This document shows positions 1 through 64,000 of a stretch of 64,000 nucleotides of DNA, piece by piece. The position numbers were made by a program, and so were the translations under genes. Origin of the DNA: Mytilus galloprovincialis. Lineage: Eukaryota > Mollusca > Bivalvia > Mytilida > Mytilidae. The notes beneath the pieces were generated by a model. It was not told where the DNA came from, ran no database searches, and saw nothing but the letters and a program-made list of their open reading frames with translations. Each line of letters opens with the position of its first letter. Within the stretch, counting starts at the first letter, position 1. The stretch lies in NCBI RefSeq assembly GCF_965363235.1, contig NC_134842.1:6413112-6477111 (forward strand), written 5' to 3'.

Positions 1-1125
1 TGTTTCATGCACCTGACCTGATTTGTCTTTGGAAACTGTGTCGTTATGAGATGCTAAATCTTTTTTATTATTATTGTCAATCAATGTTGACATTTGTTTA
101 ATATTTGTTTGTTCACTTAAGTCAGTTGCACTTCCACTTTGGGTTGTGTTATGATATTGTAATTATTGTATTTATTTATGTTGGCCTGATTTGTGTTGTG
201 TGGCCTGATAGTTATTTACAGAATAATCTTAGAACTGCGCAGTTTAGAAATCTCTGGAACAATTACAGAATGATTGGAACTTTCCAGAATGATCCTAATA
301 AAAGATGGGTTATATAAACTTCTACATTTTACTAGAAACTTCTGTTGTAACTTTCTAGGATGTTCCATTATAGACTGTTCTAGAATCTTCCATGAAAACT
401 ATATATATACAGACACTAAAGTTAAACGATCACTCTTGCACTTGGACTTAGACATCGATAGACATTAGCATTCACAGCATTTGGATTGACACTTTTATTC
501 TACAAACAACATCATACTGGATTGTGACCGTAATATTCAGATTGGATTCCGAAAGATATCCGGATACAGATAAAGATAAAAGATTGGACTCATATTTTGA
601 CCGTTAAGTTGACAGTAATATTTGTGTAATACTTCTTGTAAATTTGTGTATAATAAATATTGTTAAATTTTACTATTGATTTGTGTCTTTTGTTGGCTAC
701 AATTTAAAGGCGATTTCTGGCCGTAACAGTTGTGTTTATTTTACATGACCCAGATTCGTCTGTATTAGTTGCCATATAAATTATGTTAACCAGCTTAACA
801 AGGACTGGGAAATCTTTATCTACAAAAGTATCTTTATGATATCCTTGCACTTGCACTAAGCCTGTGTTTACAAATAGGGTGATTTTGTACAATAAAGAGT
901 CAACATCTGCTTTTGTTGATATTTCTACACAGATGGATTTATTTCCAGAATTCTTTGTAGACCAGTTTTCAGGGTCATCGAACCAACTCACAACATAATC
1001 AGACGATTTACCATAGTGTTCATAATACAATAGCGATAGACTTTTGATCCAAGTTGCTAGCTTTGGATGAGGAATACGAAATGCTATCATGTGGGCTGCC
1101 TCATCATACAAATGTGTATCACTTT
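1..1125 (-). pseudogene. N-terminal part of a LINE ORF1 (left-arm copy), split by a solo LTR
   Basis: Read on the minus strand, bases 1125-729 and 146-1 mirror 42077-42655, the start of ORF1 of the CR1/L2-like LINE on the right. The encoded segment begins with a KRSLTEES-like start, has a domain with HPKLATWIKSLSLLYYE and VQVQGYHKDTF, then a polar linker. I know of no named domain for it; its LINE identity rests on the right-hand copy, which runs on into a coiled coil and an SGNH-like domain. The copy is interrupted at 147-728 by an LTR insertion absent on the right. Left of base 1 the element presumably continues. One residue differs from the right copy across about 130 codons, so the two are recent duplicates. 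Confidence 0.7.
147..728. mobile_element. Solo LTR of an LTR retrotransposon (probably Gypsy/Ty3 type), fossil
   Basis: This 582 bp insert is present in the left arm and absent at the mirrored place in the right arm (near 42510), which shows the empty site. It begins TGTTATG and ends GTAACA, so the ends carry the TG...CA of LTRs within a 5 bp inverted repeat. It is flanked by a 4 bp duplication, GTTG, at 143-146 and 729-732. Inside are a TATA-rich promoter-like patch near 400 and an AATAAA near 650, in the order usual for U3-R-U5. No internal retrotransposon region is present, so it is most simply a solo LTR left by recombination. It is younger than the palindrome if the right arm shows the ancestral state. 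Confidence 0.78.
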
Positions 1126-2604
1126 CTTCAGTAAGAGAACGCTTGCCTTTGGGTCCTGATCGTTAATAAGTGTTATTACTACTTCATTTCATTAAATAAC
1201 TATATTACTTTGGATACAATCGTCAAATTCCGAAGCAATTCAGATTTTTACCGGCGCTCACTGGAGGCTGCCATTACAATTCAAGGGAGGTAAGATCCTT
1301 ATACAAGTCATCCCGTAGTTCTAACCTTATTGTTGTTTTACATTATGTCTTAATAACTTGCTATTATTTATCTCGCAGAATTACTAATTATTTCTTATTT
1401 GTGTGGTGGTGGATGTTTTCAATGTATTAGGCTTAACCTTTAAATCTGTTTAGCCTAACACTTATTGTGTTCACTTTATTTTGAAAACATTCCTACTAAT
1501 AGTAATCAAGACTTTTTTTCTGTTAACGTATAAATTTTCCAACACTATTGGTTTGCTATTCATCTTTTAGTGTATGCTTCCTGTGGATAATTACAATCGA
1601 GATGTTTTTCAGTTCAAAATTAAATTATATTGAAAGCTTTCAAGGACATCCGTCACTATTTAAAATCAAACAATTAGATGCTGACTGATGTTAAACTACC
1701 AATCCTTATGGTACATAAAAAAATGAGAAATTTGATAACATTCCTGCAAACCGAAAATGTTTCCTGTGTTAAGTATAGATTTTCTAACACTATGGGAATG
1801 ATGTTCATCTTTAAGTATACCCTTCCTGATGATACTTACAAATGAGATGATTGTTCCGTTGTAAATTGAAATAAAAACTTTAAAATAATGTGTCACTATC
1901 CCATAGACATACACAGCTTGCAGTCGCGTGTAGTAAGTTAAGTTCTGTACGAAATTGAAGTAGTAAGCTTAATTGTAATAAAATTTCTTAAAGCATAATT
2001 TTCAATAAAAGTTATAATTTTAGCTTATAATCTAGATCAAGAGTTGAGTTTTCATCATCTTATTATATCAAAGTTAAGAAGGCATATAAAACCCTTTTGA
2101 CAATGAACCAATGCATTAAAGTTTTTGTTCGGTAATAATTACATGTTTCACTTTCTGACACTAAAAATGTATATTGTTTATGAATTTCAATAAAGAACAC
2201 AGACTTCTCAACAACATTCGTGTCTCTACTTATTAGATGATCATAGACTTGTAATCAATGAGATATAGCTTTTGTTTTTATTTCAATTATGTCTAATCAA
2301 GTGATAGATTGATTACATATTATTGCCTAGGTACTTTCTTATTCTCCATTGACAGTTGTATAACCTGAAATTTCCATCTTTTAAAATAGCTGAACTAATT
2401 TTTCTTTTTTTTTTCTCAGAGGAAACCTCTCACACTGCAATACATTATATTCAAATATACCTGTTTATAATGAGTAAATATAAAACGTTATTAATATGAC
2501 AGAAAACATTTGCAAACTATGGAGAAAACTCATAGATTGAAAATCATCTGACAACGCCATGTATAAACAGTAAGTAGGTCACATTCGTGAAAAGGAACGG
2601 GTAT
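1126..2604. other. Non-coding left-arm DNA with copies of a roughly 200 bp repeat
   Basis: I see no gene here. Two degenerate copies of a repeat lie at about 1495-1640 and 1684-1905. Both read like the copies at 18345-19860, with phrases such as a TACCAATCCTTATGGTA motif and GATGTTCATCTTTAAGTATA. The mirrored DNA is at about 40650-42076. Confidence 0.6.
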
Positions 2605-3700
2605 TGTAGTTACGACATATGGAACATATCCGATATCATCTGTGAAACGGTTATTCCATAACGGTCAATAAAATCGTGTCCGTAAAATTTACGAAGGGAA
2701 GATTTCAACTTCACCATTCGGAACTCTTGGTTTAATAGCTTCCATGTGAGCATCAATCCTCGTTCAAGGACATCACGATAGGAAACACAAGTCCGGGAAT
2801 ATCGTATCAATTTGGAGATATGTTCTCCGTTTCTAGGCGCTGCTGGGATGTTACTATATAGAAAAGGAAAGTTCACAATTAAGAAGCTGAAATCATCTCT
2901 TTTGTCATGTAATGTTATCATTTTAATGATATCTTTTTAATGTTATCTTTTTAATATTATCATTTTAATATTATATTTAAGATTGTCGTAAAAGCGAGAT
3001 TTTTGACATGCCACGAAAACACGTTCAACCCACCATTTTTTTTCTAATAAATGTCCTGCACCAAGTTAGGAAAATGGCCATTGTTTTATTATAGTTCGTT
3101 TCCGTGTGTGTTACATTTTGATGTTATGTTTATGTTGTGTCGTAGTTATCTTCTAATATTTGATGCGTTTTCCTCAGTTTTAGTTTGTAACCCAGATTTG
3201 TTTTTTTTTTCTCAATCGATTTATGAATTTCAGCGGTATACTACTGTTGTCTTTATTTGTCGTAAAGTTTTGTTTTCAATCGACCCTCATTGTCATTTTC
3301 TAGATGTAAGTCAAGATATGAGGCAAAAGTAACTGTAACTGTAGTATCCCTTATCTCTACATGTAGTTCGATGGGATAGATTCGTTAAACATACTCACCC
3401 AATTTTGTATTATTTAGTGAGAGAACAGCATCTATATAGCGGAACGTAAAGTTAAAGGATATTGCTAAATTCTTATCATTTTTCCTAAGAAATTCCTGTC
3501 AGCCTCATAATAATAAAGAAACAAGTCGGCAAGAAGAGGGGCACAATTGGTTCCCATTAGAATTCCGACAATCTGTTGAAAAACGTAACAAATATGTTGT
3601 CAATCAAGAAATCAAGCATCTTGATAATGTCAGTTTCAGAGTATGTTTTGTTTGAATCTGAGTGGTTCTTTACAAAGGATGATGTATCTTTCCCCAAGAC
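2605..3700 (-). mobile_element. Penelope-like reverse transcriptase fossil with a nested repeat (left arm)
   Basis: On the minus strand, about 3700-3275 and 2921-2605 encode degraded parts of a reverse transcriptase with MGTNCAPLLADLFLYYYEAD and RYID, then FPFLYSNIPAAP and KLKSSLRKFYG near the end. I recall this pattern from molluscan Penelope-like retroelements; the family assignment is from memory. The two parts are separated by another dispersed repeat at about 2930-3270, which interrupts the frame at an LYDK/LHDK point. The whole nested block is mirrored at about 39540-40650, so the nesting predates the palindrome. The coding region is clearly broken and incomplete at its 5' side, and I see no GIY-YIG domain. 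Confidence 0.6.
2930..3270 (+). repeat. Dispersed mussel-type repeat nested in the Penelope-like fossil (left arm)
   Basis: This roughly 340 bp block contains a CAGTTTTAGTTTGTAACCC phrase and a TCAATCGATTTATGAATTTC phrase that I recall from many mussel loci. A near-duplicate of the target (ACGACAAA on one side, a TGACAAA variant on the other) brackets it, as expected of an insertion with target duplication. The mirrored copy is at about 39990-40325. Confidence 0.5.
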
Positions 3701-5165
3701 AAGATATTTGTATCTAAGTTCGCCATTATTTTAAATGTAACAAAGTTATGTCCATTCTTTCAATTTGATTTTTAGTTTGGAATGGGAAAACTTGTTTAAA
3801 GTGTAGAAATGTCAAATGTTGTAATACTATGATAATCGTAAGATGAGAGAGTCTTATTGTATGTACATCGTAAAGATCTTTAGATTTTTTTAGTATCCAC
3901 ATCTGATTTATGCCATCTTTGTAATAAGCAGTTTAACAATGACTTTGGAGTTATATAAGTTGAGCAACGTAATTGTCTTCAAATTTTCTTCATTATTTGA
4001 TAGCATATATTGACAATAATCGAAAAGTAATGAAATATTTTATAAAGAAATCAGTTGAAATTGTTTACACAGAACAGAGTAATCAATTATAAATCGATGG
4101 GACAAACATTCTTAAGTTTTTATTGGCTGTGAACCAACTCTCAGTAACTGCAAGTATTCTAGTATCGTTCATTTGTGTCTGTCGTTTTAATGCAAGTTGT
4201 TTTTGATAAACTTCGTAATATCTATAGACAAATAATTTAGACAAGCCACCGATGTTTTATATTTTGGTCTAATACAGTGCTGCTACACTACTCTCCAACA
4301 TTAGATGGATGATTCACAAACATGTTAAACCCTGCTAACTTCTGTATGTGGCTCTCTCAAGTCATGACACTTTTATTCTGTATTTGTCGTAAGTTCATTA
4401 CTGTAAAACCAGTCCAGAAAACATAGGAAATACCATAATATTATGGAATTTCATAAATATGGAAATATGAAAATATATACGTGTATAAAAGGCTCGTGTT
4501 TCATTGTTTACGTTTCTTCATTGACTCAATTTATGGTTTTAGAGATAAAAATGCATTATGAAGATATTTTTAATGATCATGTGCTTACATGTTTCATACG
4601 CAGAACATATGTTCATTTCATGTGTTTGGTGACTAATCTGCAAGTCCTATAGGTTAAATTGTACCAATACATGTAGTAAAAAAATAACCTTTTATGTTTG
4701 AACCATTAGTTAATATTATCAAATAAGAATTAAGGGATTTCATCGTTTTTTTTTCATTCGAAAAATATATTTTGATATTTTGATATTTATCGCCTTGAAA
4801 ATACATACATAAATATACTTTAACGTGATTAGCAGAATTATGCTTGAGTTATATTGTCCTGATTTTTTTTATGAATCAGTGATATTGCACATCTTAATGT
4901 CGAAAATAGGTTATCCTGTCGTTTTGTAAAATATAACAAACATATATGATAATTTTGTACCAAGACAATTTCAAGTTTTTGTTTTGTTTGCAATTTATCT
5001 TGAAAAAATCCTTACCTGACATACTTGCAACAAAACATTGAGAAATGAATAACCATTACATGTAGTCATTGAAACAATTTCTCTTTAATGATGTCAGTGA
5101 AAAGGAATTCACAAAAAGACCGACCTCCATTGCAAATTAAAGACGGAAAGTCGAAACAATCTTAC
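3701..5165. other. Non-coding left-arm DNA, nothing recognised
   Basis: AT-rich sequence with several short open frames that are broken or unsupported. I see no domain, RNA gene or transposon end. The mirrored DNA is 38088-39540. Confidence 0.5.
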
Positions 5166-5400
5166 ATTATCAATCTTCTTACGGATGTACTCCTCTGAGG
5201 AGCCAAACATTTCTAGAAATAATCTTTGTGTTCTTAACCTGAAGTTTGGGTTTATACGACAGTAAAATAATAATTGGTGCAACAAAAAAATTATGTGCTG
5301 GTGAAATTCATTTTCTTCAATATTGATGATTTTCCAATTTCTAACCAATTTTATCCATGTTGGGCTATTATCATGCAAAATATCACATTTTTCAATCAGT
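5166..5400 (-). CDS. Putative internal coding exon, unidentified (left arm)
   Basis: A 235 nt block on the minus strand is preceded by an acceptor (AATTTGAACACAG) and followed by a donor (AAT then GTAAGA). It is open throughout and would encode about 78 residues with phrases such as WIKLVRNWKIINIEENEF, FLLHQLLFYCRINPNFR and RLFLEMFGSSEEYI. The mirrored block at 37853-38087 keeps the same splice signals and frame and differs at about one residue. The mix of hydrophobic and charged residues looks more like real protein than chance translation of AT-rich DNA. I do not recognise the family, and I found no neighbouring exon of the same gene. A second GTAAGA a little upstream could also serve as donor. 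Confidence 0.35.
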
Positions 5401-7370
5401 CTGTGTTCAAATTATCAATAAAGATGACTTGAACCAATCTAAATAGGTTTAACTTTAAATTATAGGTACATGTAGGTGATAATATAAAAAAGTTAAATAC
5501 AGAGTTGTTGCTTTTTGGTATCAAATGTATCATGCTGACAACTTTGTAAATATGGACGTTTTCTTTTATTTTAGAAACATAGCATATTATTTTAACTTCT
5601 GTGTTATAACTGATTGAAAAAAATACATATCTAAGAAATATGACAAGAAATAAAATGATCTGGTATGAACATATTTCTGGTAAAAGCATTTTCGCATCCC
5701 TTATCCATTTTCTTCACATTTAAGTTACCGAGACTGACTTGATTGGTAAAAGAATTTGAAAATATTCTTACTTAAAAAACTACTTAATATCGTAAATACA
5801 CATTTTTTTCACGAAGTCAAGTTTGAATATAATATTTAAAAAATATGATAAGAAGATATAAGACATAACAAATAATACAAATTCAATGATAAGCTTTTTT
5901 CATGCAATAGAAATTAAGTGCATCAATCTACATGTATCTGAGGATTTGGTTACACAATTTTTTTTTAAGTGTTTACCTAATTTACAAGTGAATTGCTATT
6001 GACAATTTTCAACTAATAAATAAACATATAAGAACAGTAAACATTTATGGAACAATAACCAACAAATCTAACAATACAATGTACAACATAAAAACGCCTT
6101 TTCATTACATCCGAATCAAATTTCAATATATCTAAAATACAAGATTGAGAAATTGTTTATCTTGACATTTCAGGAGAAATTATACATACAGCATGTAGAG
6201 TATGATGTTATAACTTATTGCAAAAACAAACCAATCACAGGTAAGCTAATCATATCGAAAAATAGTACATTAATCAGATCTACATGTATACACAAGGTTC
6301 AAACAACTCAGAAATCAAATCAAATCAAGTCAGTGAGCATTTCGAATTTCATCTTCGCAACTCTATGGATTGCTTTTCGTAGCTTGTTTTTTCCGATTTG
6401 TAAGCAAAAAAAAAAAGAAAATGAATGAATCAATCTATATTGATGTGTATTTATATTATGTATTATTTTTAATTGTATTTTACTAACTTTTATATAATAT
6501 TTTATTATATATTCTTGAAAGACATATGATAAATAATATAGAGGAAATCTTAGCCCAATGATGTAAGCTAAGGAAATTGTTAAACAGCATTTAGCACAAT
6601 AAAGATGATTTGATTGTTTCAGAAAAATATTAATGAGTTGTTATTGTTATTCTTAAGTTCAATTTTGTAAAAAAATATATCTAACAAAATTGCGGAATTT
6701 CCAGACAAATTAAAAAACGAAAATGTCCATAATAGACAGCAATACAAATGCTGTCAAACAATCGTGACAATTAAAACACAGCTGCCATATTCCTTGCTTT
6801 GTATAAGAATTACCCGAACAATCTGGCTTTATTACTAGCTCAATCTAAGCTAAGCGAGACACCTATAATTGAAATATGAAATGTTTTACCTTGTCTTACA
6901 AACGAAAATATGACATTTTTGCATTTGGTGACTAATTTTTTAAAGTCTTCTCCTTTTAATTTCAATAATTTCTTTAAAGAAATTGAAATACCACTTCAAT
7001 TCTATATTTTCTATCACCAGAAAGGCTCTTACAGAAAACGTTAAAATGCAAAAATAAATGTTCGACACACATTAGAAGTCTTGAACTAAATTCCAAAATC
7101 CATTTTAGGTCATGCTAATTTGTGGCAATCTTACTAATTTATAATAATCCTCCATTTATTATATGAAATACATAACAGTTTGATATCAATCAAATTTCAC
7201 CAACCCATTTCTATTACGATAATGCACATAAAGTCTAACAGTCTACTTAGTGATATTTATCTAGTGCTATAACATTAACATTCATAAGAATGACAAAATA
7301 TACATGTGGTTTTGTTGTAGTAAGTGTAATGATACTTGAGTTGTGTAATGTCTAAACATGACTTAGTTAT
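5401..7370. other. Non-coding left-arm DNA
   Basis: No supported gene. The open stretch at 6153-6428 is low in complexity and has no domain. At about 6860-6890 this arm shows the simple (empty) version of a site that holds a hairpin-bearing insert in the right arm (35754-36330). Confidence 0.5.
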
Positions 7371-8886
7371 TAACGAAACAACCGGATAAGTTTATTAACA
7401 ATTGATCAGTAATTAAAAGGCAAGTCTAGCTTTAATCTCATTACTGCATGTGTTAGGTACACGAAATAAAAGGTTATAGTTTTGATACAGTTTAATTTCA
7501 GAAAAAGGGAATTCAAAAGAATAAAGATATCACTCCTTCAATCTGTCTTCTTTATTATATATGAGAAATAAGGGTTATTTATAGAAAAACTCATCGAAGA
7601 ATTCACATAGAGATGAGTGACCGAACATCACATTATTTCACGAATGCGCGTAGTTGAATATTTTTCGAAATTTTAATTCTTTAGTTAGTTATTCGTTTTC
7701 TTACATTGGCAAATGACCTCTTTTTTTATATTAAATTAACGTAGAAAATGTCAGGATCTATATATTGTTCTACGCATTCTTAATTTGTTTTGATCCGACG
7801 TAATTGGCGTCTTGACAACGCATACTGTTGTATGACGTCAGAGGAGTGAAATAACCACGTTTATTTTATATGAGAAATTATTGGTTTTTATTTCCCTGGG
7901 AAATCAATGTAATTCCTTGGAAGTAATTTTTCCATTGGGTGTTATGGGAATTAGACACCACACTTATTGATTGATTATTTCTTGTGTCAATGTTCTGTGA
8001 CTAATGTGAATTTGTTAAATAAGAACACGAAGTTATATTTAGAGTAGCAAAGATATATATCATCGGAAAACACATTCGCAGCAAAAAAACAGTTTATCCC
8101 GGCTTTTGTTAGGGTTTGTGTAGCTCAGTTTTTAGTTTTCAATGTTATCTTGAGAAGACGTTATTGAATTTATCATTTTTCTGTTTACATTTGTCATTTG
8201 GATGTCAACATCATTTTTACTTTCAAGGTTGGATTTTCATTTGTTTATTTGAATTCTATGTCGGTCTTCAACCTATTTTTTGTAAAATTTGTGCATTAAT
8301 GTCTCCACGAAAGTTGATAACAAGGTCTTCACGTCATATTTGAAATACAGCATTTACCTTTGAGTTTGAGTTAAAGACGAATTAGATGAGGTGTTGATCT
8401 GATGTCCATTCATTGTTTTAAAGACGCAATTGGCATCTGTTAGACGGTAATTGACCACCAACTTGTAAATAGAAACACAAAAGCAAGGCCGTTAAATCCT
8501 TTATAAAACAATGCATTCGTTTAACCAGTTTAACCAGGTTGAAGTCAAATCTAAAGAGGAGACTTATTTGAAAACATTTGCTGCAAGTGATGTACATCAA
8601 CCACACACGAATTATAAAGTAATATAACTGATTAAGCAGATGATCAATTGGGCTTGTCCATTGTCAGCATTTAAGTAATGTGTTCCTACAAACGCAACAA
8701 TAATAATGGCAATACAACAAATATCGCTGTAATCTCGTAAAATGAGATATCGTTCTGCTAGCGGACAAGAGGATCTGTCATACCATAGAACAATACATTG
8801 AAGGTACTGAAAATTTCTAATTATTCAACAGTATTTGAATTCTTACTGTATCATGGAGTAATAATTCTGTGTTTTACAGTAAATAG
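7371..8886 (+). repeat. Tandem duplication in the left arm, copy 1
   Basis: This 1516 bp unit starts TAACGAAACAACCGG and ends ACAGTAAATAG. It is repeated directly as copy 2 (8888-16909, once the LINE and its target duplication are removed). The two copies differ by only a few substitutions and short indels, for example an extra TATAT near 7556 in copy 1. The right arm has the unit once, at about 33790-35275, so the duplication arose in the left arm after the palindrome formed or was lost on the right. I see no gene in it. Confidence 0.92.
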
Positions 8887-9957
8887 CTAACGAAACAACC
8901 GGATAAGTTTATTAACAATTGATCAGTAATTAAAAGGCAAGTCTAGCTTTAATCTCATTACTACATGTGTTAGGTACACGAAATAAAAGGTTAAAGTTTT
9001 GATACAGTTTAATTTCAGAAAAAGGGAATTCAAAAGAATAAAGATATCACTCCTTCAATCTGTCTTCTTTATTATGAGAAATAAGGGTTATTTATAGAAA
9101 AACTCATCGAAGAATTCACATAGAGATGAGTGACCGAACATCACATTATTTCACGAATGCGCGTAGTTGAATATTTTTCGAAATTTTAATTCTTTAGTTA
9201 GTTATTCGTTTTCTTACATTGGCAAATGACCTCTTTTTTTATATTAAATTAACGTAGAAAATGTCAGGATCTATATATTGTTCTACGCATTCTTAATTTG
9301 TTTTGATCCGACGTAATTGGCGTCTTGACAACGCATACTGTTGTATGACGTCAGAGGAGTGAAATAACCACGTTTATTTTACATGAGAAATTATCGGTTT
9401 TTATTTCCCTGGGAAATCAATGTAATTCCTTGGAAGTAATTTTGCCATTGGGTGTTATGGGAATTAGACACCACACTTATTGATTGATTATTTCTTGTGT
9501 CAATGTTCTGTGACTAATGTGAATTTGTTAAATAAGAAAACGAAGTTATATTTAGAGTAGCAAAGATATATATCATCGGAAAACACATTCGCAGCAAAAA
9601 AAAAAACAGTTTATCCCGGCTTTTGTTAGGGTTTGTGTAGCTCAGTTTTTAGTTTTCAATGTTATCTTGAGAAGACGTTATTGAATTTATCATTTTTCTG
9701 TTTACATTTGTCATTTGGATGTCAACATCATTTTTACTTTCAAGGTTGGATTTTCATTTGTTTATTTGAATTCTATGTCGGTCTTCAACCTATTTTTTGT
9801 AAAATTTGTGCATTAATGTCTCCACGAAAGTTGATAACAAGGTCTTCACGTCATATTTGAAATACGGCATTTACCTTTGAGTTTGAGTTAAAGACGAATT
9901 AGATGAGGTGTTGATCTGATGTCCATTCATTTTTTTTTTTTTTTTTTTTTTTTTTTT

Positions 9958-10712
9958 CCAAGTAAATCTCTTTTATTATATATCTGCTGTTTTGACAATC
10001 TACTCGGATTACAGCGTTAGCCCGAGTATCCCTGTATTTAGTTACTGAATTTCCAGGGAAAAGTTCAGTAAAGTATACTTAAGTATTAAAGTGTTAATTA
10101 TATATATCACATATACATTCTTTTAAATACAGTGTATACATATTAAGAATAAAATTTCATAGTATAAATCACGTGTTTACGGAACATCATTTGCCTTCCG
10201 AATTTGTATTCATCGTCCCGTGTTTACATCTTTGACCCAGTTATTTGTACTTGACCTTTTGTGCTGGATTAGTTACAAATCATTGTCCGAAAGCTAGTGC
10301 AAAAGGAAGCACATGTTTGTTGTGAAAATAAATTTTTGGATTAGATAAAACTTGTTTGGTAAGTGTTATTTACTATTCGTTAACAATTTTGTCTTAGAAA
10401 CAAAACAAATGTATCTAGAGTGAAAAAGATTAAATGTTTCTGGAAATATGATAGAAAGAATAAGGTTTTTAACATGTGATTTGATACCAACAAAGTGAAC
10501 ATACACACAATTACTTGATGATATATGGTGCAAAACAAATCAGTGTTGAATTATAATCATTTTAGTTTTATATATTATATTAAATAAAGTGTCTTGTTTG
10601 GTTTGTTTATACATACAAAAAATGAAAAACCAACAACTGCAACATACATGTACACAATATAAAGTCTAGCATAGCTATTAATTTTCACACCACACAATTG
10701 TATACATTTCAA
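9958..10712 (-). other. 3' UTR of the L1/Tx1-like LINE
   Basis: About 750 bp of AT-rich non-coding sequence lies between the ORF2 stop and the poly(A) tail. The polyadenylation signal AATAAA lies at 9972-9977 on the minus strand. No other feature was seen. Confidence 0.7.
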
Positions 10713-13700
10713 TTACATATATTTTTGAATATTTTTAAGCATCTTACTTATTGTTTTATTTCTATACTCCATCAGATAATATCTGTATTTAAATTCTTGT
10801 TTAAATATTTCATAAACATTAACTTGATTTATCTTATTATTTGAAATACAATTGCATTTGTGTAGAGTGAATAGGATGACTGTCAAGAGATACTTAATAT
10901 CATTTAATGAGTCCTCTTCTATTTTATATCCTACTACTAAGTGTTTTAAAGTAACTATATGCTCTCCAATATGAAGGTTATGTAATAAAATACAAATTTT
11001 ATTCCAAAAAACTTTAAAATAAGTACATTCCATGAAATTGTGTTGATAAGTATCTGGTACCCCACACACTGAACACAGATTGGTGTTCTTAATTTTCCAT
11101 GTGAAAAGATGTGTACCTACAGGTAGTATATAATGTAATAATTTCCATCGAACCATTTTTTTAATTTATTGTCTTCTAAAATAATTAAAAATAAAATTTA
11201 ATGTGTATTTAATTTTTGGTTGAATTTTATCTATATTTAGTTCTTTCCGCCATTTTGTAAACCCTATAGGAATATCTTTACTTACATTAGATAAGATTAC
11301 ATAAATATCTTTATTATTATTTTTTTGTAAATCATATATAATTGCGCCTTGTTTTAAAGATAGTTGTTTTTTACAATTAACAATAGTTTTTGATGAGTTT
11401 TGTTTTTGTAATATATCTTTCCAATGATTTGGTATGCTCTTTCTTATTTGTAGTATTTCTGCAATCCAATTTCTTTTACATTTTAACTTATTGAGTATTT
11501 TTACTTTTGATATTCTACCTTTGTCATCAATTATGTCATTTACATAGATTATGATGTCTTTTATCCAAAGATTAAAAACTAAACTGTGCCCATTTAACTT
11601 TATGTATTTGTTACCCCATATAATTTGTTGTCTAATGGTTCTAAAGTTTTCTGGTTTATTAGTTTGACCACCGCCATATTTTACCCAGGTTTTAAGTATT
11701 TCAAAGTAAAAATTAGGGATTTTGTTGTTTTTTATATTTATTGATTTTAAATTATCCAGATTCATGTGAAATATTAAAAAATTTGATCCATATTCAATTT
11801 GATTAAAGTATAATGTGGGAATAATTTTCCAATTTGACTGTTCACCTTCTATTAATCTTTTTACCCATTTAATTTTTATTGCATCAATAAACTTGTCAAT
11901 ATCTATCATTCCAAGTCCTCCCTCAGTTTTTTTCATGTTAATTGTTTTTCTTTTAATTTTTTCTTTTTTATGGTCCCAAATGAATTCATAAATCATTTTT
12001 TTAAACTTAAATAGTGAATCTTTGTCGATATCAGTTACAGAAGCTAAATATGTTATATTTGGTATAACTAGAGATTTCACAACAGTTACTTTTCCGATCA
12101 TTGTTAACTTTCTTTCTTTCCATGAGTTAAGAATTTTTTCAGATTTTTGAAGTTGTTTTTCTATGTTTAAATTCATACATTGAGATTTATTATATCCAAA
12201 GTGAATACCTAGGCTTTTAACAGTCTCTTTGCTCCAGTTAATATTCTCAAAATTGTCCTGAATATGTTTTAATTTTCCGAAACCTAATCCTTCAGTTTTA
12301 CTTCGATTTAAAATAAGTCCTGATAGAGAACCAAATACTTCAATTATATTAAGTGACTGAGAGATTTCGTCATAGAACAGAGAAACAATGTAGTATCATC
12401 AGCTAACTGGCTTATTATAAGGCTGTGCGTTTTTCCATCTAACTTTATATTTATTCCCTTAAGATTATTGTCGTTTTTTATTCTACAGGCTAATATTTCG
12501 ACTGCAAAGACAAATAAAATGGCGCTTAAAGGACATCCTTGTCGAATTCCTCTAAAAATATTCAGTGGGCTTGAAATCCATCCATTATTAGAGATGCATG
12601 CCTTGATATCTGCATTCAAGGTTTTGACCCATCTTAACATAGAATTTTCAATACCAAATTTTGTTAGTGATTGATACATGAATTCCCACTCTAGGGAATT
12701 AAAGGCTTTGGAGAAATCTAGAAAAAGTATAGCTCCATCTATTTTTAACTTTTCAGCATGATCTATAATGTCTTGTATCTGACGTATATTAAAACCTATA
12801 TAACGGTTTTTAATGTATCCTTTTTGGTCACTGTGGATAATTTTTGACATCACAGGTTTTAATCTTTGGGCTAATGTATATGCAATAATTTTAACATCAA
12901 CATTTAATAGTGTAATTGGTCTGTAATTACCTAATTCAGTGGGGTCTCCTTTTTTAAATATTAGAGAAATTAGGCCTATTTTTTGTGATTCAGATAACAT
13001 TCCTTTTTTATAGCAATAATTGAAGCTTTGAATTGCATAATTCTTTAATTTGTCCCAAAATTCTCTATAAAACTCTACTGAGAGTCCATCTAGGCCTGGG
13101 GATTTATTTTATTTCATTTGAAAAATTGATTTTGTACATTCTTCTGTTGATAAAAGTCCATTTAGAGAATTGTTTTCTTCTTTACTTAATGATTGTTTAA
13201 TATTTGTATCCTTAATATATGTGTTTATAAAATTTTTATCTGGTTTAGTGCTTGTGTAAAGCTTTTCATAATATTTCTTTTCTAAATTTAGTATTTCTGA
13301 TTGTTTCGTAATTATCTCCCCTTTCTCGTTTTTTAAATTTATTATATTTTTTCTTGTTTGTCTACTTTTCTCTAATCCTAGAAAAAATTTAGAATTCTTT
13401 TCTCCTTCTTCTATCCATTTTATCCTTGAACGTATCTGTGCACCTTTTGCTTTATAACTATAAAGAGATTCTATCTCACTTTCTAATAAATTGATTTCGT
13501 TCTTTTCTACTTCACTTGATTTATTATTATCCTTTCTTTTCTGTAATGTTTGAAGTTTTTTTTCCAAATTTTGAATTTCATTTTTCCTTTGCCTAGATTT
13601 ATTTTTGCAAAACTGTATTGTTAATTCTCTTACTTCAATTTTAAACAGGTCCCATAATTGTGATAAATTTTCAGTGTAATTGCTTTTAAGTATAAAATAG

Positions 13701-14988
13701 TCTATAACTTTTTCTATTTTATCTTTATAAGATTTGTCAGTAAGTATGCTATTGTTTACTTTAAAGAACCCTTTACCCTTATTATCATTGGACATGTTAA
13801 TTTTCAATGAAATTGCCTGATGGTCTGTACTAGAAATTAGGGCTGGTCTTATATCTGTAGACTTTATCATAGTTCTCAATTCCTTACCTGTTAGAAAATA
13901 ATCTATTCTACTTGCCTCATCGTCCTTATTTTTACGTTTCCATGTATATTGATATAGTTTCGGATGTAATTGTCTCCAAATATCTTCTAGTTTGTTTGTT
14001 TTTATTAAAGTTTTCAAACTATTTGTAGTTTTTTGTTCTCTTTTTTTATTATTATTCTTTCTGTCTGAACTACTCAATGTTTCATTCATATCTCCCCCTA
14101 CTACTAAAATTCCAAGACTATGTTCTTCAATTATTTTATTTACATTTTTAAAGAAGATGTTTCGCTTTTTTTTCTCATTACAGCCCTTGGATGGTGTAAA
14201 CTTCCCAAAACAACGTGTATGGTGTAATGTTGTATGACATATGGTGCAATGGTGTAAGGTGTATGGTGCTATGGTGTATGGTGTAAGGGGAATGGTGTAA
14301 TGGTGTATGAGGAATGGTGTGATTGTGTAACGTGCGATCGGGAATAGTGTGAATGATAGTGTACGACCTTTCATTGGTTGCAAACGAAGTTTTTTTTGTT
14401 TCATTTTTTCGGATTGTAAGCATCAACATAAAAAAAATGCTAATATTTAAAATTTAATTGCATTATGGGTAATTTCGGATCGTGTAGATAGAATGGGGAA
14501 TGGTGTATGGTGTAAAGTGTAAGGTGTATGGTGCAAAGGTGTAACGTGTATGGTGTAATGGTACAAGGTGTATGGTGTAATGGTGTATGGTGTATGGTGT
14601 AATGGTGTATGGTGTTAGTGGGAAGTTAACACCATCCAAGGACTGTAGGTGCATATAAATTTATTAAAGAAAATATGTTGTTGTTTATTTCAACATTTAC
14701 AAGAATTATGCGACCTTCTTGATCAGTAAAAGTATCAATTATCTTTGGGTTTATTGTTTTTTTAATAAATATAGCCACTCCTTTTGATTGTGTTGTGCCA
14801 AAACTGTGAAAAATATCTGCGTCATATTCATTACTTACTTTATTTTCTATTTCTTTAACAAAATGAGTTTCTTGGATGAAAAGTATATCTGTTTTTTGAT
14901 ATTTTAACCAAGTATAAACCCTATTTCTTTTTTCTTTTTGGCCTAGTCCTTGACAATTTAAGGAACAGATATGTAAAGTTTTATTCAT
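10713..14988 (-). pseudogene. LINE ORF2: APE endonuclease and reverse transcriptase
   Basis: It starts at the ATG at 14988. The endonuclease shows LNCQGLG, FIQETH, INLYAPT, then (after the inserted MITE) VVGGDMNETL, SRIDYFL and STDHQAI, the usual Asn, Glu, Asp and His motifs. The reverse transcriptase shows KSPGLDGL, NYRPITLLN, FLDFSKAFNSL, RQGCPLSAILF and LADD where YADD is usual. The C-terminal region has GKVTVVKSL, EFIWDH and EGGLGMIDI, typical of L1/Tx1, and a knuckle CSVCGVPDTYQHNFMEC. Breaks are few: an in-frame stop at 13108-13110, a frameshift near 12350, a stop near 11166, and the 465 bp insertion at 14181-14645. The protein would have nicked DNA and copied the element's RNA; this copy is probably inactive. 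Confidence 0.9.
14181..14645. mobile_element. MITE with a TA target duplication and internal GGTGTATGGTGTAAT satellite
   Basis: This 465 bp insertion splits the LINE endonuclease between YAPT and NEKK. Its ends are inverted repeats of 26 bp starting CAGYCCTTGGATGGTG (14181-14206 and 14620-14645), and it is flanked by TA at 14179-14180 and 14646-14647. A TA target duplication points to the Tc1/mariner-IS630 group, but no transposase is present. Inside the ends are two arrays of an imperfect short repeat (GGTGTATGGTGTAATGGTG) at about 14210-14345 and 14490-14620, both in the same orientation, separated by about 140 bp of AT-rich DNA. Long open frames here are only a by-product of the stop-poor repeat. 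Confidence 0.85.
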
Positions 14989-16282
14989 ATTTCTTATAGT
15001 TTTTGTAGCTTAAAGCGAGTATTTTAAAACTAAATACGTTTGACAAACATACATGTATACAAGAACAATAACATGCATAGTATAAAAAAATACATATATA
15101 CATTAAGAACAACAGTATATATAACATGATTATAATAACTATACATATAATAAATACATGATCTTTTATGCATATTTTATCTATCCTAAAAATTGGACAC
15201 CAGTTCAGGAAAGGTGTACATGTTTTAAATAATTTGTGTAGGGATTTTCCCACATCTATAAATAGCCATAGTTTGCTCATGTAATTTCTATCAGTTGTTT
15301 TTGTTCTGATGAATTCTATTGGTTCTAATAATGCACTTATATTGCTATGTTTTGTTTTAGTTGAAGTTGATTGTATCAATTTTGTTTTTATTTTTGTAGG
15401 TATTTCAGATATATTCGACACCATTTGGTAATAGGATAAATTTTCTTGTTTCACAAGAAGACTAAAATTCTTGGATTTAGTGATGCTGAAGACTTTTACA
15501 AGAATACGTATGTGTGTGAGGAATACTATTGCTGGATTTTGACTAGAAATTCCTTCCCAGTATCTATACATGTGCGTGTATTTGTATAGTGATGCAATAT
15601 ATTGAAGCCAAAAGTTAATTCGAACGAATTTACATGTACAGTGTAGTTTTTTCCAGATGTAATTATGATCTGCAGTTAAATGTTGCTGGATTACTGTTTG
15701 ATTCATGGATTTATTTTCCCAGCTGCATATGATTGGAATTTTGAGATTCTTACTCCAGTAAAACTGTTGGAAGTTATATTTTGTTTGAGAACTGTTCTTT
15801 CTACTATGATAATACATACATAAAGGAATCGGTATTGCAAATTTATGGAATATTATTAGATATTTATTGTTTTTAGGTCTGTTTATTAAAGAACATTCTT
15901 TAATTATGTTTGTATTCTTTGCATGATCCAGTTGATAACACAAACCAATACTGTTTTTATTTCTATTACTCTTTGACATTATGTTATAAAACACAACATT
16001 AAAGTTCCTTTCTATTTTACTCTTCTTTCTATTACTTCTTGAAAGTATGAAATCTAATATTCCATCACAATCATCGCTACATATTTTATTAGTTTTACTG
16101 TTTTTTTTTAAATTTACATAAAAAGCATCGTCTTCAAGGTGGTTGTTTACCTTTGGGAATATGCTTGTCATACATATATGTATGAATAATAATAAAACTA
16201 TATACAAACAAATCATTGCGAAAAAAGGGTAAAGAGATGATAAACCAACAGAAAAAAAGGAGTTAGCTACATAATTGTTCAT
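14981..16282 (-). CDS. 433-codon middle ORF of the LINE, unknown membrane-type protein
   Basis: It opens with ATG 19 nt after the ORF1 stop and ends in a TAA inside ATGAATAA, so it overlaps the ORF2 start by 8 nt. Such close packing, and 433 codons without a stop in about 30% GC DNA, argue for real coding. The product has a hydrophobic segment at about residues 18-37 (FFAMICLYIVLLLFIHI), a polar, Lys/Asn-rich middle with several Cys and seven N-X-S/T sequons, and a long hydrophobic stretch near residues 380-415 (HVFIICIVIIIMLYILLF) before a short tail. I recognise no domain; it lacks the zinc knuckles or RRM of usual ORF1 proteins. It could be a lineage-specific accessory ORF of this LINE, or foreign sequence captured between ORF1 and ORF2. 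Function unknown. Confidence 0.6.
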   Translation of the reverse strand: MNNYVANSFFSVGLSSLYPFFAMICLYIVLLLFIHICMTSIFPKVNNHLEDDAFYVNLKKNSKTNKICSDDCDGILDFILSRSNRKKSKIERNFNVVFYNIMSKSNRNKNSIGLCYQLDHAKNTNIIKECSLINRPKNNKYLIIFHKFAIPIPLCMYYHSRKNSSQTKYNFQQFYWSKNLKIPIICSWENKSMNQTVIQQHLTADHNYIWKKLHCTCKFVRINFWLQYIASLYKYTHMYRYWEGISSQNPAIVFLTHIRILVKVFSITKSKNFSLLVKQENLSYYQMVSNISEIPTKIKTKLIQSTSTKTKHSNISALLEPIEFIRTKTTDRNYMSKLWLFIDVGKSLHKLFKTCTPFLNWCPIFRIDKICIKDHVFIICIVIIIMLYILLFLMYICIFLYYACYCSCIHVCLSNVFSFKILALSYKNYKKYE

Positions 16283-16301
16283 ACATGTTTATTTCTCCTT
16301 T

Positions 16302-16434
16302 TTAACTTTGTGTTTTGGGTTTGGTTGTTTGATTCTCTCTATCGAAAAGGTCCGTTGTAGGAGTTGTTGCAGACCTTTTTGAGACTTTATTTCCAGGAGT
16401 GGTTGCACTGGTTTGTTTCTCAACTAGAAATTGT
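16302..16434 (-). pseudogene. C-terminal tail of LINE ORF1 (5'-truncated)
   Basis: The first bases of the LINE, read on the minus strand from the target duplication, encode about 44 residues (LVEKQTSATTPGNKVSKRS and on to KPKTQS) and then a stop at 16302. It is a Ser/Thr/Lys-rich tail that fits the end of an ORF1 protein, and the element is truncated here. The frame also runs upstream into the target-site DNA, but that part is chance. Confidence 0.55.
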
Positions 16435-17225
16435 TGTCCATTCATTGTTTTAAAGACGCAATTGGCATCTGTTAGACGGTAATTGACCACCAACTTGTAA
16501 ATAGAAACACAAAAGCAAGGCCGTTAAATCCTTTATAAAACAATGCATTCGTTTAACCAGGTTGGAGTCAAATCTAAAGAGGAGACTTATTTGAAAACAT
16601 TTGCTGCAAGTGATGTACATCAACCACACACGAATTATAAAGTAATATAACTGATTAAGCAGATGATCAATTGGGCCTGTCCATTGTCAGCATTTAAGTA
16701 ATGTGTTCCTACAAACGCAACAATAATAATGGCAATACAACAAATATCGCTGTAATCTCGTAAAATGAGATATCGTTCTGCTAGCGGACAAGAGGATCTG
16801 TCATACCATAGAACAATACATTGAAGGTACTGAAAATTTCTAATTATTCAACAGTATTTGAATTCTTACTGTATCATGGAGTAATAATTCTGTGTTTTAC
16901 AGTAAATAGTAAAATAGGTATATGAAATACAAATGCATGTGGTATTTTTTTAACTGTAAACTCAGTGTCATAATAATCTGTAAGTTATCAATAATTGTGT
17001 CACAATTATAAGTTAGCCACTTGAGATATGAAGCACAATTATTAATCATTAAATCGTTGAATAGTGGTGAAATGCCAGACAATTTATAGATGTTTACTCC
17101 ACCTTCCATTGTCTTTTAAAGGGTAAATTGTAATTTGTATATTTAAATATAGGTTTTTATTTTATTTTAACAAGGAATACTGTAAGCTCTGATTGTAAGA
17201 ACAAAAAAAGGTAAACTTAAAACCC

Positions 17226-17455
17226 TTCAAACAAAAAGTAAAAACACAAAAATACTCCGAGGAAAATTCAAAAAGGAAAATCTAAAATCAAAAGGCAAAA
17301 GGCAAAATCAAAAGTCCAAACACCTCAAACGAATGGATAACAACTGTCATATTCCTGACTTGGTACAGGTATTTTCTAATGTAGAAAATGGTGGATTGAA
17401 CCTGGTTTTATAGCTAGCTAAACCTCTCACTTGTATGACAGTCGAATCAAATGCC
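17226..17455 (+). repeat. Dispersed repeat present only in the left arm
   Basis: About 230 bp with the phrases AACAACTGTCATATTCCTGA, GGTGGATTGAACCTGG and TATAGCTAGCTAAACCTCTC, which I recall as frequent in mussel DNA. The right arm jumps across this place (about 33455-33475) with a short unrelated filler, so it is either an insertion on the left or a deletion on the right. A related, inverted copy is at about 49620-49860. Confidence 0.55.
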
Positions 17456-18344
17456 AGGGCATTTTTCAGAAAGGTATCAAAACAAAAAGTCATAAAACAA
17501 TAACAGCTAGCTATATAATGCACTCTTTGAATTAACCTTTTTCAAAAACACATAATTGTTTATTATAAGATATCAGGAAATAAAAAGAAAATAATAGAAC
17601 TATGCACCTTCTAATATTTCACAAATTTAAACATATAATGCATTTAACAATGTTTAAAATAAAATATTCTCACACTTTGAACACAAGACGTTTAAACTGC
17701 AATTATGATAGATAAAAGTGGCTCTCAGCATCCTACAATGATATAATACAATATTGTCTATCATATAATTTTTTTTCGTGGCCCTTTGTCAACAAGTATT
17801 AAGTAGTAGATAATCACCCTTAAATTGCCATTGATGGGTACTTTTTGCGGGACATTGAAAGTAAAAAAATCATTGAGGTTCGTGTCCATTTATCTTTAAG
17901 TCTAAGGTGGTACCAGTTTCCTGTTGGATCAATTGTAATTGATGAGAAATATGGAATGTTCGAGTACATATATGTCTTAAAATGTAACCTCCTACAATTG
18001 TCTGTAAATTATAACAAATATAACAAATCAACGTCAACATTAGAGGGCATTTTTAACGTACTGTCTGTTCTTCAGATCAGAGGGTTTTGGTTTTGTACCA
18101 GTAAACTTCCGAGAAAGAATGCACTCTAGTTTGAAATTAAAGTTATGTTGTATTTTGTAGGACACGTCAGTGTAAGGTATAATATTAATATGAAATGTCT
18201 GTCACTTTATTCTAAATTAAGAAAAAAACATTAAAATTTCATAATTGAAATAGAAATTAATGGGGCTATCAACAAATAGTTTTATTTCATAAGTAGATGT
18301 ACACATATGTAACAGTGTAATTATAAAACTGTGTGTCGTTACTT

Positions 18345-19860
18345 TTAACAAGTAATGAAACATTTCCTTGAAAGTAATCGATAAATATTCGTATTCAACG
18401 GGAAAACATTTACATTGTAAGTGTTTGAAGGAAGTATATACGTAAAGATGAACATCATACTCAAACTTTTGGATAATCTACATATTTACTAAACAAAGAC
18501 AAACCAAAGAAGGAATATAAACAAATTAAATAGGACGAAATACACATTTGGTTAAAGAGAGTTGATTTAATAGTTTTTAACCGCAATGATTGATAGTAGA
18601 AATCAGTCATCATCAAACGTTTAACCTTTTGCTATACCCACAATTACATGTACTTATCGCTTTAAACACATTTTATCTAGCCAGTACATATATTACTAAA
18701 TAAAGACAACAGTATATTTATATCTTATATCTCTTTAGTCTTGTAAAAAGGGACGAATCAATGTTGACTATTCGACGAAAATTCCTTCAAACACTTACAA
18801 TGTAAATATTTTCCTGTTCAATATGAATATTTATCGATTACTTTGAATGACATTCGTTTGATGTGTGATCTTTTAGTTTTGCCATTTGATTAAGGACTTT
18901 CCGTTTTGACTTTTTCTTCGGAGTTCACTTTTCTTGTGATTTTACTTTTTAATGTATTTATGGTGATAAGAATGTATAAGAGTATACTTGAAAGTTTTCA
19001 ATAGAACTTAAATTTCAACGGAACAATCATCTTAAGTGTAAGTATTAACAGGTAATATATACTTAAGGATGAATACAGTACTCATAATAATATATAATCT
19101 ATGCCATGTTAACATAAAAGATGAACATTTTTCATAAGTAGCAATGTTATGAAAATAAAGTGGACAAACTACGCGTAAGTATTACAGATTTGTATTTTGA
19201 AATTATAACATTGATACATAACCGCCACATTGCTTATTTGAATCTTTGTTGTTATGCTTTCTCCGTTACTTTGATTTATTTAAAACTTTTTATGCGTTTT
19301 TATTTTTGTTTATAGAACTTTAATCAAATGAAAATGGTGTAATTTCTTTATTGTACATACTATACAATTATATTTCTATCTTAATAGTATATTCTGTTTT
19401 TCACCATGATAATTGGCCGTAAAATAAAAGTCAGCATCTGATTTGTCTGTGTTATTCAATTCAACTATCGGTTCAAAATCATTTGGTGGAAGCAATACAC
19501 ATATTACTACATTAAGCGACAGTAGTTGATGTTTCCATCTCGGTTATTGAATAATAAGCGACTAACCGAGAAAGAGCATTAGGACAACATCAATTCATTT
19601 ACGCTGACTAAAACGTATATCAATTATATATTTTGTGTATGTCACTTTTTACCGAAATCTGTTCGTTCTCAAAATTGTCAATAAAATCTAATTTTCAATA
19701 GAACAAGCATATCAATTTAAAGTATACTGGATAAACGTCATATCCATTGTTCTGGAAAATCTATTTTTAACACAGGACATATTTTTGAATGACATAAAAT
19801 TTCTCAGTTTTGTTTACCATAAGGATTGGTAGATAAATATCAGTAAGCATCTCATTGTTT
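18345..19860. repeat. Cluster of a roughly 200 bp repeat
   Basis: At least four degenerate copies share phrases such as CATTGTAAGTGTTTGAAGG, ATATACTTAAGGATGAA and AACGGAACAATCATCTTAAG. Two more are near 1495-1905. Some are inverted to each other. Mirrored copies occur in the right arm at about 31100-32560 and 41330-41720. I cannot assign a family or ends. Confidence 0.5.
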
Positions 19861-20397
19861 TTTTTTTTTTTTGTTTTTTTTTATTTCGATCGATTTCCTT
19901 CGATAAAATTGGCTTTGGAACGGAAATGACATCTCCATTGTTAGTGTCCTTAGGATACACACACTTAAATATGATAAATATCATACCCAGAGTGTTGAAA
20001 ATTATACGTAATACAGTAAAAACTCTCGATTAGTATGATCACAATACTTTATATATAACTGAATGTTAAACAGTGACTACATTTGTACAAAGCAGTTATC
20101 TTGCTACTCAGTAACAATTCTTTAACATTTTGATACAGTACGGCAGTAAAAGTATCATATGATATCTCATTGCATATAAGATAATTCCTATCACTAGAAA
20201 TAAAAAATTCAAATGACCACCCCTAACGGAAATAGTTTCTTTGCATTTGATTATATAATCAGTATATTGCAAGTCCGGAAATGTTTTCAATATATACTAG
20301 TTCTACCATAAAGTATAATACATCAATGTCAATGACTTTTTACATGCGCCGGAAATATCTTACCGAATTAGACTATTTACCGGATTTTTAATCAGAT

Positions 20398-20640
20398 AAG
20401 CAACACGACGGTTGCCACATGTGGAGCAGGATCTGCTCACCCTTCCGGAGCTCCTGCGATCACCTCTAGTTTTTGGTGGGGTTCGTGTTGTTTATTCGTT
20501 AGTTTTCTATGTTGTGTCATGTGTACTATTATTTGTCTGTTTGTCTTTTTCATTTTTAGCATGGCGTTGTCAGTTTATTTTCGATTGATGAGTTTGACGG
20601 TCCCTCTGGTATCTTTCGTCCATCTTTTACAACCGACCAT
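20398..20640 (+). repeat. Dispersed repeat (ACACGACGG...GTCCCTCTGGTATC family), left-arm copy
   Basis: About 240 bp with the phrases AGCAACACGACGG, ATCACC then TAGTTTTTGGTG, GGCGTTGTCAGTTTATTTTC and GTCCCTCTGGTATCTTTCG. Other copies are at 30350-30570 (minus, the mirrored one) and 47776-48010 (plus). It looks like a short interspersed repeat; I see no clear RNA polymerase III boxes. Confidence 0.75.
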
Positions 20641-20746
20641 CTAATATGTTTTAGTAATTGTAAGACAAGTGTTGTTGTGTTGACTACATGACTTGTCATT
20701 TTAGGGGTTTTCTTTTTAGAACAAGAGAGATTCATTTCCATAATTA

Positions 20747-21951
20747 AAAACCAATCGTTCAGAGAACCATTGATGGTCTTTCCACCAGTTAAGACCTTTT
20801 TTTATATGAAAATATTAAAATTTGGTTTTAAATGTCAATTTAAGCGTCAAATGACAGCTTATTGAACGCTTATTCCAAAAATATATGGTTTCTATAAAAA
20901 AAAGAAAAAAAAAAGGAGATAATCTTTTACTTCCGATTTAAAAAGTTTACTTCCGGTATTGTTTGATAGTTTACTTGACACTGATTCCAAAAATATATGG
21001 TTCTATATACTTTTACATTGATTTAGTGCAAAAATAGCTACTTCCGGTTTACAAAAGGTCACTTCCGGTTGTGTTTTTTAAGGTCACATTGCTTACAACT
21101 TAATGCAAACAGTCCCATGGCTTTATCATGTGTACATATGAGGTAAAAACAAAGGTCAAAATCTAGAACGTTTAATTAGCATATGACCTTGAGCTCAATT
21201 TCAAGGTCATAAACCAAGGACCTCAAATCAAAAGACTCTAGTCCTCTACTTTATATTGTTCATGAGTTATATTACCATACATATGATATTAGATATAAAA
21301 AGGGGGAAAACTCGCGTCAAATGTCTACGTACCCTTTCGACTAAAATTTATGTGTTACTACATGTTGTAACTAACAATTTTATGAAAATATTTTGTCAAT
21401 ATCTTATATGATTTCTGAAAATAGGAGATCACAAGCCAAAATCAAAATTTTAATCATGACCTTGACCTTTGACCTTAACCCCATTTTCATTTTTTTGGAC
21501 CAAGGACATCAAAACAAAAGACCCTAGGCCTCTAACACTTATGGTTTTCCAGTTAAAAATGCATATCACTTATATCAAATATAAAAGGGGAAATAACTCT
21601 CATATGGAGTCTCCGGATAGCTTCGGTCAAAATAAATCAAATCATCCTGAGGATATATCGAGCAATTTGGTAAAATAAATTTGTCGGTTTCTTATACGGT
21701 TGCGAATATTAAGCGATCACAAGAAAAACAGTGTTTGGGGAGATAACTCTTACATTGAAAAGATTTTGGTTACGCGGTGTCAGTTACAAAAGCGTAATAA
21801 CTGTTCGATATCATGTACCATATGTCTAAGCGACATCTTGCGAAACAAAAAAACTGTGAAGGAAAAAAAAGTTGGCGGAAGAAAAAAAAAATAATAATAA
21901 TAATAATCAGAAGAAATCCAATAGGTCTTTCCACGGAAAAGTGGAAAGACC
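20747..21951 (-). mobile_element. 1.2 kb element ending in an AGGTCTTTCCAC hairpin, left arm only
   Basis: The right arm has the empty site (about 30208-30220), so the insert and its 6 bp target duplication TAATTA (20741-20746 and 21952-21957) can be read directly. One end is a 30 nt hairpin with arms AGGTCTTTCCAC and GTGGAAAGACCT (21923-21952). Near the other end, about 25 bp in, is the inverted motif GGTCTTTCCACCAG (about 20776). The body contains CCTTGACCTTTGACCTT runs and GAGATAACTC phrases. There is no transposase. A relative lies at 48550-49440 in the opposite orientation. It is a non-autonomous DNA element of a family I cannot name. Confidence 0.8.
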
Positions 21952-22474
21952 TAATTATGAAAATGACACAAAGCAGTATAAAGCAAATTCAGGATTCACG
22001 TTAAATACTCATTGGTATGATTTGCGAATACAAAAAATCATTCATACACAATAATAATATTTCTGAAATTTTAATTAGTCTTGGAAACACAACGTAAACG
22101 TTGTTTTGATGACAATTCATTATGTTGACATGGTGTCCCCTGCAAAAGCTGTCTATATTAAAATATTTGATAGGGATTATTTGTTAAAGTGACTATATGT
22201 GTATTATATCAACACAGCTGGTTTAAAGTTACTTCTGATTTTCCACGAAAATGTTTACCTTGGTCGATACTACTACTGGTGGGCTTTAAGTCTTTGAGGG
22301 TTTCATCAGTCGAGTATTCAGTGCTATATATACTCACATTATTATTATATGTTGATAAGTTAAGAAATTATGAAAAAGTGATTAAACTATATCATATGTA
22401 ACCTTCGTGAATACTTATCTTTGGATTTTGTTTTAATTACATTGAATGTTTCTGGTGAATGGAAATTATGAAAG

Positions 22475-22720
22475 TGATCGGTAGCATACATAGATATAAG
22501 AAGATGTGGTATAAGTGCCAATTAGACAATACTCCATCAAAGTCACAATTTGGAAAAAAATCCATTATAGGTCAAATTACGATCTTCAACACAGAAACGT
22601 GGCTCACACTGAACAGAACGCTATAAAGGGCCACGATAGTGACTAGTGTAAACCCCTTTAAACGGGAAAACCAATGGTTTTATTCTTATAAAAAACGAGA
22701 AACGAGAAACACTGAACATC
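22475..22720 (+). repeat. SINE-like dispersed repeat (GTGCCAATTAGACAATACTCC family)
   Basis: It contains ATATAAGAAGATGTGGTATA, AGTGCCAATTAGACAATAC and ACGTGGCTCACACTGAACA, then CGGGAAAACCAATGG and an AACGAGAAACGAGAAACAC end. I recall this as one of the most frequent mussel interspersed repeats. Other copies here are 29450-29700 (minus, mirrored), 56655-56810 (plus, partial) and 62935-63105 (minus, partial). Confidence 0.75.
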
Positions 22721-22894
22721 AATTTATAAGTGTTATCATCACGTTCTGTCATCGGGACCAGATCGGTTCTATTATTATCTAAATGTCTATAGCATGTCGT
22801 TCTTAAATTCCTGTATTATATATAAAGAGTTGATAAAGAAACTAAGATTATAACTCCCTCCATAACTCTAGTGATACGGATGATTTAACTTAAA

Positions 22895-23475
22895 CTAATA
22901 AAATTGAGAAAGGAAATGGAGAATGTGTCAAAGCGACAACAACCCGACCATAGAGCAGACAACAGCCGAAGGCCACCAATGGGTCTTCAATGTAGTAAAA
23001 AACTCCCGAACCCGTAAGCGTCATTCACTGGCCCCTTAAAAAAATGTATACTAGTACAGTGATAATGGACGTATTACTAAACTCCGAATTATACACAAGA
23101 AACTAAAATTAAAAATCATACAAGACTAACAAAGGCCAGAGGCTCCTGACTTGGGACAGGCGCACAATTGCGGCGGGGTTAAACATGTTTATAAGATCTC
23201 AACACTCCTGCTATACTTCTAGCCATTGTAGAAAAGTAAACGCATAAAAATACGCACATTAAAGGTAAGTTCAAGAGAAGTCCGAGTCCGATGTCAGAAG
23301 ATGTAACAAAAGAAAATAAATAAAATGACAATAATACATAAATAACAACAGACTATTAACAGATAACTGACATGCCAGCTCCAGACCTCAATTAAACTGA
23401 TTGAAAGATTATGTCTTCATCATATCAATATCAGACACAATCCCTCCCGTTAGGGGTTTAGTATCATACTATCAT
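22895..23475 (+). repeat. Dispersed repeat (GACAACAACCCGACCATAGA family), left-arm copy
   Basis: It begins near TGTCAAAGCGACAACAACCC and GACAACAGCCGAAGGCCACC, passes CAAGTCAGGAGCC (inverted) and CCAGCTCCAGACCTCAATT, and ends near CCGTTAGGGGTTTAGTATC. The mirrored copy in the right arm (28443-29250) has the last 238 bp twice. A partial third copy is at 57228-57375. Confidence 0.75.
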
Positions 23476-24066
23476 AAAATATATGAGAAGAACATAATCC
23501 CTTTTTATTATATAGTTATTAATTTGTTTTAGAACAAGATATTGTTTTGACTCAAACATACCACAAATCGTTCATCCCTAATATGATTTATCATATTTGT
23601 CAAATCTTTCTAGGGAAACTTTTAATTTTGATTTTAGTGAAACAAACAGAACTAAAAATAGAAGCGAAAGAATTTTAAGGAAATATTATTTAGTGTAAAA
23701 ATTGCGGTGACACAAAAGTCTACTTAATAGGCGGCAGCGTTGTCAGATACTGCGAACTGTCAAACAAAATTGCCAGTTTATTTCTTGATACATCTAATTG
23801 TAAGTTATTATGTTCTTTCTGTTTATTGTTTATATATATTTATTGGGCATCGATTATCATTAATATAGAAATAATTCTATAAAATATTTAAATGCTTTTG
23901 TTTCAAAAGGTCTATTTGATTACATTTTCTAATTTTGTTTTTCATGTTTTTTTGTACATTTTTTCAAATCTTAAGACTGTCGTTCCAATCATTATACACA
24001 TAATTTCTGAAAGTTTAACTCGTATTAACTTTTATCAAAACAGTATTTTTTATAGATTATCGTAGG

Positions 24067-24139
24067 TCATCTCAATGAGATTGATTTTCTCGCCTGAACC
24101 AGTACGGCAGACGTGAGAAAAACAATTGAGTTGAGATGA
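24067..24139. repeat. Imperfect 73 bp inverted repeat (left arm)
   Basis: The ends TCATCTCAATGAG and TTGAGTTGAGATGA, with TTTTCTC facing GAGAAAA, fold into an imperfect stem around a GCCTGAACCAGTACGGCAG loop. It is preserved at 27770-27842 in the right arm. It may be a very short MITE. Confidence 0.55.
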
Positions 24140-24451
24140 CGAATGGTAATATGTGTATCGCTATTTTACCTATTGCGACGTTGTTAACTTCTTTGAAAAC
24201 AGAATTTTCCCCCTTAGTTTCAAGCGATATTTTTTTTTCATATCCCTCTAATGTGTTGAGAAAAGAAATTAGCTGTCCGTAAGATCAAATAAAACATTCA
24301 TAAGAATAGCGAAAATAATGATTGTCACATTTTGTATTAATTAGAATATTTTACTGAATTATATTGCTAACAGGTGTTCAATATGCGTCATACCTCAAAA
24401 TAGATTAGAATCTAATGTGGTAATTTGATTTCCTTCCTTCGTATTTCGCAG

Positions 24452-24622
24452 GCGTTATAAGGAGAACATGTATCAATCTGTTATCATAATTGAATGTACT
24501 GTGTTGGGAATCATAACAAATGCTTGTCCGATAGCGTGTACATGCGAGAACCAGAGAGTAGACTGCAGTTACAAAAAACTAACAACATTTCCATCTAACA
24601 TTCCTACTGCAACAACAACTTT
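24452..24622 (+). CDS. First coding exon of an LRR protein: signal peptide and LRRNT (left arm)
   Basis: A 171 nt exon lies between an acceptor (TTCGTATTTCGCAG) and a donor (GTGAGT at 24623). The ATG is at 24468 and codes 51 residues plus two bases. The product starts with a hydrophobic leader (MYQSVIIIECTVLGIITNA), followed by CPIACTCENQRVDCSYKKL and FPSNIPTATTTL. This is the leucine-rich-repeat N-terminal cap seen in Slit, Toll-like and related secreted or membrane LRR proteins: C-P-x2-C-x-C, then V-D-C and IP. The phase-2 intron that splits a probable Leu codon fits LRR genes built of phase-2 repeat exons. No LRR-repeat exon follows in the arm or the spacer, so the gene is probably a fragment unless the next intron is very long. 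Confidence 0.8.
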
Positions 24623-25440
24623 GTGAGTAATTCATTTCAATATTGTTATTTCAACTTTAAAAACAAAATATATTTTTCAGAGCTCCTGATCTTTTTTTTT
24701 TTTTTAGATCAAACAAGAAATTATGTTGAATCATATATGTGCATCAATAAATAGTATGTATTGTAATCAGTATCCTCGTTTATTATAACTTGCCCTTAGG
24801 GGATACATAACCCCACACTATTAGAGTATAAAATAAAAATTTGACATGTTCAGATCAATATGTTTGTGTTTTGTATGTTTCACGCGTCTGGCGTACAAAT
24901 ATTTAATCAGGTATCTATGTTGTGTTAAGAAGTGATTTAAATATAAAAAAAAGTCATTGATTCACTGGAGCACTGGTTACTATGTTTATTGTTCAACATT
25001 TTTTTTTTCTAAATGAAACATGAACAAGTTTGCATACACTGTTCATATGTAAACTATGACCTGCCTCACGGTCATAAAACTTTCGAGCATGATTTTTGTA
25101 CTCAGACTCGGAAATCAACCAATCAAATTGCTGGATTTCATGTTTCGAGCATGATTTTTGTGCTCAGAGCACTGAGCAAAGTTTTATGCCTTCAAGGCCT
25201 GATCCTTACAGATGCGTGACAACTGACGAAAACACCTGTTTATAACAAAATGCATAATATATATTAAACCTCAGTAAAAATCATAAACAATAGAATAAAA
25301 GAACTTCCATTTTGACTCTTTGTTCATGATAGTTTTATTGTTAATGTAACTGACTGCACTATAAAGTCAAATATTAATCAGAAAAGAACAATACTATAAG
25401 ATTTAATTAATCGGAGAAAAAAAATTTAATTGAAGAATAT
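24623..25440. other. Intron-like DNA after the left LRRNT exon
   Basis: No further exon is seen. It carries a fragment of the dispersed repeat that ends in CGCGTCTGGCGTA (about 24867-24925, plus strand) and a 116 bp inverted-repeat element at 25073-25188. Confidence 0.6.
25073..25188. repeat. 116 bp MITE-like inverted repeat (left arm)
   Basis: The ends CATAAAACTTT and AAAGTTTTATG are inverted (one base of each sequence shifts the match). Inside, CGAGCATGATTTTTGT occurs twice in direct orientation, and AATCAACCAATCAAATTGCT lies between. The right arm has an identical copy at 26720-26835. Confidence 0.6.
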
Positions 25441-25596
25441 CCATTTTGTTATAATTATAACTCATCAGTTACGCTCGAATAAAAAAAGGTTAAAAAGGCT
25501 AAATTAAGTACGAAGTTGAAGAGCATTGAGGACCAAAAATCCTAAAAGTGTTGTTAAATACAGCTAATGTAATCTATTCCTGAGGTAGACAATCCT
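25441..25596 (-). repeat. Dispersed repeat forming the inner end of the left arm
   Basis: On the minus strand this reads CTCAGGAATAGATTACATT, then CACTTTTAGG, TTGGTCCTCAATGCTCTTC, AACTTCGTACTTAATTTAGC and TTCGAGCGTAACTGATGAGT. It matches 26308-26462 (the inner end of the right arm, plus strand) and the fuller copy at 51680-51870. The palindrome's inner boundaries therefore coincide with the 5' edge of this repeat. Confidence 0.8.
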
Positions 25597-26307
25597 TACA
25601 TTAACTCAGTACTGGTTTGGAGCTTATCGGAAAACTCAACATGATGTTGAAGTGTACAGGTAAAACAACTACTGGACAAAGACTAGACAAAGTGTAATTG
25701 ACGGAAAGCGTATTATCTGCACAGTTCAACATTTCCCGCAGTGAATTAGTCTGTAAGCTAATTGATAGTCTGAAAAATATGTTATACTTTATTTTGCTGT
25801 CTTTTAAGAGCTGGAAAAGTGTGACAAAATACGTTTGTAAAAACATGGTAAAAATAATGGTTTTGAAAACACAAGTTACTTACAAGTCTTTAAGAGCCGT
25901 CAACACTTTAAAAAAAGTCCTATCCAGTGTGGTTATTTCATTATATGACAATTCCCTAAAAAATAAAATTTTGAAATGTATTTCTGCATTGCATTTGTTA
26001 TCTACAGAAATATATAATACATACAATTTACATATATACAAAATGAAGAAGGCAGCTGTATGTGCGGTACAAATTATTTTTTGTCATTAAACTTGATGCA
26101 TCCTAATAAATGTGTACTATAAATTATATATCAGGTAAAATGCATGTATTGATTGGATAAATAACGTTTATGGAAATCATATTCAAGCTCTGTTCTTCAA
26201 CCAATTAAAAGCTAAAGTGTCTGCTTCATTATACATGATGAAGACACAAGAAAAGCCTATAATCGTTGTGTTCATATTTAACAACACATAGGTTGATACC
26301 TGGCTAT
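25597..26307. other. Central spacer of the palindrome
   Basis: About 710 bp of unpaired DNA lies between the two arms. It is not self-complementary and I recognise no family in it. The plus strand has an open stretch of 130 codons (25698-26090), but it begins at TTG, has no recognisable motif and looks like chance. Both flanks are inverted copies of one dispersed repeat (25441-25596 and 26308-26462), so the spacer sits exactly between two repeat ends. Confidence 0.9.
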
Positions 26308-26462
26308 TAATAGGATCGTCTACCCCAGGAATAGATTACATTAGCTGTATTTAACAACACTTTTAGGATTTTTGGTCCTCAATGCTCTTCAACTTCGTAC
26401 TTAATTTAGCCTTTTTAACCTTTTTTTATTCGAGCGTAACTGATGAGTTATAATTATAACAA
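26308..26462 (+). repeat. Dispersed repeat forming the inner end of the right arm
   Basis: This is the inverted partner of 25441-25596 and a relative of 51680-51870. It starts at about the first base of the right arm, so the arm boundary and the repeat boundary agree within a few bases. Confidence 0.8.
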
Positions 26463-27286
26463 AATGGATATTCTTCAATTAAATTTTTTTTCTCCGATTA
26501 ATTAAATCTTATAGTATTGTTCTTTTCTGATTAATATTTGACTTTATAGTGCAGTCAGTTACATTAACAATAAAACTATCATGAACAAAGAGTCAAAATG
26601 GAAGTTCTTTTATTCTATTGTTTATGATTTTTACTGAGGTTTAATATATATTATGCATTTTGTTATAAACAGGTGTTTTCGTCAGTTGTCACGCATCTGT
26701 AAGGATCAGGCCTTGAAGGCATAAAACTTTGCTCAGTGCTCTGAGCACAAAAATCATGCTCGAAACATGAAATCCAGCAATTTGATTGGTTGATTTCCGA
26801 GTCTGAGTACAAAAATCATGCTCGAAAGTTTTATGACCGTGAGGCAGGTCATAGTTTACATATGAACAGTGTATGCAAACTTGTTCATGTTTCATTTAGA
26901 AAAAAAAATGTTGAACAATAAACATAGTAACCAGTGCTCCAGTGAATCAATGACTTTTTTTTTTATATTTAAATCACTTCTTAACACAACATAGATACCT
27001 GATTAAATATTTGTACGCCAGACGCGTGAAACATACAAAACACAAACATATTGATCTGAACATGTCAAATTTTTATTTTATACTCTAATAGTGTGGGGTT
27101 ATGTATCCCCTAAGGGCAAGTTATAATAAACGAGGATACTGATTACAATACATACTATTTATTGATGCACATATATGATTCAACATAATTTCTTGTTTGA
27201 TCTAAAAAAAAAAAAAAGATCAGGAGCTCTGAAATATATATTTTGTTTTTAAAGTTGAAATAACAATATTGAAATGAATTACTCAC
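26463..27286. other. Intron-like DNA after the right LRRNT exon
   Basis: This is the mirror of 24623-25440. It has the 116 bp inverted-repeat element at 26720-26835 and the CGCGTCTGGCGTA repeat fragment in inverted orientation near 26985-27040. No exon is seen. Confidence 0.6.
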
Positions 27287-27457
27287 AAAGTTGTTGTTGC
27301 AGTAGGAATGTTAGATGGAAATGTTGTTAGTTTTTTGTAACTGCAGTCTACTCTCTGGTTCTCGCATGTACACGCTATCGGACAAGCATTTGTTATGATT
27401 CCCAACACAGTACATTCAATTATGATAACAGATTGATACATGTTCTCCTTATAACGC
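27287..27457 (-). CDS. First coding exon of an LRR protein: signal peptide and LRRNT (right arm)
   Basis: This is the inverted copy of the exon at 24452-24622, also 171 nt, with the ATG at 27441 and the GTGAGT donor at 27286-27281. Acceptor, leader, the four cap cysteines and the phase-2 end are all kept, so both copies could be spliced into a transcript. The two exons point at each other across about 2.7 kb. As on the left, no LRR-repeat exon follows toward the centre, so it is probably an orphan exon of a truncated gene. Confidence 0.8.
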
Positions 27458-28442
27458 CTGCGAAATACGAAGGAAGGAAATCAAATTACCACATTAGATT
27501 CTAATCTATTTTGAGGTATGACGCATATTGAACACCTGTTAGCAATATAATTCAGTAAAATATTCTAATTAATACAAAATGTGACAATCATTATTTTCGC
27601 TATTCTTATGAATGTTTTATTTGATCTTACGGACAGCTAATTTCTTTTCTCAACACATTAGAGGGATATGAAAAAAAAATATCGCTTGAAACTAAGGGGG
27701 AAAATTCTGTTTTCAAAAAAGTTAACAACGTCGCAATAGGTAAAATAGCGATACACACATTACCTTTCGTCATCTCAACTCAATTGTTTTTCTCACGTCT
27801 GCCGTACTGGTTCAGGCGAGAAAATCAATCTCATTGAGATGACCTACGATAATCTATAAAAATACTGTTTTGATAAAAGTTAATACGAGTTAAACTTTCA
27901 GAAATTATGTGTATAGTGATTGGAACGACAGTCTTAAGATTTAAAAAAATGTACAAGAAAAACATGAAAAACAAAATTAGAAAATGTAATCAAATAGACC
28001 ATTTGAAACGAAAGCATTTAAATATTTTATAGAATTATTTCTATATTAATGATAATCGATGCCCAATAAATATATATAAACAATAAACAGAAAGAACATA
28101 ATAACTTACAATTAGATGTAACAATAAATAAACTGCCAATTTTGTTTGACAGTTCACAGTATCTCACAACGCTGCCGCCTATTAAGTAGAATTTTGTGTC
28201 ACCGCAATTTTTACACTAAATAATATTTCCTTAAAATTCTTTCGCTTCTATTTTTAGTTCTGTTTGTTTCACTAAAATCAAAATTAAAAGTTTTCCTAGA
28301 AATATTTGACAAATATGATAAATCATATTAGGGATGAACGATTTGGGGTATGTTTGAGTCAAAAACAATATCTAGTTCTAAAACAAATTAATAGCTATAT
28401 AATAAAAAGGGATTATGTTCTTCTCATATATTTTATGATAGT

Positions 28443-28918
28443 ATGATACTAAACGCCTAACGGGAGGGATTGTGCCTGATATTGATATGATGAAGACATA
28501 ATCATTCAATCAGTTTAATTGAGGTCTGGAGCTGGCATGCAAGTGCTAATAGTCTGTTGTTATTTATGTATTATTGTCATTTTATTTATTTTCTTTTGTT
28601 ACATCTTCTGACCTCGGACTTCTCTTGAACTGACCTTTAATGTGCGTATTTGTATGCGTTTACTTTTCTACTGCAATGCTATGATACTAAACCCCTAACG
28701 GGAGGGATTGTGCCTGATATTGATATGATGAAGACATAATCTTTCAATCAGTTTAATTGAGGTCTGGAGCTGACATGCAAGTGCTAGTAGTCTGTTGTTA
28801 TTTATGTATTATTGTCATTTTATTTATTTTCTTTTGTTACATCTTCTGACCTCGGACTTCTCTTGAACTGACCTTTAATGTGCGTATTTTTATGCGTTTA
28901 CTTTTCTACAATGGCTAG
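28443..28918. repeat. 238 bp tandem duplication in the right arm
   Basis: Two adjacent copies (28443-28680 and 28681-28918) each start ATGATACTAAAC and pass GGGAGGGATTGTGCCTGAT and GAGGTCTGGAGCTG. The left arm has this once, at about 23220-23475. The second copy keeps AACCCCTAACG where the first has AACGCCTAACG. Confidence 0.88.
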
Positions 28919-29250
28919 ATGTATAGGAGGAGGGTTGAGATCTCATAAACATGTTTAACCCCGCCGCAATTGTGCGCCTGTCCCAAGTCAGGAGCCTCTG
29001 GCCTTTGTTAGTCTTGTATGATTTTTAATTTTAGTTCCTTGTGTATAATTCGGAGTTTAGTATGACGTCCGTTATCACTGTACTAGTATACATTTTTTTA
29101 AGGGGCCAGTGAATGACGCTTATGGGTTCGGGAGTTTCTTACTACATTGAAGACCGATTGGTGGCCTTCGGCTGTTGTCTGCTCTATGGTCGGGTTGTTG
29201 TCGCTTTGACACATTCCCCATTTCCTTTCTCAATTTTATTAGTTTAAGTT
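28443..29250 (-). repeat. Dispersed repeat (GACAACAACCCGACCATAGA family), right-arm copy
   Basis: This is the mirrored partner of 22895-23475, enlarged by the 238 bp tandem duplication at its low-coordinate end. Confidence 0.75.
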
Positions 29251-29449
29251 AAATCATCCGTATCACTAGAGTTATGGAGGGAGTTATAATCTTAGTTTCT
29301 TTATCAACTCTTTATATATAAAACAGGAATTTAAGAACGACATGCTATAGACATTTGGATAATAACAGAACCGATCAGGTCCCGATGACAGAACGTGATG
29401 ATAACACTTATAAATTGATGATCAGTATTGGTCGTTTGTTGGTGTGGTT

Positions 29450-29700
29450 CATAAGTGTTTCTCGTTTCTCGTTTTTTATAAGAATAACCATTGGGTTTCC
29501 CGTTTAAAGGGGTTTACACTAGTCACTATCGTGGCCCTTTATAGCGTTCTGTTCAGTGTGAGCCACGTTTCTGTATTGAAGATCGTACTTTGACCTATAA
29601 TGGATTTTTTTTCCAAATTGTGACTTTGATGGAGTATTGTCTAATTGGCACTTATACCACATCTTCTTATATCTATGTATGCTATGGATCACTTTCAAAA
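29450..29700 (-). repeat. SINE-like dispersed repeat, right-arm copy
   Basis: This is the mirrored partner of 22475-22720, with the same phrases in reverse complement. The segment next to it (about 29410-29470) differs from the left arm by a short replacement. Confidence 0.75.
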
Positions 29701-30349
29701 TTTCCATTCACCGGAAACATTCAATGTAATTAAAACGAAATCCAACGATAAGTATTCACGAAGGTTACATATGATATAGTTTAATCACTTTGTTCATAAT
29801 TTCTTAACTTATCAACATATAATAATAATGTGAGTATATATAGCACTGAATACTCGACTGATGAAACCATTAAAGACTTAAAGCCCACCAGTAGTAGTAT
29901 CGACCAAGGTAAACATTTTCGTGGAAAATCAGAAGTAACTTTAAACCAGCTGTGTTGATATAATACACATATAGTCACTTTAACAAATAATCCCTATCAA
30001 ATATTTGAATATAGACAGCTTTTGCAGGGGACACCATGTCAACATAATGAATTGTCATCAAAACAACGTTTACGTTGTGTTTCCAAGACTAATTAAAATT
30101 TCAGAAATATTATTATTGTGTATGAATGATGTTTTGTATTCGCAAATCATACCAATGAATATTTAACGTGAATCCTGCATTTCCTTTATACTGCTTTGTG
30201 TCATTTTCATAATTATGGAAATGAATCTCTCTTTTTCTAAAAAGAAAATCTCTAAAATGACAAGTCATGTAGTCAACACAACAACACTTGTCTTACAATT
30301 ACTAAAACATATTAGATGGTCGGTTGTAAAAGATGGACGAAAGATACCA

Positions 30350-30570
30350 GAGGGACCGTCAAACTCATCAATCGAAAATAAACTGACAACGCCATGCTAA
30401 AAATGAAAAAGACAAACAGACATTGTCAAATAAAAGTACACATGACACAACATAGAAAACTTACGAATAAACAACACGAACCCCACCAAAAACTAGAGGT
30501 GATCGCAGGAGCTCCGGAAGGGTAAGCAGATCCTGCTCCACATGTGGCATCCGTCGTGTTGCTTATCTGA
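30350..30570 (-). repeat. Dispersed repeat (ACACGACGG...GTCCCTCTGGTATC family), right-arm copy
   Basis: This is the mirrored partner of 20398-20640. It has a few extra bases (GACATTGTCAAATAAAAGTA) relative to the left copy. Confidence 0.75.
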
Positions 30571-33500
30571 TTAAAAATCCGGTAAATAGTCTAATTCGGT
30601 AAGATATTTCCGGCGCATGGAAAAAGTCATTGACATTGATGTATTATACGTTATGGTAGAACTAGCATATATTGAAAACATTTCCAGACTTGCAATATAC
30701 TGGTTATATAATCAAATGCAAAGAAACTATTTCCGTTAGGGGTGATCATTCGAATTGTTTATTTCCAGTGATTGGAATTATCGTATATGCAATGAGATAT
30801 CATATGATACTTTTACTGCCGTACTGTATCAAAATGTTGAAGAATTGTTACCGAGTAGAAAGATAACTGCTTTGTACCAATGAAGTCACTGTTTAACATT
30901 CAGTTATATATAAAGTATTGTGATAATACTAATAGAGAGTTTTTACTGTATTACGTGTAATTTTCAACACTCTGGGTATGATATTTATCATATTTAAGTG
31001 TGTGTTTCCTAAGGACACTAACAATGGAGATGTCATTTCCGTTCCAAAGCCAATTTTATCGAAGGAAATCGGTCGAAATAAAAAAAAAAAAAAAAAAAAA
31101 AGAACACAATGAGATGCTTACTGATATTTATCTACCAATCCTTATGGTAAACAAAACTGAGAAATTTTATGTCATTCAAAAATATGTCCTGTGTTAAAAA
31201 TAGATTTCCCAGAACAATGGATATGACGTTTATCCAGTATACTTTAAATTGATATGCTTGTTCTATTGAAATTTAGATTTGATTGACATTTTTGAGAACG
31301 AAGAGATTTCGGTAAAAAATGACATACACAAAATATATAATTGATATACGTTTTAGTCAGCGTAAATGAATTGATGTTGTCCTAATGCTCTTTCTCGGTT
31401 AGTCGCTTATTATTCAATAACCGAGACGCAAACATCAACTACTGTCGCTTAATGTAGTAATATGTGTATCGCCTCCACCAAATGATTTTGAACCGATAGT
31501 TGAATTGAATAACACAGACAAATCAGATGCTGACTTTTATTTTACGGCCATTTATCATGGTGAAAAACACAATATACTATTAAGATAGAAATATAATTGT
31601 ATAGTATGTACAATAAAGAAATTACACCATTTTCATATGATTAAACGGAGAAAGCATAACAACAAAGATTTAAATAAGCAATGTGGCGGTTATGTATCAA
31701 TGTAATAATTTCAAAATACAAATCTGTAATACTTACGCGTAGTTTGTCCACCTTATTTTCATAACATTGCTACTTATGAAAAATGTTCATCTTTTATGTT
31801 AACATGGCATAGATTATATGTTATTATGAGTACTGTATTCATCCTTAAGTATATATTACCGGTTAATACTTACACTTAAGATGATTGTTCCGTTGAAATT
31901 TAAATTCTATTGAAAACTTTCAAGTATACTCTTATACATTCTTATCACCATGAATACATTAAAAAGTAAAATCACAAGAAAAGTGAACTCCGAAGAAAAA
32001 GTCAAAACGGAAAGTCCTTAATCAAATGGCAAAACTAAAAGATCACACATCAAACGAATGTCATTCAAAGTAATAAATAAATATTCATATTCAACAGGAA
32101 GATATTTACATTGTAAGTGTTTGAAGGAATTTTCTTCGAATAGTCAACATTGATTCGTCCCTTCTTACACGACTAAAGAGATATAAGATATAAATATACT
32201 GTTGTCTTTATTTAGTAATATCTGTACTGGCTAGATAAAATGTGTTTAAAGCGATAAGTACATGTAATTGTGGGTATAGCAAAAGGTTAAACGTTTGATG
32301 ATGACTGATTTCTACTATCAATCATTGCGGTTAAAAACTATTAAATCAACTCTTTTTAACTAAAGGTGTATTTCGTCCTATTTAATTTGTTTATATTCCT
32401 TCTTTGGTTTGTCTTTGTTTAGTAAACCTGTAGATTATCCAAAAGTTTGAGTATGATGTTCATCTTTACGTATATACTTCCTTCAAACACTTACAATGTA
32501 AATGTTCTCCCGTTGAATACGAATATTTATCGATTACTTTCAAGGAAATGTTTCATTACTTGTTAAAAGTAACGACACACAGTTTTATAATTACACTGTT
32601 ACATATGTGTACATCTACTTATGAAATAAAATCATTTGTTGATAACCCCGTTAATTTGTATTTCAATTATGAAATTTTAATGTTTTTTTCTTAATTTAAA
32701 ATAAAGTGACAGACATTTTATATTAATATTATACCTTACACTGACATGTCCTACAAAAACAACATATCTTTAATTTCAAACTAAAGTGAATTCTTTCTCG
32801 GAAGTTTACAAAACCAAAACCCTCTGATCTGAAGAAAAGACAGTACGTTAAAATGCCCTCTAATGTTGATGTTGATTTGTTATATGTGTTATAATTTACA
32901 GAAAATTGTAAGAGGTTACATTTTAAGACATATATGTACTCCAACATTCCACATTTCCCATCAATTACAATTGATCCAACATGACACTGGTACCACCTTA
33001 GACTTAAAGATAAATGGACACGAACCTCAATGATTTTTTTTACTTTCCATGTCCCGCAAAAAGTACCCATAAATGGCAATTTAAGGGTGATTATATACTA
33101 CTAAATACTTGTTGACAAAGGGCCACGAAAAAAAATTATAAGATAGACAATATTGTATTATATGATTGTAGGATGCTGAGAGCCACTTTTATCTATCATA
33201 ATTGCAGTTTAAACGTCTTGTATCCAAAGTGTGAGAATATTTTATTTTAAACATTGTTAAATGCATTATATGTTTAAATTTGTGAAATATTAGAAGGTGC
33301 ATAGTTCGATTATTTTCTTTTTATTTCCTGATATCTTATAATAAACAATTATGTGTTTTTGAAAAGGATAATTCAAAGAGTGCATTGTATAGCTAGCTGT
33401 TATTGTTTAATGACTTTTTGTTTTGATACCTTTCTGAAAAATGCCTTGGAACTTAAATTTATTTGAAGGGTTTTAAGTTTACCTTTTTTTGTTTGTTCAT

Positions 33501-35753
33501 ACAATCAGAGCTTACAGTATTCCTTGTTAAAATAAAATAAAAACCTATATTTAAATATACAAATTACAATATACCCTTTAAAAGACAATGGAAGGTGGAG
33601 TACATCTATAAATTGTCTGGCATTTTACTACTATTCAAGGATTTAATGATTAATAATTGTGCTTCATATCTCAAGTGGCTAACTTATAATTGTGACACAA
33701 TTCTTGATAACTTACAGATTATTATGACACTGAGTTTACATTTAAAAAACACCACATGCATTTGTATTTCATATACCTATTTTACTATTTACTGTAAAAC
33801 ACAGAATTATTACTCCATGATACAGTAAGAATTCAAATACTGTTGAATAATTAGAAATTTTCAGTACCTTCAATGTATTGTTCTATGGTATGACAGATCC
33901 TCTTGTCCGCTAGCAGAACGATATCTCATTTGACGAGATTACAGCGATATTTGTTGTATTGCCATTATTATTGTTGGAGGAACACATTACTTAAATGCTG
34001 ACAATGGACAGGTCCAATTGATCATCTGCTTAATCCGTTATATTACTTTATAATTCGTGTGTGGTTGATGTGCATCACTTGCAGCAAATGTTTCCAAATA
34101 AGTCTCCTCTTTAGATTTGACTTCAACCTGGTTAAACTGGTTAAACGAATGCATTGTTTTAACGGCCTTGCTTTTGTATTTTCTATTTGGTGGTCAATTA
34201 CCGTCTAACAGATGCCAATTGCGTCTTTAAAACAATGAATGGACATCAGATCAACACCTCATCTAATTCGTCTTTAACTCAAACTCAAAGGTAAATGCCG
34301 TATTTCAAATATGACGTGAAGACCTTGTTATCAATTTTCGTGGAGACATTAATGCACAAATTTTACAAAAAATACGTTGAAAACCGACATAGAATTCAAA
34401 TACACAAATGAACATCCAACCTTGAAAGTAAAAATGATGTTGACATCCAAATGACAAATGTAAACAGAAAAATGATAAATTCAATAACGTCTTCTCAAGA
34501 TAACATTGACAACTAAAAACTGAGCTACACAAACCCTAACAAAAGCCGGGATAAACTGTTTTTTTTGCTGCGAATGTGTTTTCCGATGATATATATCTTT
34601 GCTACTCTAAATATAACTTCGTGTTCTTATTTAACAAATTCACATTAGTCACAGACCATTGACACAAGAAATAATCAATCAATAAGTGTGGTGTCTAATT
34701 CCCATTACACCCAATGGCAAAATTGCTTCCAAGGAATTACATTGATTTCCCAGGGAAATAAAAAACGATAAATTCTCATGTAAAATAAACGTGGTTATTT
34801 AACTCCTCTGACGTCATAAAACAGTATGCGTTGTCAAGACGCCAATTACGTTGGATCAAAACAAATTAAGAATGCGTAGAACAATATATAGATCCTGACA
34901 TTTTCTATGTTAATTTAATATCAAAAAGAGGTCATTTGCCAATGTAAGAAAAAGAATAACTAACTAAAGAATTAAAATTTCGAAAAATATTCAACTACGC
35001 GCATTCGTGAAATAATGTGATGTTCGGTCACTCATCTCTATGTGAATTCTTCGATGAGTTTGTCTATAAATAACCCTTATTTCTCATAATAAAGAAGACA
35101 GATTGAAGGAGTGATATCTTTATTCTTTTGAATTCCCTTTTTCTGAAATTAAACTGTATCAAAACTATAACCTTTTATTTCGTGTACCTAACACATGTAG
35201 TAATGAGATTAAAGCTAGACTTGCCTTTTAATTACTGATCAATTGTTAATAAACTTATCCGGTTGTTTCATTAGTAACTAGGTCAAGTTTAGACATTACA
35301 CAACTCAAGTATCATTACACTTACTACAACAAAACCACATGTATATTTTGTCATTCTTATTAATGTTAATGTTATAGCACTAGATAAATATCACTAAGTA
35401 GACTGTTAGACTTTATGTGAATTATCGTAATAGAAATGGGTTGGTGAAATTTGATTGATATCAAACTGTTATGTATTTCATATAATAAATGGAGAATTAT
35501 TATAAATTAGTAAGATTGCCACAAATTAGCGTGACCTTAAATGGATATTGGAATTTAGTTCAAGAGACTTCTAATGTGTGTCGGATATTTATTTTTGCAT
35601 TTTCACGTTTTCTGTAAGAGCCTTTCTGGTGATAGAAAATATAGAATTGAAGTGGTATTTTAATTTTTTAAAGAAATTATTGAAATTAAAAGGAGAATTC
35701 TTTAAAAAATTAGTCATCAAATGCAAGAATGTCATATTTTCTTTTGTGAGACT
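30571..35753. other. Right-arm DNA mirroring 6880-8886 and 16910-20395
   Basis: It holds the mirrored roughly 200 bp repeat copies (about 31100-32560), the conserved but unsupported open stretch at 32729-33079, and the single, unduplicated version of the 1.5 kb unit (about 33790-35275). It also contains a poly(A) run at about 31080-31100. No gene, LINE or tandem duplication is present here. Confidence 0.6.
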
Positions 35754-36330
35754 ATTAGTTACATAGTGTGCTAGTGACCTAATACGGTATATATGGGGTC
35801 AGTAAATTCCATATGGGGTGAGAGCGAAACTCGAATCCCCATATGGAATTTACTGACCCCATATATACCGTATTACGTCACTAGCACACTATGTAACGAA
35901 TTTATCTTACTGACTATCTTAACTTGTGAAATTAAGAATCGTGATTCTCAAAAGGAGCAAGTCTTCAATACTGTTAGCACTAAGAAAATACTTCCATTGA
36001 TCCTACAAAAACAGATGCCAACAATAACGACTTGTAAGGTTTAAATGTGTTTTATGAATTTATTTCAATCTTAATCATCAATTTCTTCGTCTGTTGGAAC
36101 TTTTAAGATTTTTTCTCAGTACCGTTTTGTTTTTTTATAAAGGGACATAACACCATTACTAACCGTGTATGAAATAAGTCCCGCTCCCTTCTTACCTAAT
36201 AAGGAATATAAAGGGACGTAACTCCACTACTAACCGTGTATGAGATAAGCCCCGCCTCCCTACTAACCTAATATCAAATATACACGGTTTGCACGCGGAC
36301 GCTTTTAACAAATCATATTCCTGGAAATGT
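35754..36330. mobile_element. Right-arm-specific insert with a near-perfect 58 bp hairpin
   Basis: The left arm lacks this about 580 bp (empty site near 6865). It opens with an inverted repeat of 58 bp arms (35761-35818 and 35837-35894) that match at all but one position around an 18 nt loop. Each arm runs from the ACATAGTGTGCTAGTGAC side to CATATGGGG. Downstream, a segment with AACCGTGTATGARATAAG and GGGACRTAAC occurs twice, about 61 bp apart (36142-36270). I could not fix the insert's right end or its target duplication. It looks like a fold-back or MITE-type element without coding capacity. Confidence 0.7.
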
Positions 36331-37852
36331 ATAGGAGGTAAGATAAAAGTTAATACATTTCATATTCAATTATAGTTGTCTCGAGCTCGAGCTCGCTTAG
36401 CTTAATTTGAGCTAGTAATAAAGCCAGATTTTTCGGGTAATTCTTGTACAAAGCAAGGAATATGGCAGCTGTATTTCAATTGTCACTATTATTTGACAGC
36501 ATTTGTTGTTGCTGTCTATTATGGGCATTTTCGTTTTTTAATTTGTCTCGAAATTCCGCAATTTTGTTAGATATATATTTTTTGCAAAATAAAACTTAAG
36601 AATAACAATAACAACTCATTTTTATTTTTCTGAAATAATCAAATCATCTTTATTGTGCTAGATGCTGTTTAACAATTTCCTTAGCTAACATCATTGGGCT
36701 AAGATTCCCTCTATATTATTTATCATATGTCCATCAAGAATATATAATAAAATATTATATAAAACTTAGTAAAATACAATTAAAAATAATACATAATATA
36801 AATACACATCAATATAGATTGATTCATTCATTTTCTTTTTTTTTTTTGCTTACAAATCGGAAAAAACAAGCTACGAAAAGCAATCCATAGAGTTGCGAAG
36901 ATTAAATTCGAAATGCTCACTGACTTGATTTGATTTGATTTCTGAGTTGTTTGAACCTTGTGTATACATGTAGATCTGATTAATGTACTATTTTTCGATA
37001 TGATTAGCTTACCTGTGATTGGTTTGTTTTTGCAATAAGTTATAACATCATACTCTACATGCTGTATGTATAATTTCTCTTGAAATATCAAGATAAACAA
37101 TTTCTCAATCTTGTATTTTAGATATATTGAAATTTGATTCAGATGTAATGAAAAGGCGTTTCTATGTTGTACATTTTATTGTTAGATTTGTTGGTTATTG
37201 TTCCATAAATGTTTACTGTTCTTATATGTTTATTTATTAGTTGAAAATTGTCAATAGCAATTCACTTGTAAATTATGTATACACTTAAAAAAAATTGTGT
37301 AACCAAATCCTCAGATACATGTAGATTGATGCACTTAATTTCTATTGCATAAAAAAGGTTATCATTGAATTTGTATTATTTGTTATGTCTTATATCTTCT
37401 TATCATATTTTTTAAATATTATATTCAAACTTGACTTCGTGAAAAAAATGTGTGTTTACGATATTAAGTAGTTTTTTAAGTAAGAATATTTTCAAATTCT
37501 TTTACCAATCAAGTCAGTCTCGGTAACTTAAATGTGAAGAAAATGGATAAGGGATGCAAGAAATGCTTTTACCAGAAATATGTTCATACCAGATCATTTT
37601 ATTTCTTGTTATATTTCTTAGATATGTATTTTTTTCAATCAGTTATAACACAGAAGTTAAAATAATATGCTATGTTTCTAAAATAAAAGAAAACGTCCAT
37701 ATTTACAAAGTTGTCAGCATGATAAATTTGATACCAAAAAGCAACAACTCTGTATTTAACTTTTTTTATATTATCACCTACATGTACCTATAATTTAAAG
37801 TTAAACCTATTTAGATTGGTTCAAGTCATCTTTATTGATAATTTGATCACAG
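36331..37852. other. Non-coding right-arm DNA
   Basis: This is the mirror of 5401-6860. A run of GAGCTC units (TCTCGAGCTCGAGCTCGC, about 36380-36397) replaces a simpler GTCTCGC in the left arm. No gene is recognised. Confidence 0.5.
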
Positions 37853-38087
37853 ACTGATTGAAAAATGTGATATTTTGCATGATAATAGTCCAACATGGAT
37901 AAAATTGGTTAGAAATTGGAAAATCATCAATATTGAAGAAAATGAATTTCACCAGCACATAATTTTTTTGTTGCACCAATTATTATTTTACTGTCGTATA
38001 AACCCAAACTTCAGGTTAAGAACACAAAGATTATTTCTAGAAATGTTTGGCTCCTCAGAGGAGTACATCCGTAAGACGATTGATAAT
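37853..38087 (+). CDS. Putative internal coding exon, unidentified (right arm)
   Basis: This is the mirrored copy of 5166-5400: 235 nt, acceptor ATTTGATCACAG, donor GTAAGA at 38088, frame open from the first full codon at 37854 to a phase-0 end. It differs from the left copy mainly by K to T in the IRKKIDN phrase (here IRKTIDN). Both copies keep the splice sites and the frame. The family is unknown to me, and no other exon of the gene was found within either arm. Confidence 0.35.
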
Positions 38088-39539
38088 GTAAGATTGTTTC
38101 GACTTTCCGTCTTTAATTTGCAATGGAGGTCGGTCTTTTTGTGAATTCCTTTTCACTGACATCATTAAAGAGAAATTGTTTCAATGACTACATGTAATGG
38201 TTATTCATTTCTCAATGTTTTGTTGCAAGTATGTCAGGTAAGGATTTTTTCAAGATAAATTGCAAACAAAACAAAAACTTGAAATTGTCTTGGTACAAAA
38301 TTATCATATATGTTTGTTATATTTTACAAAACGACAGGATAACCTATTTTCGACATTAAGATGTGCAATATCACTGATTCATAAAAAAAATCAAGACAAT
38401 ATAACTCAAGCATAATTCTGCTAATCACGTTAAAGTATATTTATGTATGTATTTTCAAGGCGATAAATATTAAAATATCAAAATATATTTTTCGAATGAA
38501 AAAAAAAACGATGAAATCCCTTAATTCTTATTTGATAATATTAACTAATGGTTCAAACATAAAAGGTTATTTTTTTACTACATGTATTGGTACAATTTAA
38601 CCTATAGGACCAGCAGATTAGTCACCAAACACATGAAATGAACGTATGTTCTGCGTATGAAACATGTAAGCACATGATCAATAAAAATATCTTCATAATG
38701 CATTTTTATCTCTAAAACCATAAATTGAGTCAATGAAGAAACGTAAACAATGAAACATGAGCCTTTTATACACGTATATATTTTCATATTTCCATATTTA
38801 TGAAATTCCATAATATTATGGTATTTCCTATGTTTACAGTAATGAACTTACGACAAATACAGAATAAAAGTGTCATGACTTGAGAGAGCCACATACAGAA
38901 GTTAGCAGGGTTTAACATGTTTGTGAATCATCCATCTAATGTTGGAGAGTAGTGTAGCAGCACTGTATTAGACCAAAATATAAAACATCGGTGGCTTGTC
39001 TAAATTATTTGTCTATAGATATTACGAAGTTTATCAAAAACAACTTGCATTAAAACGACAGACACAAATGAACGATACTAGAATACTTGCAGTTACTGAG
39101 AGTTGGTTCACAGCCAATAAAAACTTAAGAATGTTTGTCCAATCGATTTATAATTGATTACTCTGTTCTGTGTAAACAATTTCAACTGATTTCTTTATAA
39201 AATATTTCATTACTTTTCGATTATTGTCAATATATGCTATCAAATAATGAAGAAAATTTAAAGACAATTACGTTGCTCAACTTATATAACTCCAAAGTCA
39301 TTGTTAAACTGCTTATTACAAAGATGGCATAAATCAGATGTGGATACTAAAAAAATCTAAAGATCTTTACGATGTACATACAATAAGACTCTCTCATCTT
39401 GTGATTATTATAGTATTACAACATTTGACATTTCTACACTTTAAACAAGTTTTCCCATTCCAAACTAAAAATCAAATTGAAAGAATGGATATAACTTTGT
39501 TACATTTAAAATAATGGCGACCTTAGATACAAATATCTT
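38088..39539. other. Non-coding right-arm DNA
   Basis: This is the mirror of 3701-5165. I see nothing beyond short unsupported open stretches. Confidence 0.5.
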
Positions 39540-40650
39540 GTCTTGGGGAAAGATACATCATCCTTTGTAAAGAACCACTCATATTCAAACAAAACATTCT
39601 CTGAAGCTGACATTATCAAGATGCTTGATTTCTTGATTGACAACATATTTGTTACGTTTTTCAACAGATTGTCGGAATTCTAATGGGAACCAATTGTGCC
39701 CCTCTTCTTGCCGACTTGTTTCTTTATTATTATGAGGCTGACAGGAATTTCTTAGCAAAAATGATAAGAATTTAGCAATATCCTTTAACTTTACGTTCCG
39801 CTATATAGATGCTGTTCTCTCACTAAATAATACAAAATTGGGTGAGTATGTTTAACGAATCTATCCCATCGAACTACATGTAGAGATAAGGGATACTACA
39901 GTTACAGTTAATTTTGCCTCATATCTTGACTTACATCTAGAAAATGACAATGAGGGTCGGTTGAAAACAAAACTTTACGACAAATAAAGGCAACAGTAGT
40001 ATACCGCTGAAATTCATAAATCGATTGAGAAAAAAAACAAATCTGGGTTACAAACTAAAACTGAGGAAAACGCATCAAATATTAGAAGATAACTACGACA
40101 CAACATAAACATAACATCAAAATGTAACACACACGGAAACGAACTATAATAAAACAATGGCCATTTTCTTAACTTGGTGCAGGACATTTATTAGAAAAAA
40201 AAATGGTGGGTTGAACGTGGTTCTGTGGCATGTCAAAAATCTCGCTTTTACGACAATCTTAAATATAATATTAAAATGATAATATTAAAAAAATGACATT
40301 AAAAAGATATCATTAAAATGATAACATTACATGACAAAAGAGATGATTTCAGCTTCTGAATTGTGAACTTTCCTTTTCTATATAGTAACATCCCAGCAGC
40401 GCCTGGAAACGGAGAACATATCTCCAAATTGATACGATATTCCCGGACTTGTGTTTTCTATCGTGATGTCCTTGAACGAGGATTGATGCTCACATGGAAG
40501 CTATTAAACCAAGAGTTCCGAATGGTGAAGTTGAAATCTTCCCTTCGTAAATTTTACGGACACGATTTTATTGACCGTTATGGAATAACCGTTTCACAGA
40601 TGATATCGGATATGTTCCATATGTCGTAACTACAATACCCGTTCCTTTTC
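39540..40650 (+). mobile_element. Penelope-like reverse transcriptase fossil with a nested repeat (right arm)
   Basis: This is the mirror of 2605-3700. About 39540-39985 encodes remnants such as ADIIKMLDFLIDNIFVTF, MGTNCAPLLADLF and FRYID. About 40326-40629 encodes FPFLYSNIPAAPGNGEHIS, LKSSLRKFYGHDFIDRYG and an end at ISDMFHMS. A dispersed repeat (about 39990-40325) sits between them. The element is broken in several places, with the same nesting as on the left, so it decayed before the palindrome formed. Confidence 0.6.
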
Positions 40651-42076
40651 ACGAATGTGACCTACTTACTGTTCAGACATGGCGTTGTCAGATGATTTTT
40701 AATCTATGAGTTTTCTCCATAGTTTGCAAATGTTTTCTGTCATATTAATAACGTTTTATATTTACTCATTATAAACAGGTATATTTGAATATAATGTATT
40801 GCAGTGTGAGAGGTTTCCTCTGAGAAAAAAAAAGAAAAATTAGTTCAGCTATTTTAAAAGATGGAAATTTCAGGTTATACAACTGTCAATGGAGAATAAG
40901 AAAGTACCTAGGCCAATAATATGTAATCAATCTATCACTTGATTAGACATAATTGAAATAAAAACAAAAGCTGTATCTCATTGATTACAAGTCTATGATC
41001 ATCTAATAAGTAGAGACACGAATGTTGTTGAGAAGTCTGTGTTCTTTATTGAAATTCATAAACAATATACATTTTTAGTGTCAGAAAGTGAAACATGTAA
41101 TTATTACCGAACAAAAACTTTAATGCATTGGTTCATTGTCAAAAGGGTTTTATATGCCTTCTTAACTTTGATATAATAAGATGATGAAAAATCAACTCTT
41201 GATCTAGATTATAAGCTAAAATTATAACTTTTATTGAAAATTATGCTTTAAGGAATTTTATTACAATTAAGCTTACCACTTCAATTTCGTACAGAACTTA
41301 ACTTACTACACGCGACTGCAAGCTGTGTATGTCTATGGGATAGGGACACATTATTTTAAAGTTTTTATTTCAATTTACAACGGAACAATCATCTCATTTG
41401 TAAGTATCATCAGGAAGGGTATACTTAAAGATGAACATCATTCCCATAGTGTTAGAAAATCTATACTTAACACAGGAAACATTTTCGGTTTGCAGGAATG
41501 TTATCAAATTTCTCATTTTTTTATGTACCATAAGGATTGGTAGTTTAACATCAGTCAGCATCTAATTGTTTGATTTTAAATAGTGACGGATGTCCTTGAA
41601 AGCTTTCAATATAATTTAATTTTGAACTGAAAAACATCTCGATTGTAATTATCCACAGGAAGCATACACTAAAAGATGAATAGCAAACCAATAGTGTTGG
41701 AAAATTTATACGTTAACAGAAAAAAAGTCTTGATTACTATTAGTAGGAATGTTTTCAAAATAAAGTGAACACAATAAGTGTTAGGCTAAACAGATTTAGA
41801 GGTTAAGCCTAATACATTGAAAACATCCACCACCACACAAATTAGAAATAATTAGTAATTCTGCGAGATAAATAATAGCAAGTTATTAAGACATAATGTA
41901 AAACAACAATAAGGTTAGAACTACGGGATGACTTGTATAAGGATCTTACCTCCCTTGAATTGTAATGGCAGCCTCCAGTGAGCGCCGGTAAAAATCTGAA
42001 TTGCTTCGGAATTTGACGATTGTATCCAAAGTAATATAGTTATTTAATGAAATGAAGTAGTAATAACACTTATTAA
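40651..42076. other. Non-coding right-arm DNA before the LINE ORF1
   Basis: This is the mirror of 1126-2600, with two copies of the roughly 200 bp repeat (about 41330-41720). Part of 41900-42076 may be the 5' UTR of the LINE that follows; its start cannot be placed. Confidence 0.5.
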
Positions 42077-43998
42077 CGATCAGGACCCAAAGGCAAGCGT
42101 TCTCTTACTGAAGAAAGTGATACACATTTGTACGATGAGGCAGCACACATGATAGCATTTCGTATTCCTCATCCAAAGCTAGCAACTTGGATCAAAAGTC
42201 TATCGCTATTGTATTATGAACACTGTGGTAAATCGTCTGATTATGTTGTGAGTTGGTTCGATGACCCTGAAAACTGGTCTACAAAGAATTCTGGAAATAA
42301 ATCCATCTGTGTAGAAATATCAACAAAAGCAGATGTTGACTCTTTATTGTACAAAATCACCCTATTTGTAAACACAGGCTTAGTGCAAGTGCAAGGATAT
42401 CATAAAGATACTTTTGTAGATAAAGATTTCCCAGTCCTTGTTAAGCTGGTTAACATAATTTATATGGCAACTAATACAGACGAATCTGGGTCATGTAAAA
42501 TAAACACAACCCAAAGTGGAAGTGCAACTGACTTAAGTGAACAAACAAATATTAAACAAATGTCAACATTGATTGACAATAATAATAAAAAAGATTTAGC
42601 ATCTCATAACGACAGGACAGTTTCCAAAGACAATCAGGTCAGGTGCATGAAACAAACGATATAAGTCAGTCAGATATGAATGTTGCACATTTTCAACCCG
42701 ACCAGATGTTTAGTAGGATGGAGGCCAGATTCACATTGGCGCTTGGCAAAATTTTTATGCAGCAATCTGATTTATTCAATTCGAAATTTCAATTGATGGA
42801 GCATTATTACAAACAATCTATAGAAACAAACAACAATTTTAAAATGTTGCAAGATACTATCACTACCATACTTAAACCTACAAGTGATAATGACAAACTC
42901 GCTGCTCGTATAGTCTCTCTTGAAAAAGAAAATATCATCTTAAAGTCATCTGTTAATGAATTTAAAAACACATCTGCCATTAATATTGAATGTTGGAAAT
43001 CTAAAATTGAAACTCAAAAGTCCCAAATGGAGCTAAAATCTCAGGACACAAGAATTAAAGACCTACACAGTGGCATTTCTGATCTACAAACTAAGCTAAA
43101 CAATAAGATCAGTAAAATTAAGAGATGGCTTCAGCTTATAATTCAGTATCTGAAAATTTGAAACATAAAGAAGATGAAGTACTTAGTCTAAAATTACATT
43201 TGAGTCAAGACAATACAAACGATTTTCAGGAAGTGAAACTAAAACATCCTAAAACAAGAAATACAAAACATGTTGTTCTAATTGGTACACCCAACATTAA
43301 GGGGATTGACCCAAATAAACTTTCGTCCAAATACTCTGCAGAAAAACATGAGGCATTCACATTAGAGCAAACTGATCATGTTATATAGGAGCTAGAAGTT
43401 ACACCGGATATTTTAGTTTTGCATTCTTTATCAAATGCTGTTCGATCTACCCCAAATGAAAAGAGCATTGAATATCTACATACAATCATTGATAGTGCTA
43501 AAGAGAAATTTAATGATACCAAAATAGTAATTTCTCTCCAAACTCCAAGACCCGACGAGGAGTCCTTAAATAATAAGGTACAAATTTTGAGTTTAATGGC
43601 AAAGGAAGATCTCAGGAATGAACCAAATGTAGAGATATGCGACAACAGTAATATGGCATTTAAAGGGAGTGCTCTCCAAAAATTTTTGGATCCCAAAGAC
43701 AATTATCATCTTTCGTTAAATGGCACTAAAATGTTGGCATCTAACATTAGAGACACAATAGACCGGATTCTTGGCCTCCCCCCGAGAACTCTCATGAAAC
43801 GTAACGTTAACAAATACAATTATACACCGCCTAGAGGCCAACGTGACAATACAAATGATTTTTTTGCCAGATGATGATTCACAACAGTATATGTACTACA
43901 GAGGCCGAGGCCAGAGATATAGAGGCGGAAGAGGGAACAATCATCAGTTTCGAGGCAATCGCGGTTATCACCGCAGGGGATATTACAATTTAAAGGCA
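42077..43998 (+). pseudogene. LINE ORF1: coiled coil, SGNH-hydrolase-like domain, RGG tail
   Basis: Domain order: an N-terminal region (42077-42540; HPKLATWIKSLSLLYYE, VQVQGYHKDTF), a polar linker, a coiled coil (about 42676-43130), an SGNH-like domain (about 43255-43790) and an Arg/Gly-rich tail (43860-43985; RGRGQRYRGGRG). The SGNH region has VVLIGTPNIKGI, where Pro stands in the place of the usual nucleophile Ser, and DNYHLSLNGTKM, the Asp-x-x-His end block. Such ORF1 proteins bind element RNA; the hydrolase part may act on lipids or be structural. Breaks: frameshifts near 42650, 43140 and 43850 and a stop at 43386-43388. The RGG tail would add nucleic-acid binding. Confidence 0.8.
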
Positions 43999-44251
43999 AA
44001 GCAACTTTTTTGCGTTAATTTCTGCCAAATATATACAAACATTTATATTGTATTGTATTGTATTATTAATTTGAATTTAGTTTTGAACTTAACATATCTG
44101 TTTGGGAATTTTTAATTTTTTTGTGTGTGTTTATATTTCATATAACATCTTGTGAATTACACAAGGTTTATTTTATTTTTTTCTCCCAAATTACTTGAAT
44201 ATTTTAGTACACATTTTAACAACACTATTTCTTAAACATTAAATTGAAGTA

Positions 44252-47200
44252 ATGAATAAGCACAAGAATATTCTATTATCTAATTTATCTTTTTGTGTTT
44301 GGAATGTTGGGGGCTTAATTTCTAAATCCTACAATAATTACATGACCCCTCATTTCTAAAACAGATCATTCATTATGATATTATACTATTGACAAAAACA
44401 CATTTGGGATATAACACCCCTATTAGTGTTCAGGGATACAATTTTTTCCCAGTTTGTAGAGTACAGTCCTCTAATTCAAGATTTTATGGGGGCCTTGTTA
44501 TACTAATAAAGAATATTATCTGTCCAGGCATAAACATTTTGCAAAATACCAGTAAAGATTATCAGTGGATTAAACTGAATAAGAATTTTTTTAATCTAAC
44601 AAATGATATATATCTGTGTCTAGCCCATATAATTCCAAGTATGTCAAGTTATTTACATCAGTCTGATGATGATGTAATAGATAGTATTGAAAGGGATATG
44701 ACATGCACTTATAAACAGTTAGGAGATATTATATTATGTGGTGATTTGAATGTTCGGTCAGGACCAGAGCCAGACTTTATACAAAATGATGTTTATGATA
44801 CTCATTTACCTATATATAATGATTATGATTGTGATACTATTCAAGATGTAAGACATAGTTATGATAGTAAGGTTGATGTTAGAGGTAGACAGTTATTAGA
44901 TTTATGTTTATCTACAAAAATGAGAATTTTAAATGGAAGAGTATTGGGAGATTTGTTTGGTAAATTTACATGCCATAAACCCACAGGATCAGATTATGTT
45001 ATTGTTTCAGAGGCACTTTTACCTAAAATTTTATCTTTCAAAATATCAGATTTCATCCCAAATTTTTCAGATTGTCATTGTAAGTTGTCTTTTGGAATTT
45101 TAGCAACTTATTTTTCACATTTATCTATTAATAAATTTAAAATGAATGCATTTCCAGGTGGTTATAAGGACAAAATCATCAACAAGTCAATTTCAAGATG
45201 CACTTTGCCACCCTGTTTGCAAATCTCTTTTAAATAATTTCATGAATCATGAATATGACAATGAAGATTCAGAGAGAGCAGTTCCTGATTTTTTAAACAT
45301 AATAAATGTTGCTGCTACAAAGGCAAATATTTTTCGCCATAAATCATCTAAAAAAAGAAAACCTAATTGTAAATGGTTTGATTCTGATTTAGGTGTAAAG
45401 AGGAAAATTCTAGTATCTAAAGGAGAATTATTGTAAAAATTTCCGTATGATCGTATTGTCAGAGGTTCATATTATAAATGCTACAGAGAGTATAATAAAT
45501 TGCGTAAATATAAAATGCGCACATTTAAACAGTCCATCCTGAAAAGCCTTGGCAATTTAAGAGATTCTGATCCAAAACAATACTGGAAACTTATAATATT
45601 AATTCTTTAAAGGAGTCTACAGATGATAGTAAAGGAAAGTCAGTAGAACCAGAAGTCTGGTTTAATCATTTTTCAGATTTGAATAAATCTCCTTCAATTA
45701 GTGAGACAAGAATTAAAAAAATTAACTCTAAAATAGAAAATATGGAAAAAAATAAAACTTTTTGTGAATTAGATTATAGATTCTCTACTAAAGAAATATT
45801 TGAATCAATATCTAAACTCAAAAGTGGTAAAGCCCCAGGTTGTGGATGGTATACATGTACCTAACGAGATGCTAAAGGCAGGAAGTTTAGTTCTAAATCC
45901 TTAAATTCAGAAACTGTTTAATCATGTTTTTTCATCTGGTATTTATCCAATGCAGTGGTCATCAGTCTATTTATCTGCTGTTTTTAAGTCTGGTGATCCA
46001 AGTAAACCAGATAATTATCGTGGCATTGCCGTTAACTCTTGTGTTGGCAAATTGTTTAACTCTGTTTTAAAATTGATAATGAAATGACTCCATGTTTTAA
46101 ATCATTTATAGGGGTTAGACAAGGTGATGTTTTAAGCCCAAATATTTTTTAAATATTTATCAATGATCAACCTGACAAGTTTTTATCTTGTCCTGATCCA
46201 GTAAATATTAATAACCGTAGAGTAGATTGTCTTATGTATGCTGATGATGTAGTAATTTTTTCAGAAACACAGGAAGGCTTGCAAAAGAGATTTAATATGT
46301 TGCATGAATATTGTTTAGAATGGTGTTTTGATGTAAATTTAAAAAAGACAAAAAGTGTAATTATTAACAAGCCAGGAAAATTTTTAAAATGCTGTTTACA
46401 TTTTGGAGGTAAAGAGATCGAAAGTGCAAAATTATATAGATATCTTGGAATCACATTTACATCTAGTGGTATATTTAAGCAGTGTAAAGATGAATTATAC
46501 AACAAATCTTTAAAAGCTTGTTTTAAGCTACAGAGATGCTTGTCATCATCTAACCCTAGTATTGCCACTTTTTTACATCTTTATGATCATACAATTAAAC
46601 CCATACTATTATATGGCAGTGAAATATGGGGAATGTTTAGAACGGATTCAGCTGCTTGTAAAAAAGATAATGATTCTATATTAGAAAAAGTCTTTGGTCA
46701 GGATTCTTCTGAAAAAGCTCATACCAAATTTATGAAATATATTCTTGTTGTAAACAGAAAGTCAAGTAATATAGCTGTAATGTCAGAGCTTGGTAGATTT
46801 CCTATGTATTTTACTATCATTTTATCAATGTTAAAATATTGTCATAGACTGGAACATTTGAAAGAAGGATTATTATTTGATGCATTTATATGTTGTAAAC
46901 AGTTACATAGCTCTAATGTAAATACATGGTATTCTAGTATAGATTATATTCAGAGAGAGATTGAATTACCAAATTTTGACCAATCAATTGGTTCTTTATG
47001 TCAGTATGTTAAAAATAAACTATGTAAAAGTTATTTCACATTTTGGAATAAACTTAAGTATCAAACAATAAACTCCCAAAAAGTGAATCTTGGTACTTAT
47101 TTTTCTATAAAAAATTGTTTTAAAAAAGAAAAATATTTAGAATTGCAGGACTTCAAAAAAGGACAGTCAATTTGTAAATTAAGAATAAGTGTTCACTCTC

Positions 47201-47397
47201 TAAAAATTTAGACAGACAGATATTCAAAAAAGCATATAGAAAGATCTGAGCGTCTTTGTTCTAATTGCTCACTTGGTAAAGTTGAAGATGAGCTTCATTT
47301 CTTATTAGAATGCCCTCTTTATGATATTCAAAGGGACGATTTTTTTCAAGACATTTCTAACAATTGTTGTAATTTTATAAATTTAAATAAATCTTAA
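44252..47397 (+). pseudogene. LINE ORF2: APE endonuclease and reverse transcriptase, RT core deleted
   Basis: It starts at the ATG at 44252 (FCVWNVGGLISK follows). The endonuclease shows LTKTHLGY, YGGLVILI, IILCGDLNVRSG and, near its end, SDYVIVS and FSDCHCKLSF. The reverse transcriptase shows KLKSGKAPG near 45830, PDNYRGIAVNS near 46010, GVRQGDVLSPNIF near 46120 and CLMYADDVVIF near 46240. Between about 46075 and 46100 the block with the first catalytic Asp (FxDxxKAF) is missing, a deletion of roughly 100 codons. The C-terminal region has LLYGSEIWG and a CSNCSLGKVEDELHFLLEC knuckle. Other breaks include a stop near 44360, a frameshift near 45200 and a stop near 45435. It cannot be active. 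Confidence 0.88.
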
Positions 47398-47721
47398 ATT
47401 GTTATGGCTCTTGACCCAAGAAAATGTCACTCTTATGGAAAAACTGGGCTGTTATATTTGTGACTGTTTTGAATTAAGGAGATCAGGTATGAACACTGAC
47501 ACTAAGTCAAGTAAATAATTTGAGAATAAATACATATACATGTATAATGTAATTTTATTATTCTTTTATTCACAATATATATGTGGTTTTTAGCTTGATT
47601 CTGACCAATGCTTATATTCCAAATATATATGTATATGCCTCTATTGTTGTTGTTACCAATTATGTAAATCAATTGTATCTGATTTTATGCCCTTTATGGC
47701 CCCTGTAATTTGAGAAATAAA

Positions 47722-47747
47722 AATATTCTATTCTATTCTATTCTATA
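47722..47747 (+). repeat. ATTCT repeat tail of the LINE
   Basis: After GAGAAATAAAA come about four ATTCT units and then unrelated DNA. A short-repeat tail in place of poly(A) is usual for CR1/L2-type LINEs and marks the 3' end of the element. Confidence 0.8.
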
Positions 47748-47775
47748 AGGCTACCAATCATATGATTACAATACA

Positions 47776-48010
47776 AAAGCAACACGACGGGTGCCACATG
47801 TGCAGCAGGATCTGCTTACCCTTCCGGAGCACCTGAGATCACCCCTAATTTTTGGTGTTGTTTGTGTTGCTTATTCTTTAGTTTTCTATGTTGTGTCATG
47901 TGTACTATTGTTTGCCTGTTTGTCTTTTTCTTCTTTAGCTATGGCGTTGTCAGTTTATTTTCGATTTACGAGTTTGACTGTCCCTCTGGTATCTTTCGTC
48001 CCTCTTTTAA
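47776..48010 (+). repeat. Dispersed repeat (ACACGACGG...GTCCCTCTGGTATC family), third copy
   Basis: It matches 20398-20640 in the same orientation, with the phrases AGCAACACGACGG, GATCACCCCTAATTTTTGG and GGCGTTGTCAGTTTATTTTC. Its open frame (47791-48033) is a by-product of the repeat. Confidence 0.75.
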
Positions 48011-48480
48011 GAACGTTTGTTATAAATAATTGAATGTGAAAATGCGACTTCATAAGTACAGGGCCGGGAATCGTTCTAATCGTTAACATTAACTAATCAT
48101 TTGAACAAGTTGGGCGGGAATGCCTGGATTTTTGAAACAACACATATTGAAATTCCACTTAATGTGGATATAGTCATGTTTGGTCTGTATGATAACTATA
48201 AACTAAATGTTATAAAAATAAAGTCATTTTACTAGTAAAGATCTAAGATGCAAGAGGGAAAACTTCACATAGAGGGACTTAAAAACTATATCAAAGAAAA
48301 TTTTATTTTAGTAAAACATATTTCTCAAAAAATATGAGTGTAACAGATTTTAACATGCAATGGAAACCCTTGGATAAAGTCATTAATTAATTCAATAGTG
48401 AATTATTATGTATAAGTGTCATTGAAATGTAATTTCCATTATCACTATATATCTTTCGATGAATATGTTATACTCCGTCC

Positions 48481-48511
<31 letters not shown>

Positions 48512-48549
48512 TATATATATTTCATTCCGTTATATCATATCGTATTATT
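48011..48549. other. Intergenic DNA with an AT microsatellite
   Basis: No gene is seen. An (AT)n run lies at about 48480-48520. Confidence 0.6.
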
Positions 48550-49440
48550 AGGTCTTTCCACTTTTCTGTGGAAAGACCTATTGTTTTTCTTCTGATTATT
48601 TTTTTTTTCTTCCGCCAAATTTTGTTCTTGCGATAAACATTTGTTTCGCAATATGGCGTTTAGATATTTGGTATATGATATCGAACAGTTTATGCACTTT
48701 TGAAATTTACCCTGCGTAACCGAATACTTTTCTTTGTAGGAGTTATCTCCCCAAACACTGTTTTCCTTGTGTCCACAACTCCTTCGCAACCGTAAAAAAT
48801 TACAACAAATTTATTTTATAAAATTGCTCGTTATATCCTTCGCATGATTTGTCCAATTTCGACCGAAGCAATATGAACGCTCCATATGAGAGTTATTTCC
48901 CTTTTTGTATTTGAAATTTTGAAATGTATTTTAAACTGGAACACCATAAGTGATAGAGACCTAGGATCTTTTAATTTGAGGTCCTTGGTCCAAAAAAATG
49001 AAAATTAGGTCAAGGTCAAAGGTCAAGGTCATATTCTAATTTTTGAATTTGTCTTATTTTCACTTATTTTCATTAACCTTATAAGATATTGACAAATTAT
49101 TTTGTATAAATTGTTAGTTGCGACATGTGGTAACTGAATAATTTTAGTTGAAAGGATGCGTAAACAATGAATGGGAGTTTTAGCCCCTATCATATCTTAA
49201 ATTATGTTTAAAGTGATATAACTTATTAACCATACATATTAGAGACTAGGGTCTTTTGATTTGAAATCCTCAGTTTGTGACCTTGAAATTGAGGTCAAGG
49301 TCATAGGTTAATTTGACGTTCTAGATTTTGACCTTTCCTTTAAATTCATATCTATACATCATAAAGCCATATGAACTGACATTTAAGACTGATTTTTTAT
49401 ATTTTAATATCAAAATAGATATTAACTGGTGGAAAGACCT
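48550..49440 (+). mobile_element. Relative of the hairpin-ended AGGTCTTTCCAC element
   Basis: It starts with the 30 nt hairpin AGGTCTTTCCAC-TTTTCT-GTGGAAAGACCT (48550-48579) and ends with GGTGGAAAGACCT (to 49440), so the outer ends are 12 bp inverted repeats. It shares with 20747-21951 the runs CTTCCGCCAA, GGAGTTATCTCCCCAAACAC and repeated GGTCAAGGTCA phrases, in the opposite orientation. It is about 890 bp long and has no transposase. I could not find a convincing target duplication. Confidence 0.7.
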
Positions 49441-50614
49441 TTAATTGTCTTTAATTTTTGCTTATGTTTATTGTCTATAGACCATTGTGTGTGTCTTTGT
49501 TGATTCTGTTATTTGTTTTATAGTGATAAAATTATATATTACAATGTTGACAGCTGTGCCCCAATTTTTGACGTTTTTACCTATTATGTCTGTTTAGTTT
49601 GCTTATACATTGTTGTTAATATAATGTAATTCAATTTGACTGCCATATAAGTGAGAGTAATAGCTAGCTGCAAAACTAGGTTTAATCCACCATTTTTCTA
49701 CACAAAGGAATTGCCCGGTACAAAGTCAGATATATGACAGTTGTTTTCCGTTATTAAGATACGTTTGAGCTTTTGGTATTGTCATTTTATTAAAGACTTT
49801 CCGTTTTGAATTTCACTAAGAGTTCGGTATATTTTGTTATTCTACTTTTTGTGTGTTCAGATATTGATCTTAATGCTACTTATAGTTGATTTTGCTGATA
49901 TTCCCCTTTGATATTTTTTGGTAAATTTAACAGAGGTACTTGATGGAATGCTGTATATAAAGTTGTGTTGTTAAACAGCAATATGTGCAATAAAGATTCA
50001 ATTTGAGTGTAAACAGTATTATTGTTTGCATTGCTTTCTTTAAGGCTACCCAGCTGTCATTCATCATAATTATTGTCGCCATGAAGAGCTGCTTGATCAT
50101 TACGGAGTGTCCGTTCACAGATGATACAGAGCCTACTCCCTTTTTTATACTGTTATCTCGTTTTTCTCCTTGGAATAAGACTTGTTACCTGATTTGATCG
50201 TGAATAAAAACATGTGATTATCATAAGAAGCAAGAACTGCCTGACTTTCCGTATCACCTGAGTTCAACCCCGGATTTAATGGGATTCTCAATGTCTACAT
50301 TGTTAGTTTTGCAGGGTTTGTTTCTTGTTTGTTTTTCTTTTATATTTTACTTATAAAGTATGCCGTCGGGATCTTTTTACTTTTCATTTGTAATGTGTTA
50401 TTTTTTTATGATTCATTTTAAAACATGTATGTACCTTTTCTTGCCACGAACAAAGGAGTATATTCTGAGAATATATTATTCAGACAGTTGTTCCAAACAA
50501 AAAAGACAACAATACACTGTACAGATGCTTAAAGTTTACATTTAATTAGCATCAGATATTTATCATAGACTATAAAGCGTTTAAGTATAACATGTCATCA
50601 TTAGAATAGTTTGT
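49441..50614. other. Intergenic DNA with a dispersed repeat
   Basis: A decayed inverted copy of the GTCATATTCCTGA-type repeat lies at about 49620-49860, with GTTTAATCCACCATTTTTCT and GGTACAAAGTCAGATATATG. No gene is seen. The 3' UTR of the minus-strand gene below probably begins at its stop and ends near 50600. Confidence 0.5.
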
Positions 50615-50620
50615 TTTATT
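50615..50620 (-). terminator. Polyadenylation signal AATAAA
   Basis: AATAAA on the minus strand, about 115 nt after the stop codon of the gene at 50734-51480, is a plausible poly(A) signal for it. Confidence 0.55.
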
Positions 50621-50733
50621 GACCGAATTATGCTAAAAACAAAGAACATGCTTTCTGATCTTTAATATAGCGTTCAAATCAAGCAGATCAGAAACATCTC
50701 GATGACTCACTGATGATTCACATGTTGTTGCAT

Positions 50734-51480
50734 TTATCTACATACACCTCTAGCAACAGTACAACCAGCAAGGGCTGCTCCACACGTCCCAACTGCAGCT
50801 TCACCACAGAGCGCTGCACATGCTCCAAATGTAAAAAAGGTACAAATTGCACATCCTGCAGTCACTACTCCACAAGTAGCTCCAAGAGCAGTGCAACTAT
50901 CCTTTAATGCTTCGTGGTCACATGATCTTTTTTCTCTATTATTTGTTTGAGGCTTTCCAACTTGTGTGCTGTTAAATTCAATTGCATCTGCGATGACTTT
51001 CCCAAACACATTCTTAGACAATAGTGTGGTAACATCTCCCAAATCGTTGACAGTGTCCAGCAATTCCTTTGGCTCATATGGACATTTAGAGTACATAGAT
51101 TCACATTCATCACTATCTTTTACGGAGTATCCCTTTTTAGCTGCATTTAAAACATGTTCAATATTCGGATATTCAGCTAATAATTGCTTGGCTTCTGCAT
51201 ATAACGAACTGTAACGATCTTGTCCGTTGTCAGTTGCAATTTTTGTAAGGACACCTAACGGGTTGCTCAACATTTGATTGCGTTTAGAGTGTGGTACTGC
51301 AGCAAAAATACACATCAATACCCCTACACATTCAGTGTGATGGTCGTAAAAGTCAATTACTTTGTCAGCTATAGCAATCACAGCTTTAACATTTTGAAGC
51401 TTGTTCGAATCATTGGCATGTACCATTCCTGTTCCAGAGGTCCCCAATACAATGAAACACCAAACATATATCGAAATCAT
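50734..51480 (-). CDS. Secreted precursor of a ten-cysteine hydrophobic peptide
   Basis: An intact 248-codon frame. Residues 1-22 look like a signal peptide (MISIYVWCFIVLGTSGTGMVHA). Residues 23-181 form a polar, mostly helical-looking propeptide with a few Cys (TECVGVLMC, DECESMYSKC). A furin-type site REKR ends at about residue 185 and would release a 63-residue C-terminal peptide that starts SCDHEALKDSC. That peptide has ten Cys and is rich in Gly, Ala and Val (CGVVTAGCAICTFFTFGAC and later CGAALAGC). The layout resembles host-defence peptide precursors and, in its ten-Cys Gly/Ala-rich core, halocin C8-like domains; the second likeness is from memory and untested. A splice acceptor (TTTCAATTGCAG) lies 13 nt before the ATG, so a 5' UTR intron is likely. 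The coding part is a single exon. Confidence 0.8.
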   Translation of the reverse strand: MISIYVWCFIVLGTSGTGMVHANDSNKLQNVKAVIAIADKVIDFYDHHTECVGVLMCIFAAVPHSKRNQMLSNPLGVLTKIATDNGQDRYSSLYAEAKQLLAEYPNIEHVLNAAKKGYSVKDSDECESMYSKCPYEPKELLDTVNDLGDVTTLLSKNVFGKVIADAIEFNSTQVGKPQTNNREKRSCDHEALKDSCTALGATCGVVTAGCAICTFFTFGACAALCGEAAVGTCGAALAGCTVARGVCR

Positions 51481-51493
51481 CCTTCTATTAATT

Positions 51494-51505
51494 CTGCAAT
51501 TGAAA
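51494..51505 (-). promoter_or_regulatory. Probable splice acceptor in the 5' UTR of the peptide precursor gene
   Basis: On the minus strand TTTCAATTGCAG precedes 13 nt of leader and the ATG at 51480. This suggests a non-coding first exon further upstream; the donor and promoter were not identified. Confidence 0.5.
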
Positions 51506-51679
51506 TAGTCAAATGAAGTTTTCAGTACTAGTAGTTTGAATTTATCTTGTTATAGACAAATTTTATTTTCCTTTCAAGTCTATGTTAATTGTGCATATTG
51601 ATTTTTGCGTTTTTATTTATTTTACTGATGAATCTAACTGTTAACAAAATTTTGAATTTTTGAAATACTAATGCTTTTC

Positions 51680-51870
51680 AACCTCAGGCATAGATTACCT
51701 TAGATGCATTTGGCAAACACTTTTAGAACTTTTGGTCTTCAATGCTCTTCAACTTCGTACTTTATTTGGCCCATTTAACTTTTTTGGATTCGAGCTTCAC
51801 TGATGAGTCTTTTGTAGACGAAACGCGCGTCTGGCGTATATAAATAAAGTTAGTTCTGGTATCTATGATG
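51680..51870 (+). repeat. Dispersed repeat (ACGAAACGCGCGTCTGGCGT family)
   Basis: It reads CTCAGGCATAGATTACC, TTTTGGTCTTCAATGCTCTT, GAGCTTCACTGATGAGTC, GTAGACGAAACGCGCGTCTG and CTGGTATCTATGATGAG. It is the fullest copy here of the repeat whose 5' portion forms both inner ends of the palindrome. I recall it as very common in mussels. Confidence 0.75.
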
Positions 51871-54467
51871 AGTTTATTGTATACAATGCCATCTTATTTA
51901 CACGAACTATTTTATTCAAAAGTTAGTCATTTACAATTATGGAATGGTTCTTTGTTAAATATCAAGTAGGATTTTCAATCATGATCGAGAAATGAGCCTT
52001 TTAAAAAAATCTTGGACGTTTTATTTCTGCTGTTTCTTTATGTTTTAAATTGTATTCAAACTAAGTAAAAAGAATTTTATTGTTTCCTATATGTTTGCCT
52101 ATCTGAAGCAAACCAGAAGGCACTGCACATGGTAGAAAACGATCACGAAACACGTCGTCCTTTTCTAGCCCAAATGAACGACAACATGCATTCATAGTGC
52201 ATACTTATCATTAAAAAAATCGTAAAGATATCAAAAAATGTTTGTTTGACTGCTAGGTTATATTAATAATATATATTCACTGTCGTGTGCCGTTTAATAT
52301 AATCAATTCAGTTTGACACACACTTAGTAGTATCTTCATTTACACAATGAATGTTGGATTTTGATTAGCAAAATCATCAGAAAAAAAAACACTGGCTTAT
52401 GCATGTGTATCTGAATGGTAACATACAAATACCAGCACATTCATTAACTTATTATAGTATTGTAGTGTATACAAACAATTATTGTTTATTTCATTTACAA
52501 GAACAAACTGAGATTTCAATTTTATAGTTTTTCTCATATTGTTAAAAGACCTACAAAATGTATATTCAACTAAACTTGTGACTAAACTCTTGACATGAAG
52601 ATAATGCCTCTGATATGTCGTTAAAAAATTGTTTCCATTGGTCGCTTTTGTCTTTCAATCCAAACGCATTTGGGATATGCAATTGTGATTCCAAGTTGAG
52701 ACATTCACCCCACACCCATCCACTTGATGGATAGAACGTTATGTGTTATGAAATAGAGCTGTTTATGTTGGCGGAATTCTTGCGATGGACCTGCCTTTTT
52801 AAACGAAATGATTGAACTTCTCTGATATAGTTGTTCAATTATACATCAGAATAACACAATAACAAAATAACACAATAACAGAATAACAGAATTTTTCTGA
52901 AGGGCGGTTCCTTTGTTATCTTTTAAAGCAAGTATACTATCTCTTCTTTATTTTTTTTCATGGACATCAGAGAAATAAGCAAGAATTAAATGCAAGGAAA
53001 TTTGGTATGAATGCAAATGAGAACCTTTCCATCCAAGTCACTATTAATACGCATTGTTGATGATTTAAGGCATTGCAGTAATTCTTCTGTTAAAATTTGA
53101 CAAATTGTACATAGTCCAGTCAGAATATCATCAACATTCGAAGAAGATGTTCGTGGTTTTTGACCATCGGATGTCTCAAGTTTTTTTTAGATCTAACTTT
53201 GAATTGTTATTCAGACTGTTTATAAAGTGAAAGGTCCATCTATATTCAAAACAAAAAAATTGAAACAATACCATTCACCCAAAAAATGATTTTAAATGGT
53301 TTCCAAAGAACTAATGGAATAATTATTTAACATCCTCCTTTAACTTTTTGAAATTTAAAAGCCGATATTTTTCTTTAATTTTAACACAAAATTGCAACCG
53401 GAAGTGGATCAAACGTCACCAAGTGTTGCTTTACCATTATAAAATAAGACTGAAACTCATCTGATGTGACTCAAATCAAATTAAAACATCAGTTCTAATA
53501 TTTTAAACTAAAGTTTCTGATCAAAACTTAATAACGATTAATAATAAAAAGTTAATAATATTTTCAGCTTTGCTCCATATCTTAAATTAAGGAGTATAGA
53601 TAGAAGTATGTTTGATCAAAGTTTGATGCTTTAACACAAAGTGTACAATTTCTTCCTATATTGCACCTATCTGCTGGACTATTCCTGTCAAAACAAATTT
53701 AAACAACAAGATGTAATGTCTTTGTTGTATTTTTAGAGAAAATATGTATTTTGTGAAAAATAATTATCACTTATTATTATAATTTACATTGCCAAACATA
53801 GAGAAATGTTTTCATTTCGGAAATTTACCATCTCATATTTATTTTTGATACTCGAGTCTATTGGTCAAAAATCTTTACCTTTCACTTTTGTTGCTTTATT
53901 CCTTCTAAATTATTTTGAGAGTGATTGTTTTCCAATCCATATTCCTCTAAATTGTTTTATATTTTGTTAACATTATGTCAGACAGTGAACCAAATAATTC
54001 AAAATCTTTAAAGAGAATGGAAATTCCGTGCTTTAAACTTAAACAAAGCGTGGCATCAAGAGGTTATTGAGAAATCTTAATACGCTGACTTTTTTGTCTA
54101 TTTGAATCTTAATAACAAAAGGTTAAGGTCAATGATCACAAAATTTTAATCTTTAGAAACAAAACCGGACAAAACTGTACACTTTCCGTAATCATGAAAC
54201 AATATATTTATTTGTAAACTGTATGTCTCAGATGTATTTAATACCTATGAATTGTAAAATAAACAAACTTACCTATAGATATGAATTCACTGAATAAATT
54301 CCCTGGTTATCTAGTGACTAATTCACAGGGATACTCGGCCAACTACTGTAAGTCGAGTAATTTGTCAAAACAGCAAAGAAAAGTGCAATACAGATATTGT
54401 TTTAGAAAAAAAAATAAGAAAAAAAAAAGAATTTTAATTCCTTTTAATTATTTCTTACTTTTTAGTC
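51871..54467. other. Intergenic DNA, little recognised
   Basis: No supported gene. A short AACACAATAACA-type microsatellite is at about 52848-52892. The remaining sequence is AT-rich and shows no coding or transposon signal that I can defend. Confidence 0.5.
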
Positions 54468-54471
54468 TTAA

Positions 54472-56474
54472 GGGCATACAATACAGTTTTGATCCCGTAT
54501 TCACATTTTGATAAAAATTTCCATATAGACTATTTGTTACCTTATTAAACCAAATATGTAGTAAAAATATGTACCTTCATGTGCTACTTTTTTTTTAGTA
54601 AAATGAGGTTAACATTAGGTATATTTGCTCAAAATTCGAATGTGTGGCCGTATTTTTCTTTTCGAAAGAAAGACATAACTTTTTTTTTGTTTTAAAAGAT
54701 AAACACAAACTGTTTTTTTGGTAAATAATTTGTAAGTTCTGTATTTTATAAGTTTTCTAAAAAATTATACATTTTTTAATTCGAATTGAATGCTTCTTTT
54801 TGTAACTTCATTTGGGTGTAAAAGCGTTGACCAAAGTACAGGTTGTATGAAGCGTAGAAGCGCTTTATACTAAAAATGTACGCACGGTCAACGATTTTAC
54901 AACCATATGAAGTTACAAAAAGAAGCATTCAATACTAATAATTACTTTTTTTGGCTATGACCATGAAAATACGAATTCTATAATTGTTCTATTTAAAGAC
55001 CAAACAGCCTATTGGTTATGCGCATCAGCTAACGCAACTTGGTGTCGACATAAAAGCTCTATGACATTGTTTCTAGCAATTAAAAAACGTCAAATCATAA
55101 CGTCCTATTTCGCGTTTTTCACGGATTTCAACATTTTTTTTATTTTCAATAATTTTGCTTATGTGGGACAGAGGACAAAAACAGACTTTCAATACAAAAG
55201 CGGTGTGAAAAGTTATTTCAAACAATTTTCCATTCCGACGGATTGTGTTTCTGAAGGTTTATATTGTGCGGCAACAACATCATAAAGATCTGAAACTGAT
55301 ACATGCTTAATCTCTAGTATTACCGGATAATAGAATAGGTGAATATAGTTGTTATTCTTGGAAATTTAAATGTGGGTTTCCAACGTCCAATTTGCGATTT
55401 TTTTTTTTCAAATAGTGTGCCAGCAAGGAAATCTTGTACTATGACGTCAGATGCATTCTTCTGAAAAAGACAACTCTTTTCTTCAAAACGAACGCGAAAA
55501 TAACATGAAAATTACTCATAACGTTTTGAAAGGTCGGTGACATACACTTTATTTTTTGCTTTATTTTGACGAGTACATATGGCACTTTCCTTCTTTAAAT
55601 TATTATAAAGAAATCACTGGTAGATATTTTTTAATACTGGAAACGTTTTTCAGTTTTACGCTTAATTTTTAGCGGGAATGAAATAAATCATATTTTCAAA
55701 GATCAAATCAATATGAGGCTATAAACTCTTGAACCTGTATATTTAAAAGATACAAATCTACTGTTTAACGTGAAACAAGAATAATGCTTGTAGGTTTGAT
55801 AAAAAGCATTTTTTTAGAGAGTTTAGATAACAAGCAAATATTATGTTAATATTCGGGAAAACACGAAACTGAGGTTGCTATAGTGACAAAACTAAGTCGG
55901 TGACCCCCAATTCTTTCCATCATATTTTGTTCCTATCATGCAACACCTTCACACAAAATTGGAAGGAAAAATCGCTGATAGAAATGAATATGCTGTTTGG
56001 TCTTCAATTGACACTTGCACTTTATTGTGGGACCACGTGTTATCATGAATGAAAAGTTTTATTTAGTGATGTAATTGCTTTAGGAATAACACCTCATGTG
56101 CAGTTAGCCAATCAGAATAAAGTATTATGATGAAACATACCTCTAATGTAATTATTCAGAAATAAATCATATGTATCAAATGTTCATGAAGGTAGAAAAA
56201 AAAATCATCTTTGGCTGTATATTTAATAAATTAAAAAGAATTGTACTATTTACGCTTTCATGAAAATTGGCACAAATAATCTTCTTACGTAATCAAACCA
56301 AATGGCATTTTAAAACAGAGGGGTCCATGAACTCGTTTTCAAGTTAAACAAGTTTGAATGATAAAAATAAGTCGAAAACTGAATCTTTTCCCGATAAGTC
56401 ATAGTTTGACGTCGCGAAAATAACAATTTTCGTTAGCAACGTCATTACTTCCCCTGTAACAGTATTGTATGCCC
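54472..56474. mobile_element. piggyBac-like non-autonomous element with TTAA target sites
   Basis: The ends are 17 bp inverted repeats GGGCATACAATACWGTT with one mismatch (54472-54488 and 56458-56474), each next to TTAA (54468-54471 and 56475-56478). TTAA duplication with GGG/CCC termini is the hallmark of piggyBac elements. The 2003 bp body has no transposase frame. It contains an imperfect inverted repeat (54786-54933) and short open stretches only. It is most likely a deletion derivative that was mobilised in trans. Confidence 0.78.
54786..54933. repeat. Imperfect inverted repeat inside the piggyBac-like element
   Basis: The arms, about 47 bp each, run from TGAATGCTTCTTTTTGTAAC to GTTGACC and face GGTCAACG to AGAAGCATTCA across about 55 bp. 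The loop contains a smaller hairpin, GAAGCGTAGAAGCGCTTTAT. It may be a nested MITE. Confidence 0.65.
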
Positions 56475-56654
56475 TTAATACCATTGTGTCGGCTAAAAAT
56501 AAAAAACACGCACACATATAACCCGATACCCGTTGTTTTAAACAAGATTGTACATTTAGTATAAAATCTCTGCACCCTTCATGATTTATCAAATCCAAAA
56601 ATGTTTCGGGGTATAAAAGATAAAACAAGTTTAGAAAAAATCTACAAAAAATGT

Positions 56655-56810
56655 ATATGATAGATATAAGAAGATATGGTATGAGCGCCAATGAGACAAC
56701 TCTCCATCCAAGTCATAAATTATAAAATTACACCATTATTGGTCAAAGTACGGTCTTTAACACGGAGCCTTGGCTCACACCGAACGTCAACCTATAAACG
56801 ACCCCACAAA
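56655..56810 (+). repeat. SINE-like dispersed repeat, partial
   Basis: It contains ATATAAGAAGATATGGTATG, CCAATGAGACAACTCTCCAT and GAGCCTTGGCTCACACCGAA, matching 22475-22720. Confidence 0.75.
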
Positions 56811-57227
56811 TATTGATGCATGTGTTGACTTATTCAGTAATATTTTAAATACCCGACATGAAACAACTGTAAGTGTTTGAAACATCTACATGTATAACGT
56901 TTATAATAAACAGACAGTACCTGTGAATTTACGGAAGGCTGCTACTATATGATGTAAGTGACTGCTACTGAAGACTGTAGGTTTGCTGATGCGTCTATAG
57001 CTTTGAGGCGCTCATTTTATAGCTAGCTTTGTTTTAAATGACATACTTTTTTAAAAGAAGTTGATATTTTTTTCTCGAAAATTTGCATTTAATTTATCGT
57101 TTTAATGTACGTGTGAGTCAATGTCATGTCCTTCAAGTCTCCTCAGAAATTGTCGTGTATTTTCATCATATTCTTAATGATACAATTCATTATTCCACAG
57201 TTTTATGTCAAAACATATTTATATAGA

Positions 57228-57375
57228 TTTAGGGGCCAGCTGAAGGACGCTTCGTGGTGCGGGAGTTTCTCGCTACATTGAAGACCCATTGGTAGCCTTC
57301 GGCTGTTGTCTGCTCTATGGACGGGTTGTTGTCGTTTCGACACATTCCTCATTTCCATTCTCAATTTAATTAAGC
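57228..57375 (-). repeat. Dispersed repeat (GACAACAACCCGACCATAGA family), partial
   Basis: In plus orientation it reads AGGGGCCAGCTGAAGGACGC, TACATTGAAGACCCATTGG and GGCTGTTGTCTGCTCTATGG, then a GTCGTTTCGACACATTCC end; it is inverted relative to 22895-23475. Confidence 0.75.
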
Positions 57376-59591
57376 ATGTCAAGAGAAAACGTATAACAGA
57401 TTTTTCAAAATATTACATATTGTGGAATACTTGCACATTTGAATATGTTTAATCAAAACCTAATCCTTCTTACTGACCCCGATTTAAATCAATAATGCAT
57501 GTTTATTGAAGTTACATTTTATCTATACACTTCTTTTAATATATAATTGAATAAAATCAGTATAATCGAATATTCATTGCAAACAAAAAGTCTGGTAGCA
57601 CATTGGTTTAGTTTATGCATATTTTATTGTACATCCATTTCCTTGATATTTGGGGTAAATTCAAGGGGTTCATAAAAGAAGACTAAATGTCGATCGCCAC
57701 ACTAATGTAATGGTATTTAAAAAAAATTAAAATAAATCAATATCGAAAGGAAACAAAGTGGCATGAATAGAAAACAGACAAACAACAACCAACTAGAACA
57801 AATACATTAAACTAGCCGAGTGTAGTGCTTTGGAAAGAGTGGGAAGTTCCCGCCGTGTTTTGATAACCTTCGTAATCGTAAACGTCATTTTACATTATTG
57901 TTGAAAAAAATCAGTACAAAAACGTTATCCTGTTAACATACTTGGTCAAACAAAAACAACAAAATGTGTTCTTTTCATTATTTGTATTAGATAACCACAT
58001 ACTTCATTTAAAAGGCCTCCCTTACAAAATATAGAATGTTATCAATCATATTAAATGGCTGATACTGTATAATTTTTTAAAACAAAATTGGCTAAACTTA
58101 CCAGAAAGAGTATTAATTATTTATACTTAATCAACAAACTAAATCACTTGTCTACAATCATGCCGAGTTAAAGTGATACATTTACACACAATTCTATATA
58201 CGCCGTATGCCTTTTCGTTGTTTTGTTCTGTATCAGTATAATATTAAACATTGAAATGAAATTACATTTGTTCGAACAGGGTTTTCAATTCAAAATTCAT
58301 CGTTATGTTTTGTTGATACTTTAACCATGAGGCAATTTGGAACAAAATGTTAATTCATTATGACAATAGTAAAGCAGTATCTTGAATGTTAAAATGCATT
58401 CAATTCAAAGTCAAATGAAGGACTCTCGTGCTCTAACATGTATCATCAGAAAATATTTATGGTTACGTCCGTATGAAACTTACTAATATAGGTACACGTG
58501 TGTTTAACATCAGAAACATGGCACAGGTGTTATAAATCAAGAACACTTGATGATAAATACTACCACTTACTGCTCATCTTATACAAAATGATATATCATC
58601 GTCTGCCTTTTGTCTGGTAATGTGCACTTACGAAACGTAGAAAACTTGTTAACCAATTCTATTAATACTTTTATAATCCTACATTAGTTGACCGCCCATG
58701 TGCAAAGTGAAAATAATTTTTTTTAAAAGATACCAAAATCCAAGGACAATTAAAATTAGTCCATGAACAGCTGGCAAAACAAACCAAAATTGATTTCCTT
58801 GATGATATTAAATTATTTCTTGACGATGACAAGTTTTTAAATAAGTGGATGATTATTACGACGACGACAATAATGATAATAATATGTAAGAAAATTCACT
58901 TCATGGTGACACATTATCAGATTTCGACTAAACTTGTCTTATTCTTTACTAATAAGTGAATAAGCAACATTAACAATTTTACTAGATTTTCGGTATGATA
59001 AGAATTGGAAGAGTTAAAAAGACTAAAAAAATCCCAATCACAAAATATAATATCGAGGTGGTATATATATTTGTAAAAGTTCATGAAATGTTACATTGTC
59101 GTAAAAGCAATGCCCTCCACTAACATTTTTTTTAAACCGGAAAAACCAAATATGTTATGTTGTGCTTATATAAACAACCCCATTGACTACACGTACATGT
59201 ATATTAACCATTTAAACTAAATACTAAGATGGTTGTATGGTTGATTTATCTTAATAGTTGATAGCATCTACTCTGGTAAATGATTTGTAGTCTCGAACTT
59301 TCATTGTGATCTAAAAGGGATCTTAAAAGTCTGAATAATAAATTGTAAGGTCCTGTTTCAATCAATTTCACTGGGGTAAAGCTGATGACCGTAACTGCAT
59401 TCACGGTCATCCCAAGATGTCGGATGAAAAAATAGGTCAGTATCTGTATTGTCTGTTATAGTGTTTCTTTATCATTTTCTTTACAAAGGAGACATTAATA
59501 CGATGTAAATTTATAAAAGATTCACACGGAAAACACAAATTACTTCCGAGAAATGTGCATAAAACAGGAAATTCGATTTAAAAAAATCGGT

Positions 59592-59757
59592 AAGATGACC
59601 GTAAATCACAATCGAGATGACCGTAACAGAATCAGCAATTCATAACAAGGGTGACCGTAATTGGTTAAAAGATGACCGTAATTGGTAAAGGATGACCGTA
59701 ATTTCTAAATGATGACCGTAACTTTTAAAGGATGATCGTCAATTCTAAGAAGTATAA
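59592..59757 (+). repeat. Iterated GATGACCGTAAT motifs in the left inverted end
   Basis: Seven near-copies of the motif, separated by A/T-rich linkers, lie within the left end of the 2.9 kb element. The right end has the same in inverted form at about 61880-62050. Such iterated subterminal motifs often bind a transposase. Confidence 0.75.
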
Positions 59758-59865
59758 TTTTTATATCCGTATTTGTTTTACTACCTTTTTTGTATCAAAT
59801 GATTAATGGTGTTGACATAAAATGTATTTATATGAGAGTATTATCCTATAGGTAGGAGAAAATAA

Positions 59866-60167
59866 GACGTGCTTTAAATACATAGTTCACCATATATATC
59901 TTTTTTTACGGTAGAGGGTATAATTTTTAAAATGAACATACAAGACATGCACATGAAAAAGTGGGGACGTGCTTTAAATACATAGTTCACCATATATATA
60001 TCTTGTTTTACGGTAGAGGGTATAATTTTTAAAATGAACATACAACAAGACATGCACATGAAAAGTGGGGACGTGCTTTAAATACATAGTTCACCATATA
60101 TATATCTTGTTTTACGGTAGAGGGTATAATTTTTGAAATGAATACACAACAAGACATGCACATGAAA
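59866..60167 (+). repeat. Three-copy tandem repeat, period 100-104 bp
   Basis: The units begin GACGTGCTTTAAATACATAG at 59866, 59966 and 60070 and share TTACGGTAGAGGGTATAATT and GACATGCACATGAAAA. They differ by short indels such as an extra ACA. They sit inside the 2.9 kb element. Confidence 0.88.
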
Positions 60168-61039
60168 AAGTTGGAAAAACATGCAACAAAAGCGCGATTA
60201 AATGACACCTTACATTGTGTACAAGTATAATAAAAATAAAAATTGTGCTGCACAGCATCCAACTAAAAGCCAAAAGATTTTTATTCCGACGTAGTCGGTA
60301 TAGTTTCGGTTTGTGCCCTTTGAACTTAAGGACGCTGAACTATGGCAACAGAATACGCCTGCTCGAAAATCCTTTCTGTGATTGGACAAAATGCTGTCAT
60401 GGTGGGTGATTTGGTTGTGTTTGAAAAAAACGTCTCGTTAATTATATCGTGATGGAAAGCAAGTGAAAAACTATAAATATTTGACTAGATCTTACAAAGA
60501 TTTATATTTTTATTAAAATAATTGTTTCTCCAATAGCTCTTTGCGTCCGTGACAGCTGTTTATTCGGGACAATTATATAATTTTTAATGTAAACTTTGTT
60601 GTACGAACGTACATGACTTTAAGAACGCACCTACGCATGTGAGATTTCCGCGGGGTTTTGGTGAATGTAAACAGAAAGATACGTGGACCGAGAATACTGA
60701 ACACAAACAGAGAAAACGTTATTTAAATGGTATCTTTGTGCTTCTGAAGGTTTTCGAAATGATAGTTTTAACATATACTCAATTTTAAATACGTCGGATA
60801 TCTTTTTTAAAGATAGTTCTTATTATTTCTGGAATTCCTTGTAATGACATATAATAAATGCACTTTTCTAAAAATGCCAATTGATGTACACCCATTGATA
60901 TTATATCGTCTTTGATTTGTCTTCTATTTTGTATTGCAAGTAAAATAACAGAACCTGTTTTTAAAATGCTACGATCAAACTAGTGAAGGCGGCTCCAGTA
61001 AAATAGATCCTTAAAACAGTCTTGTGCGTATAGCGTATC

Positions 61040-61560
61040 GCAAGGGGCAGGGGCGGATTAAGCCATTTTCAAAAAAAGGGGGGTCCCAACCCAGGGTAAA
61101 GGGGTTCAAACTATATGTTCCCATTCAAATACACTGATCGGTACATAAAAAAGGGGGTTCCAACCCCCGGACCCCCCCCCTCTTGGATCTACCACTGAGG
61201 GAAACCTTGTCAATTTGTGTATCATGACAGCAATATTCACATATAAAGATTTTAATCTGCTTCCTCTGGAACCATACACACAGGCTCGATTACCGGATAT
61301 TCATATGTTTGATTAGTGTTTATCCGGATATTCATATGTTTGATTAGTGTTTTTTATGCTCCATTTATGGGCATTATGTTTTCTGGTCTGTTCGTCCGTT
61401 CGTTTGTTCGTCCGTTCGTCTGTTCGTTCGTCCGTCTGTCCCACCTCAGGTTAAAGTTTTTGGTCGAGGAGGTTTTTGATGACGTTGAAGTCCAATCAAC
61501 TTGAAACTTAGTACACATGTTTTTTATGATATGATCTTTCTAATCAAAATGCCAAATTAC
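61040..61560 (+). repeat. Dispersed-repeat fragments and GTTCGTCC microsatellite
   Basis: 61050-61200 has AAAAAGGGGGGTCCCAACCC and a second GGGGGTTCCAACCCCCGG phrase. About 61291-61350 has a direct duplication of CCGGATATTCATATGTTTGA. At 61390-61440 is a GTTCGTCCGTTC microsatellite, followed by CAGGTTAAAGTTTTTGGTCG, which I recall from mussel repeats. No gene is present. Confidence 0.6.
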
Positions 61561-62276
61561 ATTTTTTTTCTCCATTTTAACGGTCCACTGAACATAGAAA
61601 AATTATAGTGTAGATGAGGCATGTACTAGAGACACATTCTTGTTTCTTCAACTTTTCGTCGTATCTCTCTCAATTTGTATTAAAATTTTAAAGTCGTTAT
61701 CAATAAATATTTCATTGGTTGCTTACGAGACATTTGCAATTTACTATAATTGTCATGAACTCAAAATACGGCAAATAGTTAAAAATAAATGATGAAACAT
61801 GTTTATATCCGCCAACTGAGCCCCTATTGAGACAAACACAACAAAAAGCTATGAATACAAATACGGATATTCTTAGAATTAAGGGTCATCATTTAAAAGT
61901 TAAGATCATCCTTTATAAATTACAGTCATTCTTTACAAATTACGGTCATCTTTTACAAGTTACGGTCATCTGTTTACCAATCACGGTCATCCTTGTTTTA
62001 TGTTACGGTCATCTTGAAAATATTTTGATAATGATTTACGGACATCTTAGCGATTTTTTCAAATTGAATTTCCCGTTTCCTGAACATTTTTCGGTAATAA
62101 TTTGTGATTTCTGTGTGAATCTTTTATAAATTTACATCGTATCAATGTATGGTTTGTAAAGAAAATGATATAGAAACACTGTAACAGACAATACAGTTAC
62201 TGACCAATTTTATTATCCGACATCTTGGGATGACCGTGAATGCAGTTACGGTCATCAGCTTTACCCCAGTGAATTT

Positions 62277-63759
62277 GCGTTATGATTGATTTATTTATGT
62301 ATAGGTAAATAACAGCGGCTTAACATAAAGTGGACTCATGGTATTGTACAATATTTAATTTACTGCAGGAGATAAGTCTTAAATATGAACAACTTTCGAT
62401 GTAATGTATTGTTCGTCATTTCAGACCGATTCAAAACTGACATACATTTAAAGATATATAATTGAGAGGCTAGAATCGATTTTAGTAAGACATTTGTGAT
62501 TTTATTCGAAGATTTTTCACATTTTTTGTTTCAAGTTTATTGGACTTTTCATAATGAATTGTACAAGGTCATGTCCTGAAATGTTGAATAATAATAGTTT
62601 GTTTACCAATTGACCGGGTACATGAGGTATCATAAATTTTACTCCAGTTTGCTTTGTGACTGTGCAAGATATATTACACAATTTGTCACAGTGATAGGAT
62701 TTATGCTCACTTTTGATAAAGTCTCTGGAACACAGATTATTTAACACTTTGGTACTAGTTCGAAGCAAATGTACTATTTATAAAAATGATGGTAATTGTT
62801 TCCACTTTTGTCATTAAACAAGAACTGTTTTTTAAACTTTATATAGTTGAAAAAATTACATTAAACATGTCATAAGTGTTTCTCGTTACTCTTTTTTTTT
62901 TATATAGATTAGACCGTTGGTTTTCCTGTTTAAATGGTTTTACAATAGTAATTGTTTTAGACCCTGTATACATGTAGCTTGCTGTTTGGTGTGAGCCAAT
63001 CTTTGACGACTGTATCTTGATATATATTAGTTTAATTTTATAAATTGAGACTTGGATGCAGAGTTGTCTCATTGGTACTCATACCACATGTTCCTATATC
63101 TACAGTATAACTGTGGTTTTTTATTTGTTTCAGTTTGTTCTCGTTAATCCTTTCTTCTAGACCCATCAGAACCTTGTCCAGAAGAAATACACCCCACACA
63201 TGCCAATTGCTAAATAAAAAAATTAATCACATGTCAGAATGTTTAATTGCAACATCATGTGTCTTTATGTGCAAATATGCTCCCAGAACACAGTTATCGT
63301 GCTTTGGTTTTCCTTGTCCTCGAATATAAACCCTAGTGTAATTGGTGTATACCTTTTTTATACACTTTTCCAATTTTGCAAGATATTTCATGTATAACAT
63401 ATTAAGTAAGGGGTGAAATTACATGTTATATATAAACATATTTGGGTGCTGATTCCTACTGTTCAGTAGTGATTTGGTCTATTGTATGACGTAAATGTAT
63501 TTCATATTGTGTGAAATCAATGTATGGTAAATTTTTAATTAATTAAAAATACTTAATTCCATCTCGGATGCTTTCGACATTACTCGTTACCCTTCGACAT
63601 TACTCGTTACCTGTTTGTACAAAATTTATCGTTCGTAATTTAATCGCATTTGATTGGTTAATAGAAATACCTGTTCACTTCAGGTAAATTTTCATACAAA
63701 TATTCCCTGGTCATTTCGAATTGTGTACTGGTCAATTCAACACGTTAAATTTAAAATTC
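62277..63759. other. Intergenic DNA with a SINE-like fragment
   Basis: A minus-strand fragment of the SINE-like repeat lies at 62935-63105 (GAGTTGTCTCATTGGTACTC). A direct duplication of TTCGACATTACTCGTTACC occurs at about 63571-63611. No gene is supported. Confidence 0.55.
62935..63105 (-). repeat. SINE-like dispersed repeat, partial
   Basis: In plus orientation it reads TTGGTTTTCCTGTTTAAATG, TGGTGTGAGCCAATCTTTG and CAGAGTTGTCTCATTGGTAC, so it is an inverted copy of 22475-22720. Confidence 0.7.
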
Positions 63760-64000
63760 TTCATCTGTCACTGTACTAAATTCTGGTGCTTGCAGAAACA
63801 CGTTCATGCAATCTTGTCTCAGAGAAATCTGTTTTCTGACAGCTAGTCATGAGTTTCAAGTAAAAGGACGGCATTTGAGTGGTGAAGCAAATAAAATTGC
63901 TGACATGCTTTCTAGGTGGGATATGGGTCCCAGTGTGAGCACTAAGTTTTTAAAGCTGGCTCGTGTCAATGCGTGGAAAGGAATTGAATTGGATGATGAT
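63760..64000 (+). mobile_element. Start of a DIRS-like retroelement fossil (RNase H region), cut by the window end
   Basis: From about 63760 to the last base the plus strand encodes a segment with LNSGACRN, FMQSCLREICF, HEFQVKGRHLSG and ADMLSRW. I recall these phrases from the RNase H region of DIRS-like retrotransposons with a tyrosine recombinase. The upstream part of the element is not recognisable in this window and the downstream part lies outside, so wholeness and age cannot be judged. Confidence 0.55.

Follow-up and report, generated by a model that had tools for sequence, protein, structure and literature searches.

The window analysed here, the whole 64,000-nucleotide stretch at C5:6413112-6477111 of a Mytilus-type assembly, encloses the centre of a giant palindrome, P2, together with a predicted secreted-type proprotein gene (gene A), a LINE, a non-LTR element, and LTR-like and fold-back insertions (Table 1); neither a tRNA nor an Rfam match was found in it. 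A prokaryotic or viral origin is rejected, since the assembly measures 1.38 Gb and the Myticin family gives at least 17 matches in it, against 0 of 14 for the controls. The presence of the palindrome in the assembled mussel genome is confirmed. Seven inverted matches, all collinear within the window, join its two arms, between which 36,508 sites align, insertions excluded. The preliminary description had proposed arms of at least 16 kb around a 0.7 kb spacer; self-blastn places a spacer of 715 bp at 25597-26311, and with neighbouring sequence added the arms can be traced for ~55 kb leftward and ~51 kb rightward. Its assignment of positions 1-42655 to an inverted duplication holds, but the end at 42655 does not, being merely the mirror of base 1.

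Table 1. Features of the window, numbered from its first base, with the inverted matches found by self-blastn of the window
Feature	Position	Strand	Remarks
P2 left arm (unit copy c4)	1..25596		runs past window edge, aligned to ~C5:6383.9k
P2 right arm (unit copy c5)	26312..64000		outermost, most diverged copy; on to ~C5:6490.6k
Spacer, apparent arm remnant	25601..26311
Junction filler	25597..25600		1-4 bases; neither P0 flank matches without a gap
Dispersed repeat, ~139 bp	25460..25598		left arm inner end; mirror 26319-26448; many further genomic copies
Tandem duplication, 238 bp	28442..28909		P2 right arm; single copy in left arm
LTR-like insertion, 578 bp	151..728		both flanks in three left arms; empty site in P1, P2 right arms
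Tandem duplication, 1.5 kb, first copy	7371..8886		P2 left arm; absent from P1
Tandem duplication, 1.5 kb, second copy	8888-9936 + 16432-16909		interrupted by LINE
LINE	9937..16431	-	endonuclease and reverse transcriptase frames; target-site duplication
Fold-back (MITE-like) insertion, 595 bp	35752..36347		flanked in right arms of P1, P2
Non-LTR element in unit	42077..47211	+	endonuclease-like and reverse transcriptase pieces in separate frames
Conversion-like tract, ~16 kb	35550..51540		borders approximate (250-bp bins); right border adjoins alignment break
Gene A	50734..51480	-	248-aa secreted-type proprotein; KR site; 10-cysteine C-terminal peptide
Inverted match	26312-28671/25596-23228		98.1%, E = 0.0
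Inverted match	28680-30215/23468-21952		94.5%, E = 0.0
Inverted match	30210-33449/20746-17454		94.9%, E = 0.0
Inverted match	33458-34248/17235-16432		92.8%, E = 0.0
Inverted match	33785-35752/8886-6893		95.7%, E = 0.0
Inverted match	36347-42510/6892-729		98.0%, E = 0.0
Inverted match	42503-42654/150-1		97.4%, E = 2e-67

A self dot plot that takes in neighbouring DNA, as the preliminary description had proposed, bears out the inverted arms and reveals an array built of ~55-kb units in alternating, inverted orientation; 295 kb of it read contiguously with no N. Two related palindromes, P0 and P1, share the array with P2, each of the three with a different centre, and the array spans ~0.4 million bases at C5 6.07-6.49 Mb. 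The single inverted duplication of more than 40 kb first described is thus sound as a structure but not as the whole picture, and an isolated 42.6-kb palindrome is ruled out, because the array continues on both sides. Mid-arm DNA has at least six near-full copies in the genome, every one inside the array; the genome searches scored best candidates only, which makes all copy counts lower bounds. Among the open-licence papers listed on palindromes and on inverted or segmental duplications in mussels, bivalves and invertebrates, there was no report of this array.

Gene A occurs in the array in at least eight near-identical copies. Searches returned no Pfam match at E<=0.1, a best NCBIfam value of 0.12, and best PDB values of 0.34 (single protein) and 0.68 (profile), so that assignment to a known family was rejected for want of a usable match in these three collections. 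A peptide pattern matched 85 stretches in a prokaryotic genome collection, none confirmed as a relative, and AlphaFold2 modelling from the single gene A sequence gave a mean pLDDT of 40. The predicted protein points to an unstudied family of secreted-type, Cys-rich peptides in mussels.

Selection on the dosage of this peptide gene would be the likeliest reason why the array survives. The alternative, in which the array persists neutrally or is repeat-driven, having grown through unequal exchange with the peptide gene carried along as a passenger, concerns persistence only and is compatible with the structural history proposed below; we regard it as possible, if somewhat doubtful. It draws on the frame of gene B, broken at five of eight places, and on the frames of at least 160 aa besides genes A and B, which in one unit copy look retroelement-like by eye. 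It also accords with recent gene A variants, which carry no excess of silent changes: among eight copies, 10 of 747 sites vary and seven of the ten changes are nonsynonymous, which gives no sign of purifying selection among these recent copies. Against a passenger role, the frames of all eight copies are open from an inner ATG, and diverged members of the family (six pairs) give point estimates of dN/dS of 0.31-0.75 in the propeptide and 0.65-1.24 in the mature peptide, the same direction as reported for Mytilus CRP-I peptides, whose mature part evolves faster (PMC10138031).

The insertions distinguish the two sides of every palindrome. The LINE, with its poly-T on the plus strand at the left end of the element, has its junction in three of three left arms; its empty site is spanned in three of three right arms, the same sequence being interrupted by ~6 kb on the left each time. 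Among the matches listed, the LTR-like insertion lies with both flanks at three places, all of them LINE-bearing left arms, and the P0 right arm shows one flank only at that site. The MITE-like insertion is absent from the P1 and P2 left arms and is not listed at P0; the non-LTR element of the unit straddles the mirror of the window edge. Each arm has therefore retained its own insertions, common to the palindromes by side. Because two insertions sit at identical sites in the three left arms, a single ancestral left arm appears, from sequence, to have given rise to all three; the LINE and LTR-like element on the left, facing LINE-empty right arms, suggest whole copying of an ancestral palindrome whose arms were already distinct.

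Divergence between copies is consistent with this. In greedy pairwise chains (blocks <150 bp excluded), c2-c4 differ by 0.55% and c1-c3 by 0.67%, against 1.24% for c2-c3 and 2.27% in substitutions, with arm-specific insertions on top, for c4-c5, the two arms of P2. The closeness of the first two pairs would argue for copying of dimers; the side-wise clustering is imperfect, the two arms of P0 being only 0.30% apart over one common kilobase. Uneven arm identity with a near-identical centre, which had been put down to uneven gene conversion or patchy divergence, is recovered in windowed divergence. From the centre of P2 outward, the arms differ by 0.24% (first 1.25 kb), 2.74%, 5.62%, 0.90% (window ~36.8-48.6 kb), 2.75% and, at the outer tip, 9.84%. 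Segmentation in 250-bp bins, omitting bins with <100 aligned bases, favours four rates over one (BIC 7445 vs 7776) and picks out a conversion-like tract, in which the right arms of P2 and P1 probably underwent conversion or exchange, because a stretch at 0.70% sits between flanks at 3.39% and 2.74%. This ~16-kb tract holds the open gene A.

Could the palindromes be an assembly artefact, with two haplotypes or chimeric fold-back reads joined head to head? Mussel heterozygosity is high—1.73% and 3.27% in PMC7653742 and PMC11183127, respectively—and hemizygous insertions are common; the arms of P2 differ as alleles might, c2 and c4 are very close, and palindromic chimeras are described in PMC6218980 as arising in amplified DNA libraries. 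We nonetheless consider this unlikely, as two alleles cannot supply three palindromes on one contig, the LINE and its empty site segregate perfectly by side, and the array combines 295 kb free of N with three unlike centres. Copy number is a separate matter: pairs at 0.55-0.67% lie below mussel heterozygosity, so part of the array (for example, P1 vs P2) could be haplotypic duplication, which may inflate the count.

The centres bear most directly on how P2 acquired its spacer. P0 mirrors itself at 6117317-6121346/6126416-6122388 with 99.23% identity and is nearly symmetric right through its centre. The homology of P2 to P0 on the left stops at window position 25596 and gap-free homology on the right begins at 25601; because it breaks between these two positions, the 5,011 bp at C5:6119006-6124016 of P0 are without counterpart in P2. 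Three of the four filler bases fit the right flank of P0 once one base is skipped, and no short inverted homology is evident by eye at the junction. The P2 spacer matches one side of the P0 centre and looks like a one-sided arm remnant, because the same sequence occurs in both P0 arms and in the right-hand part of P1. We infer that the P2 centre is as an asymmetric central deletion of ~5 kb would leave it, provided that P0 represents the ancestral state; P0 might instead be a re-formed palindrome. Cruciform extrusion at P2 would be unlikely, given a spacer of 715 bp and diverged arms. A separate fold-back of a broken end for each palindrome, with the P2 spacer as the original loop, is quite improbable: the spacer is near the 766-70,466 bp of human inverted duplications (PMC3907307) and a dispersed repeat lies in inverted orientation at the inner arm ends, but two insertions share identical sites in all three left arms, the spacer belongs to both P0 arms, and X-spacer sequence is contiguous in both P0 and P1.

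We therefore favour, with a probability of roughly 0.7 for the full account, an ancestral palindrome that was copied whole, its centres altered, its arms partly overwritten and its persistence aided by dosage selection. An inverted duplication of a ~55-kb unit bearing the Cys-rich peptide gene would have produced a nearly symmetric palindrome, whose left arm then gained the LINE and the LTR-like element. The whole palindrome would next have been copied, giving at least three; an asymmetric deletion would later have cut the P2 centre, leaving 715 bp of arm as spacer, and the P1 centre would likewise have turned asymmetric. Conversion or exchange may since have overwritten stretches of the arms, spreading near-identical open copies of gene A, while DNA adjoining arm-specific insertions would have remained more diverged.

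Long palindromes are unstable, and their germline survival has been studied mostly on sex chromosomes. Here a single array offers three different centres and side-specific insertions that help to order events, and so lets palindrome copying, central cutting and partial overwriting be read from sequence. A more speculative view, which we hold to be rather unlikely, is that of a germline palindrome amplifier: palindromes, symmetric at first, would be copied whole, and independent asymmetric losses at the centre would then stabilise each copy; exchange tracts delimited by arm-specific insertions would re-spread one effector-peptide gene through the array while the arms otherwise drift. Were that so, individual mussels would differ strongly in how many copies of the peptide gene they carry.

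Several known systems invite comparison. In center-break palindrome revision, reportedly described in cultured cells by Cunningham et al. in 2003 (cited in PMC3315005), a symmetric centre is lost to an asymmetric deletion, with a spacer left in its place; P2 would differ as an evolutionary trace of ~5 kb in a genomic array. Fish antifreeze protein gene arrays also amplify a gene for a secreted protein, and are likewise hard to assemble and phase. Relative to those arrays (see also PMC13032017 and PMC7737890), the mussel unit is a palindrome whose arms evolve separately. The ampliconic palindromes of mammalian Y chromosomes share very long inverted repeats (~51-55 kb in P2), a small spacer (715 bp), uneven identity, and multicopy genes with open frames; their arm identity exceeds 99.9% (PMC3723533), whereas the P2 arms are ~2.3% diverged with arm-specific insertions, and in the mussel whole palindromes recur as serial copies. 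As described in PMC3907307, fold-back inverted duplications resemble P2 in having spacers of <1 kb to many kb and repeats near the junction, but the P2 spacer is not disomic, being found in both P0 arms and in P1. Gene A, finally, recalls the CRP-I peptides in its signal-type start, propeptide, dibasic site and Cys-rich, faster-evolving mature peptide, yet carries 10 cysteines in its C-terminal peptide in place of their six-cysteine C-C-CC-C-C array.

Comparison of the window with itself bore out the preliminary description of an inverted duplication exceeding 40 kb: collinear arms, matching at 92.8 to 98.1% identity, surround a spacer at 25597-26311. The end it placed at 42655 did not hold, as base 1 is mirrored at that position; the palindrome is larger, and forms one part of a multi-palindrome array on the same contig, C5, where the window occupies 6413112-6477111. 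Joining C5:6200001-6413111 and 6477112-6495000 with the window gave 295,000 bases containing no N, along which a dot plot revealed unit copies of alternating orientation (c0-c5, with borders chosen by hand for comparison). Copies c2/c3 constitute palindrome P1 and c4/c5 the window palindrome, P2; a third, P0, is centered near C5 6121.87k, its sequence covered in short stretches and the remainder of C5:6.07-6.20 Mb placed from search matches. In the source genome (1,384,861,812 bases, 331 contigs), a mid-arm kilobase (window 38000-39000) has six near-full copies among the matches listed, the remaining 35 being <500 bp and 67-90% alike. Myticin, a mussel family, has 17 matches in this genome versus none in 14 control genomes, pointing to a Mytilus-type bivalve. 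Window 59866-60168 holds a 104-bp unit three times head-to-tail, 95% alike, and open frames within the unit, at C5:6354123-6354899 and 6363199-6364206, presumably resemble Penelope-type reverse transcriptases.

Coordinates of array units, genes and repeats (k, kilobases)
Feature	Position	Strand	Basis
c0, partial unit copy	C5 6213.5-6229k		dot plot
c1	C5 6242.5-6269.4k	+	dot plot
c2	C5 6269.4-6325.4k	-	dot plot
c3	C5 6325.3-6378.3k	+	dot plot
c4	C5 6378.3-6438.7k	-	dot plot
c5	C5 6439.4-6491.5k	+	dot plot
Near-full mid-arm copies	C5 6100876, 6135870, 6307707, 6337522, 6417351, 6451111	-, +, -, +, -, +	
Gene A	window 50734-51480	-	predicted protein, read by eye
Gene B, broken frame	C5:6262340, 6277270, 6371364, 6384571, 6489466		
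Gene B, open frame	C5 6070847, 6181701, 6241696		
~139-bp repeat series	C10:69219828-69224337; C13:4701056-4701925		

A LINE junction with its flank (query window 16300-16560) lies in the left arm of each palindrome, at 6110929 (P0), 6317797 (P1) and 6429411 (P2). A query spanning the empty site is joined in all three right arms (6132588, 6333630 and 6447241; 88-100% identity) and interrupted by about 6 kb in every left arm. One further joined match, at 6421409, belongs to the P2 left arm, where it falls within the first copy of a tandem duplication. A 578-bp LTR-like insertion with both flanks likewise occupies the three left arms (6413191, 6303545 and 6096724, among 40 matches listed), and its site is joined in both the P2 and the P1 right arm. 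In the P0 right arm one flank only is matched, and something differs at C5:6139402. A 595-bp fold-back insertion is carried by the P1 and P2 right arms, absent from the corresponding left arms, and not found at P0 among the matches listed; the distance from LINE site to mid-arm kilobase, 3,275 bp in P0 versus 3,863 in P2 and 3,889 in P1, agrees with its absence there. Because these insertions are side-specific across palindromes, left and right arms were most likely already distinct before the palindromes multiplied.

The centers have fared differently. P0 mirrors itself from 6117317-6121346 onto 6126416-6122388 at 99.23%, and its arms hold the window spacer on both sides, plus a further stretch, X. 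P1 retains X and the spacer on its right side; its left arm homology stops at about 6320229, adjoining an element with 238-bp inverted ends. The P2 left arm tracks P0 as far as window 25596, and after an interval of four bases the right side of P0 takes over from 25601; the junction filler amounts to 1-4 bases, three of the four fitting P0 with one base skipped, and C5:6119006-6124016 of P0 (5,011 bp) has no counterpart in P2. The simplest history would be a P0-like ancestor with central losses occurring twice, independently, and we infer P0 to represent the ancestral state. A second kind of center, B-type, connects adjacent units, its non-dispersed part occurring at two places (C5 near 6267.6k and 6376.8k). 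Short series of the ~139-bp repeat that lies at the inner arm ends occur elsewhere in the genome too, with a spacing of about 365 bp.

Read by eye, gene A encodes a putative secreted proprotein, its predicted product having a signal-type start, long propeptide, KR site and C-terminal peptide with 10 cysteines. Family and structure searches gave no match. The 23 matches listed in a protein search of the genome comprise eight copies at 98-100% identity, all in the array, eight array matches at 68-72% (paralog gene B), a single C7 match at 61%, and six short N-terminal pieces. All eight gene A frames are open from an inner ATG, the stop in one copy lying upstream of it, and 10 of 747 sites vary, seven nonsynonymously; gene B is broken near its start in five of eight places. 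The C7 relative (C7:59356972-59357732, on another chromosome-scale contig) has a broken N-terminal frame. As pairwise values only, dN/dS for the six possible pairings of A, B1, B2 and C7 spans 0.31-0.75 for the propeptide and 0.65-1.24 for the mature peptide, the latter higher in every pair. In these features gene A comes close to, without matching, the CRP-I peptides of Mytilus (PMC10138031). A dosage role for the putative secreted peptide gene may reasonably be inferred.

Substitutions per aligned site amount to 0.55% for c2-c4, 0.67% for c1-c3, 1.24% for both c2-c3 and c3-c4, and 2.04%, 2.12% and 2.27% for c2-c5, c3-c5 and c4-c5, the outermost copy, c5, being the most diverged. Over 3 kb of mid-arm, the P0 left arm differs from the left arms of P1 and P2 by 0.37% and 1.06%, and from their right arms by 2.14% and 1.77%; the P0 right arm (3 kb) differs from their right arms by 0.53% and 0.77%, and from their left arms by 1.03% and 0.93%. 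P0's own arms are only 0.30% apart over the 998 aligned sites common to both stretches, so the sides are not strictly separate there. Arm identity is uneven, as first described: segmentation of the P2 arms gives 0.24, 2.74, 5.62, 0.90, 2.75 and 9.84%, and divergence between the P1 arms, 2.09 and 4.56% in the surroundings of the LINE site, is 1.00% past it. For c3 versus c5, four segments (3.39%, n=6,763; 0.70%, n=15,979; 2.74%, n=14,402; 9.07%, n=717) yield a BIC of 7445 versus 7776 for one rate. The 0.70% block covers window about 35.5-51.5 kb, its left border near the 595-bp insertion and its right near gene A, adjoining an alignment break. Conversion or double exchange would explain this mosaic identity.

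These values overlap mussel heterozygosity, put at an average of 1.73% in one source (PMC7653742) and estimated at 3.27% in another (PMC11183127), so divergence alone is insufficient against haplotypic duplication in the assembly, which may affect P1 versus P2, for example. Two alleles of a simple locus would not give three palindromes in which a LINE is confined to one side, and a palindrome is for this reason most likely real; the exact copy number is provisional. The array differs from known palindromic amplicons in that identity between its arms has not been maintained, palindromes have been multiplied whole, and its centers differ, as though lost independently.
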